Origin: Closterium sp. NIES-65
Lineage: Eukaryota > Streptophyta > Zygnematophyceae > Desmidiales > Closteriaceae
Length of the DNA stretch: 64,000 bases
Direction of reading: 5' to 3'
NCBI GenBank assembly: GCA_948144175.1
Contig: CANXME010002486.1
Coordinates: 124,001-188,000, forward strand
Every line of letters starts with the position of its first letter. Within the stretch, counting starts at the first letter, position 1. The notes under the pieces are model-generated. The model was not told where the DNA came from, did no database searches, and worked only from the letters and a program-made list of their open reading frames with translations. Made by a program: the position numbers and the translations under genes. Shown piece after piece: positions 1 to 64,000 of the stretch.

Positions 1-104
1 CGTACCACGCTGCCATTCTCTGTGTCGTACCACGCTGCCATTCTCTGTGTCGTACCATGCTGCCATTCTCTGTGTCGTACCATGCTGCCATTCTCTGTGT
101 CGTA
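1..104. repeat. 25-bp tandem repeat, 4 copies
   Basis: Four near-identical 25-bp units beginning CGTACCACGCTGCC run from the window edge to about 100. They lie inside the alcohol oxidase gene, past the last exon I can place, so they are probably intronic. On the minus strand each unit contains CACAG followed by AGAATGGCAGC, which could be an acceptor plus exon start, but the matching exon would lie outside the window. Confidence 0.9.
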
Positions 105-2911
105 GCTGAGGGAGCACGCAGGACAGGGAGTACTCACATCTGAGCAGGACAGGGAGTACTCACATCTGAGCAGGACAGGGAGTACTCACATCTGAGCAGG
201 ACAGGGAGTACTCACATCTGAGCAGGACAGGGAGTACTCACATCTGAGCAGGACAGGGAGTACTCACATCTGAGCAGGACAGGGAGTACTCACATCTGAG
301 CAGGACAGGGAGTACTCACATCTGAGCAGGACAGGGATTACTCACATCTGAGCAGAGGGAGCTTCGAGAAGGGACAAGTCCGAGCGGAAAAAGTACCCCC
401 CTGCTTCCAGCACCAACACCTTCCTCCGCCGCCCGCTGTCATCCCCACCATTGCCAGCACCACCAGCTGCAGCTGCTGCTTCTGCGAGCTGAGCCGCAAT
501 GATGGCTCCTCCACAGCCCGAACCAATCACCACCGCATCGCATCGCACCACCACAGGCTGGCAAGGGAGCAGCAGATGGTGTGCGGTTGGAAGGAGTGAA
601 GAGCAGTAAACACGGGGCAGAAAGCGGCTGATAATGGATGGTACGAGATGGTTGAGATATAACTCGGTGGAAAGAGATGCTACAAGTTGGAGTGTGTGAG
701 GGGTGGACGGGAAGAGTGGTGGGTGGGCAAGGAGTGTAATGATTTCAGTACAAACAAAGTTCACCTCATAAACGTTTCCCACTATACCACCCACTGCACA
801 CACATCACCTCACCCAAGGGACCCACCTCTCCTTCCCCTTCATCTCGCCTGCCCAGCAGCCCAATCGTCTGCCTGGGCCCCGGAAGCACCTCCACGCCCT
901 TCCCTTGCAGCACTGCTGCCAGCCCCTCGCCCTCTGCTGCACAGTCCACCACCGCCTCGTCCAGTGGCCTCGCCTCGCCTCCCTTCGCCCCACACCCACC
1001 ACTCTCCCCATCTCCCCTCATCATCTCCTCTTCATGCTCTGCTTCTCCTTCGCCTCTGTCGGATTGCTGAGCTGGACGCTGTGCCATGTCAGCATGTTGA
1101 GCTGGCCGTTGTGCCACGTCAGGATCGCAAGCAGCTGAGCTGTCTCGGCCGCGGTGCTTCCCAGCAGCGAGCATGTTGGGATCGGGTCCGCAGTACCCCA
1201 TGGCGCGCCACAGCATGCTATTGCCAGAGCCGTCATGCTGGTGTTTGGGGTGCATGGGGTGCATGGGGTGCGTGGGGTGCATAGGGCGCATGGGGCGCAT
1301 GGGGTGCATGGGGTGCATGGGGTGCATGGAGTGAATGTCAGCATGGGGCGCATTGAGGTCGGCTGACCTAACAGTGTTGATACAATAGATACTTATTCTT
1401 CTATAATGTTTTTCTTACTGCGCACGCCTCAAGCTCAGATTCCACACATGCGAACTGGGAGGGGGCACAGATTGATACAAAGCTTCTGTTGACAGTGCCT
1501 CGCTCATCGCAGCATGAATGGACCCCTCGGGGGAATAAGGGAGGGAGTGAGCGAGGAGTGCTGAATGTGGGAGGGGAGGGGTGCAGGGTTGGGTGATAGC
1601 TAGGGATGAGTGGGGAGCGAGGGTGGTTGGGGTGGGGTGAAAGCGAGGGTGGGGCACAGAATGGACAGGAAAAGGGAGGCTTACCTGAGCGCCCACGTGG
1701 AAGAGCGTGAAGCTGCGGAACGTCTGTGTTGAACACGGGGGTTCACGGGTAAAACAAGGCATAGCGATGTTACAGAGTCATTAACAGCATGGGAATCATG
1801 GAATGCACCACGCTCCACGGAAAAAAATTGAATCTCACACCCACCCGCACCTGTGACATTGAAGTGAAGCTGCCTCGCAAACGCATGTCCTTTTGAGCCA
1901 CCAGGTACACACTCACAGCCTCGAGACACAACTCTCTAGCTTACCCCCGCTCTCCCTCTCACTGTCACCATCCGCCTTCGCCAACCCCCTCCCCTACTCC
2001 CCACCTTGAACACGGTGCGCAGCAGGAAGTTGCTGCTCACGGACCACTGCAGCAGCACGGCCTCGCGAGCCTGCGGCGACAGCTTCGCGAAGGGCTGCAC
2101 GAACGGCGGCCGCCGGGTGAAGGCCCTGCGGCCGGCCAGCAGCAGCGTGCCGAGGCGCGTGGAGAGCAGCCATAGGACCGTGCTGAAGACGGCCAGAGGC
2201 AGGGGTTTCACGCACTGCTTCATTGTCGTGGCCACCTGAACGAAGGGGCGGCAAAGTTGGCGAGTATTGAGATGCCTTCCCAAAGGCGAGTGGAAAGGAG
2301 CCAGAGCAGTGGAATGGAGCGAGCGAAGACGTGATGCCTTCACGGAGGTGACTACGCGAAGGGCCAGCGGCTTCTGCCATTGCTGCATTTTCACGGCCTC
2401 CTGCACGGAAGGGAAGCAGCCACGGCGACGGAGACGAGGAGGTGCCAAGGGAACGAAAAGGCAAGGGATGGAGAGCATGATAGCACGCGACCCGCCGCTA
2501 CGCGTGCACAGGTTGCACGGACCAACGAGGGGACGCTCTCGGAATAGGACCGGACGGAGGGCCGTTGGATCAGAATGCTGAACGAATGGCAGGCGAGCGC
2601 GAGAGGATGCTACCAACGGGCCGACGAACCTTGTCGACGATGCCGAGGCTAGACGCGGATTCCGCGAAGTACGCCGCGATGGCTTCCTTCCGCGGCTCGC
2701 CGTAAAACTCGCTCCATTGGCTAGACGACTGCGAGCCTTCCTTTCGCTTCCCGACGAGCTGGAAATACGGGTCGTCGGAATCCGTCGGAACCGGCATGGA
2801 GGATACGAGCGTGTCGCATATGGCGGTCAACGCGGCGAATTGACGAGGCGACATCGAATGCTTGGGAGGTATGCCTTTCTCCTTGACCTTCTTGCTACTA
2901 CGAGTAGGCAT
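1..2911 (-). CDS. Long-chain fatty alcohol oxidase (GMC/FAO family), 5' part
   Basis: FAO enzymes are membrane-bound FAD oxidases that oxidise long-chain alcohols to aldehydes with O2, feeding omega-oxidation or wax turnover. Exons on the minus strand: 2630-2911 (ATG at 2911; 94 aa including MSPRQFAALTAICDTLV, the usual FAO N-terminus), 2005-2235 (77 aa with a hydrophobic span LWLLSTRLGTLLLAGRR and FKV end), 1685-1723 (SFTLFHVGAQ), about 1110-1237 (WRAMGYCGPDP), about 826-960 (RPLDEAVVDCAAEGEG), and 346-557. The last carries the FAD-binding motif VVIGSGCGGAIIAAQLA, a glycine/serine-rich insert, KVLVLEAGGYF and EAPSAQM. Exons 1-3 join in frame; the fourth exon's donor and the fifth exon's acceptor are uncertain. 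The rest, including the catalytic GMC C-terminal domain, lies beyond the left edge. Several exon edges are duplicated into introns. The family call is secure; the exact paralogue is not. Confidence 0.85.
119..354 (-). repeat. 26-bp tandem array of exon end plus splice donor
   Basis: About nine 26-bp units. Read on the minus strand, each contains the last bases of the upstream oxidase exon (CTGCTCAGAT) followed by a donor (GTGAGTACTC). The real exon ends at 346, so the array is a string of copied exon-end/donor junctions continuing into the intron. Units are nearly identical, so the expansion looks recent. Confidence 0.85.
1068..1133. repeat. 30-bp direct repeat, 2 copies
   Basis: Two diverged 30-bp units (GCTGAGCTGG... 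and GTTGAGCTGG...) lie near the end of the fourth oxidase exon. They blur where that exon ends. Confidence 0.6.
1245..1330. repeat. 9-bp tandem repeat (GCATGGGGT)n
   Basis: About nine units of a 9-bp motif, some GCATGGGGC or GCGTGGGGT. It lies in the oxidase intron just upstream (minus sense) of the exon starting at 1237. Because the unit is a multiple of three it reads as HPM repeats, but these are not likely to be protein. Confidence 0.85.
2345..2420 (-). repeat. Diverged copy of the start of oxidase exon 2
   Basis: On the minus strand this stretch has an acceptor (GTGCAG) and then encodes EAVKMQQWQKPLALRVVTSV. It is similar to the true exon 2 start VATTMKQCVKPLPLAVFSTV at 2235. It lies upstream of the real acceptor, in the intron, and looks like an old acceptor-side duplication. 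Confidence 0.6.
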
Positions 2912-4297
2912 TCTGTCAATCCGTCGGAAGCACGGATATGCCCTGGAAACAAACCGACGAAGGTAGAAAAGGCGATCGAATGTGGGACGACCAGAATCCG
3001 GCGCAGGAATGACTGATGAAAGGAGAGGAGCACTGGTGGGGCCTTTCAATCAGCCTCGTCGTTATGGCCTGAACCTGAAATGCTTGAAATGTGCCTGAAA
3101 TTCCTGACTCGAGGCATGCAGCGTGGAGCTTGATTGAGCAGGGGTATCCCAAGGTGTTGGAGGGTGTTCCCAAGGTGTCATCGAGGTGCAAATTCTCGCT
3201 TGTAGAAATCTGGATAAAGTGTTAGTGCTGACGTAGCAAAATATTACGTTGTACTGAACGGTGTAGCTTCGGCAAAATCATGAAAGGGTCAATCCCACGG
3301 GATGCGAATTTGCAGGTCAACAATACGACAACGCCTCGCCACCACCCTCCATGGCAGTGAGGAGGAGAGCATTGCAGATCCCAGAGCAGACTGAAACCGT
3401 CCGATGTACTCTCCTTTTGTCGATGAGAACCGTGCATTCCCCAGCGACAAACGGTCTGGTCGCATGGCCCAGGGTGCTGTGATGCGAACTTCTCGTTCGC
3501 CCAGGGCCTCACTTCTGACAAAGCCCTATGTGCGACAAAGCACATCGCATCGCATGGATCCAGTCGTATGCCTCGTTCCGTCCCGTCCGTCCCGTCGTTC
3601 CGTCCTTCCCTTCCTGCACACTGGTTTTCCCATGTTCTGGTGTTGAGGTGTGCAACAGTGAGTGACACGGACCAAACCTAGATTTTTCATGGTGTGGGAT
3701 TCAGAGAGTTAACGTTGCGTTTAAATTGTCATTTTTAGCTTTCAAGACGGTTAAGTAGGATTTCGAGGTAGAAAAACTCCCCTGTGTCGCAACCTCATTC
3801 TGAGCATCTGAGCAGTGAGCATCCCAGCCAAAAATTCCAGCTTCTAGGAGATAACGTAGAAGTGACGGAAGCATTCACCACGGAAGCCCCCTTAGCAAGG
3901 AAAGTAGCTAAAGGGTCTCGTAGTTCTCTCAGCTGTCGAGAATAATAGTTCGGCGCAAGGCCGGATTCTTGAATATTGACGTTTTAATAGTTCCGCATCT
4001 TATCTAATCTCTGGTTGTATGCGATATTGTGGAATCCAAGAGGGAGGCGAATAGACGGAGTGATGCCTGAGATGGATGACTTCGAGGTTGGTGCATTCCG
4101 CTGGTTCTTATGGCTCTCAAAATCTTATTCGCTAGTTACCACACTACTATACGACGTTTACTGTCATATCGAGCATCATGTCATTGTCTCTTCCTCGTTG
4201 ACTTCAAGTGAATCTCTTTACGCGCTTGTCGTCATCTCTTTTCCACTCCGTTCATTTTCCCGCGCTTTATTCTCCGTACGCTCCCTGGCATCAGCTG
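2912..4297. promoter_or_regulatory. Divergent intergenic region between oxidase and WD40 genes
   Basis: This 1.39-kb stretch separates the ATG of the minus-strand oxidase (2911) from the likely ATG of the plus-strand WD40 gene (4298). It must hold both promoters and 5' UTRs. I see no coding exon, no RNA gene and no clear TATA box that I would defend. Confidence 0.5.
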
Positions 4298-7200
4298 ATG
4301 GGCGATGCGAGCGACACGGACATGGCGGAGCAGCACGAAGTCGCAGACGCCGACACTCGCTACACGGAACAGCAGGAGGACACGGACGGCGACTTTTGCC
4401 ACACCGAACAGCACGAGAACACGAACTCCGACTATCGCTACACGGAGCAGCACGAGAACTCGAATGCCGGCTATACTCGTACACATCAGCGCCGAGTCTA
4501 CTACGATGCGGGTCCCGCCGGTGGCGATCAGGAGCAGCGGCAGGTGTATTACGACACGGACGAATCTCTCGCAGCGAGCGACGACGACGACGGAGACGAC
4601 GACGAGGAGAGCATTCGAGGCGACGACGACTTCGGATTCTCATGGCGCCGACGAGGCAGCCAGCGAGGCGGTACCCGGTCGTTTCAAGACAACTCCGACG
4701 ACGATAATGATCTCGTAGGTCTCCGGATCATCGGTTAATTGTTGCGTGGCGTGTTCATCCAGCCGCCTTCGCGTGCGACAATCACAAATTCCGTCAGTTT
4801 CGTCGCCAGCCTGACTCAGATTAGGTCAGGTCGCTGCGCCATTCCCCGTCGCCGCGCGTCCTGCTTCTTCTTCGACTAAACAAGATCCCTTTTCCTTCCC
4901 CCCACCTCCCCTTGTCTCCTGTCGCACCCTGTTTCACCCTGATGCCAGCTGGAAGGCCCGGAGGACGTGAGCGCGCGGCAGGTGCGGCGGGGGCGGGACA
5001 TTCAGGGGATTCCGTGGGAGCGGCTGCACCTGAGTCGGGAGAAGTACCGCGCGATGCGGCTGCAGCAGTACAAGAACTACAAGAACCTCGACGTGTCATT
5101 GGATGTTGTTGATAAGGTGCGCGCAGTGTTTATGTGCGCGCACATGCGTCATCACGAGAGCAAGTGTCAGGCGTCCTCGATTCTCCGTTACATTCATCTC
5201 CTCCTCGTTTTGCACTTCTTCTCTTCCTTCGGTTTCCCTCCTCCTTCTCCCTCCCCAGCCCCGTTCCCTTCTCACCCCTTCTTCTGCCTGCCTTATCCCG
5301 CATCTTGCCTCACCCTCCACCCTCCACGATATGGCCAAGTCACACTCGGCCTCCTCAATTTACCCCTCTTCTTTCTCCGTCCCCTCTTCTTCCTCCTCAC
5401 CCCTTCCCCTCTCCCTCTCTGGCTCCTTCTTTCCTGCCTTACCCCCCGTCTTGCCTGTCAATTCTCCCAGGAAGTGCAGCAGGTGACGACGGGCAGCAAT
5501 TTCTACGAGTTCACGCACAACACGCGCGCAGTCAAGTCCACCATCGTGCACTTCCAGCTGCGCAACCTCGTGTGGGCCACGTCAGCGCATGACGTGTACT
5601 CGCTGCACCACCACGTCATCAACCACTTCTCCCCGCTCACGCGCAAGTCCACCCCGGTCCTGGACCTCGGAAACCCCCTCGTCGCCAGGCGCCACGCCCC
5701 CCCGCACGCCCACGCGCCCACAGCTGGCGCGCGGGGCGCAGGGGGCGCGGGGGGTGCAGTAGGCAGGGGGGATCAGCGCAGCGGAGTGCAGCTGGAGCCT
5801 TCTGCGCGGGCGATTTACACGGGAGCCATGCCCTCCGCTGCAGGCTCCGCTGCTGCTGGGAGAAGCAACAGCAGTAGCAGCGGTACAGAGGAGGGCAGAG
5901 CGGTGCTGGGGAGAGAGGCAGGGGGACTGGCGCTTTCTCAACAGCAGCAGCAGCAGCAGCAGGAGGGGGTGTGGGAGGCGGTGGATCGGGTACAAGTGAG
6001 CACCATGTGCGTCAGACACGGGCTGCTCGTAGCAGGGGGCTTTCACGGGGAGATGGTCTGCACCAGGCTCGGCACAGGCTCGGAAGCGGACGCAGGCTCG
6101 GGGTCGGAAGCAGGAGTGGCGTTCACAGGGCGGGTATCCCGGGATCAGAGTGCCATCACGAACGCTGTTGAGATCTTCAGATCTAACAGGTGCGAAGGGA
6201 GGGGTTTTGAGGCCCGTCAAAGGTTATTCCGGGATGAGAGTGCCATCACGAACGCTGTTGAGATCTTCAGACCTAACAGGTGCGAAGGGAGGGGTTTTGA
6301 GGCCCGTCAAAGGTTATCCCGGGATGAGAGTGCCATCACGAACGCTGTTGAGATCTTCAGATTCAACAGGCCATTCCTGCCATTCTAGCCTCTCCTGTCA
6401 TCAATTCTTCCTTGTGCCTCTCCCCCTCTCTCGATTTTCTCCACTCTCTTGCTTGTTTCCTGTCTCTCTCGCCCCTTCCGCCTTTTGCTCGCCCGCAGTG
6501 GAGCACTGAGTGTGCTCACGTCCAACAACGACTGTGTGGTGAGGGACTTCGACATCGCCACCTTCTCCATCCTCTCCCGCCAAGCCTTCCCTTGGCCCGT
6601 CAATGTGAGCCCCGCCCACTCATCTTTGTCTCGCATGTCCCTCTCAGCTGCTCATCTACTGCTCTCATCTCCCACCTCTCACCTTTCGTCTCTCACCTCT
6701 CACGTCTCGTTCTCCCTCCTCCATCCCGCGCGCCCCCCTCTCCCATTGCCCACCAGCACACGGCAGTGGCACCGGACAGCACGCTCGTGTCAGTGGTGGG
6801 GGACGACCCCGAAGCATTGCTACTCGACCTCACCTCGGGCAAGGTCTGCTCCTCTCGCCCTCGCCCCCCCCTGCTCACTCCACACCCTCCTCTCTCACGC
6901 CTCCCTGCTCACTCCGTTTCCCGCTCCCCTCCCTGCCCGCACCACCGTTGCTCTTCCTCTCCTCCCTCTCCTCCCTGCTCACTCCACCCCCGCCCATCCA
7001 CACCTCTGCTGACTCTTGCCGGGTGTGCCTCGCTCGCTTCACCATCCACCTTTGCCATCACCTTGGAATGAAGTTATTTTCGTCCTTCACCTGTCCACGT
7101 GTTTCATCCTCTGCCTCTGCCCCCCACAGCTCTCAGCCTCTCTTCCTCTCCCCTGTCTCACGTGCCTCATCCCCCCACACAACCCCCATACCCCCCCATA

Positions 7201-8213
7201 TCCCCCCCATACCCCCCCATACCCCCCCATATCCCCCCCATACCCACCCATATCCCCCCCATACCCCCTCATATCCCCCATGTCCCCACTCCTGCATGTC
7301 AAACCACTCACTGCCCTCACAGGTTGTAGCGCGCATGCAGGGCCACGTGGACTACTCCTTTGCTACAGCCTGGCACCCGGGCGGCAACCTCTTTGCCACG
7401 GGCAACCAGGACACCACGTGTCGCGTGTGGGACCGCCGGCGACTTGACAATTCCCTGTTCACCCTCAAGGGGCGATTGGGGGCTATTCGGTCACTCAGAT
7501 TCACCAGCGATGGCAGGTGGGTCTCCGTTGGGGGGAGAGGGAAGGGAATAGGCAGTTTTAGGTGGGTGTGTGCATGGCTGGGAGGGAAGGGCCAATTAGG
7601 ACACCACGTGTCACGTGTGGGACCGGCGGCGACTTGACAATTCTCTGTTCACCCTCAAGGGGCGCTTGGGGACCATTCGGTCACTCAGTTTCACCAGCGA
7701 TGGCAGGTGAGTTTCTGTTGGGGGGAGAGGGAGGGAGGGAGGGCCCATGGTGCGTGTCTTTGACGCAAGCAGCCTCCCTCGCTCCTAGCCCCCGTCCCTC
7801 ACCACATGCTTGCACATGGCACATCAACTCGAATTCTCTCCCTCCCTCCCCCCACCACTCCTCTCCCCCAGGTTCATGGCCATGGTTGAGCCAGCAGACT
7901 TTGTGCATGTCTTCGACACGAGCAGTGGGTTCACATGGCACATCAACTTGTAATTCCTCCCCCCCTCCTATCCACCACTCCCCTTCCGCCCAGGTTCATG
8001 GCCATGGCTGAGCCAGCAGACTTCGTGCATGTATTCGACACGAGCAGCGGGTTCACACGAGCACAGGAGATTGACATATTCGGGGAGATTGCGGGGATAT
8101 CGTTTTCCCCTGATACAGAGGCTCTCTTTATTGGTGTGGCGGATCGCACATACAGTAGTCTCCTGGAGTACACCCGCGCTCACTCATACGCTTATCTTGA
8201 TGCTTGCATTTAA
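4298..8213 (+). CDS. WD40-repeat protein, plant homologue of SPAC2A9.03 family
   Basis: Seven exons join in frame: 4298-4714, 4949-5116, 5471-6189, 6499-6604, 6757-6843, 7323-7516 and 7994-8213, giving 636 aa. All introns are GT-AG. The N-terminus is acidic (SDDDDGDDDEES), followed by RRGRDIQGIPWERL and VKSTIVHFQLRNLVWATS, the signature of a conserved plant/fungal WD40 family of unknown function. A poorly conserved Gly/Gln-rich insert (including seven Gln codons near 5942) follows, then WD40 blades: VSTMCVRHGLLVAGGFHG, ITNAVEIF, SNNDCVVRDFD, SFATAWHPGGNLFATG, TTCRVWDRRRLD, GAIRSLRFTSDG, and a conserved end with ISFSPDTEALFIGVADR and SSLLEY. Upstream in-frame starts exist (4208); 4298 was chosen because the family begins with an acidic leader. 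A donor-side triplication at 6136-6375 would allow in-frame longer forms, and duplicated exon edges lie at 7408-8056. Biochemical role unknown. Confidence 0.9.
5942..5963 (+). repeat. CAG triplet run (polyglutamine)
   Basis: A short CAG run inside WD40 exon 3 encodes seven consecutive glutamines within the poorly conserved insert between the N-terminal motif and the first clear blade. Confidence 0.85.
6136..6375 (+). repeat. 90-bp tandem triplication across WD40 exon 3 end and donor
   Basis: Three copies of a 90-bp unit, with TGCCATCACG starting at 6151, 6241 and 6331. Each holds the codons for SAITNAVEIF and then the exon end at AACAG. Copies one and two are followed by GTGCGAAG, a good donor; the third is followed by GCCATT, at best a GC donor. 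The unit is a multiple of three and stays open through all copies, so use of the second or third donor would lengthen the protein by 30 or 60 aa. Confidence 0.9.
7185..7290 (+). repeat. C-rich microsatellite (CATAYCCCCC)n
   Basis: Imperfect runs of CCCCCCATA and CCCCATATC lie just upstream of the acceptor at 7322 in a WD40 intron. They may act as an extended polypyrimidine tract. Confidence 0.8.
7408..7720 (+). repeat. Duplicated exon 6 end plus donor in WD40 gene
   Basis: A unit of about 190 bp occurs twice: 7408-7597 and, diverged and shorter, 7599-7720. Both copies encode TTCRVWDRRRLDNSLFTLKG and end in GGCAG followed by GTGGGT or GTGAGT. The first donor (7517) gives the conserved protein; the second copy then lies in the intron. 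Confidence 0.85.
7817..8056 (+). repeat. Duplicated acceptor plus exon 7 start in WD40 gene
   Basis: Two tandem units (7817-7933 and 7934-8056) each hold an intron tail, a CAG acceptor and codons for FMAMxEPADFVHVFDTSSGF. Only the second runs on into the conserved C-terminus. Splicing to the first acceptor (7871) reads into a stop shortly after the unit ends, so it would act as a truncating exon if used. Confidence 0.85.
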
Positions 8214-8689
8214 ATTCATAGAAACGGCATTGTGTTACTTGTTTGGCCGATTTCTCTTCGGCCAAGACGTGTAGTGGATGGATGGATGGTACAATACCAG
8301 ATATGCACATGGAATCTGCAATAATGCCAGGTGAGCGTTGCAATTAGGCTCACTGCCTTGGACACTCGAGTCTCTGTTTAGAGCTCACAATGTCATGTTG
8401 ATGATGATCAAGTTATGTATGTGAGAATTGGGCGCAAGGACATCTATACTAATAAAACCTCAGCATGCAAGTCAATCCCAAGTGTGGTCTGAAGAGTGAT
8501 GAGCTTCAGAATAATCAACAGCATACAACTTTTGTTTTGAGTACATGGTAAGTAGGCATGCTACTTGGTTGAGTGCACATTGAAACAAGTACGGTAAAGT
8601 GTTTGGAGTGTGCGAAGGTCTCAGAGCTTCGATATAACATCGAAGCCGAGACTCTCAACTCATGTTACCGCACAGCCACAGTGTTATGA
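8214..8689 (+). promoter_or_regulatory. 3' flank of WD40 gene with AATAAA
   Basis: There is no coding sequence here. A GGATGGATGG run occurs at 8277-8288 and a possible polyadenylation signal AATAAA at 8451. The retroelement block begins at 8690. Confidence 0.5.
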
Positions 8690-8744
8690 ATTGAGAAAGC
8701 TTGCTTTCTTTCTTATCAATTGGCATCGTTCTCATTACAAATGG
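8690..8744 (-). repeat. Split direct repeat B2
   Basis: This 55-bp sequence beginning ATTGAGAAAGC matches B1 at 9072-9126. It marks the 3' end of the tyrosine-recombinase element. Its last 21 bp are repeated once more straight after it. Confidence 0.85.
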
Positions 8745-8884
8745 CATCGTTCTCATTACAAATGGCGTATTACAACATTTGCATCATCGTTCGACATAAG
8801 CTAGTGCGGACTAATAACACTAGCTATTATGTACCCTATCCAAGTGGCATTAGCAAGGCGGTTTACACTGGGGTGGGTGGTGGG

Positions 8885-9071
8885 AATGTTGAGTGAGCCG
8901 TTTGAAAATTGAGAAACGTGGGTGGAGGGAAATCAGCTCCAACCCACGGTTTTTGTAGTTGGAGAAGGGCGTTTAGCGCGCTTCGACGATGCCAATTGTG
9001 CAGTACAAGCAGCTTCGCTTTCACAATACACAATTTTAAAAAACACTACATGTGTGTTTAAAAATTATAAT
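8885..9071 (-). repeat. Split direct repeat A2
   Basis: This 187-bp copy of A1 (14045-14231) directly abuts B1. The junction arrangement is diagnostic of split direct repeats. Confidence 0.9.
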
Positions 9072-9126
9072 ATTGAGAAAGCTTGCTTTCTTTCTTATCA
9101 ATTGGCATCGTTCTCATTACAAATGG
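9072..9126 (-). repeat. Split direct repeat B1
   Basis: This 55-bp copy of B2 adjoins A2. The end of the tyrosine-recombinase reading frame overlaps it. Confidence 0.85.
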
Positions 9127-10163
9127 GGTCTCTGAGACATGGGCAGCGGGGGCCTCCGGTTGCGTACGAGTGCCTCTGTGTGTTGCGCCGATGACACCGC
9201 ATGCGTCGAATCTTGTAGGGTACGGGAGGCTTCGATGAGGGGCTCGACGTATGGCGTAACATACATTTCCTTTGCTGTGTCGCTTCGCCATCTGCCCAGC
9301 CGTTTGAAGACTCTGTCTGGCACTCCCGTGTTGGCTGCTACTGTGGCTGCACCTTTTCGGAAAGAATGGGTGCCTAGCTGCAACTCTCCAAGGCCAACCT
9401 TTGCGAAGGCTTCCTTGCACCAGTTCCGGATCGTAGTGTATGAAGGTGGCCTAGCCTGGCCCTCGCTGGTTGAACCGTGACCGAAGACACGAATCAATGG
9501 TCCCTCTGACCGTGGGCCATAGCCAGCGAGTCGGATGAAGCGTCGGGTGCAGCGCACTGGGCAGCAGGGGTCCGCCGTTGCTGCAATGGGTATCCAAGTG
9601 CCGTGACCAGCTTGATCGGTCTTGGAGTGTGGTATGAGAATCCACATGACCTCGTCGTCGAATTGGATGTCTTGCCATTTTATGGCTACTAGGTCAGAGT
9701 ATCGCAGGAATCCGGAGTACATGAGGATGGGTATCAACCCTTTCTGAAATTGCGCAGGATCGTCGGACTGCAAGTAGCTCGCGGCCATTTCCTGGACTTG
9801 TTGGATCGAGACGGGTTCCTTCAGACGAGTAGGGCGTGGGCAGTGTCGCTTTGCATAGTCACGGACTTGGGTGGTGAACGGTCCGGTTGTCGGGCATTTG
9901 CTCCCGGTCATGCGATGGGCGAAGCTGACCGCCGAGCAGGTTAGCTGCACTACGGACAGGGTGGCTTTGCGTCGGATTGCGTGTACCAGGTATAGCGCGA
10001 GGGTCATGTCGGATGCCGGGAGGAATGGAAGGTTCACTTTTGTGCAGAAGGCTCGAAACTTGGCCCAGTATGGTTCATATGTCCGGATCGTAGAATCGGC
10101 GCGGGACTGCGCGAGCATGTTGATCAGTTGGTCGTGTAACTTTGGGAGCAAATCTGAACACAA
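9117..10163 (-). CDS. Tyrosine recombinase of the PAT/DIRS-like element
   Basis: The 348-aa frame integrates the circular cDNA by site-specific recombination. An N-terminal SAM-like core-binding region (STIRTYEPYWAKFRAFC) is followed by a catalytic domain with the arginine in YSGFLRYSDLVAI, the HSFRKG box (H-x-x-R) and a C-terminal tyrosine near EMYVTPYVE. This set of residues fits phage-integrase-type recombinases. The frame is adjacent to the reverse transcriptase frame with only about 17 bp between. Confidence 0.88.
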   Translation of the reverse strand: MCSDLLPKLHDQLINMLAQSRADSTIRTYEPYWAKFRAFCTKVNLPFLPASDMTLALYLVHAIRRKATLSVVQLTCSAVSFAHRMTGSKCPTTGPFTTQVRDYAKRHCPRPTRLKEPVSIQQVQEMAASYLQSDDPAQFQKGLIPILMYSGFLRYSDLVAIKWQDIQFDDEVMWILIPHSKTDQAGHGTWIPIAATADPCCPVRCTRRFIRLAGYGPRSEGPLIRVFGHGSTSEGQARPPSYTTIRNWCKEAFAKVGLGELQLGTHSFRKGAATVAANTGVPDRVFKRLGRWRSDTAKEMYVTPYVEPLIEASRTLQDSTHAVSSAQHTEALVRNRRPPLPMSQRPHL

Positions 10164-10180
10164 GGTGTATATATTTTGAA

Positions 10181-12286
10181 TTAGTCAAATGCCACTCGCA
10201 GTGCAATGATTGGGCTGTGCGGTAGTCCCATGCCCGAAAAAGCAGTTGAATGGGACCCTACGTCTAGGCATTGGCTTCCGTGTGTCAGAGGGATGTGCGC
10301 GTGGATGTGTGGTGCCCAAGTGCGTGGGGAGGGTTGCAAGAGTGGCCACCAGCTTGCGCCTGGCCAGTGCGGAACTATCAGTGTGAGTGATGCATGGGTG
10401 CGTTGTGCGTGATGGAGGACGGCTGGGACCAGTTGAGGTGGGGGGAAGGCGAAGTTGTTTTCAGGTGTCCACGCGATCGAGAACGCATCAACTGCAATGG
10501 CTGCCGGGTGGGGAATCTTTGAACAGAAGCGCGGCAGTTGGGTGTTGCGGGAGTTTGCGAAAAGGTCGATGGAGTGAGGACCCCAACGACGTTCCAAGAT
10601 CCGGAACCACGGCGTTTTCAGCGCGTAATCGTCGTGGTCGACCATTTTTGAAAGCTCGTCGGCGTGTGTGTTGAGCTCGCGCGGAATCCATTCAATGATC
10701 AAGCGCGTGCCAAGCGCCATGCATGTTCGGATGATGCTCTTGCATGCCGTTGTGAGGTCGGGGCTGTGAGAGCCGCCTTTGCGAAGGATGAAGAATACGC
10801 CCTGGTTGTCCACCCGCACGAGAACGTGTTTTTGCTTGATCTTGTTCGCGTACGTTTGTAGCGCCCAAAGGACGCCTTCGATCTCCCGTCGCGTGCTGGA
10901 CGTTCCTCGTAGCGGCTCTGACATGGTTGCGCTAGCTTCTTCGATGCCACCCGGAAATGTGGTCAGAGTGGCGCCCCAACCATGAGAGCTGGCATCCACG
11001 TGGATTACCGCGTCGTAGCTGTTCTTGACGTGAAAAGGTGCGCCGTTGAAACGGTCGAACTCCTCGAGCCAAAATTGGAGCGCTTCTGCTGCAGATGGGG
11101 GGATAACGACGCTGCTTTTCCATGACGGTGCGTCGTCGATCACTTGTAACATAGCATGGCTGAATGCGCGAGCTGTCGCGCCAAGTGCGACACCCATCGA
11201 TGCGAGCATGCCAGTGATTCTGGCCACGTGGCGGACCGGGACTGGTCGGCATGCCTTGCTTGCGCTCAGGAGGTTCCGGATGGTTGCATGTAGTGAGGCT
11301 CGTCGGTCCGGACCGATGGAGAATCGGCCGGTATCGGTCTCGAGTTCTACGCCCAGGAATCGGAGACGCTGCGATGGTGACAGTTGTGATTTCTTCGCGT
11401 TTATCACAAGGCCTGCCTCTTTAAGATCCAATATCACCCGCTGGCAAGTTGCTTGCGCGTCCTCTTTCGACTGGCAGAGAAATAAGATGTCGTCCACGTA
11501 AGGTACGACTCGGATGCCTTGTTCTCGCCAACGCCGAGCTAGTTGCTTGATGAGCTGCGTGAAAACGAATGGAGCTGTCGCGAGGCCAAATGGTAGTGAA
11601 CGGAATGCGTATGTGCGCTTATCAAATTCAAAGCCAAGGAACTTCCAGCACGATGGGTGGATGTCGATGTGGTGGTAACCAGATTTGAGGTCAATGGAGA
11701 ACATCCAGTCCCCAACGCGCGCAAGGTCGGCGACGCGGCTGAGCCCTTCGTACTTGAACTTGGGGATGATCAAGTTGGCGTTGACTTTCCTCAGATCAAG
11801 AATGAGCCTGCATTTGTCTTTTTGCTCGACCACGTTGAGTGGACTTATGCATGTAAGCTCCGTTGCGGCCATCGGAATTGCCGCTCCCGTCTCTATGAGT
11901 TCTTGGATGGCGGTACGTGTGAACGTGGCATGCGTGTTTGCCCCGACATGATTGCGATCGTGGAAATGTTGCGGTGGGCCGTGGCTCCATGGCAACCAGT
12001 AACCCTTGGCGATGACGGAGAGGACAAGGCTGCTGGGGCACCATGAGCTCCACCACGCAAATGTCGCGCGAAGACGACCGCGCATGTGTGTAATAGTTCT
12101 GTCTGTAACGGCAAATTCGTACGGATCGTCGTGGCATGCCGCCTCGCACCGTCGTGCTCCTGTACATTTGAGGCCAAGTGGTATAAGCTTTGAGTATTCC
12201 ACGTTAAAGCATGCGTGTGCATGTACTTGTACGGGCAACCATTGATCGAAGGTGTGAAGAGAATGAACAATTGAATGAAATGTCAA
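10181..12286 (-). CDS. Reverse transcriptase-RNase H of the PAT/DIRS-like element
   Basis: The 701-aa frame copies element RNA into cDNA. Visible motifs are KCRLILDLRKVN, FSIDLKSGYHHI, LPFGLATAPFVFTQ, the YVDD active site in VVPYVDDILFL, and an RNase H domain with HVDASSHGWGATL, the glutamate in RREIEGVLWAL, VRVDNQGVFF and HADELSK. This arrangement is typical of the DIRS/PAT lineage rather than Gypsy or Copia. Confidence 0.9.
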   Translation of the reverse strand: MTFHSIVHSLHTFDQWLPVQVHAHACFNVEYSKLIPLGLKCTGARRCEAACHDDPYEFAVTDRTITHMRGRLRATFAWWSSWCPSSLVLSVIAKGYWLPWSHGPPQHFHDRNHVGANTHATFTRTAIQELIETGAAIPMAATELTCISPLNVVEQKDKCRLILDLRKVNANLIIPKFKYEGLSRVADLARVGDWMFSIDLKSGYHHIDIHPSCWKFLGFEFDKRTYAFRSLPFGLATAPFVFTQLIKQLARRWREQGIRVVPYVDDILFLCQSKEDAQATCQRVILDLKEAGLVINAKKSQLSPSQRLRFLGVELETDTGRFSIGPDRRASLHATIRNLLSASKACRPVPVRHVARITGMLASMGVALGATARAFSHAMLQVIDDAPSWKSSVVIPPSAAEALQFWLEEFDRFNGAPFHVKNSYDAVIHVDASSHGWGATLTTFPGGIEEASATMSEPLRGTSSTRREIEGVLWALQTYANKIKQKHVLVRVDNQGVFFILRKGGSHSPDLTTACKSIIRTCMALGTRLIIEWIPRELNTHADELSKMVDHDDYALKTPWFRILERRWGPHSIDLFANSRNTQLPRFCSKIPHPAAIAVDAFSIAWTPENNFAFPPPQLVPAVLHHAQRTHASLTLIVPHWPGASWWPLLQPSPRTWAPHIHAHIPLTHGSQCLDVGSHSTAFSGMGLPHSPIIALRVAFD

Positions 12287-12344
12287 CGAATGTGTCGGGA
12301 ATATTAACGCATGTCAACGCATGTCTCTTCTTCTCCTCGTTTCC

Positions 12345-12366
12345 CCTTTTTTTTTTTTTTTTTTTT
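12345..12366 (-). repeat. Homopolymer run between gag and RT frames
   Basis: About 22 T residues (A on the coding strand) lie between the gag frame and the RT frame of the tyrosine-recombinase element. The spacer 12287-12741 has no other coding feature I can support. Confidence 0.8.
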
Positions 12367-12741
12367 CTTGCCCCGTCGTCCACTTGGTAGGACATGGTTG
12401 TGCCTGCCCTTAGTGCGTAGGGGCTGATGCCTAGGGCCATGGACACCGTTGTCCATTGTGCTTTCTCTCATTCTCTCTTTGCCAAAACCATAGGCCTTTA
12501 GGAAGGTAGTTTTTATTAAATCAACCAACACACATAGCAATGCTTTCCTAGCATGCCACCAAGTGGCCAACATATGGGACCGAGGGGTTGTTGTTCCCCT
12601 TCCCTATCCTAGGCCCAAGCCTATCCCACCCTTTACTAGGGCTGGCCTCTTGCCATCGCAAACCCCTAGGGTTGCCCACGGTTTTCGCACTCAAGAGTGC
12701 ACCGTGCCTAGCGCCCAAGCGCCTAGTCTCATGGCCCGCTC

Positions 12742-14193
12742 CTACACCACCGGAGCGGGTCCCTGGCCTCCATGCCCGTTCCGAGGGCAGGCACTTGCCA
12801 CGTGGCCCGGCTGGCCGCAGCGGAAGCATGAGCCCCGGAACCCACGGCAATTGGCCGTGGGCGGGGGGCCTCGCTTGGGTAAGAACGGCATCGGCCCGTT
12901 GTTTCCGCCGCGGTTGACACGAGCGTATCCGCTTGCCGCACGGTCCATCGCCGCCATGTCCGCGACCGCCTGCTTGAAGGGTCGAGAAGTCAGCAGGCTC
13001 TTCTGCTGGTACAGCTTAAAGCGCTTCGCCGTGCGAAAGTCGGAGGCGTCCTCCACTTGAAGCACCTCGAAACGCCCCGCGATGAGGTTGAGAGCGTGTG
13101 AGATGAGTTCGAGTCCGCCCGCCGGATCACCGCGCTGCGCCTTGTATTCGGCGTGCAGCAGGTACGCCCGCAGGTCCTCCAGTAGCTCCGCTTGCTCTCG
13201 CACGGAGTCGTTGACGAAGGTTGCCGCCGAGAAGGTAAGATTAGAAGAAGGGAGGGGGGGAAGGTTTTCCGTGCCAATAAAATTAACATTGTTGACTGGA
13301 GCCTCACCGGCTTCATCTTCAGAGTCGTCGGTGTCGTTGTCGACCGCTGGAGCAGGGGGAGCGGCAGTCGCTGCGTCGTTGTCATGCCGGTTCGTCCGTG
13401 CTCCCCGTGTGCCTTTCTCCTTTTTTGCAGTTTCTTTTTTAGCCGACGCAGATGCGGCGGGTAGTGCAGTTTCCGCGGCTGTAACGCTAACGGGTTGCTG
13501 CTGTAGAAGGGACAGCAGCGCGTTGACCTGGTCCGGGGTCAACGCCTGCGTCAGCGCAGGGGCGGCGGTCGCGTCAGACGAGGAGACTGCAGTCCGCCTC
13601 CTCTGACGCTGACGCGACGGTCCAGCAGCGGGTGCTGGCGTGTGCTCGGCGTCAGTCGCGTGTGCCGCGCCAGTCCCCGTCGCCACTTGCGCCACAGGTG
13701 CCACTGGCGCCACAGGCGCCACTGGCGCCACAGGGACCGAAGGGTGCTGCTGGGTTTCGGCGTTTTTGTGGACCTCGAGCCCGCCCAGCAGCACGTCCAC
13801 TGCAGTCGGGGCGGAAGGTCCGTCTTCTGCCCGACGCTTGTTACGGCGTTCGCCCGCAGAATCGCGGGCGTTACGGTCGGAGTCGGAAGCGGGGGTTGAC
13901 GAGTTCCCGTTGTTAAGTGTCGGCGTAGGTGCCATCGTTGAGCGATTGAAGTTGAAAATGTCGCTGAGTAAAGTAGAGGGTGACTCGCCTCTAGGAAGCG
14001 ATTTAATCCTAGCCAGCTTGGAGGGAAAAACTACTCGAGCGGAAAATGTTGAGTGAGCCGTTTGAAAATTGAGAAACGTGGGTGGAGGGAAATGAGCTCC
14101 AACCCACGGTTTTTGTAGTTGGAGAAGGGCGTTTAGCGCGCTTCGACGATGCCAATTGTGCAGTACAAGCAGCTTCGCTTTCACAATACACAA
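12742..14193 (-). CDS. Gag-like protein of the PAT/DIRS-like element
   Basis: The 483-aa frame has a low-complexity Ala/Pro/Val-rich N-terminal half with a repeated VAPVAP motif. A central region follows (VREQAELLEDLRAYLLHAEYKAQRGDPAG), and near the C-terminus a zinc knuckle CFRCGQPGHVASAC (C-x2-C-x4-H-x4-C). It presumably coats element RNA. The frame starts inside repeat A1. Confidence 0.8.
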   Translation of the reverse strand: MCIVKAKLLVLHNWHRRSALNALLQLQKPWVGAHFPPPTFLNFQTAHSTFSARVVFPSKLARIKSLPRGESPSTLLSDIFNFNRSTMAPTPTLNNGNSSTPASDSDRNARDSAGERRNKRRAEDGPSAPTAVDVLLGGLEVHKNAETQQHPSVPVAPVAPVAPVAPVAQVATGTGAAHATDAEHTPAPAAGPSRQRQRRRTAVSSSDATAAPALTQALTPDQVNALLSLLQQQPVSVTAAETALPAASASAKKETAKKEKGTRGARTNRHDNDAATAAPPAPAVDNDTDDSEDEAGEAPVNNVNFIGTENLPPLPSSNLTFSAATFVNDSVREQAELLEDLRAYLLHAEYKAQRGDPAGGLELISHALNLIAGRFEVLQVEDASDFRTAKRFKLYQQKSLLTSRPFKQAVADMAAMDRAASGYARVNRGGNNGPMPFLPKRGPPPTANCRGFRGSCFRCGQPGHVASACPRNGHGGQGPAPVV

Positions 14194-14231
14194 TTTTAAA
14201 AAACACTACATGTGTGTTTAAAAATTATAAT

Positions 14232-14508
14232 GTTGTGAAAGGAGGAGTGCGCAGAACTCAATAATGCGGAAGTGATTACAACGTCTGAGAAAACAACGAG
14301 GCCGAGGTCTAGGACTAAAATAGCAATGCTAGCTAGGCCGAGGTCGCGGGGTCGCGAGATGGTTAGGTGCAGGTTCGGGGTTGGAAAACCCGAAGGCGAC
14401 GCGGTGGTGGCTCGGAAGGCGAGGTCGGCGGGCCGAGCCTGGTTTTCCGAAAACCGGGGTTGTACGCGTATAGTGTGACCCAGTAAGGAATCCGGAAAAT
14501 TCCTTACA
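14232..14508 (-). repeat. 3' LTR of Gypsy-1 (partial)
   Basis: The LTR begins TGTAAGGAATTTTCC on the minus strand right after a run of nine G, the same start as the LTR of Gypsy-2. It is cut at 14232 by the end of the tyrosine-recombinase element. Confidence 0.75.
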
Positions 14509-17500
14509 CTACCCCCCCCCATTTAAGAGAGGTGGTGAATATCCGACACACCTCGACGGGCCAGGTAAGCATCCACAACCGGATGTCCCTGTAGTGAGTC
14601 GGCTGCGACATACATGTCGTCCTCGCTCGTGCGTTCTTTCCAGCGAAGCAGGAATTTGACCGAGCGGCCGGCAACGGTTCCAGCGTGGGTTCGGCCACGG
14701 GGCGTGTGGTCGGCGCGATAGCTGGCCGAGCAACAGCTGGCGACTGCGGCGGTTCGTAGTGGCGAAGCAGGCAGACGTGGAACGCGTCATGTATTTTCCA
14801 GTCAGGCAGCAACAGCTTCGCGGTGACAGGTGTCACCATGTGGATGGCGCGAAATGGTCCCACGTATCTGGGCCGTAGTTTCGCTGGCTGCGGCAGACAA
14901 AGGTTCTTGGTGTCCAGAAGTACAACCCGCCCTGCACGGAAGGATAAATTCCGTCGATGTTTGTCCACCTGGTGGCTGGCCTGGCCGTGGTATTAGCCTT
15001 ACGAATAAAATCAGCCGCCTTCGTGCGGGCTGTCTGTAGTTCCGTGACAAACTGCTGCGATCGTGGCACCGGGTTGTCCAAAGTCGTTGATGAGGGTACC
15101 ACAGGGTCTATCCCGTAATTCAAATAGAAGGGTGATTGTTTAGTCGTGGCCGAAGGGGCGTTGTTGTACGCGAATTCCAGCATCGGCAGCGAGTCCTCCC
15201 ACTTGCGAATATCCGGGCAGTTGGTGCGAATCAGTTGCTCCATAGTCTGATTTGTCCGTTCTGTCAGTCCGTCGGTTTGTGGGTGGTATGACGACGAAAA
15301 CTGCAGGCGGGTACCGTACTGTGCCCACGCCTCCTGCCAGAACTTCGATGTAAATTTCGGGTCACGATCGCTGATGATCGCCGAAGGTAACCCGTGTAGG
15401 CGTACGACGGTGGAGATAAAGAGTTTTGCCGTATCTTCGGCTGCAATCGTCGTACGGCATGGTGCGAAATGCGCCATTTTCGTCAGGCGATCGACGACGA
15501 CCATTACCGAGTCGTTGCCACTTGTGCCAGCTGGAAGCCCCGTGACGAAATCCATCGTCACCTGTTGCCACGGTCGCTCGGGTGGCGGCAATCCGGCTGG
15601 CCTTTGTCGCGACGACTTCATTGCTTCGCAGGTCGGGCAAGTTGACACGTAGCGCTGCACGTCGGTGAGCATATCCGGCCAGAAATAATTCTGCTTCAGC
15701 CGCTTCAGTTTTTTCTCGATGCCGAAATGCCCGGAGAGGTTGGATTCGTGTACCTCCTGCGTCAGCAACTCCTGTAAAGGCTGGTAGGCGGGTACCCAAA
15801 TCCGCTTCGTACCGGCTTTTGGGTAGTACTTGCCGTGTGGCGTGGCAGCCGGTTGGTGCGGGTTCCTGACCCTAAACCTGTCAATCTTGTAGCCGTGGGT
15901 GAATAGTCCCATCAGCATCGGGTTGGTGTGGGCGATTAGTACCGCCGCGTTCTGCATGGATGGTCGGGTGAGGGCGTCAGCGATGTTGTTGGCGCCCTTC
16001 TTGTACGTGATGGTGTACCGAAAATTGGACTCGAGGAAGTCCAACCACCGGATTTGTCGTGGGTTAAGTGTCGGTTGCGTGCGCATGTACTGTAGCGATT
16101 TGTGGTCGGTTGGAATGGTCACGTCGGCTCCCGTGAGGTAGCAGCGCCAGGTACGAAATGCGTGGACGATGGCCAGCATTTCTTTGTCATGGATAGGGTA
16201 GTTGCGCTCGGGTGGCTGCATCCTGCGTGATTTGTAGGCGATGGGTTGCAGCCCGTTGCCGAAGTCCTGTAGCAGGACGGCGCCGACGGCAAAATCGCTG
16301 GCGTCCGTGATGACTTCGAACGGTCGAGATGGGTCGGCGAGGCGGAGCACCGGGGGCAAACCCAAAATGTTTTTGAGTGCGTCGAAGGCGGACTGCTCCT
16401 TCTCCCCCCACCGAAAATGACTGTCGTGATGCAGCAACTCGGTTAGCGGCTTGGTTATCCCTGCCATATTGGGTACAAAACGGCGAACGTAGTTAACAAA
16501 CCCAAAAAAACTTTGCAACTCAGGGATATTAGTCGGCGGCTTCCACTTGATGATGGCGTCCATTTTACGCGGGTCGATTTTGATGCCGTCGCCGGAAACC
16601 ACGTGCCCCAAAAATTCCAACTCTTGCTTTAGAAACTCGCACTTAGACCCTTTCGTAATCAGCCGATGCCCATGTAAACGCCGGAACACCTCCTCCAAAT
16701 CCCTCAGATGGTCCTCTTTTGTCGTGTTGTACACCAGGATATCATCCACGTACACAATCACCTTTTTGTCCAGCATGTCCCGAAAGATCCCATTCATCGT
16801 CAGCTGGAACGTCGAGGGCGCGTTTGTCAGTCCGAACGGCATCACAGTAAATTCATAACTGCCGTAGCGTGTGCGGAAAGCTGTCTTCGGGCAGTCGTCA
16901 GCGAACACGCGAATTTGGTGGTAGCCTTCTCGCAGGTCGATTTTGGAGAAATAACAAGCTCCGCGAAGTTGATCCAGCAGATCGTCAGTTCGCGGGATCG
17001 GGTAACGCGATTTTATCGTGACCCGATTCAGCGCCCGATAATCAATGCACATGCGTAGGCCCCCGTCCTTCTTCGGCGTGAACAGTATCGGCGCTTCATA
17101 CGGCGACGTGCTTGGTCGTATAAACCCCTTGGCTAGTAGATAATCCAGCTGGCTCCGCAACTCGGCGAGCTCTGGTTGGCTGAGCCGCCACTGTGTCCGC
17201 ACAGTAGGTTGCGCGCCGGGCTCCAGCTGGATTCGATAATCTTCTGGGCGCTGAGGGGGCAGGCCATCCGCGAGGTCATCCGCGAAACTTTCGGGATACT
17301 TCCGAATAATGCTCGCCAACTCCTCAGGGATTGCTGCGCAGAGCGTGTCGATGTCCGCGATTTTCTCGGAAGCTGCGACCTTGTACAGATGTACCAAGAA
17401 GGCCTGAGCTCCGCTGTTCATCGCTCGTGCCATGTTGACACCGTTAACACGTGTCGTCACCGGCTCTCGTTCCGTCCATTTCGGGAGCGTCGTCTTCCCT

Positions 17501-18053
17501 GTATATCCTCGCACGACGCACGCTCTTATCGTACAGTCGATCGTCGGATTGAAGCGCTGCAGCCAATCTCGCCCCAACAGCACATCGCAGCCGTCCAACG
17601 TCGTCGCTAACATCTTCATGCAAAACCCGATTTTTTCGCCACACTGGATCCGAATTTTTTCGCGCCTCGTCTCGGATGGCCAGCGGTGTCCCGTCCACCA
17701 ACCTTGCATCGATCTCCGGCAGACACCTGTTCAGCTTCACCCCTATTTTTTTGGCCGTTGTCAGGTTGACGAGGCTGTGACTCGCCCCACCGTCAACGAA
17801 GATTTATATTTTATAGCCGTTAACCCTCCCCACCACCAGCACAGGGTAGTCCACGTGTTCACCCACGTTATTCGTCCGGTTCTGGTCGATAGCTCTGATC
17901 GGTACCACGACCCGGTGTGGATGGTGATTATCGGGCGACAGGGTCTCGTCAGTAGGGGGCCCGTCTGCTACTGACTCACATCTTTTCCCGACCCTTCTCT
18001 GTCGTTCTTCTTCCCCTGCTTAAGCCGCGGGCAGTCTTTTTTCAGGTGGCCCA

Positions 18054-18181
18054 TGTCAGAACATATAGCTTATGCTTTTGTGTAGGTTGTAGTGGGGTAG
18101 CCTACATGGGGTACAACCCAATTAGGGTTAGTACTTGTACCCAACTCTTTCATAGTGCATTCATTCTCGTTCATTTTCACA
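18054..18181 (+). repeat. 5' LTR of Copia-1
   Basis: This 128-bp LTR runs from TGTCAGAACATATAG to TTTTCACA and is followed directly by the primer-binding site. Confidence 0.92.
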
Positions 18182-18399
18182 TGGTTTCAGAGCACAAATG
18201 CTCCTGGCCTGTGGGCCCTACTACTGCTTCCGCTGCTACTCGATCTGTCGCACGCCCCGTGACGTGCGACCTATTTTGGCGTGCGGCGATTTTCTCTCTG
18301 GCGCGCGCCCCGAGGCGCGTGGCCCCGTTCCTTCTAGGCGTGCGACCCCTCGCTGCCCCGTCGCGGCCCCATCTCGTCGCGCCGCCCTAGCGGCTGCGT

Positions 18400-18960
18400 C
18401 GCGCCGCCCTTCCCAACCCGGCCCCGCCTCTGCCGGCCCCGTCGCCTGCCCCTGCGGCCCCGGCTCTGCCCTTCCTGGCCCCGGCGCCACCTCGGCTGGC
18501 CCCGTCGCCTACCCCGGCGACCCCGACGCCGCCCTTCCCGACCCGGCCCCGCCTCTGCTGGCCCCGTCGCCTGCCCCTGCGGCCCCGGCTCTGCCCTTCT
18601 TGGCCCCGGCGCCACCTCGGCTGGCCCCGTCGCCTACCCCGGCGACCCCGACGCCGCCCTTCCCAACCCGGCCCCGCCTCTGCTGGCCCCGTCGCCTACC
18701 CCTGCGGCCCCGGCGCTGCCCTTCCCGGCCCCGGCGCCACCTCTGCTGGCCCCGACGCCGCCCTTACCGGCCCCGGCGCCGCCTCTACTGGCCCCGTCGC
18801 CTACCTCTGCGGCCCCGGCGCCGCCCTTCCCGGCCCCGGCGCCGCCTCTACTGGCCCCGTCACCTACCCTGCGGCCCCGGCGCCACCTCTGCTGGCCCCG
18901 TCGCCGCTCCACCCAGCCCCGCCGCCGTCCCCAAGCGGCCCCGCCGTCACCACCGAGCCG
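18400..18960 (+). repeat. GC-rich tandem leader of Copia-1
   Basis: Imperfect tandem units built on CCCCGTCGCCTACC and GGCCCCGGCGCC lie between the primer site and gag. They are followed to about 19190 by GAGCCGCC-based units. Long open frames across it on either strand are composition artefacts. Confidence 0.8.
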
Positions 18961-21499
18961 CCGGTGCCGCCAACCTGCTACAGAGCCGCCGGGTCGCCGA
19001 GCCGCCGAGCTGCAGTTGCTGCCGAGCCGCCGTACCGCCGAGCCACCCGAGCCGCCCGAGCCGCCGAGTCGCCGAGCCGCAGTTGCAGCCGAGCCGCCCG
19101 AGTCGCCCGAACCGCCGAGCCGCAGTTCCTGCCGAGCCGCCCGAGCCGCCCGCACCGCCGAGTCGCCGAGTCGCCGAGCCTACTCTTCCCACCACTGGTG
19201 AGCCCCTGCCCTGCTAGCGCGCTGCCCGCCGCCTGCTTGCCTGTCTGCCTGCCTGGCTCCCTGCCTTACTGCTGCTACTCCTGCTCCTGTTTCTACTGGC
19301 GGAGCCAGATGCAGCCCCAGCGACGTCCACGTGAGTCCCTCACGCCCCAGCAGCTGCGTGAGTGGTACGCTGGTTGGGGTTGTAGGGGTGGCCGCGCTGC
19401 TACTGCTACTACTACTGGTGCTACTAATACTGGCAGCGGCCAGAAGCAGCTCCAGCGACGCCCACGCGCGTCTCTCACGCCCCAGCAGCTTCGTGAGTGG
19501 TACGCTCAGAGTAGAGGGTCTCTCAGTTCTGTTCGCTGCTCTTACGTGATTCGCATTGGTGCTCGGACTGGTCAGCCTTGTGGGACACCTAGTCACACAC
19601 AATTCTGCTGCTTCGCCCGTCTGAGCGATGCCTGGCGTACCGAGTTTGGCTACGAGGCTGAGCTCCTCGACTGGGTGGAGCTGCTTAGGCAGAGGGTAGA
19701 TATATTTGCACTTGACTATGATGCTATTCTCACTGCCATGTATGCATTGCCTACTAGTGCTGACCGTGCCGGTCACCTGTGCGTACCGCCTGACCCGGGT
19801 ATAGATCCTGCTGCTCTAGCTGCTGGTGAGGCTGCTGCTCTAGGTGCTAGTGAGTCTCCTGCTCCAGGTACAGGTGCGGCTGCTGCTCTAGGTGCTAGTG
19901 AGTCTGCTTCCTCAGGTGCGGGTGAGTCTGCTCTCTCAGGTACCGCGTCGGCTCCGGCCTCTCACACCTTCACTCTTGACTCGGGGGCTTCCCGCTCCTT
20001 CTTTCGGGACCGCACCACACTCACGCCGCTTGGTCGGCCAGTTGCAGTTTCTCTGGCAGACCCCTCTGGGGGTCCTGTCCTTGCTCACTTCTCCATTGTC
20101 CTCCCGAGTCCGATGGCCCCCTCTGGCACCCTATCTGGTCTTTACCTCCCCTCGTTCTCTACGAACTTGGTGAGTGGTGCTGACCTACAGGATGCAGGGG
20201 TTCACCAGTTCACTCCTGCGAGTCAGCAGGTGACCCACTGCACGGACGCTCGGACAGGCCGACACCTGGCCACGTTTACACGCCAGCCGGGGTCGAGCCT
20301 ATACACGCTGACCACTGCGTCTCCTCCAATCACTGCGTCTGGTCAGGTAGCTGCGTCGGGTCAAGTGTTTGCTGCAACGTCCATGTCTGGTCCTGAGTCT
20401 GCCCCCTGCTCGTGTCGTCTCCTGTCTCACGAGACTCTCCTCTGGCACCACCGCCTTGGTCACCCCTCCCTGCTTCGTCTCCGAAGCATGGCCTCCCGTG
20501 TCCTTGTCTCTGGTCTTCCCCGGTCCCTCCCTCCCCTTCCTCTGGGGCCTGGCCCTACCTGCGTTCCCTGTGTCGAGGGCCGGCAGCGGGCTGCCCCTCA
20601 CTCCTCTTAGTTTCCTCCGACAAAGGCCCCGCTGCAGACGCTTCACATGGACGTGTGGGGCCCGGCCCGCGTCCGTGGACAGGGTCACGAGCGCTACTTC
20701 CTGCTGGTGGTTGACGACTACTCGCGTTACACCACAGTCTTCCCCTTGCGCAGCAAGGGTGATGTCACTGAGGTGTTGATCGACTGGATCCGCACAGCTC
20801 GTCTCCAACTCAGGCAGAGCTTCGGCTCGGACTTTCCTATTCTGCGCCTGCACTCTGACAGAGGAGGAGAGTTATCTTCTAGCCTTCTGCGAGCCTACTC
20901 TCGTGCACGAGGCATCCGCCAGACCTTCACGCTCCCGGACTCTCCACAGCAAAATGGGATTGCTAAGCACCGCATTGGCATGGTCATGGACGTCGCCCGT
21001 ACGTCCATGATGCATGCGGCTGCCCCCCATTTTCTGTGGCCGTTTGCGGTCCGGTACGCGGCACATCAGATCAACCTTCAGCCCAGGGTCTCCATGCCGG
21101 AGACCTCCCCAGCTTTGCTGTGGACGGGGAAGGTTGGCGATGCGTCTGCGATCCGTGTCTGGGGATCTCGGGCGTTTGTCCGCGACTTGTCTACGGACAA
21201 GCTGTCCCCTCGTGCTGCTCCCTGCGTCTTCCTGGGTTTCCCCCCTGACGCGCCAGGGTGGCAATTCTACCACCCCACCTCTCGCCGTGTTCTGTCCTCC
21301 CAGGACGTCACGTTCAACGAGTCGGTCCCCTACTACCGTCTCTTCCCCTACCGCACTCAGTCCCTCCCCCCGCCACCGCTCTTCCTTGTGCCAGGTCCCC
21401 CCCCCGGTAGACCCCCTCCCCCCTCAGGGTCCTGCCCCTTCAGGTGTGTCCCAGGTAGACGCTGTTGAGCCTGTCGAGGTTACTGGTGACTCTGGTGCT

Positions 21500-22390
21500 G
21501 CTGAGGGTGCTGAGCCTTGGGGTGCTACGCCTGGAGGTGCTGAGCCTGGAGGTGCTGAGCCTGGAGGTGCTGAGCCTGAGGGAGCTGGGCTTGCTCGTGT
21601 GGCGTCTGGCGGTGCTGTGCCTGGCGGTTCTCCGGGTGCCTCGTCTTGCCGGCAGCCACTCTCTCCACAGGAGTTGCGTGAGTGGTTTGCCCAGCGCTGG
21701 AGGCAAGCTGGTGGAGCTGGAGGTGCTGCAGGTACTGGAGGTTCTACTACTGCTGAGGGTGCTGGTGCCGCGGGTCCCGGAGGTGCTCGTACTGGGAGTA
21801 CAGGAGCTGCTGGGCCTGCGGGTACTTCTGGAGTTGGAGCTGCTGCGGGTGTTGGCGCGGAGGCTACTGCTGTCGGTCCTGGAGGCGGTCCTGCTGGGGG
21901 TACTACTGGAGCTGCTGGAGGTACTGGAGCTGGAGGTGCTGTTGGTTCTGGTGCTGCCGCTGGGGGTACTGAGCCTGGGGGTGTTGAGCCTGGGGGTGCT
22001 GAGCCTGGGAGTGCTGAGCCTGGGGGTGCTGACTCTGGGGGTGCCGAGCCTGGCGGTTCTCCGGGTGCCTCGTCTCGCCGGGAGCCACTCTCTCCACAGG
22101 AGCTGCGTGAGTGGTTTGCCCGGCGCTGGAGGCGAGCTGCTGGAGCTGGAGGTGCTGCAGGTGCTGGAGGTTCTGCTGCTACTGAGGGTGCTGGTGCCGC
22201 GGGTCCCGGAGGTGCTCGTACTAGGAGTACTGGAGCAGCTAGGCCTGCGGGTACTTCTGGAGTTGAAGCTGCTGCGGGTGTTGGCGCGGAGGCTACTGCT
22301 GTCGGTCCTGGAGGCGGTCTTGCTGGGGGTGATACTGGAGCTGGAGGTGCTGCTGGTGCTGGTGCTGCCGCTGGGGGTACTGGTGCTGTC
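21500..22390 (+). repeat. Gly/Ala/Glu/Pro-coding repeat hinge of Copia-1
   Basis: 15-bp units (GGTGCTGAGCCTGGA) encode GGAEP repeats between integrase and reverse transcriptase. Within it a block of roughly 400-450 bp, containing LSPQELREWFA, is present twice, starting near 21630 and 22050. Confidence 0.8.
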
Positions 22391-24893
22391 CCTGCTGTGT
22401 CTAGAGTCCCCGCGCGGCCTCGGTTGTACTTTGTTCCGCTCCTTCAGCAGGTTCTTGGTCTCCCGCCTTCTACTCGTCCTCCTCCTCCCTTCGAGTGTCC
22501 ACAGCCTGTCCCGTCACAGTTACAGTTACAGCCGGCCTCCCCACTGCCTGCTCCGTCTCCCTACACTGGTCCTACTGGAGGTCTTGCTGAGCGTCGTGAG
22601 CCTGCGTCTCGCCCTGCGTCGCCTGTCCGTGCTGCTCGCACTAGTGGTCGCGGTTCGCGTCAGCGTCCTCCTCCTGTCCCTGGCACGCACCGGATGTCTC
22701 TGCATCCGTCCACTGCTCCTCTGCGTGCCCCTTTGCCTTCTCCTCTTGAGTCTTCTCTTCCTGCTTTTGCCGACCCGGAGTCGGACTCTCTTCGTTCTGC
22801 AAGTCCTACTGTCACGTGTCTCCTTGCTACTGTTGTCACTGACCCTTCCTTTGAGTCCACTGCTGCGTCTGCCCTAGTTGCTGAGCTCGTCGACTTTGCT
22901 GCTCGCTGTCGCCTAGACTACGCCGCCAGTCTGGTTGCTGAGTCTGAGTCTATCTGTCCTCCGTCTGTCGGGGGTGAGTGTGCCCTTGGCACGGACGTCC
23001 TTGAGGACAGGCAGGAGGACTTTGAGTGCTTTGCAGCTGCTGTACGTCATCTCGTGTCCATGCTGATTGCAACTGAGGGAGACCCGAATGCACCAAACAT
23101 CCCGACCCCGCGCTCTTACGCAGAGGCGATAGAGGGTCCCTACTCCTCTCAGTGGCAGTCAGCCATGGACGCAGAGATGGCATCCTGGAAGTCCACAGGC
23201 ACCTACGTCGATGAGGTTCCCCCTCCTGGGGCGAACATCGTCAGTGGCATGTGGATTTTCAGAGTGAAGCGGCCGCCGGGTTCTCCGCCAGTCTTCAAGG
23301 CGCGTTACGTTGCTCGAGGCTTCAGTCACCGACAAGGAGTTGACTTCTTCCAGACCTTCTCCCCGACCCTAAAGATGACCACTCTTCGGGTTCTGCTGCA
23401 CATAGCCGCTCAGCGTAACTACGAGCTTCACTCTCTTGACTTCAGCACTGCTTTCCTACAGGGCAGCCTGCACGAGGAGATCTGGCTACGCCGCCCACCT
23501 GGCTTCACTGGGTCTTTTCCTCCTGGCACCCAGTGGAGCCTCCGGCGGCCAGTCTACGGTCTCCGCCAGGCACCGCGTGAGTGGCACGACACACTGAGGA
23601 CTACACTTGCGGCTCTTGGGTTTGCTCCCTCTACTGCCGACCCGTCGCTGTTTCTGCGCACCGACACTTCTTTGCCGCCGTTCTACATCCTCGTGTACGT
23701 CGATGACTTGGTCTTTGCCACAGATGACACTGCTGGACTCGCCCACGTGAAGTCCGAGCTGCAGAAGAGACACACGTGCACAGACCTGGGTGAACTGCGC
23801 AGCTACCTTGGCTTGCAGATCACCCGGGACAGAGCACGCCGCACCATTACCCTGACTCAGTCACACATGGTGCAGCAGGTCCTTCAGCGCTTCGGCTTCA
23901 CGTACTCCTCGCCTTAGGCCACTCCTCTGCCTACTCGCCACTCGCTCTCAGCTCTGCCTTCGGATGAGTCTGTAGAGTCGAGTGGCCCGTACCCAGAGCT
24001 ACTTGGCTGCCTCATGTACCTGATGACCTACACTCGATCTGACCTTGCATACCCTCTTAGCATTCTCGCACGCTATGTTGCTCCTGGGAGACACAGACCG
24101 GAGCACATGGCTGCAGCGAAGAGGGTGTTGCGCTACTTGTGCAGTACGTCAGGCATGGGGCTTGTGCTTGGAGGGCAGAGTCCAGTGGTCCTCACTGGGC
24201 ACGCAGACGCTTCTTGGGCTGACGACCAGGCTACGCAGCGGACGTCACAGGGTTACACCTTCAGCTTTGGTTCCGGCTCTGTTTCGTGGCGGGCTACCCG
24301 CTCGTCTTCTGTTCTCGGCTCCAGTTGTGAGGCTGAGATCTACGCCGGGGCCATGGCTGCACAGGAGCTTCGCTGGCTCACCTACCTGCTGACTGACCTC
24401 GGAGAGCCGCCTCGTTCTCCTCCAGAGCCGCCTCGTTCTCCTCGGAGGCCATGCTGGCCTTGTGTTGAGAGCACAGACTGGAGCACAGAACGAAGCACAT
24501 TGCTCTCCGCTACTTCCTTGCCCGTGAGCTGCAGTAGCGTGGTCAGCTGCGTCTTGCGTACGCGGCCTCTGAGGCCAACACTGCTGATATCTTCACCAAG
24601 GCGCTTGCGCCTTGTGATCATCAGCGCTTCTGTACTCAGCTGGGTCTTGTGCCTGCCTTGCCTCACTTGCTCACCTCTTGACCTTGCTTGTACTGTTACA
24701 TATATATATATACCTGCTCTTGCTTGTCTAGCCTTATATATATATGTACTCCTGCATGTGAACTGGCCTTGTGGCCTTGACCTAGTGCTCGAAATGTGTG
24801 GTGACTTTGTGATCCACCCTGAGCTTGCTTTGTTTTACTTTGCTTGACTGGTCTTGTGACCCCTTGTACTCCCCCACTTTGCCTATGGGGGTG

Positions 24894-25021
24894 TGTCAGA
24901 ACATATAGCTTATGTTTTTGTGTAGGCTGTAGTGGGGTAGCCTACATGGGGTACAACCCAATTAGGGTTAGTACTTGTACCCAACTCTTTCATAGTGCAT
25001 TCATTCTCGTTCATTTTCACA
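24894..25021 (+). repeat. 3' LTR of Copia-1
   Basis: This 128-bp match to 18054-18181 is preceded by the purine-rich CTATGGGGGTG. Confidence 0.92.
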
Positions 25022-25779
25022 GCCTAGCTGGTTGCATATGAAGCACGGCCCAAGGGTTCGGCTTGGTGCATCTACGCCGTTGATCGTGGGCTGCTGAGTC
25101 GGTCCACGAAATCGAGGGCCCTCCCGGGAGCTCAATCTCGCCCATTGTATCAGCGCATCTGTTGATTCGGCTTCTCGGACTGCGTTGTTGAAGCTGCGTG
25201 GCCGCGCTCGTCGGACCTCGTACTGTTTCTCATATTTCAGGCCCGCCACGTAGCGATCCAACCGCTACGCGTCGCTCATATCGTCCACTTGGTCTACCAA
25301 GTTGCAGAATGTGCTGGTATATTCTTGGACCGAAGTCAGCTGCTTCCAGGCACGCAGCTTCATGCGAGCAGAGTCCGAGGCGGATATGTGCTCGAACCTG
25401 GTTCGCAAGGCGGCGCCCCACTCCCTCCATGTGCGTTTCATAGCCGTCCCGAAAATTGATGCTGCTCGTTGCGTGACAGGTGTCGAAGTCCCGTCGTTCG
25501 CACGTGCTATTCCTGCCGAAGTCCCTTCGTCCTGCAGCGTTCGCCTCCACCACTCCAGTGCAGGTCCTCGCAATAGTGAAACTGCAAAATTAATGCGGGT
25601 GGCATTGTCATAAATCATGGCAGCATTAAAAAACACCTCCACGCTGAACAACCATGCAGACACAGTGACAAACTTGTCATTTGGGTGCTGCTGTTGGAGG
25701 CCCTGGCGTTGGTCCTGTCAACCATTGAGTTGGGGACCTTGAGGCAGGAGGTACCGATACTGGAAGTGCTGTGGTTGGA

Positions 25780-26075
25780 GGCGCTGGAGCTGGAGGTTCT
25801 GGAGTTGCTGGAGGCGCTGGAGCTGGAGGTGCTGCTGCTGGAGGCGCTGGAGCTAGAGGTTCTGGAGCTGCTGGAGGCGCTGGAGCTGGAGGTGCTGCTG
25901 CTGGAGGCGCTGGAGCTGGAGGTTCTGGAGCTGCTGGAGGCGCTGGAGCTGGAGGTGCTGCTGCTGGAGGCGCTGGAGCTGGAGGTTCAGGAGCTGCTGG
26001 AGGCGCTGGAGCTGGAGGTGCTGCTACTGGAGGCGCTGGAGCTGGAGGTTCTGGAGCTGCTGGAGGCGCTGGAGC
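25780..26075 (+). repeat. Gly/Ala repeat hinge of Copia-2
   Basis: A unit of about 60 bp (GGAGCTGGAGGTTCTGGAGC and relatives) is present about five times, encoding GAGGSGAAGGA repeats. The opposite strand reads as a proline-rich frame, which I take to be an artefact. Confidence 0.85.
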
Positions 26076-27988
26076 TACTGGTACTAGTGGCACTGCACCG
26101 TCGCGACTGTTTTTCTCTCCGCCATCACCGTCGTCTCTGCCACCGCCTGACTCCGTGCTTCTCCAAGTTCTTAGCCTCTCATCTTCTACTGGCCTCCCGT
26201 TACAGCCCGACGCACCACTACCTGCTCCTTCTCCTTACCTTGATTAGACAGACTAGCCTACAGAGCGATGTGAGCATGCGTCTCGTCCTGCCTCGCCTGT
26301 TCGCGCGCGTCGCACTGGTAGTCGTGTTCCTCGTGAGCGTCCGCCTCCTGTCCCTGGCACGCACCATATTGCAGTTCGTCCTTCCTCTGTTCCACAGCGT
26401 GTTCCCCTACCGTCTCCTCCTGCGTCTTCTCTGCCTGGCGTTCAGGACCCTGAGTCTGACCTGGTTCGTGCTGCTCACCCTACTGTCACGCGTCTGCTAG
26501 CCACTGTTATCACTGACCCGTCGTTTGAGTCTGCTGCTGCGTCTTCCTTAGTCTCTGAGCTTGTTGACTTTGCTGCTGCCTGTCGTCTTGACTTCGCTGC
26601 TAATCTTGTTGCTGGGTGTGAGTCTATCTGTCCTCCGTCCGTCTGGGGTGAGTGTGCTCTTGGCACGGACGTCCTTGAGGATAGGCAAGAGGACTTTGAG
26701 TGTCTTGCAACCGCTGCGCCTCATCTCGTGGCCATGCTGCTTGCCCCTGAGGGAGACCCGGATGCTCCAGACATCCCGACCCCGCGCTCTTACGCTGAGG
26801 CGATCGCGGGTGAGTACTCCTCTTAGTGGCAGACAGCCATGGACGCAGAGATGGCATCCTGGAAGTCCACAAGCACTTACGTCGACGCAGTTCCTCCTCC
26901 TGAGGCGAACGTAGTCGATGGCATGTGGATTTTCAGGGTGAAGCGGCCGCCGTGTTCTCCGCCTGTCTTCAAGGCTCCTTACGTTACACGAGGCTTGAGT
27001 CAGCGACAGGGAGTTGACTTCTTCCAGACCTTCTCTCCCACCCCAAAGATGACCACTCTTCGGGTACTGCTGCACGTTGCCACTCATCGTAACTACGAGC
27101 TTCACTCTCTGGACTTCACCACAGGGCAGCCTGCACGAGGAGATCTGGCTGCGCCGCCCACCTGGCTTCACTGGGTCGTTCCCTCCTGGTACCCAGTGGA
27201 GCCTCCGCCGGCCGGTCTACGATCTCCGTCAGGCGCCTCGTGAGTGGTATGACACACTGAGGACGACACTTGCGGCTCTTGGGTTTGCACCTTCCACTGC
27301 TGACCCGTCGCTGTTTCTGCGCACCGACACTTCGTTGCCGCCGTTCTACATCCTCGTGTACGTCGACGACTTGGTCTTTGCCACTGCTGACACTGAGGCT
27401 CTCGCCCTTGTGAAGTCGGAGCTGCAGAAGAGACACACGTGCACAGACCTGGGTGAGCTGCGCAGTTACCTTGGCCTTCAGATCACCCGGGACAGAGCAC
27501 GCCGCACCATTACACTGACTCAGTCACACATGGTGCAGCAGGTCCTTCAACGTTTCAGCTTCACTTGGTCCTCGCCACAGTCCACTCCTCTGGCCACCGG
27601 TCACTCGCTCTCAGCTCCACCTTCGGACGAGTCCGTAGAGCAGAGTGGCCCGTACCCAGAGCTAGTGGGCTGCCTCATGTACCTGATGACCTGCACTCTG
27701 CTGACCTCGCGTACCCTCTTGGCCTTCTGGCACGCTACGTGGCTCCTGGTAGGCACCGAAAGGTGCACATGGATTCTGCGAAGAGGGTATTGCGCTACCT
27801 GTGCAGTACATCGGGCTTGGGGCTCGTGCTTGGTGGGTGGAGCTCAGTTGTCCTTACTGGGCACTCAGACGCTTCTTGGGTTGACGACTTGGCTACGCAG
27901 CGGTTGTCACAGGGTTACACGTTTAGCCTTGGCTCTGGCTCTGTTTCTTGGCGGTCTACACGCTCGTCTCCTGTTCTCAGCTCCAGTT

Positions 27989-28120
27989 TGTCAAAACATA
28001 TGCATAAAACTATCTAGGCTATATTGGGCTAGCCTTAGGGGGTACATAAATATTATCGACACTCCAGTTTTGTACCCCACTCTTGACCTAATCACACTAT
28101 TCATGCCTTAGTCTCTAACA
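27989..28120 (+). repeat. 5' LTR of Copia-3
   Basis: This 132-bp LTR runs from TGTCAAAACATATGC to TCTCTAACA and is followed by TGGCATCTAGAGC, a primer-site-like sequence. Confidence 0.9.
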
Positions 28121-28489
28121 TGGCATCTAGAGCAATAAGTCCTTAGGATCTAAGAAATTCGGGCCCACCTACTACTGAATTACCTCACCTACAAGTGTGC
28201 CTATTTGCGTGCCTTACCTGCTGCCCGCGCGCGCCTTGGCTGCACGCGTGCGTGCATATTTATTTTTTAGTGCGCCTCGCTGCCTTAGCCGCCCGCGCAC
28301 TCGCTGCTGTCGCGCGCAGCCCGCTGCTGCGCGCAGCCTATCGCCACGCGCAGCCTGCAGCCGCGCGCAGCTCGTCGCCGCGCGCAGTCTGCAGCCGCGC
28401 GCAGTTCGTTGCCACACGCAGCCCGCAGCTGCGCGCAGCTCGTCGCCGCGCGCAGCCCGCGGCCGCGCGCAGTCCGTCGCCGCGCGCAA

Positions 28490-29280
28490 CCAGCCGCCCT
28501 TGGACCCCGAGCAGCTGCCCCTGGCCCCTGAAGCAGCCGCCCCTAGAGCAGCCGCCCTTGGACCCAGAGCAGCCGCCCATGGCCCCTGAAGCAGCCGCCC
28601 CTGGTGCAGCCGCCCCTGGACCCTCGAGCGCCGCCCCTGGACCCTCGAGCGCCGCCCCTGGACCCTCGAGCGCCGCCCGTGGACCCAGAGTAGCCGCCCC
28701 TGGCCCCTGCAGCAGTAGCCCCTGGAGCAGCCGCCCCTGGACCCCGCGCAGCCGCCCCTGGCCCCTGAAGCAGCCGCCTCTGGTGCAACCGCCCCTGGAC
28801 CCTCGCGCAGCCGCCCCTGGACCCCGAGCAGCCGCCCCTGGCCCCTGAAGCAGCCGCCCCTAGAGCAGCCGCCCCTGGAGCAGCCGCCCCTGGACCCAGA
28901 GCAGCCGCCCCTGGCCCCTGAAGCAGCCGCCCCTGGTGCAGCCGCCCCTGGACTCCGTGCAGCCGCCCCTGGACCCAGAGCAGCCGCCCCTGGACCCTCG
29001 AGCGCCGCCCCTGGACCCAGAGCAGCCGCCCCTTGCCCCTGCAGCAGCAGCCCCTGGAGCAGCCGCCCCTGGACCCCGAGCAGCCACCCCTGGCCCCTGA
29101 AGCAGCCGCCTCTGGTGCAGCCGCCCCTGGACCCTCGAGCAGCCGCCCCTGGACCCGGAGCAGCCGCCCCTGGCCCCTGCAGCAGCCGCCCCTGGTGCAG
29201 CCGCCCCTGGACTCCGTGTAGCCGCCCCTGGACCTGCAACGCCGCCCCTGGACCCCGTGCAGCCGCCCGCCGAGCGCCGG
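28490..29280 (+). repeat. GC-rich tandem leader of Copia-3
   Basis: Imperfect units of GCAGCCGCCCCTGGACCC and GCCCCTGAAGCAGCC fill the region between the primer site and gag. The unit is unlike those of Copia-1 and Copia-4, though the position is the same. Confidence 0.85.
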
Positions 29281-32200
29281 CCCTGCTCGCCCGGCGAGCG
29301 CCTGCTCTTCCTGCCACTGGTGAGCACCTGCCTTGTTTGCGCGCTGCCGCGCCATCTGCCTGCCTGCTTGCCTACCTGCCTGCCGGCCTGCCTGCCTGCC
29401 GCGCCTGCCCTCCACGCGCTGCTGCTGCTACTACTGCTGTTAATGCTGCTACTGCTGCTAATACTGCTACTAGCGGTGGCCAGATGGAGCTCCAGCGACG
29501 TCCGCGTGAGTCCCTCACGCTCCAGCAACTTAGTGAGTGGTATGCTAGTTGGGGTTGTAGGGGTGGCCGCGCTGCTACTGCTGTTACTGCTGCTACTGCT
29601 GCTACTACTGCTACTGCTACTACTGGCGGTGGCTAGATGTAGCTCCAGCGACGTCTGGGCGAGTCTCTCATGCCCCAGCAGCTTAGTGAGTGGTACGCTA
29701 GTTGGGGTTGTCGTGGTAGCCGTCGTAGCTATCGCTCTGGAGCTGGTCAGTTGGGAGCGTCTGGTAGTGGCCAGCTGCAGCTGAAGCGGCGTCCACGCGA
29801 GACACTTACACCCCGGCAGCTTCACGAGTGGTACGCTCAGAGTAGAGGGTCTTTGAGTACCGTTCGCTGCCCGTACGTCATTCGCACAGGTGATCGGACT
29901 GGTCAGGCTTGCGGGACACTTGGTCACACACAGTCCCGCTGCTTCGCCCGTCTGAGTGACACCTGGCGTACCGAGTTTGGCGACGAGGCTGAGCTCCCCG
30001 ACTGGGTGGAGCTGCTTGGGCAGAGGGTAGATATATTTGCTCTTGACTATGATGCTATTCTCACTGCCATGTATGCATTGCCTACTAGTGCTGACCGTGC
30101 CTGTTACCTGTGTGTACCGCTTGACCCAGGTATAGAGCCTGCCGCTCCAGGTGCTAGTGAGTCTGCTCTCTCTGGTACTGCGCCTGCTGAGGCCTTGTAC
30201 ACCTTCACCCTTGACTCTAGTGCTTCTCGCTCCTTCTTTCGCGACAGCACCACCCTCACGCTGCTCAGTCGGCTGGTTCCAGTCTCCCTGGCAGACCCCT
30301 CTGGGGTTCCAGTCCGTGCGACCTCCTCCACTGTCCTCCCTTGTCCTGCTGTCCCGTCCGGCACACTATCGGGTCTTTATCTCCCCTCGTTCTCTACAAA
30401 CTTGGTGGCGGGTTTTGCGCTCAGGGATGCTGGTGTTCACCAGTTCACCCCTGCCTACGAGCGTGTGACACACTGCACGTGTGCTCAGACGGGTCGTCAC
30501 CTGGCTACTTTCACTCGGCAGCCTGGGTCGGGCCTGTACACACTGACCACTGAGTCCCCTCAGGTAGCTGCGTCTGCGTCAGGTCAGTTGTCACCCCCCT
30601 GCTCGTGTCGCGCCTTGTCGCACCAGATGGTCCTTTGGCACCACCGCCTTGGTCACCCCTCGGTGTAGCGCCTTCGTAGCATGCACCACCGTGTCCTTGT
30701 CTCTGGTCTTCCCAGGGTTCTCCCTCCCCTCCCACCCTCGCTTGCTCGTCCGTGTCTTCCCTGTGTCGAGGGGCGGCAGCGCGCCGCTCCTCACTCCTCC
30801 TCGTTCCCTCCCACAGAGGCTCCTCTGCAGACTCTCCACATGGACGTGTGGGGCCCAGCCCGCGTCCGTGGACAGGGCCACGAGCGGTACTTCCTACTGG
30901 TCGTCGACGACTACATGCGTTACACCACGGTCTTCCCCTTGCGCACCAAGGGTAAGGTCCCTGGTGTTTTGATCCCTTGGATCCGCGCTGCTCGTCTCCA
31001 GCTCCGCGAGCGGGACGGAGTTTCCCATCTTGCGTCTGCACTCTGACAGAGGTGGTGAGTTTTCCTCCGACCTCTTGGCAGCCTTCTGTGAGGAGCACGA
31101 CACCACTTAGTCATTCACGCTTCCGGCCTCTCCGCAGCAGAATGGGGTCGCTGAGCGCCGCATTGGCTTAGTCATGGAGGTCGCTCGTACCTCCATGATC
31201 CATGCGGCTGCCCCCCATTTTCTGTGGCCGTTTGCGGTCCGGTATGCCGCGCATCAGCTCAACCTCTGGCCCTGTGTCTCCTTGCCGGATACCTCGCCCA
31301 CACTGTTGTGGACGGGGAAGGTTGGCAATGCATCGAGTTTCCGGGTCTGGGGTGCTCGTGCCTTTGTCCGCGATACCACCGCGGACAAGCTCTCCGCCCG
31401 CGCTGTTCCCTGTGTCTTCCTTCGCTTTGTCCCTGACGCGCCTGGTTGGCAGTTTTACCACCCCACCTCACGCCGTGTCTTCCCCTCTCAGGACGTCACG
31501 TTCGACGAGTCGGTTCCCTTTTACCGTCTCTTCCCCTACCGCATTGCCCCTCTCCCCCCCCCGCCGCTCTTCCTCGCTCCATGTGCTCCCCATGTAGACC
31601 CCCTCCCCACTCCCGGTCCTGCTCCTTCAGGTGTGTCTCAGGTAGACCCTCCTCCCTTGACTGCGCCGGTTGAGGTCACTAATGACTCAGGTTCTGCTAA
31701 GGGTGGTCTTGCTTGGGGTGCTACTTCTGGGGGTGCTGAGCCTGGGGGTGCGGAGCCTGGGGGTGTTGAGCCTGGAGGTGCGGAGCCTGGGGGTGCGGAG
31801 TCTGGAGCTACTGAGGGTGCTGGAGCTAGAGGTTCTGGAGTTGCTGAGGGTACTGGCGCTAGAGGTTCTAAAGCTGCTAAGGGTGCTGGAGCTGGAGATT
31901 CTGGAGCTGCTGCGGGTGCTGGCGCTGGAGGTTCTGGAGCTGCTGCGGGTGCTGGCGCTGGGGGTTCTGAGTCTGCTGTTGTGCGGTCTCCCTAGAGTAG
32001 CCGCCTTCGTCCGCGCGTGCCTCTCACCTCACAGCACCTGCATGACTGGTACGGTCACCGTCAGGGTCGCGCTTCTGGAGCTCGAGGCTCTGCCGCTGGA
32101 GGTATTTCTGATGTCGTCACTAGAGCTGGGAGTGGTGCTGGTCCCGGAGGTGCTCGTACTGGAGGTACTGGAGCTGCTGGGGCTGGAGGTGCTGCTGAGT

Positions 32201-34883
32201 CTCAGGGTGCTGTTGCTAGAGACTCTGGGACTGGGGGTGCTACTGCTGGAGACACTGAGGCTGGAGACCCTGGGACTGGAGGTGCTGGTTCTGGGGGTGC
32301 TGCTGCTGGCGGAGCTGGTCCTGGAGGAGCTGGCGCTGAGGGTTCTGGAGTTGTTGGAGGTGCTGGAGCTGCTGGTGCTGGTGGCACTGCACAGCCGCGC
32401 CTGTTCTTCGCTCCATTGTCTCCGTCGTCTCAGCCACCGTCTGATTCTGTGCTTCGCTAGGTTCTTAGTCTCCCTTCGTCTACTGGTCTTCCGTTACAGC
32501 CTGGCTCACCGCTGCCTACACCTTCTCCTTACACTGAGCAGATAGGGGGTTTTGCTGAGCGTCATGAGCCTGCGTCGCGTCGTGTCTCGCCTGTCCGTTC
32601 TCGTATTTCAGGTCGTCGTGTTCCTCGTTCGCGTCAGCCGGCTGTCCCCGGCACTCACCTCGTAGTTCGTCGTCCTTCCTCTCCTCCGCAGCGTGTTCCC
32701 CTACCGTCTCCTCCTGCGTCTTCTCTCTCTAACGTTCCTGAGCCTGAGTCTGACCGCACCCGTGCTGCTCACTCTACTGTTACGCGTCTGCTAGCCACAG
32801 TTGTTACTGACTCGTCGTTTGAGTCTGCTGCTGCATCTGCCTTTGTTGCTGAGCTTGTTGACTTTGCTGCTATCTGTCGTCTGGACTACGCCGCTAGTCT
32901 TTTTGCTGAGTCTGAGTCTGTCTGTCCTCCATCCGTCGGGGGTGAGTGTGCTCTTGGCACGGACGACCTTGAGGATAGGCAAGAGGACCTTGAGTGTCTT
33001 GCAGCCGCTGCGCCTCATCTTGTGTCCATGCTGCTTGCCCCTGAGGGAGACCCGGATGCTCCAGACATCCCGACCCCGTGCTCTTACGCTGAGGCGATCG
33101 CGGGTGAGTACTCCTCTCAGTGGCAGACAGCCATGGACGCAGAGATGGCATCCTGGAAGTCCAGAAGCACTTACGTTGACGAGGTTACCCCTCCTGGGGC
33201 GAACATCGTCAGTGGCATGTGGATTTTCAGGGTGAAGCGGCCACCAGGTTCTCCGCCTGTCTTCAAGGCTCGTTACGTTGCTCGAGGTTTCAGTCAGTGA
33301 GAGGGAGTAGACTTCTTTCAGACCTTCTCCCCCACACCAAAGATGAGGACTCTTCGGGTGCTGCTGCACGTTGCCGCTCAGCGTGACTACGAGCTTCACT
33401 CTCTTGACTTCACCACAGCTTTCTTACAGGGCAGCCTGCACGAGGAGATCTGGCTGCGCCGCCCTACTGGCTTCACTGGGTCGTTCCCTCCTGGTACCCA
33501 GTGGAGCCTCCGGCGGCCAGTTTACGGTCTCCGCCAGGCGCCACGTGAGTGGCACGACACACTGAGGACGACACTTGCGGCTCTTGGGTTTGCTCCGCCG
33601 ACTGCTGACCCGTCGCTGTTTCTGCGCACCGACACTTCGCTGCCGCTGTTCTACATCCTTGTGTACGTCTACGACTTGAACTTTGCCACTGCTGACACTG
33701 AGGCTCTCACCCAGGTGAAGTCGGAGTTGCAGAAGAGACACACGTGCACAGACCTGGGTGAGCTGTGCAGTTACCTTGGCTTGCCGACCACCCGGGACAG
33801 AGCATGCCGCACCATCACATCGACTCAGTCACACATGGTGCAGCAGGTCCTTCAGCGCTTCAGCTTCACCTGGTCCTCGGCAAAGGCCACTCCTCTGGCT
33901 ACAGGCCACTCGCTCTCAGCTCCACCTTCGGACGAGTCCGTAGAGCCGAGTGGCCCGTACCTAGAGCTAGTGGGCTGCCTCATGTACCTGATGACCTGCA
34001 TTCGACCTGACCTTGCGTACCCTCTTGGCCTTCTGGCCCGCTGCGTGGCTCCTGGTAGGCACCGAAAGGAGCACATGGATGCTGCGAAGAGGGTACTGCG
34101 CTACTTGTGCAGTACATCGGGCATGGGGCTCGTGCTTGGAGGGCGGAGTCTTGTTGTCCTCACTGGGCACTCGGACGCTTCTTGGGTTGACGACCTGGCT
34201 ACGCAGCGGTCGTCACAGGGTTACACCTTCAGCCTTGGCTCTGGTTCAGTTTCCTGGCGTTCTACACGCTCATCTTCAGTTCTCAGCTCCAGTTGTGAGG
34301 CTGAGATCTACGCCATAGCCATGGCTGCACAGGAGTTACGCTGGCTCACCTACCTGTTGACCGACCTAGGAGAGCGGCCTCATTCTCCTCCAATTCTGTA
34401 CGTAGACAACAAGGCCGCCAATGCCTTGTGTGAGGAGCACAGAATGGAGCACAGAACGAAGCACATTGCTCTGCGTTACTTCCTTGCTCGAGAGCTGAAG
34501 CAGCGTGGTCAGCTTCGCCTTGCTCACGTGGCCACTCGGGCCAACACTGCTGATATATTCACCAAGGCACTTCCGTCTGGTGATCATCAGCGCTTTTGTA
34601 CTTTGTTGGGCCTTGTGCCTATGTTTCCACACTTGTTGTAGTCTCTGCTTGCACTGTGATGTATATATATATCCTTGCATGCTTGCTCTTGCTAGATAGA
34701 GATCACTGTGTTGTTCTTGTTGCATATATACCTCTGCATGTGGACTGGCCTTGTGGCCGTTTGCTTGTGCTCAGAGTGTGTGGTGACGTTGTGATCCACC
34801 CTGAGCTGTGTTTTGTTTCTTCTCTTGACTGGTCTTGTAACCATTGCTTGCTTTGGCTATCCCCCATTTCGCCTATGGGGGTG

Positions 34884-35016
34884 TGTCAAAACATATGCAT
34901 AAAACTATCTAGGCTATGTTGGGGCTAACCTTAGGGGGTACAGAATTATTCTCGACACTCTAGTTTTGTATCCCACTCTTGACCTAGTCACAACGTTCAT
35001 GCCTTAGTCTCTAACA
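34884..35016 (+). repeat. 3' LTR of Copia-3
   Basis: It matches the 5' LTR at 27989-28120 with about a dozen differences and is preceded by CTATGGGGGTG. Confidence 0.9.
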
Positions 35017-35614
35017 CAGTTGTGAGGCTGAGATCTACGCCACAGCCATGGCTGCACAGGGGCTATACTGGCCCACCTACCTGCTGACCGACTTGGGAGA
35101 GAGGCCTCGTTCTCCTCCAGTTCTGTACGTCGACAACAAGGCTGCCATTGACTTGTGTCACGACCACAGACCGGAGCACAGAATGAAGCACATCGCTCTG
35201 CGTTACTTCCTTTCTCGAGAGTTGCAGCAGCGTGGTCAGCTTTGTGTCGCTCACGTGCCCACTCGGGCCAACACGCCTAATGTGTTCACCAAAGCTTTTC
35301 CGGCTGGTGATCCTCAGCGCTTCTGCACTGCTCTAGGCCTGGCGCCTACGTTTCCTCACTTGCTGTAGACTCTGGTTGTACTGTGATATACATATATATA
35401 TATATACATATATATACCTGCATGTTTACTCTTGCTAGGTAGTGATCACTGTACTGTTGTTGTTGCATATATACATCTGCTTGTGAACTGACCTTGTGGC
35501 TCCTTTGCTTGTGCTCAAAGTGTGTGGTGACGTTGTGATCCACCCTGAGCTTGCATTGCTTTTCTTAACTGGTCTTGTGACCCTTTGTTCTTCCCCACTT
35601 TGCCTATGGGGGTG

Positions 35615-35712
35615 TGTCAAACTACATATGATTTATAATTAGGTTTAGGCTTTAGTGGGGTAGCCAATGTAGGGTACAACCCCTTAGGGTTCTCATCCTC
35701 GATAGTCAAACA
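35615..35712 (+). repeat. 3' LTR of Copia-2 (end approximate)
   Basis: It begins TGTCAAACTACATATG after the same purine tract as its relatives. The body resembles other Copia LTRs here (AGTGGGGTAGCC, GGGTACAACCCC). The 3' end near 35712 is a guess. Confidence 0.6.
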
Positions 35713-36234
35713 TTCCTACCTAGGAACAGAAGCAATTGAGCTGTCAACTTCTTCTATGCTATTCAATTCTTTACTCATGTGCACTTCTTCTTGGGGGGAC
35801 CTCTGATCTGAGGCCCTAGTTCTAGTGGGACTTGTGATCTGAGGCACTAATTCTAGGAGGGACCCTTGATTTGATTCTGAGGCACTAGTTCTAGGGGGGA
35901 CCTCTGATCTGAGGCACTAGTTCTAGGGGGAACCTATGATCTGAGGCACTAGTTCTAGGAGGGACCTCTGATCTGAGGCACTAGTTCTAGGGGGGACCTC
36001 TGATCTGAGGCACTGGTTCTAGGGGAGTACGCAGGCCTATGGTTAGGTTTTGAGCTACTCTTTCACGTAAGGCCAACACCCCGATTGCACTTTTTCTTGA
36101 AAGGGTGCTCACAAAAACTATTCTTTCTAGTAAGGGTGCAAGCACAATATGGTTTTCCTACAAGTAGCTGAACATTCCATATTGGTCAAGTTGTCAGTGT
36201 TGTAGTGAATTGCGTAGAGGAATTTACGCGTATG
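35713..36234. other. Unassigned flank between Copia-2 and Gypsy-2
   Basis: This segment has no coding sequence. It holds the tandem repeat at 35785-36025 and short AAGGGTG-containing motifs that recur at 49.57-49.68 kb, on the far side of Gypsy-2. It is probably part of an older element that Gypsy-2 split. Confidence 0.4.
35785..36025. repeat. 31-bp tandem repeat
   Basis: About eight imperfect units of GGGGGACCTCTGATCTGAGG followed by CACTAGTTCTA. No protein is evident. Confidence 0.85.
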
Positions 36235-36581
36235 TGTGAGGAATTTTCTCGGCATTCCTTACGGAGCCCGACTACATCACGTACAGCAACAGCTGTTGTT
36301 CGCCCGTTACTGCTAACGGGGCTTCGCCGACTTCGCGCGCACTGTTTCACCAAATCTCGCACTGCTGGCCTGGCCGTGTCGGCCTACGCTTCGGAACTAG
36401 CCCGAGCCTCGCTCCAGCGTAGCACTAGCTAGCTCGCACGCACCACGTTACCGTTTGCATGTTTCGCATGTTCTTTTAGGGCTTAGGGTTTAGGGTTAGG
36501 GTTTAGGGTTTCGCTCACATTTTGTACTCGTTTGACACCTTAGTGCAATTCTCGCTACTTCGATTCATTGCACCTGTAACA
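36235..36581 (+). repeat. 5' LTR of Gypsy-2
   Basis: This copy of about 347 bp begins TGTGAGGAATTTTC. It differs from the 3' LTR mainly by a block of telomere-like repeats at 36475-36511. Confidence 0.85.
36475..36511 (+). repeat. Interstitial plant-type telomere-like repeat
   Basis: Tandem TTTAGGG units with some TTAGGG lie inside the 5' LTR of Gypsy-2. The corresponding place in the 3' LTR (about 48820-48845) has unrelated sequence of similar length. Confidence 0.85.
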
Positions 36582-37272
36582 CTTGGTATTCAGAGCCCCT
36601 TTCTTTCGGACCGCGTATCTCCGCACCCTAGGAAATCAACTTATGATTTTTCACTCTAAGGGACTCACGTACCTTAGCACCTAGGAGCCGCTGTCCTCGC
36701 GTTCTCTTGTAAATGCGTACAGCCACGACTGCGCCTAGACTAAGACGAGCCGACGCCCTTCGAAATGGCTGAACATATCGATGTCACGACTCTCATGCAG
36801 GAGCACTTGAACGATCTGCTGCGACAAATCCGCGAGAGCGCCGAGGAAATCGCGATGCTGACGGCAGAACGCTCGTCCCTGCAAAACGACCTCACACGGG
36901 CACAATCCCAAGCACCTGGCACCCCGATTCAGCCCGCACCACAGACATCACAGCACGGAAGTGTGGGGCAACCCGCGAGCGCCGCAAGTGATGGCGTCGT
37001 CCGCCATAACGGAGACGACGACCACGGCACGACACACCTCGACGCGACGAATGCGGCCAGGACTCAACCTCGAGTCACGGTTTCAGTGCCGGCCAGCGAA
37101 TCAACTCTTCCGTCGCAGATGCCGCTAAAGCCGCAGCGTCCGCCATGCTTTGACCCAAGTCAGCGGGGTGGTCCTACCGTTCAGGCGTGGCTCTTCACAT
37201 TGAACGTCTTCTTCGACGCGAACTACGTCTCGGAGGATGCGGCGAAGATTCGCTACGCCGTGTCGTTGCTGC

Positions 37273-37397
37273 TGTCAAACTTATATGCTATAGTCTGTGT
37301 AGGTTGTAGTGGGGTAGACTATATGGGGTACAACATTTCTAGGTTTTCCTACTTCTACCCACCTCTTTGCTAGTTCATTCATTCCTCATTCTTCACA
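37273..37397 (+). repeat. 5' LTR of Copia-4
   Basis: This 125-bp LTR runs from TGTCAAACTTATATGC to ATTCTTCACA. Confidence 0.92.
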
Positions 37398-37499
37398 TTG
37401 TATAGAGCAGGTTCCCTCGTGGGAACGCTTCTCAGGGCCCACCACTGAACTCGATCTTTTCTTCCTGCCCGAGGCGCGCCCCGTAGGCCGCCCTCACGT

Positions 37500-38290
37500 C
37501 GCGCCCTCCTAGAGGCCCCTCGCGCCACCCTTAGCAGCCCCGTCGCCATCCCTTACGGTCCCGTTGCCGTCCTTTGCGGCCCCGTCGCCGCCCCTCTAGG
37601 CCCCTCACGGCCCCTTCGCGGCCCCGTCGCCGCCCCTCTAGGCCCCGTCGCCGCCCCTCTAGGCCCCTCGCGGCCCCTTCGTGGCCCCGTCGCCGCCCCT
37701 CTAGGCCCCGTCGCCGCCCCTCTAGGCCCCTTACGGCCCCTTCGCGGCCCCGTCGCCGCCCCTATCGGCCCCGTCGCCGCCTCTCTAGGCCCCTCGCAGC
37801 CCCTTCACGGCCCCGTCGCCGCACCTAACGGCCCCGTCGCCGCCCCTATCAGCCCCGTCGCCGGCCCTCGCGGCCACGTTGCCGCCCTTCGCGGCCCCGT
37901 TGCCGCCCCTAGCGGCCCCGTCGCCGCCCTTCGCCGCCCTTCGTGGCCGCGTCGCCGCCTCTACCGGCCCCAACGCCGCCCTTCGCGGCCCCATCGCCGC
38001 CTCTACCGGCCCCGTCGCCGCCTCTACCGGCCCCGTCGCCGCCTCTACCGGCCCCTTCACCGCTGAGCCGCCCAGCAGCTAAGCCGCTGAGCCGCCAAGC
38101 CGCCCAGCAGCCGAGCAGCCCAGCAGCCGAGCTGCCCAATAGCCGAGCCGCCAAGCCGCCCAGCAACCGAGCCGCCGAGCCGCCTAGCAACCGAGCCGCC
38201 GAGTCCCCCAGCAACCAAGCCGCCGAGCCACCCAGCAACCGAGCCGCCGAGCCGCCCAGCAGCCGAGCCGCCGAGCCGCCCTGCCGTCGA
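37500..38290 (+). repeat. GC-rich tandem leader of Copia-4
   Basis: Units of GGCCCCGTCGCCGCCCCTCTA to about 38060 are followed by GAGCCGCCCAGCAACC-type units. It occupies the same position as the leaders of Copia-1 and Copia-3 but uses a different unit. Confidence 0.85.
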
Positions 38291-39149
38291 GCCGCCACTG
38301 TTCCTACCGGCGCGCCACGACCCTACTTACTCGGACTGGTGAGATCACTCCCTGCTAGACCACTGTTGTCATGGCTACCCCCAGTGTCCTTACCTTTGAT
38401 GCTGAGGGTCGTGCTGTTGACTTTGAGGTCTGGGTCGATGACCTCCAGCTGTTCCTACAATGCGATAGGACAGACGGACTCTCCCTGTTTGATCTCACCT
38501 CTGGTGCCTCCCCTGCCCCGCCTACTACTGCTGACAGCACTTTTCGCTCACAGTGGGCCACACGCGATGCTGCTGCACGTCTTGCTGTGCGTCGCCACTT
38601 ACCGACCGCTGAGCGTGCGCACTTTAGTTAGTACAAGAGTGCTAGGACCTTGTACGACGCTGTAGTTGCACGCTACTCTTCCCCTGCCACTGCTGCCCTT
38701 AGCCGCCTCATGCTGCCGTACCTGTTCCCTGACCTCGCCGCCTTTCCCACAGTCGCTGACCTCATTACGCACCTTCACACTAGGACACCCGCTACCGCGC
38801 TGCGCTTCCTGCTGAGTTCTGTGCCAAGAACCCTCCCCCCATGTACATCACCCTCTACTCAGTCACCCGACTCCCTGACTCCCTTCGCTTAGTCAGGGAC
38901 CACTTCCTCTCAGTTTGCCCCCCCACACTCACCGTTGACCTCCTAGCAGCAGAGAAGAGCATAGTCGCTGTAGGAGCCTCTCGTGGTGACCCTCGCACCC
39001 CCGTCTTTGAGGGGTGTTCCCCCTCCCCCCTCTTGCCCTCTGTTGCTTCTGCTGCTGCGGCCGACCTCGTTGGTTTCGAGTCGATCGGCGCTGCGCCTGC
39101 ACCTAGCGAGAGACGCCGCACCAGCAAGGGCAAGGGGGGCAAGGGCACT

Positions 39150-39350
39150 GGAGGGGCTGGCGGGGGCGGTGGAGGTGGTGGTGGAGGCAGTGGAGGGGGT
39201 GGGGGTTGTGGTGGGAGTGGTGGCGGGGGTGGAGGTGTCAGTGGCAGCAGTGGAGGCGGAGGAGGCGGCGGCGGTGGCGGAGGGAGCCGAGGCGACGGAG
39301 GTGGCGGAGGCGGCGGAGGTGGCGGAGGCGGCGGCGGCAGCGGTGGAGCT
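39150..39350 (+). repeat. Glycine-coding GGT/GGC run in Copia-4
   Basis: An irregular GGNGGN run encodes long glycine stretches between the gag core and the zinc-finger region. Confidence 0.85.
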
Positions 39351-42300
39351 GGTCGCGGCTCTACGCAGAGGAGTGGTTCCGGTGGTGGTCCACGCCAGCA
39401 GCAGCAGCGCGCTCGTGAGACCCCATCCCCTCAGCAGCTTCGTGAGTGGTACGCTTGGCGTCAGCGAGGTGGGGGTACTAGTCCCTGCACCTACGTCCTC
39501 CGTACAGGCGACCGTGCTGGTGAGCAGTGCGGGGGCCCGCACTCCACCCAGCGCTGCTTCGGCCGCCTGACGGATGCGTGGCGTCACGGAGATCCCTCGC
39601 TGGGGAGATCTGTCTAGGGCGGGGGTTGCTATCTTTGATCTTGATTATGATGATCTTCTTGCTGCCATGTATGCTGTGTCTAATAGTGATGAGGGTGACT
39701 GTTACCTGTGTGTTCCGCCTGACCCGGGCATTGAGGCTGCTGCTCTAGGTGCTGGTGAGGCTGCTTCCCCAGGTGCTGGTGAGTCTGCCCTCTCAGGTAC
39801 CACGTCGACTCAGGCCTTACACACCTTCACCCTTGACTCGGGTGCTTCCCGCTCCTTCTTTCGAGACCGCACCACGCTTACGCCGCTTAGTCGGCCGGTT
39901 GTAGTCTACCTGGCGGACCCCTCTAGGGGTCCTGTCCTTGCTAGCTTCTCCGCTGTCTTACCGTGTTCGGTAGCCCCCTCTGGCACCCTATCAGGTCTCC
40001 ACCTCCCCTCGTTCTCTACGAACTTGGTGAGTGGAGCTGATCTACAGGATAGGGGGATTGACCAGTTCACTCCTGCGAGTCAGCGGGTGACCCACTGCAC
40101 GTATGCTCGGACGGGCCGACACTTGGCCACGTTCACCCGTCGGCCGGGGTCAAGCCTGTACACACTTACTACTGAGTCTCCTCCAGTTGCTGAGTTTGGT
40201 CAAGTAGCTGCGTCGAGTCAGGTGTTTGCTGCAGCGTCCAGGTCTAGTCCTGAGTTTGCTCCCTGCTCGTGTCGTCTCCTGTCCCACCAGACTCTCCTTT
40301 GGCACCACCGCCTTGGTCACCCCTCCCTGCCTCGTCTCCGAGGCATGGCCTCCCGTGTCCTTGTCTCTGGTCTCCCCCGGTCTCTCCCCCCCTTACCTCC
40401 GGGGCCCGCCCCTACCTGCGTTCCCTGCGTCGAGGGGAGGCAGCGCGCCGCCCCTCACTCCTCAGAGTTTCCTCCGACAGAGGCTCCGCTGCAGACTCTT
40501 CACATGGACGTGTGGGGCCCCGCCCGCGTCCGTGGCCAGGGTCACGAGCGTTACTTCCTGTTGGTGGTTGACGACTACTCACGTTACACCACGGTGTTCC
40601 CCTTGCGCAGCAAGGGTGACGTCACTGAGGTGTTGATCGACTGAATCCGCGCAGCTCGTCTCCAGCTCAGAGAGAGTTTCGGCTCGAACTTTCCTGTTCT
40701 GCGTCTGCACTCTGACAGAGGCGGGGAGTTTTCCTCTGCCTGTCTGGGAGCCTTCTATTGTGCACAAGGCATCCGGCCTCTCCACAGCAAAATGGGATTG
40801 CTGAGCGCCGCATTGGCATGGTCATGGACATCGCTCGTACGTCCATGATCCATGCGGCTGCCCCCCATTTTCTGTGGCCGTTTGCGGTTCAGTACGCAGC
40901 GCATCAGCTCATCCTTCAGCCCCGGGTCTCCTTGCCAGAGACCTCCCCCACCTTGCGGTGGACAGGGAAGGTTGGCGATGCGTCTGCGTTTCGGGTCTGG
41001 GGGTCTCAGGAGTTTGTTCGCGACTAGTCTTCGGACAAGCTGTCCCCCCGTGGTGTTCCCTGCGTCTTCCTTGGTTTCCCCCCTAACGCGCCTGGTTGGC
41101 AGTTTTACCACCCTACCTCACGCCGTGTTCTGTCCTCCCAGGATGTCACCTTTGACGAGTCGGTGCCTTTCTACCGTCTCTTCCCCTACCGCGCTGCGCC
41201 CCTCCCCCCGTCGCCGCTCTTCCTTGCGCCAGGTCCTCCCCCGGTAGACCCCCTCCCCCCTTAGGGTCCTGCCCCGTCAGGTGTGTCCCAGGTAGACGCA
41301 GTCGAGCCTGTCGAGGTAGCTGTTGACTCTGGTGCCGCTAGAGGTGCTGAGCCTGCGGGTGCCGGGTCCGGAGTTGCTGAGCCTGGGGGTGCGGAGCCTG
41401 GGGGTGCTGGGTCTAGGGGTGCTGAGTCTTGGGGTGCGGAGCCTGGGGGTGCTGAGCCTGGGGGTGCGGAGCCTGGGGGTGCTGGGTCTACTTGTGTGGC
41501 CTCTCGCGGTGCTTCGTCGCGGCAGGAGCTACTCTCTCCGCAAGAGCTGCGCGAGTGGTTTGCCCGCCGCTGGAGCCGTGCTGCTGGAGCTGGAGGTGCT
41601 ACTGTTGCTGCTGGTCCTGGAGGTGCTCGTTCTTACGGTACTGGAGCTGGTGGAACTGGGGTTGCTGCTGGGGCTGCTGGAGTTGGTCCTGCTGGACGTA
41701 CTGCTGGAGCTGCTGGCGGTACTGGAGCTGATAGTCCTGTTGGAGTTGGTGCTGCTGGAGCTGGACCTGCTGGGGGTGTTGGCGCTGGTGGTGCTGCTGG
41801 CGCTGGTGCTTCTGAGGGTGTTGGAGTTGGCGCTGCTGAATCTGGAGGCGCTGCGCGGCCGCGGCCGTACTTCGTTCCGCTCCTTAAGCATGTTCTTGGT
41901 CTTCCGCCTTCTACCGGTCCTGCTCCTCCCTTAGAGTGTCAAACGCATGTCCAGTCGCAGTCACAGTTACAGCCCGCCTCCCCCCTTCCTGCTCCTTCTC
42001 CCTACACTGGTCCTACTAAAGGTCTTGCTGAGCGTCGTGAGCCTGCGTCTCGTCCTGCGTCGCCTGTTCGTGCTGCTCGCACTAGTGGTCGTGCTGCGCG
42101 TGCGCGTTCTCCTGCGGTCCCAGGCACACACCAGATGGCACTGCGCCCTTCCACTGCTCCTCTGTGTGTCCCGTTGCCGTCTCCTCCAGAGTCCTCTCTT
42201 CCTGCTCTTGCTGACCCAGAGTCTGACTCTCTTCGTGCTGCCTGTCCTACTGTCACGCGTCTCCTGGCCACTATTGTCACCGACCCTTCGTTTGAGTCCA

Positions 42301-44307
42301 CTGCTGCGTCTGCCCTAGTTGCTGAGCTTGTCGGCTTCGCTGCTCGCTGTCGTCTAGACTACGTTGCTAGTCTTGTTGCTGAGTCTAAGTCTGTCTGTCC
42401 TCCGTCCGTCGGGGGTGAATGTGCTCTTAGCACGGACGTCCTTGAGGACAGGCAGGAGGAGTTCCAGTGTTTTGATGCTACTTTGCCTCATCTCGTGTCC
42501 ATGCTGATTGCCCCTGAGGAAGACCCGGATGCACCAGACATCCCGACTCCTCGATCGTACGCTGAGGCGATCGAGGGTCCCTACTCCTCTCAGTGGCAGT
42601 CAGCCATGGACGCAGAGATGGCTTCCTGGAAGTCCACAGGCACCTACGTCGACGAGGTTCCCCCACTTGGGGCGAACATCGTCAGTAGCATGTGGATTTT
42701 CAGGGTGAAGCGGCCGCCGGGTTCTCCGCCTGTCTTCAAGGCGCGTTACGTGGCTCGAGGCTTCAGTCAGCGGCAGAGAGTTGACTACTCTCAGACCTTC
42801 TCTCCCATCCCGAAGATGTCCACTCTTCGGGTGCTGCTGCACATAGCCGCTCAGCGCGACTACGAGCTTCACTCTCTTGACTTCAACACAGCTTTCCTAC
42901 AGGGCAGCCTTCACGAGGAGATCTGGCTGCGCCGCCCACCTGGCTTCACTGGGTCCTTTCCTCCTCGTACCCAGTGGAGCCTGCGGCGGCCAGTCTACGG
43001 TCTCCGCCAGGCGCCTCGTGAGTGGCACGACACACTGAGGACTACACTTGTGGCTCTTGGGTTTGCTCCTTCTACAACCGGCCGGTCGTTGTTTCTGCGC
43101 ACCGACACTTCTTTGCCGCCGTTCTACATCCTCGTGTACGTCGACGACTTGGTCTTTGCCACTGCTGACACTGCTGGACTAGCCCACATGAAGTCCGAGC
43201 TGCAGAAGAGACACACGTGGGTGAACTGCGCAGCTACCTTGGCTTGCAGATCACCCGGGACAGAGCACAGCGCACCATTACCCTGACTCAGTCACACATG
43301 GTGCAGCATGTCCTTCAGCGCTTCGACTTCACGTACTCCTCGCCTCAGGCCACTCCTCTGTCTACTCGCCACTCGCTCTCAGCTCTGCCTTCGGATGAGT
43401 CCGTAGAGCCGAGTGGCCCGTACCCAGAGCTTGTTGGCTGCCTCATGTACCTGATGACCTGCACTCGACCTGACCTTGCATACCCTCTTAGCATCTTGGC
43501 ACGCTATGTTGCTCCTATGAGACACCGACCAGAGCACATGGCTGCAGCGAAGAGGGTGTTGCGCTACTTGTGCAGTACGTCGGGCATGGGGCTTGTGCTT
43601 GGAGGGCGACGTCGAGTGGTCCTCACTGGTCACGCAGACGCTTCTTGGGCTGACGACCAGGCTACGCAGTGGTCGTCACAGGGTTACACCTTCAGCCTTG
43701 GCTCCGGCTCTGTTTCGTGGCGATCTAATTGCTCGTCTTCTGTTCGCGGCTCTAGCTGTGAGGCTTAGATCTACGCGGGGGCCATGGCTGCACAGGAGCT
43801 ACGCTGGCTCACCTACCTCCTGACTGACCTCGGAGAGTCGCCTCGTTCTCCTCTAGTTCTGTACGTAGACAACAAGGCCATGCTGGCCTTGTGTCGAGAG
43901 CACAGACTGGAGCACAGAACGAAGCACATTGCTCTTCGCTACTTCCTTGCTCGTGAGCTGCAGCAGCGTGGTCAGCTGCGCCTTGCTTACGTGGCCTCTG
44001 AGGCCAACACTGCTGATATCTTTACCAAGGCACTTCCGCCTGGTGATCATCAGCGCTTCTGTACGATGCTAGGTCTTGTGCCTACTTGGCCTCACTTGCT
44101 CACTTCTTGACCTTGCGTATACTGTGATCTTTCTATACCTGCACTTGCCTGTTTACCTTTATATATGATCTTGCATGTGAACTAGCCTTGTGGCCTTGCT
44201 CTTGTGCTCGGATTGTGTGGTGACGTTGTGATCCACCCTGAGCTTGCTTTGCTTTGCTTGACTGGTCTTGTGACCTCTTGTTCTCCCCCACTTTGCCTAT
44301 GGGGGTG

Positions 44308-44432
44308 TGTCAAACTTATATGCTATAGTCTGTGTAGGCTGAAGTGGGGTAGACTATATGGAGTGCAACATTTCTAGGTTTTCCTACTTGTACCCACCTC
44401 TTTCCTAGTTCATTCATCTCTCATTCTTCACA
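44308..44432 (+). repeat. 3' LTR of Copia-4
   Basis: This 125-bp LTR matches 37273-37397 with about eight differences and is preceded by CTATGGGGGTG. Confidence 0.92.
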
Positions 44433-47400
44433 GCTGCGAGGACCCGCCATGGACTGGTGGCACGTCATCGTCACAAAGCCGGTGGACTACGCGACTCTAC
44501 CGACATGGGAAGGACAAACCAGACCCTGGGCGCCGTCGTATTTCGTGGAGGTGCCCCAGTATCGCACGTGGGACGCGTGGTGCGCAGGTCTGCGCGCTCG
44601 TTTCGAGCCAATTGCGGCTTCGATCGCAGCGCGATAGAAGCTCCGCACTTGGCGCTAACTCGGTTCCGTCCAAGATTACACGAGCGGATTTCTGGCGCTA
44701 TGCAAGCAGGTGGGATATATGCACGAGAGCGAGCGCATCGACCGCTACATCGGCGGTCTGAAGCAGGACATCGCTCAGGAAATCCAGCTCCGCGGCGTCA
44801 CGGACTTTCAAGAAATTCTCGCCATGGCGGAGAAACTTGATTTCTTCCGCCGACCGAGACCGGGGTCCTACGGAAGCAGCCATTGGGGACATCGACCTGG
44901 TGGGACGAACAAGGGCGCCAGGATACGTGCCGTCGCCGCAAATGCCGCTGCCGCACCGTTCAAAGGGCGCTGCTTTGCGTGCAATCGGCCGGAACATCGC
45001 AAGAGCGAATGCCCGGAAAACACTAAGGGAAAGGGGGAAGCTGAGCAGCAGAAACAGACCAAGCAGCAAGGATACGCTGGGAATCAGTAGCAGACGGGCC
45101 CTCTACTGACAGGTCACGCCGCTCGCCTGACCCAACCGACCCTCACCGAGTGATTGTGCCGGTTCACGCAATCGACCACACTCGGCCGAATAAGGAGGGG
45201 ACTACGGTAGACAGCCCCATACTACTTAGTGGGAAATCCGGGACGGACTTAGTTAAAATCTTCGTAGACGGGGGAGCCATCCACAGCCTCATCAACACCG
45301 CTACAGCACGAAAACTGCGACTGCCACTGAACATATGTTTACGTGATATCGACGCACGACTGATAGACGGCACGCCGATGGCAATACGGGAACGCGTAGA
45401 CCGTGTTCGGATTCGATGTGGGGGTAACTTCACGTTTAGCCAGGAAATGCTCGCAACGACCCTCGACGGAACCGATGTTTTACTCGGGTGTGATTGGTTG
45501 AAACGACACAATCCGCGAATCGGCTGGACGACGGGTGACTGGACCGTGCGAGTGAACGGTAACAACATTGCCTTACCTCGCTGGGGCTCACCTGAGTCTT
45601 CGTCGGTGCGTGTCAACGCGATCATGATGAAACGCGCCGTAGCGGCAGGAGCTGACGTGTACGCGGTCGACATTCGGGAAGCCGAGGCAGCACACAAAGG
45701 AGGGGATTTACAGAAACTGCTGACCGACGTACCGAGTGACCTGGCAGCACTGTTGAAGCGGTACAGCGACATTTTCCCTGACGATTTACCGACGGGACTG
45801 CCACCTCAGCGACCGCACGACCACATGATAGAGTTAGAACCGGGGGCACGGCCAACAGTACAGCGACAGTTCCGACTGACCCAGCCCGAACTGGACGAAC
45901 TGAGGAAGCAGCTAGATTACCTGCTCGAGAAGGAATTCATTCGCCCTAGTTCGTCGCCCTTCGCAGCATCGATACTGTTCAGACCGAAAAAAGACAGGGG
46001 ATTTCGCATGTGCATAGATTACAGAGCACTGAACAGGGTTACCATCAAATCCCGTTACCCCATCCCGCGAGCCGATGAACTGATCGACCAACTGCGCACA
46101 CCCCGGGTTTTCTCGAAAATCGACCTCCGAGGGGGTTACCGCCAGATTTGCCCTAAGACCGCATTCCGCACACGCTACGGATCCTTCGAATACACCGTCA
46201 TGCCTTTCGGAATGACCAACGCCCCCGCCACCTTTCAAATGACCATGAACGAGGCTTTCCGCCCGCTCTTAGATAAGTGCGTCATAGTATACCTGGACGA
46301 CATACTGATTTACAGCCCTGACAGAGCACAGCACTTACAGGACATCGAAGCAGTTTTTAAAATACTGAGTGAAAACTGCCTACTGACAAAAGCATCCAAG
46401 TGTGAGTTTTTACAGGACCGCCTGGAATTTTTGGGCCACGTTATTTCAGCTGGAGGAGTGGAAATAGACCCGAAGAAAATTGCGACGATTCAAGCATGGC
46501 ACGCGCCGACCAACTTGACCGAGCTGCAAATTTTTTTGGGGTTCGTCAACTACGTGCGCCGGTTCGTCCCCGACATGGCAAAGCTGACTGCCCCGTTGAC
46601 CGACCTGCTGAGGAAGGGGGTTGAGTACACGTGGGGGGAGAAAGAGCAAGCTGCCTTCTCGGCCCTCAAAAACATTTTGTGCTCACCGCCCGTGCTTCAC
46701 ATCGCCGATCCACACCGTCCGTTCGAGCTCGTCACTTACGCAAGTGACATCGCTGTGGGAGCAGTACTGTTGCAGGATTTCGGGAACGGCCTCCAGCCAA
46801 TCGCGTACGAGTCCCGCAAGCTGCACCCGCCCGAACGCAACTACCCGATACACGACCGCGAAATGTTGGCGATCGTGCACGGGTTCAAGGTTTGGCGGTG
46901 TTACCTGACTGGCGCCGACGTGACAGTACGGACAGATCACCGATCACTACAGTACTTACGCGCCCAACCGAATCTCAATCCACGACAGATTCGCTGGTTG
47001 GACTACCTCGAGTCCAACTTCCATTACACGGTTACGTACAAGAAAGGCGCATCCAACATCGCCGACGCACTCACCCGCCCTACCGCCCAACTCCACGCCA
47101 TCCTACTCGCCCAGACCAACCCGCTTTTAACAGGCCTATTCACCCACGGATACCGCACCGACCCATTTTTCACGACTGGAAATTCACAGCAATTGGCAGA
47201 AGCTAAAGGAGTTTATTACGTAAAAACAGGCACCAACCGCATCTGGGTACCCACGTACTCACTAATGAGGGAGCTGCTACTGCAGGAGGCAGACGACGGA
47301 ATTACCTCGGGACATTTTGGGGTAGAAAAAACGCGACAGCAACTGTAGCAGTATTACTACTGGCCGGAGCTGTTGATCGACGTGCAGTAGCACGTGGGCT

Positions 47401-48589
47401 CGTGCCCCACGTGTCAGGTGATGAAGAGCTCAAGGAAGCGGAAGGCGGGTCAATTGCAGCCGATACCACCGCCCGAGCGCGCCTGGCAGCAGGTTACCAT
47501 GGACTTCGTCACACGGTTACCTTCGAACCCTGGGGGTAACGACGCGGTGATGGTCGTCGTTGACAGGTCGACGAAGATGGCACACTTCGCTGCGTGCAAA
47601 AAGTCGATCTCAGCCGAGGAGACCGCTCGTCTGTTCATCGCAGCCGTTGTTCGCCTGCACGGGATACCAGCAGCGATTATCAGCGACAGGGACACGAAGT
47701 TTACCAGCAACTTCTGGAAAAATCTCTGGGAGCAGTTCGGGACCAGGCTACAGTTCAGTTCGTCGTACCACCCCGAGACCGACGGTCAACCGGAGCGGAC
47801 GAATCAGACGATGGAGCAGTTGATTCGTGCCACGTGCAACGACCCCACGACTTGGGAGCAGCAGCTGTCGCTGATCGAGTTCGCGTACAACAATGCCACG
47901 TCAGCGACGACGCAGCAGTCCCCCTTCTACCTGAACTACGGGCAAAACCCTACAGTGCCCATGATGCCGAGTCCGGACAACCCAACACCACGTGCATAGC
48001 AATTCGCCGAAATTCTGCAAGCTGCCCGCACCAGAGCCGCAGAAGCAATTAAAAAAGCGAACGTCATCGCTAAGCGCAACGCTGACCGCCACCGCCGCCC
48101 AGTCACATACCAGTCAGGGGTTTACGTACTGCTCGACACGCAAAATCTGCGACTGCCCGACGTACCAAAACTTCGACCGCGCTACTGTGGCCCATTCCAA
48201 ATCAGCCACATGATCACGCCAGTAACCGCGCACCTACTGTTACCGACCGACTGGTACATCAGCCTTTCGTTCCACATCAGCTTGCTTCGCCCATACATCC
48301 CAACCACAAGCCAACTGCCTCGCCACCGCCCGCCATCCATGAGTCGCCCTGCATCGGAGCCGATCGTCGAGCCCGAAAAAATCCTGAGCCATCGGATTCG
48401 ACACCCTACGTGAATCAAGAGGATTGAATTCCTCGTTCGCTGGAAGGATCGCACGCCAACTGAGGATAGCTGGGTGCCCCTAGCCAGCATCGAAAACCAC
48501 CCTGCCCTGCAAGTGTATCCGAGGAGCCGGGGATTCCGCGATATACACGCACTCGCGTAGCGGAGGGGGCTTCTTGAGGGGGGGGGTAG

Positions 48590-48914
48590 TGTAAGGAATT
48601 TTCTCGGCATTCCTTACGGAGCCCGACTACATCACGTACAGCAACAGCCGTTGTTCGCCCATTACTGCTAACGGGGCTTCGCCGACTTCGCGCGCACTGT
48701 TTCACCAAACCTCGCACTGCTAACCTGGCCGTGTCGACCTACGCTTCGGGACTAACCCGAGCCTCGCTCCAGCGTAGCACTAGCTAGCTAGCACGCACCA
48801 CGTTTCCGTTTCCATGTTCGCATATGAATGTTCGCTCATGCCTTCGCTCACATTTTGTACTCGTTTGGCAGCTTAGTGCAATTCTCGCTACTTCGATTCA
48901 TTGCACCCGTAATT
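48590..48914 (+). repeat. 3' LTR of Gypsy-2
   Basis: This 325-bp LTR begins TGTAAGGAATTTTCTC directly after a run of nine G and TAG. Confidence 0.87.
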
Positions 48915-50000
48915 GTATGACTTGTTGAAATTAGGAGGTCGCTAGAGTAGCGGAAATACTCTAGGAAATAACGACGTCCCAGCGGCGGGGCTATGGTCAC
49001 TCAGAGGTAGCTCTCCTGGCTTGTAACTTGGCGCCAAAGCGGCGGCCGAGGGTAGGCCGGACACAAGCTTGAGAATTGTGTAATGATAGCATGGCAGTAC
49101 ATTGAGTTATATAGGAAACATAGCAGGGAGGCAGTTACCAAGGCGCAACTGTATTACAGTTGCGCTGTAACGTTTCAGTTGCCCAGTTACTGGCGAGACC
49201 TTTCAGCTTCGGCAAGGGCGCGGTATTCTGCCGCGCCTCCAGGGTGGTTTCGCGTCCTGTAGACGCTGCCTCTTGCTCAATTCGACCCTTCGGCTGCCAC
49301 GCGGGTCGCAACCACTGTACGCGGTTGCGCCCCTGCAGTTCGATACTCGGGTCAACATCCTCGATATTGAGGGCTTCGCTTCTGCACTTAGAACAGTGCA
49401 CTGAAAGATAAATAACACACAAATATATTTCCAACATGACTCAAGTTCGACACTTGAAGTAGGCAAATCTGAACGAGGTAGCATTTTCCGCGAGTAATCT
49501 TACCATACCTAGTTAGATATAACTTAATATCATCAGTGTTACTACACCACATAACTCTGAAATATCAGTGTGGTATAACCAAACACTTTTTCTTGTAAGG
49601 GTTAAAATGTTGACCACTCTGATAAAAAAGGGTGCATCGTCAAACCCAGCCTTTTAGTAAGGGTCATAAGGGTGAATCACCCTGTTAACCAGAGGCCTGG
49701 GAGTACGGTAGTTGTAGAGAAGCAATGGAGGTGCGAACTTCTAGGGGACTCGCTGTGCAGTTCAAGTGATAGTCTTTTAGGGGACGCTGATTGCAATTCA
49801 ATACCATACCCTTTCATGTGCACTCCCTCTACGAGTAAAACCAAAAAGTTCTCAGCCAAACTAGACATGCCTGTCACATAAAGCCAACCAAAAAGTTCAT
49901 TCATTCTTTAGTCAAACGAATTTGCAATACCGTAAGTGAGGTCACTTCATTGCATGAAATCTGCACACAAGGAATTGCAGAATCGGGTCCCGAGTCATGC
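48915..50000. other. Intergenic repeat debris downstream of the proteasome gene
   Basis: I see no host gene. There is a perfect hairpin at 49142-49164 (GCGCAACTGT, loop ATT, then its complement). A minus-strand frame of about 100 codons at 49135-49437 has no recognisable domain. Motifs such as CACTTTTTCTTG and AAGGGT are also found at 36.09-36.15 kb. It may be remains of an element split by Gypsy-2. Confidence 0.35.
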
Positions 50001-50301
50001 GCGGAATCAGCAGCTTGAGAAAGGACTCCTGTGCGGGAAAGGTGCGAGAACCTTGTCTCCTGGATGGAACTTGTAAACGTGACACAGGACTCCTTCTGAG
50101 TCAGGTCAGGATTTACGAAGATGTACACGCGGCTTTGAGGAACGTGCAGGAATCTCCTCCCAAAACAGCTCCATCGTGTTCCCTGGAAAGAACTACACAA
50201 TGAATCCGTTCCTTTCTTCCAACTCGGCTCAAGAGCTACGGAGAGCTACGACAAGGCGGCTTGAGGAAGGAGTCCTGTGCGGGCATCTCCTCTCAACAGA
50301 G
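50000..50301 (-). repeat. Degenerate copies of the last proteasome exon, downstream of its stop
   Basis: On the minus strand, fragments of the final exon recur after the stop. 50262-50291 repeats the stretch GGCTTGAGGAAGGA to GCGGGCATCTC found in the exon at 50322-50354. 50010-50075 and 50150-50195 resemble the CTTGTCTCCTGGGTGGAACTT part of the exon. They lie in the 3' UTR or flank. Confidence 0.6.
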
Positions 50302-53300
50302 CTACGAGGAGGCGGGAACGAGCGGCTTGAGGAAGGACTCCTGTGCGGGCATCTCATCCCAAAAGAGCTCCAGCTTGTCTCCTGGGTGGAACTTCTTGGT
50401 GGCTCCCTCCTTGTCAATCTGTGGGGGGTGGGAAAAAACAACACAAGTCGTGTGGGACCAGGTGTGCCCTGGCTTCGGTGCATTGGTGGCGAAAGGATTA
50501 ACATGAGCACTTGAGAAACGAAACCGGAAACGAGTGTGGGAAGGGGGGGATGAGGGGGGAACAGGGAGAAACTGCACCGTGCACATAGGCCAGGGCAGTA
50601 AACTGGGATTGTGGAGGACAGCAGAGAGAAAGCACTCAGGAGTGCAGGTTTTGTCACAAAGCAGCATCCAAAGAGCGGCATGACATGCAAATAGAGACGA
50701 TTGAGCAACGTGGCAGTTTCGAAGAAAAGCAGCACTACTGAGGTAAGGTGCAAGAGACCCACCGTGACGGTGCGCACGCATCCCCCACTTGCCCCGTCGC
50801 GAGCCATGGCGAGAGACACCGCCTTCACTACATAGGCCTGGCATGGACGGACACACATGCACAGGGCAAATGAGATCAATTGAGGCACTAAGCACAGGGC
50901 ACAGGTCAGGCACAGGGCACAGGGCACAGGGCACAGGGCACAGGGCACAGGGCACAGGGCACAGGGCACAGGGCACAGGGCACAGGGCACAGGGCACAGG
51001 GCACAGGGCACAGGGCACAGGGCACAGGGCACAGGGCACAGGGCACAGGGCACAGGGCACAGGGCACAGGGCACAGGGCACAGGGCACAGGGCACAGGGC
51101 ACAGGGCACAGGGCACAGGGCACAGGGCACAGGGCACAGGGCACAGGGCACAGGGCACAGGGCACAGGGCACAGGGCACAGGGCACAGGGCACAGGGCAC
51201 AGGGCACAGGGCACAGGGCACAGGGCACAGGGCACAGGGCACAGGGCACAGGGCACAGGAGCACACATACCCCACTCGCCCCATTGTGAGGCACAGAGCT
51301 CAGAGCACAGAATACGTGACTTGCAAGGTATAGAGAGAATACAGCACATGCACAGAGAGAACACAGCATATTCACAGAGAGAACACAGCATATGCACAGA
51401 GAGAACACAGCATATGCACAGAAAGAATTCAGCATATGCACAGAAAGAATGCAGCGTATGCACAGAGAGATTACAGCACATCATATGCACAGATACTTTC
51501 AAGCTTTATGCCTGAACACATCTCCTTTATGAGCCCCCTTTCCTGTATCCTAGACCTTGACCGCTTACCTCACCCTGCTCTTTACTCATCCCTCTTCAAC
51601 ACTCACCTCCGCCACCCTTGCCCTCCTTCAAGTGCATGTCACAGAAGTTGTAAATGGACGACACGTGTGCTGATCTTCCATATTCTCTACATCAAAACCA
51701 AAGCTCACCTCCGCTTCCTCCTTGCTCATGCCCTCCTTGAAGGCAGAGAGGTATGAGGAGCCCGACCCTCCAATGTGCTTGATGAAATACAGGTGCGCTG
51801 AAAGTGCCTTACAACATCAGGAAGTCTCACCTCGGCTTCCTCCTTGCTCATGCCCTCCTTGAAGGTCGCATCACAGAAGGCAAAGAGGTACGAGGAGCCG
51901 GACCCTCCGATGGCGAAGGGCGCCTTGAGCAGCGTGCCTCCCTGCGGCAGCGCGTACACCGATGCACCGTCGTACTGGTCCCACCCGCCCACTATCATGC
52001 CCGCTGATAGCATGTTCTGCGGGATAAGGAAGGGTGAGGGCGCAGGGAAAGCGAGAGGTGCAGGGGGGATTGGGGGGCAGGGGGGATGAGGGAGGGATGA
52101 GGTGGACGGAGCAGTGCGTACAACAACGCCCCATCGTACTGGTCCCACCCGCCCACTATCATGCCCGCTGATAGCATGTTCTTCTGGTGGGTAGAAATGA
52201 GGGTGCAGGGGGTACGAGGGTGAAGGGGTATCAGGGAGCAGGAGTGATGAGGGGGAAGAGGACGAAGCAGCGCGTACACTGATCCCCCGTCGTACTGGTC
52301 CCACCTGCCCACTATCATGCCCGCTGATAGCATGTTCAGCGAAACACGCAAGGAGATAGAGCAAGAACAAGGGAGGATGAGGGACGGATGAGGATAGCAT
52401 GTTCTATTCCGACATAAAACAAGGGTCCCCGCCCACAACTATGGCTAACAACGCCACACGAAGGATCAGGGAGGACAAAACATGGGCAATGCAAGGCGCA
52501 CACAACAAGGGATGAGGACGCGGGCAGCAGGGAAGATGCGCCACCAAGACACACACAGTAAGACATGGAAACGACCATGCCATGTCAGGATCATGCCTGC
52601 TGTCAACATGTCAGGATCATGCCTGCTGTCAACATGTCAGGATCACGCCTGCTGTCAACATGTCAGGATCACGCCTGCTGTCAACATGTCAGGATCATGC
52701 CTGCTGTCAACATGTCAGGATCACGCCTGCTGTCAACATGTCAGGATCATGCCTGCTGTCAACATGTCAGGATCATGCCTGCTGTCAACATGTCAGGATC
52801 ATGCCTGCTGTCAACATGTCAGGATCATGCCTGCTGTCAACATGTCAGGATCATGCCTGCTGTCAACATGTCAGGATCACGCCTGCTGTCAACATGTCAG
52901 GATCACGCCTGCTGTCAACATGTCAGGATCATGCCTGCTGTCAACATGTCAGGATCATGCCTGCTGTCAACATGTCAGGATCATGCCTGCTGTCAACATG
53001 TCAGGATCATGCCTGCTGTCAACATGTCAGGATCATGCCTGCTGTCAACATGTCAGGATCACGCCTGCTGTCAACATGTCAGGATCATGCCTGCTGTCAA
53101 CATGTCAGGATCATGCCTGCTGTCAACATGTCAGGATCATGCCTGCTGTCAACATGTCAGGATCATGCCTGCTGTCAACATGTCAGGATCATGCCTGCTG
53201 TCAACATGTCAGGATCATGCCTGCTGTCAACATGTCAGGATCATGCCTGCTGTCAACATGTCAGGATCACGCCTGCTGTCAACATGTCAGGATCATGCCT

Positions 53301-56300
53301 GCTGTCAACATGTCAGGATCATGCCTGCTGTCTACATGTCAGGATCATGCCTGCTGTCAACATGTCAGGATCATGCCTGCTGTCAACATGTCAGGATCAT
53401 GCCTGCTGTCAACATGTCAGGATCATGCCTGCTGTCAACATGTCAGGATCATGCCTGCTGTCAACATGTCAGGATCACGCCTGCTGTCAACATGTCAGGA
53501 TCATGCCTGCTGTCAACATGTCAGGATCATGCCTGCTGTCAACATGTCAGGATCATGCCTGCTGTCAACATGTCAGGATCATGCCTGCTGTCAACATGTC
53601 AGGATCATGCCTGCTGTCAACATGTCAGGATCATGCCTGCTGTCAACATGTCAGGATCATGCCTGCTGTCAACACGTCAGGATCATGCCTGCTGTCAACA
53701 TGTCAGGATCATGCCTGCTGTCAACACGTCAGGATCATGCCTGCTGTCAACATGTCAGGATCATGCCTGCTGTCAACATGTCAGGATCATGCCTGCTGTC
53801 AACATGTCAGGATCATGCCTGCTGTCAACACGTAAGGTTCATGCCTGCTGTCAACACGTCAGGATCATGCCTGCTGTAAACATGTCAGGATCATGCCTGC
53901 TGTCAACATGTCAGGATCATGCCTGCTGTCTACATGTCAGGATCATGCCTGCTGTCAACATGTCAGGATCATGCCTGCTGTCAACATGTCAGGATCATGC
54001 CTGCTGTCAACATGTCAGGATCATGCCTGCTGTCAACATGTCAGGATCATGCCTGCTGTCAACATGTCAGGATCACGCCTGCTGTCAACATGTCAGGATC
54101 ATGCCTGCTGTCAACATGTCAGGATCATGCCTGCTGTCAACATGTCAGGATCACGCCTGCTGTCAACATGTCAGGATCATGCCTGCTGTCAACATGTCAG
54201 GATCACGCCTGCTGTCAACATGTCAGGATCATGCCTGCTGTCAACATGTCAGGATCATGCCTGCTGTCAACATGTCAGGATCATGCCTGCTGTCAACATG
54301 TCAGGATCATGCCTGCTGTCAACATGTCAGGATCATGCCTGCTGTCAACATGTCAGGATCATGCCTGCTGTCAACATGTCAGGATCATGCCTGCTGTCAA
54401 CATGTCAGGATCATGCCTGCTGTCAACACGTCAGGATCATGCCTGCTGTCAACACGTCAGGATCATGCCTGCTGTAAACATGTCAGGATCATGCCTGCTG
54501 TCAACACGTCAGGATCATGCCTGCTGTCAACATGTCAGGATCATGCCTGCTGTCAACATGTCAGGATCACGCCTGCTGTCAACATGTCAGGATCATGCCT
54601 GCTGTCAACATGTCAGGATCATGCCTGCTGTCAACATGTCAGGATCATGCCTGCTGTCAACATGCGATGTTGCACAACGCGGAAATGGAATTGCGAGCCA
54701 GTCGAAAAAACGTGGGAAACGTGGGATATGCTTTGAAAGGGAAGAGGAAACGTGGGATGGAAGAGGGGGAGGCGGGGGGGGGGGGTGGCGGTGGGATGTC
54801 CAGGAAAATAGTGTTTGAAATAACACATGGTGGCTAATAGGTTGTGGACAAGAATGGAGTCACCTTGTTGTGGTAGCTGATTTGCTTGACCACATTAGCC
54901 ACCGTCTTCACATCTGTAGGCTTGCCCAGCTCCATCCTGATGCCATGCCATGCCATGGCATGCCACGCCACACCACGGGATTGGAGACAGAAGGCTTGAT
55001 GTGAGATGGTGTGATACTATGCGATGATCTAATGGGATGTGATGTGATGTGATGTGATGTGATGTGATGTGATGTGATGTGATGTGATGTGATGTGATGT
55101 GATGTGATGTGACACGATGTGATGTGACACGATGTGTGCATATTCAACCATAAGACATGCACAAACAACCAATTCACAACATGTGCATAAAGATATCGAA
55201 GGGTCGCTGATAGCATGCATAGACTAGATAGAACCGGAGAGCAACGTCCTGCAACCTTTTGATTGAATGTGAACTCATTGCTGCTACCCAAATCCTGAAA
55301 AAAAAAAGTTTCAGTCCGAGATCACTCACTATGCTGACTGGCAAGGTAGTTGTGTGCAAAGGTGGACACCGCTACCTGCACTCCTTGCTGCATTCACTGC
55401 TGCTGCGAGAGGTAGTGTTGTGCATACGTGGACACTGTCTGGGTGTCTTTGTTTCTATCCCTCTCCGTGCTGCTCTCAGCACTCACATGAGTAAGCTCTG
55501 CACTCACTGGTGTTGTGAGAGGTAGTACTGTGCATACGTGGACACTGTCTGGGTGTCCGCAGCCTGCAGAGAAAAAGATGGTTGCAGCCAGATGTTAGGA
55601 AAGTGAGTATTGCTAACAAGGTTGACAGCAAGAGCAGATATTATTAAGTTGATAATCAGGCAAATAGGCTGACATTCGGGCAAACGGGTTGACATTCAGG
55701 CAAACAGGTTGACATTCAGGCGAACAGGCTGACATTCAGGCAAACAAGCTGACATTCAGGTAAACAGGTTGACATTCAGGCAAACAGTCTGAGATATAGG
55801 CAAAAAGGCCAACATTCAGGCAAACAGGCTGACATTCAGGCAAACAAACTGACATCCAGGCAAACAGGCTGACATTCAGGCAAACAGGTTGACATTTAGG
55901 CAAACAGGCTGACATTCAGGCAAACAGGCTGACATTCAGGCAAACCGGTTGACATTCAGGCAAACAGGCTGACATTCAGGCGAACAGGCTGACATTCAGG
56001 CAAAGAGGTTGACATTCAGGCAATCAGGCAGACATTCAGGCAAACAGGCTGACGTTCAGGCAAAGAGGCTGGCATTCAGGCAAACAGGCTGGCACTTAGG
56101 CAAAGGGGCGACATTCAGGCAAACAGGCGGACGTTCAGGCAAACAGGCTGGCACTTAGGCAAAGGGGCGACATTCAGGCAAACAGGCGGACGTTCAGGCA
56201 AACAGGCTGACGTTCAGGCAAACAGGTTGACATTCAGGCAAACAGGTTAACATTCAGGCATACAGGTTGACATTCATGCAAACAAGCTGACATTCAGGCA

Positions 56301-57956
56301 AACAGGCTGACATTCAAGCAAACAAGTTGACATTCAGGCAAACAGGCTACAATTCAGGCAAACAGGCTGACATTCAGGCAAGCAGGCTGACATTCAGGCA
56401 AACAGGCTGACATTCCAGCAACTGACCTTCAGGCAAACCGGTTGACATTCAGGCAAACAGGCTGACATTCAGGCAAACAGGCTGACATTCAGGCAAACAG
56501 GCTGGCATTCAGGCAATCAGGCTGACATTCAGGCAATCAGGCTGGCGTTCAGGCAAACAGGCTGACATTCAGGCAGCAAACATCTAGGTTGACAATGAAA
56601 CAAACATCCAGGTTGACAATCAAGCAAACATCCAGGTTGAGAATCAGGCAAACATCTAGGTTGAAAATCAGGCAAATATCCAGGTTGAGAATCAGGCAAA
56701 CATCCAGGTTGAGAATCAGGCAAACATCTAGGTTGAAAATCAGGCAAACATCCAGGTTGACGATTAGGCGGACATCTCTAATCACATTACCTTTCATTGT
56801 AAAAAAGCAAAAATCCCTTTAACAGCAGCAATCCAATCACTCACAGAGCCTGATCGGCAGAGGTAGGCGAAGTCTGTGAGAGCAGTGATCTTCTCAGACG
56901 CTCTGTTGCTGATGTACGTTCCTGGCGATGGCGCAGGAGAAAGACACGGGAGATCATGGAAGAGGAGGGAGTGAGAGGGCCATCAGAAAGCACGGACAGC
57001 AGTGATCTTCTCACACGCTCTGTTGCTGATGTACGTTCCTGGCGACGCAGCAGGCGACGCCACGTGTGAAGGCACGGGAGAAGGGAAGGAAATCGCAGGA
57101 GAGCAGAAAATGAGAAGGCCAGAGAGGGACAGATGGAAGGAAACGTGACACGAGGAGAGAACGAAAGAACGAAACGAAGGAACGGACGAACGGACAAACC
57201 GACTAAGGAACGATCGACGAGCGACGGAACCGTCTCAACTTGAATCGAGAATTGATGTTGTTCTCTGAAATGATTCAATATTACCTGTGGTAACCCGAGT
57301 ATCAGCTCCAAGCACGACCCCCCCATCGTATGCCACTGCCATGATGGTCGTCTGCGGGAGAAGCAAGGGAAGCATTCGAATCAAGCACAACAGATGATGC
57401 GACGCTGCTAGATTTGAGCCAAACAATTGTTGCGTCTAGACAATTGAACCAGGCGAAGGTGAAAGCAAGAAAATGAGACTGCGATAATCCCAAGGAAAGC
57501 GCAGTTGCGACAATCCCAAATGGTGAAAGCAAGGCCTAGAGGGAGACCTGAAACCATAAGAGTTTTTTGGAATCTCTACAGAAAGTCATGAATCTGGCCA
57601 CTCTTGAGTCATTCAGCATGTAATAACCACAAGGATGATATGATTCTCCTGAATCCAGATAAACTAGCAACAGTTCCAAAGCTGGCATCGTCTGCTGACA
57701 CGAAGTGACTTTAGAGTCGAATATTGTAAGCGTAATGTCCGCGTTCAATCGCTTTTCGGAAACGCCAAGCACAGACGGCGCCGCACAGAGGAGCCGCTGA
57801 GCAACTGAAACCATATCCGAAGCGCCTCACACGTACGCTAGCTGCTGATGGGATCTGAATCAGGATCTATTGTTAATGTAAGTCACAGATAATCTGTCCC
57901 GGAACACCCACCCCGGTTGATACGGCTCCATACGAGCTCGCGCAATCCACCTCCAT
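50302..57956 (-). CDS. 20S proteasome subunit beta-1 (beta type-6)
   Basis: This is the catalytic beta subunit giving caspase-like cleavage in the 20S core. Eight exons join in frame to 231 aa: 57912-57956, 57285-57351, 56845-56921, 55508-55563, 54864-54936, 51831-52016, 50763-50837 and 50302-50418. A 15-aa propeptide [15 protein letters not shown] precedes the catalytic threonine of [11 protein letters not shown]. Counting from it, Asp17 (GAD), Arg19 and Lys33 (NRASEK) are all in place, so the enzyme should be active. Later motifs are [76 protein letters not shown] and [15 protein letters not shown]. The length fits plant PBA1 (about 233 aa). Introns are swollen by minisatellites and by tandem copies of at least four of the exon edges, so the gene spans 7.7 kb for 0.7 kb of coding sequence. 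Confidence 0.93.
50889..51258. repeat. 7-bp satellite (CACAGGG)n
   Basis: About fifty almost perfect heptamers lie in the intron between the proteasome exons at 50837 and 51831. They are open in every frame and yield spurious CALCPVP or QGTGHRA frames. Confidence 0.95.
51345..51495. repeat. 22-bp tandem repeat
   Basis: About seven units of CACAGAGAGAACACAGCATA plus two bases, diverging toward the right end. They lie in the same proteasome intron. Confidence 0.9.
51700..51770 (-). repeat. Copy of the end of proteasome exon 6 with donor
   Basis: On the minus strand it encodes IGGSGSSYL, then [10 protein letters not shown], and is followed by GTGAGCTTT. It duplicates the exon 6 end (donor after 51831) with an internal shortening. 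It lies downstream of the real donor, in the intron. Confidence 0.8.
52100..52405 (-). repeat. Upstream copies of the start of proteasome exon 6
   Basis: Two long copies (about 52117-52183 and 52268-52336) encode [10 protein letters not shown](G/R)WDQYDG, as does the real exon at 51945-52016. A stub at 52391-52403 keeps only the first codons. Spacing is about 155-165 bp. One copy keeps an AG just before the AACATG start. Confidence 0.85.
52580..54664. repeat. 26-bp minisatellite, about 80 copies
   Basis: Unit AGGATCATGCCTGCTGTCAA plus CATGTC, with a few recurring variants (CAC for CAT, ACACG for ACATG). On the minus strand it reads ACATGTTGACAGCAGGCATG, close to ACATGCTATCAGCGGGCATG at the start of proteasome exon 6. 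Because 26 is not a multiple of three, all three frames are open and give long spurious proteins. It fills most of the intron between exons 5 and 6. Confidence 0.97.
55035..55125. repeat. 5-bp microsatellite (GATGT)n
   Basis: About seventeen perfect pentamers plus a few with CACGATGT, in the proteasome intron between exons 4 and 5. Confidence 0.95.
55344..55450 (-). repeat. Two copies of proteasome exon 4 with donor
   Basis: The copy at about 55409-55450 encodes [17 protein letters not shown], followed by a possible donor GTGAAT. The copy at about 55344-55372 is more decayed. The real exon is 55508-55563 ([18 protein letters not shown]), upstream of both in the sense of transcription. Confidence 0.8.
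55661..56575. repeat. 20-bp minisatellite, about 45 copies
   Basis: Unit GCTGACATTCAGGCAAACAG with many point variants and a few units missing a base. It lies in the intron between proteasome exons 3 and 4. Higher divergence than the 26-bp array suggests it is older. Confidence 0.95.
56578..56770. repeat. 24-bp tandem repeat
   Basis: About eight units of CATCCAGGTTGAGAATCAGG plus CAAA. It adjoins the 20-bp array and shares CAGGCAAACA and GGTTGA with it, so it is probably a derived family. Confidence 0.9.
56998..57046 (-). repeat. Copy of proteasome exon 3 start with acceptor
   Basis: On the minus strand it has CGCCAG and then the codons for [14 protein letters not shown]-like sequence, almost identical to the real exon 3 start at 56921. 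It lies upstream of the real acceptor and has no good donor. Confidence 0.85.
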
Positions 57957-58522
57957 GACGCCGTGACACTTCGTCGACCAACCTGGATCGAATCGAGCAG
58001 AACAGAGACAACTAAGTCTACCGTCTGGAACTACTGTGCGTAGCTCGAATCGCGGTAACGAGCAACGAGGGAGCGATTAGGAACCAGCTATTGTGGCGGT
58101 GATGTGATCTGCGAAGTGCGTGAGAATGTAGTCAGCGATGTAGAAGTGGAGGACAAATGCTTCACATTCCGGTGGAAAGCGGTCAGGCTCCGAAACCGTT
58201 TTCGACCGCGAAGGTGACCTACCGAACCACGGTAAACACAAGCAGAACAGAGCTGAGGAATTAATAGGGTGGGAGATGCCGTTCATTTTAGTGTTTCCGG
58301 CCTGGTGCTTCTGATAGTTTTATATTTTTCCATTCCAGAACAGTTGAGCAACCATTCAGCTTGCAAACGTCTTCAGCGTTTGTGACCAATTTTGTTCAGC
58401 TTTTGTGGACCACGAAATTAATGCAAATTCAAATACAGTACACACTTTCAGGCTGGCAGTGTGGGCAATCTCAGTGCTAACTAAATGGAGTGCTGGGACT
58501 CCTTGAGGGTGCCTGAAATGCT
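57957..58522 (-). promoter_or_regulatory. Upstream region of the proteasome gene
   Basis: 566 bp lie between the ATG of the proteasome subunit (57956) and the stop of the ABCF gene (58523), both on the minus strand. It must hold the proteasome promoter and the ABCF 3' UTR. I see no clear TATA box or coding exon. Confidence 0.5.
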
Positions 58523-61500
58523 TCAGTGCTTGATAGAGCGCTTATACTCCTTGAAGGTGCCGGAGAAGGGCTTGGCCACTCCCTTGTCCACCGCCCACAG
58601 CTGGTCCACACTGCCACTGATCAGATGCTCATCGTGACTCACCTGTGGGAGAAAAGGGAGAAGGATTGGGGATGAAGGTGGGGTGTGGGGGGGAAGGGAG
58701 TGCTGCATTCAGACGAGCTCTGCTGCCCCACACTGTCACCAATCAGATGCTCGATGCTCCTCATGTCTCGCACGCAAACAAAGGGGGTGCTGGGGGGAGC
58801 GGCGGGAGGAGTGTTAAGAAGCAGATGGGGGAAAGAGATTAATGGGTGAGGGGATGAGAGATCAGGCAGGGCTGCAGGACAGTAAAACGATCAGACAGTG
58901 AACCTGGGGGCGGTAAGAAGCAGGCACAACAGCCAGCCACCGGAAGCATGCGAGCGGACTCATGTGAGAGGTCCCAGCCAGCCACATGTCGTGACAGCGC
59001 GGCAGCCACCGGACGCATGCCATGACATGGCATGCGTGTGCCAGGCCACCCTGCACCACGTCCTGCTTCACCACCATTGCATGCTCATCTCCCGACTACC
59101 TCACACCCATACGTGCCCAACAAAGCCACCCATGCCAGATACGCCTTGCACGCACCCATGCCCGACAAGGCTCACCATGAGAACACCGCCTTGGAAGAGA
59201 GCAAGGCCCTGAATCAACGCCTCCACTGCATCGATGTCCTGATGGTGGGGACAGGAAGGGGGGGAATGAGTCGAGAGGTAGAGAGGGAAGAAAGGGGATG
59301 AGTACCGTTACGGAAGCAGAGCAGAGAGCAAGGCCCTGAATCAACGCCTCCACTGCATCAATGTCCTGATGGGGAGGAGAGGAGGGAGGAAGGCACAAGG
59401 ACGAGAGGAGCGAAATACGGGAAAAGTAAAAAAAGCAAGAGGGCAAAGGGAGAAGAGTGCAGGAGGAGAAACGAACAAGATGAGAAAAGAAAATGAGGAA
59501 ATGAGTGCGCTGATGGCAACAGAGTTGGAGGCCCTGAATCAACGCCTCCAGAGCATCGGGCAACCGGAAAGCAAAGCGCAGGAGAGTCAACAAACAAGGA
59601 AGGCACAAAGGGCTGTCAGAAAACATGCAGGACGGCATGCTGGACGAGGTGCGTGTGAGGGTAAGGTGAGGTTACTGCGGTGAGACTGGTGCCAGATGGT
59701 TGGAGGGCGTACCAGATGGTTGGAGGGCGTATTAAATGGTTGGAGGGCGTACCAGATGGTTGGAGGGCGTATTAAATGGTTGGAGGGCGTACCAGATGGT
59801 TGGAGGGCGTACCAAATGGCTGGAGGGCGTACCAGATGGTTGGAGGGCGTACCAGATGGTTGGAGGGCGTACCAAATGGTTGGAGGGCGTACCAGATGGT
59901 TGGAGGGCGTACCAAATGGTTGGAGGGCGTACCAGATGGTTGGAGGGCGTACCAGATGGTTGGAGGGCGTACCAAATGGTTGGAGGGCGTACCAGATGGT
60001 TGGAGGGCTCATCGAGCAGCAGAATGTGCGGCTTGTGGAACGTGATCTTAGCGAATGACACTCTGCTCTTCTGCCCTCCTGTTATGTGCATGGGCAGCGA
60101 GGGTAGGCAGCAGGAAGACACGCAAACAACAATGGCGATGATCTAAACAGACTATGGTTGCTACTTACCTTCGGTGCTGATAACAAACTCAATTTTGAAC
60201 TGACTCAAAAGTCGCCAACTACTTAGAGATACAAGCACAGCAACAGGGAAGGTGGGAGGAGCGCAGACCTGAGAGCGTGTACATGGGCTGCAGTGCCAGA
60301 TTGCCTCCCAGGCCAAAGGAGCCCAGATGCGCCCTCAGCTTCTGCTCCGGTACTCCCTGAGAAAGGGAAGGTGCAGGAGAGGGAGGCATTGGTGGGGGAA
60401 GGTCGGGTTGGGAGGTGCATGGTGCGGTGGGAGGTGATGAGGAAGGGTCAGAGGGCCATGTATGCAGATGCGAATGGGTTTCACCGCGTGTCTGCATTGA
60501 TGCATGAATGAGTTTACTCTGTGGCAAAGAATGTGATTAAAGGGAAGTGCTGGGCAGGGGTGGGTGAGGAAGGTGCGAGGACGAAGTGCATGAAAGGAAG
60601 GTACCAGGAAGGAGCGGGTGAGAGGAAGGTATCAGGGCAGGTGAGAGGAAGGTATCAAGAAAGATCGGGTGAAAAGTAGGCAAAATGACTGCTGCTTCAC
60701 TTCAACTGAGCAAGAGAGACAACAACTAAAGGTGAAAAAAGATGCGCATGGGAAAGGTGCAGGTGAAGGGAAGGTACCGGGAAGGAGTGCGCCATGTAGA
60801 GCAGCGGCGACTTGGAGAGCTCTAGGCCGTCCACGTGGTGCTGCGCGAACACTGCCATGCGCACCTGGTGGTTGGAGAGGGGGTTGGGGGGTCATGGATG
60901 GGGCAGGAGGGAGATGCATGCACGCCATGTGACACGCGTTACATGCTTGCAAGCACGGAAGCTCCAGCCCGTCCATGTGGTGCTGCGCGAACACTGCCAT
61001 GCGCACCTGGTGCATTGAAGGCATGGGGAAGACATGGGGGGTTGGGGAACACATGCATGCCATGCGACAGGATTATCTCTGTGTACAAGAGAGAGCTTGC
61101 GGCCGTCCACATGATGCTGTGCCAACACTGCCATGCGCACCTGGTGGTCGAATGGGGAGGGGATAACGGGCGTTGCATGGATGGTAGGGGGTGTGATGTG
61201 ATGGGCATGACACTCTTGCTATGTGGCATGGCTAACATGCATGCTTGGTTGGAACGATGCATGAATGTCATGATGCCAACAGCATCAGGCTCAAACAGTC
61301 GAAATTGCCCACATGCTGCTGAGAAAACAACACTACCATGCACACCTGGTGCTCGCACACGAAATGTGGCGGGAGGGAGTGGGAGCATGAATAGGTGTCA
61401 CGGATTATACGTACGTGCCGCGCTGCATGGGTTACATGGGTTACATGGGTGCACACCCCCAAGAAAAAGGCGTGCAGAATGGATTCTCGGACAGGGTTTG

Positions 61501-64000
61501 GGAGAAACTCGTACCTTGGGGGAGCGGAAGGCAGTCCCTGAGGTGGGTTTGAGCTCGCCTGATATGAGCTTGAGCAGCGTGGTCTTGCCTATGCCGTTGG
61601 GGCCCACGACTAGAGGGGGGAAGGGGAGGGTAGAGGGGGTAACATGGGGTGGGCGGGCATGAGAAAGAGCTTGAGCAGCGTGGTCTTGCCTATGCTGTTG
61701 GGGCCCACGACTGGATGGAACGAGGGAAGGGATGGGAGATGGGGGAGGATGGGTAGGATGGGGAAGGAAGCAACAAAATTGTGAGAATGACAGCAGTGAG
61801 GGTAAACAGGTGAGAGCACGTGTGCGCAGTGAGGTCTGCTCATGCCGTTAGGCCGACGACTGAAGGGGGCGACGAGCGAGGAAGGGACACACGAGCATAC
61901 AAGAGAGGTCACATGGGAGCGTCGCAAGGTACGTGAGGCACGGCAAGGTACGTGAGGCACGGCAAGGTACGTGAGGCACGGCAAGGTACGTGAGGCACGG
62001 CAAGGGGGAACATACTGGCGAGTCGGCTGTCGAGGTCGATGCCGAAATTGAGGTTCTTGAAGAGCAGCGGGCCACCAGGGTAGCCAAAGTTGACGTCGCT
62101 GCAGGCAGGCAGGGAACGATGTGGGAGGAGGAACGGGGGGGCGATGGGGGGTGAAGAAGAGGTAACCATTAGAGACACAACACAACGGCCATTCACCTTT
62201 ACTGAAACGATGTCAGCATGCGAGCATGTGAGCGTGTAGATTGCGTGCATGTGAGAAATGAACAATTCGTCGGCTTTGTGACACAACTCGCGGCATTCCC
62301 AATTTAGTTCAGTGCACGCATGTGCCACGAACAGTGCCGTGGCATGGGTTTAGCCATGGGCACTGCGAGTGGCCCAGTGCCCCTCATGTGAAGCTGATAA
62401 GGGGCGGCACATGAACCGCCCTCAGCCTAGTGTTGAGTCGCCTCGATAATAGATCTATGCCACTCAAATGCAGCCAACACCCGGGTCACTCACGTGAAGC
62501 TGATGATGGGAGCCTGTGGCCGGTCCTCTGGCGTGGGGAACTCAAAGCGGTACCTGTGGAGAGAATAGGGTGGGGTGGGGTAAGGTGGAGCAGGGACGAG
62601 TGGGTGGGGTAGGGTGGGGAGGAGTGGGTAGGCTTCTAGCAACAACAGGCTCAAGGTGCTGAACTCCAGTCAGCAGGGTAAAACAATGGCAGCAGCAACA
62701 AGCAGTGCACGAGATGAGGTGTGTGCAATGTGTATAATATCTCTACTTGCAGATAGAGTACGGAGGTGGGATGGGGTGGAATGGTGGTGGTGTAACGACG
62801 GCATGGCGGCAAGTGTAGAGCAACACACGCGGGAGCTACGCCGCATTCAGCGAGAGCTGAGGCAGGTGTGCGCAGAGAATGCGGCGCCGCTGCTCAGAGT
62901 GGCGGTGGGGGACAATGAAGTCAATGAAGAGCTGGAAAGGGGCCTCGTCTCCACTCGACTGTCAGCCGCCGCCACTCTGAGCAGCAGCGCCGCATTCTCT
63001 GCCCGCGCCTGCCTCAGCTCACGCTGAACGTGGCGTAGCTCCCTCGTCTGCTGCTCTACACTTGTCGCCATGCCGTCGTTACCCGTGGTGGTGGTGCCGC
63101 CCCTACCTGCGCCACCACCAGCTCCACTCCACCACCACGTCCGCACACGGAGTGGGGCGGGTGGGTGGGGTGTGAGAAGACAGTTGGGCGGGTTTCCTAG
63201 CAACAGCAGGTTCACGGCGCTTGGCTCCAGCAGGGCTTCACAATGGCGGCAACAACCCGCCCCAAAGCACCCACTCACCCTACCCCCACTCACTGCCCGT
63301 TCACTCTCCACCCTCCACACCATGCACCCACTCTACCCCGCTCACTGCCCACCCCCCACTCCCAGCCCTCCACACCCCCCACCCACTCTGGCCCTACTCA
63401 ATGCCCACCCCCCACTCACTCCCAAACCTCCACGCCCCCCACTCACTCGGGATCTGCCACCACAGAATCCACAGTGCCAATTCTCTCCAGCGCCTGCAAT
63501 GCAGAGAGGGGGGGGGGAGTGAAGAGGAGAGCACAGAGGGGGAGAAGGGCGCAGTGTTGGGCAGGAAAGGGAAGGAGGGGCAAAGACGGGAGAAGTTCAG
63601 AGGAGGAGTAAGGCAGTTGAAGAAGCGCGCAGAGGGTGGGAGGAACGTAGTCGGGGAGGGGGTAAGGGCGAAGAAGGGGGAGGTTGCATGTGGAAAATTC
63701 ACGGGAAAAGCACAAGGGAACGTGGAGGGGGAGAAGACACGATCGCAGTGGAAACGAGAGGAAGAGGAATCAGAGTGAGATACGTGGGTTGAAAAAGGAG
63801 GGGTTGCACGGGAGAAGTTACAAGGAAAAGGGCAAGGGAAAGGGCAAGGGAAAGGGCAAGGGAAAGGGCAAGGGAAAGGGCAAGGGAAAGGGCAAGGGAA
63901 AGGGGGCCGGGTGGGGAGGAGAGGAGGGGGGAGAGGAGAATACACGATGACAGTGGAATCGAGGAGAACTTGGAACAGAGTAAGGTGCGTGAGCGGCGAG
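58523..64000 (-). CDS. ABC transporter F family ATPase (ABCF3/GCN20-like), C-terminal part
   Basis: ABCF proteins are soluble twin-ATPase proteins acting with ribosomes or GCN2 signalling, not transporters. Exons seen, all joining in frame: 63447-63493 (ALERIGTVDSVVADPE), 62494-62553 (YRFEFPTPEDRP), 62016-62098 (DVNFGYPGGPLLFKNLNFG), 61515-61609 (Walker A GPNGIGKTTLLKLISG), 60778-60864 (Q-loop VRMAVFAQHHVDGLEL), 60269-60356 (GVPEQKLRAHLGSFGL), 59993-60078 (signature GGQKSRVSFAK, Walker B HILLLDEPSNHL), 59176-59238 (DIDAVEALIQGLALFQGG) and 58523-58642 (H-loop VSHDEHLISGSV, stop at 58523). This is the whole second ABC domain; all catalytic motifs are intact. The first ABC domain lies beyond the right edge. 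The LSGGQKSRV signature favours the ABCF3/GCN20 branch over ABCF1. At least four exon edges are duplicated into introns. Confidence 0.9.
59300..59570 (-). repeat. Two upstream copies of the ABCF DIDAVEALIQ exon
   Basis: About 59310-59370 repeats the acceptor and GACATTGATGCAGTGGAGGC; about 59520-59562 repeats GGAGGCGTTGATTCAGGGCC with more change. The real exon is 59176-59238. Both copies lie upstream in the sense of transcription. Confidence 0.85.
59694..60013 (-). repeat. 20-bp array of ABCF exon end plus splice donor, about 16 copies
   Basis: On the minus strand the unit is GCCCTCCAACCATCTGGTAC, identical to the end of the Walker B exon (codons for PSNHL at 59993) plus its donor GTAC. The array continues downstream from the real donor, so the intron starts with about 16 tandem copies of its own 5' splice site. 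Minor variants (CATTTG, CAGCC) recur in a pattern. Confidence 0.95.
60950..61345 (-). repeat. Three upstream copies of the ABCF Q-loop exon start
   Basis: Copies with a CACCAG acceptor start near 61010, 61144 and 61343 and encode VRMAVFAQHHMDG, VRMAVLAQHHVDG and a decayed VCMVVLFSQQHVG. The real exon starts at 60864. The intron thus carries four tandem-like acceptors, the most distant being the most diverged. Confidence 0.88.
61660..61860 (-). repeat. Two upstream copies of the ABCF Walker A exon start
   Basis: One copy at about 61665-61711 has an AG acceptor and encodes VGPNSIGKTTLLKL. A second, decayed copy lies at about 61835-61857. The real exon starts at 61609. Confidence 0.85.
61925..62005. 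repeat. 19-bp tandem repeat, four copies
   Basis: Unit AGGTACGTGAGGCACGGCA, in the ABCF intron just downstream of the donor at 62015. There is no clear link to exon sequence. Confidence 0.9.
62637..63255. repeat. Long inverted repeat flanked by direct repeats in an ABCF intron
   Basis: Arms of about 110-120 bp at roughly 62790-62908 and 62968-63082 are inverted copies (for example GGCATGGCG and CGCCATGCC; CTGCTCAGAGTGGCGG and CCGCCACTCTGAGCAG). They are separated by a loop of about 60 bp. Outside them, AGCAACAACAGGCTCAAGG at 62639 is repeated directly at 63198 as AGCAACAGCAGGTTCACGG. The arms can be read as a short coiled-coil-like frame, probably by chance. Confidence 0.75.
63826..63905. 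repeat. 12-bp tandem repeat (GGGCAAGGGAAA)n
   Basis: About six to seven perfect units in the ABCF gene, upstream of its first visible exon and presumably intronic. Confidence 0.95.

What the first reader, a model, noticed from the sequence alone, without database searches (positions are those of the whole stretch)
1..64000. Exon-edge amplification: splice junction fragments copied into introns in all four host genes
Seen directly: about fifteen places where a piece spanning an exon-intron boundary is repeated in tandem in the adjoining intron. Oxidase: 119-354 and 2345-2420. WD40: 6136-6375, 7408-7720 and 7817-8056. Proteasome beta-1: exons 3, 4, 6 (both edges) and 8. ABCF: 59300-59570, 59694-60013, 60950-61345 and 61660-61860. 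There is a rule: donor-side copies lie downstream, acceptor-side copies upstream, and the copy furthest from the exon is usually the most decayed. Inference: the genome has a process that repeatedly duplicates DNA at splice junctions, lengthens introns and seeds minisatellites, with selection keeping only the intact exon. It could also create alternative splice sites. I know of no described system that matches this.
Basis: partly seen in the sequence, partly recalled or inferred. Interest (0 to 1): 0.88.

Follow-up and report, generated by a model that had tools for sequence, protein, structure and literature searches.

The report
Exon-edge copies inside neighbouring introns
In this plant-like genome, short stretches covering the ends of exons have often been duplicated into the neighbouring intron; this looks like ordinary short tandem duplication seen through the filter of selection, with only a weak hint that the edges are favoured.

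Summary
In four rebuilt host genes, terminal exon sequence recurs in the adjoining intron at 14 of 51 splice edges, against 5 of 532 edge/other-intron pairs. Copies are direct and lie on the intron side of their own edge. Ten clear families have offsets of 90-190 bp; three of 12 array units also look edge-derived.

A dedicated process is not shown. The direction rule follows from tandem duplication plus selection for an intact mRNA. Similar copies lie beyond the proteasome stop codon, where there is no splice site. The copies look neutral. One partner of each pair is a conserved exon, so these pairs stay recognisable longer.

The test is post hoc, covers four genes and masks the arrays. No whole genome is held, so this stays open. 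Precedents: a potato duplication crossing an intron-exon boundary (PMC4974935); tandem repeats enriched near intron-exon junctions, especially in green algae (PMC3887541).

The parts
118..355 (-). Donor-edge array after OX exon 5 (exon end 346): 26 bp x 9.2, each unit with about 8 nt exon tail plus GTGAGT donor
2345..2420 (-). Weak, old-looking copy of OX exon 2 acceptor edge (exon start 2235)
   Evidence: (63-65% identity)
6132..6370 (+). Donor edge of WD exon 3 (exon end 6189) in 2.6 copies of 90 bp; an open reading frame runs through the copies
7400..7735 (+). Donor edge of WD exon 6 (exon end 7516) and its copy 190 bp downstream, 90.4% over 146 bp
7813..8057 (+). Acceptor edge of WD exon 7 (exon start 7994) and its tandem copy 119-122 bp upstream; 4-nt CACA shared at the breakpoints (by eye)
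50003..50394 (-). 3' coding end of proteasome beta-1 exon 8 (stop codon ends at 50302) and its copies downstream of the stop: offsets 66, 199 and 312-322; no splice site here
51604..51912 (-). Donor edge of proteasome exon 6 (exon end 51831) and its copy (51688-51743 and 51739-51775 by alignment), plus an older copy near 51604-51660 seen by eye
51947..52353 (-). Acceptor edge of proteasome exon 6 (exon start 52016) with two upstream copies (offsets 164 and 320)
52581..54664 (-). 80-copy 26-bp minisatellite in proteasome intron 5; unit matches exon 6 head at 18 of 22 nt (rank 1 of 58 exon ends)
55388..55557 (-). Donor edge of proteasome exon 4 (exon end 55508) and copy at offset 110, 90%
56878..57057 (-). 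Acceptor edge of proteasome exon 3 (exon start 56921) and copy at offset 117, 90.5%
58600..58752 (-). Acceptor edge of ABCF exon 9 (exon start 58642) and decayed copy at offset 122
59196..59558 (-). Acceptor edge of ABCF exon 8 (exon start 59238) with two upstream copies (offsets 127, 325)
59692..60008 (-). Donor-edge array at ABCF exon 7 (exon end 59993): 20 bp x 15.9; by eye 15 nt exon tail plus GTACG per unit
60815..61355 (-). Acceptor edge of ABCF exon 5 (exon start 60864) with three upstream copies (offsets 142, 276, 481)
61566..61863 (-). Acceptor edge of ABCF exon 4 (exon start 61609), copy at offset 101, and an older fragment at 61835-61863 seen by eye
4326..4474 (+). In-frame 39-bp coding repeat in WD exon 1: an exon-internal duplication that keeps the frame

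Best explanation
Short tandem duplications (about 50-200 bp, occasionally shorter units that become arrays) arise often in these genes by a general DNA route such as repair of staggered breaks, end-joining with filler, or replication template switching. Selection removes those that change the mRNA. A duplication across an acceptor leaves the upstream copy in the intron, and one across a donor leaves the downstream copy in the intron, so the direction rule is automatic. Exon-derived copies then stay recognisable for longer, because their partner (the real exon) hardly changes, while intron-only duplications lose both partners. Shown here: the geometry, direct orientation, mixed exon+intron content, absence of a coding or frame signal in the copies, and copies at a non-splice coding end. 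Inferred: the repair route, and that no special attraction to splice sites is needed.
For: Copies are direct and on the intron side (14 of 51 at >=28; inverted 1 of 51 at >=28, 0 of 51 at >=32). In 4 of the 10 clear families the match is longer than its offset, i.e. a full tandem unit (WD exons 3 and 7, ABCF exon 5, proteasome exon 6 acceptor). Proteasome exon 8 has such copies beyond its stop codon. Exon/copy mismatches fall 12, 5 and 22 on codon positions 1, 2, 3 (190, 191, 188 sites); of 37 that could be scored 19 are synonymous and 18 not, which fits a neutral copy plus synonymous change in the exon. Offsets are multiples of 3 in 2 of 10. Exon parts are 90-98% identical in 10 of 12 cases, while intron parts of the same units are 57-84% in 11 of 12. 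With exons masked, only 2 of the 10 families are still found by their intron part alone (WD exons 6, 7) and 2 more by mixed intron and exon-derived sequence (WD exon 3, proteasome exon 6 acceptor), so intron-only events of this age would often be missed. Repeats are common inside introns: 33.6% of 1185 one-sided 60-mer trials (13% averaged per intron, arrays included) reach the score that 10 of 51 exon edges reach. WD exon 1 carries an in-frame 39-bp repeat.
Against: With arrays masked, long-unit families are 10 with exon sequence to 0 intron-only at >=85% and >=80%; 10 to 2 (E<1e-4) or 10 to 3 (E<1e-3) at >=75%; 12 to 5 at >=70% with length and offset >=30. Simulated uniform duplication gives a junction share of 0.46-0.55 with equal decay and 0.62, 0.66, 0.80 if native intron decays 2, 3 or 5 times faster. 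In 6 of 12 cases homology is not detectable beyond 20 nt of the splice site (ABCF exons 4, 8, 9; proteasome exon 3 acceptor, exon 4 and 6 donors; proteasome exon 3 has a local rank of 2 of 25). Where the exon part is 95-98% identical, decay alone does not explain that. Mismatches are clustered at one end in 3 of 10 copies. Repeats are not spread evenly: 60-mer trials reach the same score in 1.9% of 260 intergenic, 0% of 386 and 0% of 250 trials in two retroelement-like stretches, and 12.4% of 1380 in the third.
Confidence: 0.7

Rival explanations
1. A real mutational bias: breaks or nicks occur preferentially around exon-intron boundaries (for example through R-loops, nucleosome edges or splicing-coupled transcription), so junction pieces are duplicated more often than intron interiors.
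For: 10 of 10 long-unit families at >=85% involve exon sequence; simulated share 0.46-0.66 for decay factors 1-3, nominal P about 0.0004-0.016 (my arithmetic: share to the tenth power). Homology is often undetectable beyond 20 nt inside the intron (6 of 12). PMC3887541 reports tandem repeats enriched near intron-exon junctions, especially in two green algae.
Against: Post hoc thresholds, four genes, one window; the masked short-unit arrays are mostly without an exon-edge match (9 of 12 units); at looser settings the ratio is 12 to 5; copies also at a coding end without a splice site.
Confidence: 0.17
2. Gene conversion from the conserved exon keeps nearby exon-derived copies similar, so old duplications look young only in their exon part.
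For: Exon parts 90-98% against intron parts 57-70% in eight of the ten clear families; mismatches clustered at one end in three copies: 6 of 6 in the last 23 of 70 nt, 5 of 5 in the last 20 of 50, 5 of 5 in the last 21 of 50.
Against: Only 3 of 10 copies show the clustering; in half of the 12 cases the intron part may be absent rather than decayed; no population data.
Confidence: 0.05
3. The copies are functional decoy or alternative splice sites kept by selection.
For: Several copies keep a donor or acceptor dinucleotide in place; the WD exon 3 unit is 90 bp and stays open.
Against: Only 2 of 10 offsets keep the frame; 18 of 37 scored changes are non-synonymous; the WD exon 7 upstream copy runs into a stop codon. 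No RNA data were available.
Confidence: 0.03
4. Mobile intron elements (introners) or RNA-templated copying.
For: Copies sit in introns next to splice sites.
Against: Exon edges seldom match other introns: 5 of 532 cross pairs at >=30, 1 at >=56; copies contain exon and intron sequence in direct geometry.
Confidence: 0.02
5. Assembly artefact.
For: No reads were available; tandem repeats are error-prone in assembly (general knowledge).
Against: The compared copies differ from the exon by substitutions and, in intron parts, indels, which false joins of reads would not be expected to make.
Confidence: 0.03

Closest known systems
Tandem duplication across an intron-exon boundary in the potato RdRp gene (PMC4974935; abstract and passages seen)
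   Different: One gene and one event, and it made a new intron; here many edges in four genes, and by the gene models the copy lies inside the existing intron
Tandem-repeat enrichment near intron-exon junctions in plants and green algae (PMC3887541; abstract and passages seen)
   Same: Intron tandem repeats more frequent towards intron ends, especially in Chlamydomonas and Volvox
   Different: Statistical survey of 31 species; the passages seen do not say that the repeats contain exon-edge sequence, and they name the intervals 10-19 and 80-89 of the intron
Small tandem duplication by double-strand-break repair (PMC8355091; passages seen)
   Same: Direct tandem copies of local DNA, some with microhomology
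   Different: Studied in mammalian cells, described as short (<100 bp) insertions; here offsets up to 190 bp and no mechanism tested
Intron gain by duplication of AGGT-containing exon sequence (Rogers model; passages in PMC4974935 and PMC2891723)
   Same: Local tandem duplication tolerated through splicing
   Different: There a new intron forms inside a coding stretch; here copies lie in existing introns

Membership tests
Short tandem duplication (general) | Second copy adjacent, same orientation, homologous across the whole unit | tested here: inconclusive
   Same orientation (inverted 0 of 51 at >=32); match longer than offset in 4 of 10 families; homology beyond 20 nt of the splice site supported in about 6 of 12 and not in 6 of 12
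Short tandem duplication (general) | Not confined to splice junctions | tested here: met
   Proteasome stop-codon end with copies at offsets 66, 199 and 312-322; intron-only arrays and an in-frame exon 1 repeat
Break-repair duplication | Microhomology or filler at breakpoints | tested here: inconclusive
   4-nt CACA at WD exon 7 (by eye); unmatched spacer in six cases; no systematic count
Introner-type mobile introns | Same sequence in several unrelated introns | tested here: not met
   Exon edges only: 5 of 532 cross-intron pairs at >=30, 1 of 532 at >=56; whole introns were not compared with each other
AGGT intron gain | New intron position inside former coding sequence | tested here: inconclusive
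   Copies lie inside the modelled introns and the four reading frames are continuous without them; ages of intron positions not tested
Dedicated exon-edge amplification (reader) | Junction-spanning copies exceed the geometric share after correcting for decay | tested here: inconclusive
   10 of 10 long-unit families at >=85% against simulated 0.46-0.80; small, post hoc, arrays masked; 12 to 5 at looser settings

The most novel reading that the evidence does not exclude
In this lineage exon-intron boundaries are hot spots of local DNA duplication: pieces of about 40-120 nt of exon with a short stretch of adjoining intron are repeatedly copied into the intron, sometimes with unrelated spacer, and some copies grow into minisatellites, so introns lengthen to a large part from their own exon edges.
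Probability: 0.15. Interest if true: 0.65.

Novelty: new member of a known kind. Interest (0 to 1): 0.33.

Why it matters
The window gives a visible record of how introns can grow: local duplications that cross an exon edge are absorbed by the intron, and a few seem to seed minisatellites. It also shows a general trap: selection plus unequal decay can make neutral duplication look like an exon-directed process. If an edge bias were confirmed with young duplications, it would link splicing or transcription to local DNA breakage and could help to explain why tandem repeats concentrate towards intron ends in green algae.

Tried and rejected
Relatives: one protein scan (15 pattern stretches, no relative) and one DNA-pattern scan (0 matches) of viral contigs. 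Genome contigs, described as bacterial and archaeal, was not scanned.

Species: two literature searches aimed at streptophyte algae did not identify it. 'Plant-like' is an inference from the best PDB match 7qve_o (284.7 bits, next 221.4; that 7QVE is spinach is recalled) and a TTTAGGG run.

Considered and put behind the main reading: introners, RNA copying, functional alternative splicing, assembly artefact, gene conversion (see rivals). A first piecewise alignment gave trivial self-overlaps and was replaced. The label 'oxidase' is not confirmed: 0 Pfam families at E<=0.1 for the 391-residue part model; it rests on a Rossmann-like motif recognised from memory.

Literature searches for precedents: (at most 20 rows shown each). 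In those listings I saw no paper on recurrent exon-edge copies across many genes; nothing wider is claimed. Four papers were opened, as abstract and passages only. Gao & Lynch, Rogers and Hellsten are cited here only through passages of PMC4974935.

Left out before counts: 12 array intervals masked. The 12 array units tested are not quite the same set: one masked interval is split in two units, and 63815-63910 was not tested. For ABCF 59692-60008 one search printed no edge score, so its exon content rests on the sequence. The ABCF exon 1 acceptor was left out (its intron runs off the window), and three coding 3' ends are kept apart from the 51 splice edges. One search used 36 nt and one search used 82 nt as the exon part of proteasome exon 6 donor. 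P values are my arithmetic from the simulated fractions. Simulated runs had on average 5.7-7.3 junction families at >=85%, fewer than the real 10.

On checking the draft against the calls I corrected: the full-tandem evidence (match length, not eye), the AGGT test (now inconclusive), the simulated range (now), the inverted count at >=28, and added, the exon-masked result, the intergenic and retroelement rates and the looser settings.
Full report
WHAT IS THERE. The window looks eukaryotic, with four host genes at its two ends and a retroelement-like block between them (the retroelement label is by eye). I rebuilt the genes from reading frames and splice sites. OX (minus, 3' part beyond the window) has exons 2911-2630, 2235-2005, 1723-1685, 1237-827, 557-346. 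WD40 (plus) has seven exons from 4298 to 8213. Proteasome beta-1 (minus) has eight exons from 57956 to 50302. ABCF (minus, 5' part beyond the window) has nine exons from 63493 to 58523. Each model reads through without an internal stop. Pfam gives ABC_tran, Proteasome and WD40. The proteasome model aligns to PDB 7qve_o without a gap over residues 13-223, and ABCF matches 5zxd_A and 6r84_A. The OX part model has no Pfam hit.

CHECK OF THE OBSERVATION. I aligned the terminal 60 nt (or less in short exons) of each exon to up to 600 nt of the adjoining intron. Of 51 splice edges, 14 score 30 or more and 10 score 56 or more. The same edges against other introns of the same gene give 5 and 1 of 532. 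Expected-side copies: 14 of 51 at score >=28 with 40-nt windows. Wrong side: 3 of 44, all in exons of 75 nt or less, where head and tail windows overlap. Inverted: 1 of 51 at >=28, 0 at >=32.

STRUCTURE OF THE COPIES. Twelve exon-edge copies, ten of them the clear long-unit families, were compared piece by piece. Exon parts are 90-98% identical in ten, lower in ABCF exon 9 (77%) and OX exon 2 (63%). Intron parts of the same units are 100% (WD exon 3), 84% (WD exon 7) and 57-70% in the other ten. In 4 of the 10 clear families the match is longer than its offset, so the whole unit is duplicated (WD exons 3 and 7, ABCF exon 5, proteasome exon 6 acceptor). Against 24 other introns as background, homology beyond 20 nt from the splice site ranks first in those four, second by global score in WD exon 6 and OX exon 2, and is not supported by global score in ABCF exons 4, 8 and 9 and proteasome exon 3 acceptor, exon 4 donor and exon 6 donor (proteasome exon 3 ranks 2 of 25 by local score). 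So about half look like full tandem units, and half like an exon piece plus, at most, splice signal, followed by spacer. Mismatches between exon and copy (ten copies) fall 12, 5 and 22 on codon positions 1, 2 and 3 (190, 191, 188 sites); of 37 that could be scored 19 are synonymous and 18 not. This fits a neutral copy plus some synonymous change in the exon. Offsets keep the frame in 2 of 10. Three copies have all their mismatches at one end, which hints at conversion or at two overlapping events.

ARRAYS. Short-unit arrays fill much of several introns. Of 12 units examined, two arrays contain the exon edge itself (OX 118-355, ABCF 59692-60008). A third, the 80-copy 26-bp array 52581-54664, has a unit that matches the head of proteasome exon 6 at 18 of 22 nt, rank 1 of 58 exon ends, shuffle p 0.002 (20 such tests were made, so corrected support is modest). 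The other nine show no exon-edge match that would survive correction (best p 0.03, OX 1-104).

IS A SPECIAL PROCESS NEEDED? The direction rule needs none: in any tandem duplication across an acceptor the upstream copy becomes intron, and across a donor the downstream copy does. The proteasome 3' coding end shows copies at offsets 66, 199 and 312-322 beyond the stop codon, with no splice site involved; ABCF shows a weaker one, WD none; 0 of 3 coding 5' ends do. By geometry 29% of allowed duplications of these sizes would cross a junction, 40% if array bases are removed. Counting all repeats, edges are not special: 10 of 51 edges reach score 56, against 33.6% of 1185 one-sided intron 60-mer trials, or 13% averaged per intron. 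With exons masked, only WD exons 6 and 7 are still found by their intron part alone, and WD exon 3 and proteasome exon 6 acceptor by mixed sequence, i.e. 2 to 4 of 10. Intron-only events of the same age would thus often be missed, if the missing intron parts decayed rather than never existed.

THE RESULTS THAT GO THE OTHER WAY. With arrays masked and one detector for all (offset 40-900, length >=40), the real genes give 10 families with exon sequence and 0 intron-only at >=85% and at >=80%. At >=75% the counts are 10 to 2 (E<1e-4) or 10 to 3 (E<1e-3), and 12 to 5 at >=70% with length and offset >=30. Forward simulation of uniform duplication with selection on exons gives a junction share of 0.46-0.55 with equal decay (8 replicates at each of three rates, 24 replicates per setting), and 0.62, 0.66 and 0.80 if native intron decays 2, 3 and 5 times faster. 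Replicates without any intron-only family at >=85% were 0, 0, 0, 2 and 5 of 24 over the five settings. Ten of ten then has a nominal probability of about 0.0004-0.003 (equal decay), 0.008, 0.016 and 0.1 (my arithmetic). In alignable units I read the intron part as diverged at most about 3.3 times as much as the exon part (my count), where plain neutrality predicts about 2, so a decay factor well above 2 is not supported. In several units with a 95-98% exon part the intron part is unrecognisable, which decay alone does not explain. Repeats are also uneven: the same 60-mer score is reached in 1.9% of 260 intergenic trials, 0% of 386 and 250 trials in two retroelement-like stretches and 12.4% of 1380 in the third. 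I therefore cannot dismiss an edge bias. The thresholds were chosen after seeing the data, the sample is four genes, and the arrays were masked.

MECHANISM. Most likely this is general short tandem duplication by break repair or template switching, partly with filler, filtered by selection and by unequal decay. Shown: orientation, side, mixed exon+intron content, no coding or frame signal, occurrence at a non-splice edge. Inferred: the repair route. A 4-nt CACA is shared at the WD exon 7 breakpoints (by eye).

WHAT IS KNOWN. PMC4974935 describes a tandem duplication crossing an intron-exon boundary in a potato gene (passages). PMC3887541 reports significantly more tandem repeats near intron-exon junctions, especially in two green algae, in a survey of 31 species (abstract and passages). 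PMC8355091 ties small tandem duplications to break repair (passages). The introner test on exon edges was not met; the AGGT intron-gain test is inconclusive. The finding is a dense new example of a known kind, with an open question about edge preference.

Noticed in passing
62792-63082: A 291-bp inverted repeat (81.5% self-complementary) lies in the ABCF intron between exons 1 and 2.
   Followed up: no
8690-8744 and 9072-9126: Two identical 55-nt direct repeats beside a block of four long minus-strand reading frames (9117-17709); may be the end of a retroelement (DIRS-like by recall, not tested).
   Followed up: no
36475-36511: Short interstitial run of TTTAGGG (5.4 copies), the plant-type telomere unit by recall, inside the retroelement-like block.
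   Followed up: no
21531-22343, 28524-29211, 29415-29722: Long tandem duplications (429, 332 and 153 bp units) inside the retroelement-like block: local duplication is not confined to host introns.
   Followed up: partly
about 51266-51295: A decayed fragment resembling part of proteasome exon 7 (score 32, z 6.9, position by eye) lies beyond a 53-copy GCACAGG array, so an array may have grown between an exon and its copy.
   Followed up: partly
59013-59037: 25-nt near-perfect palindrome in ABCF intron 8.
   Followed up: no
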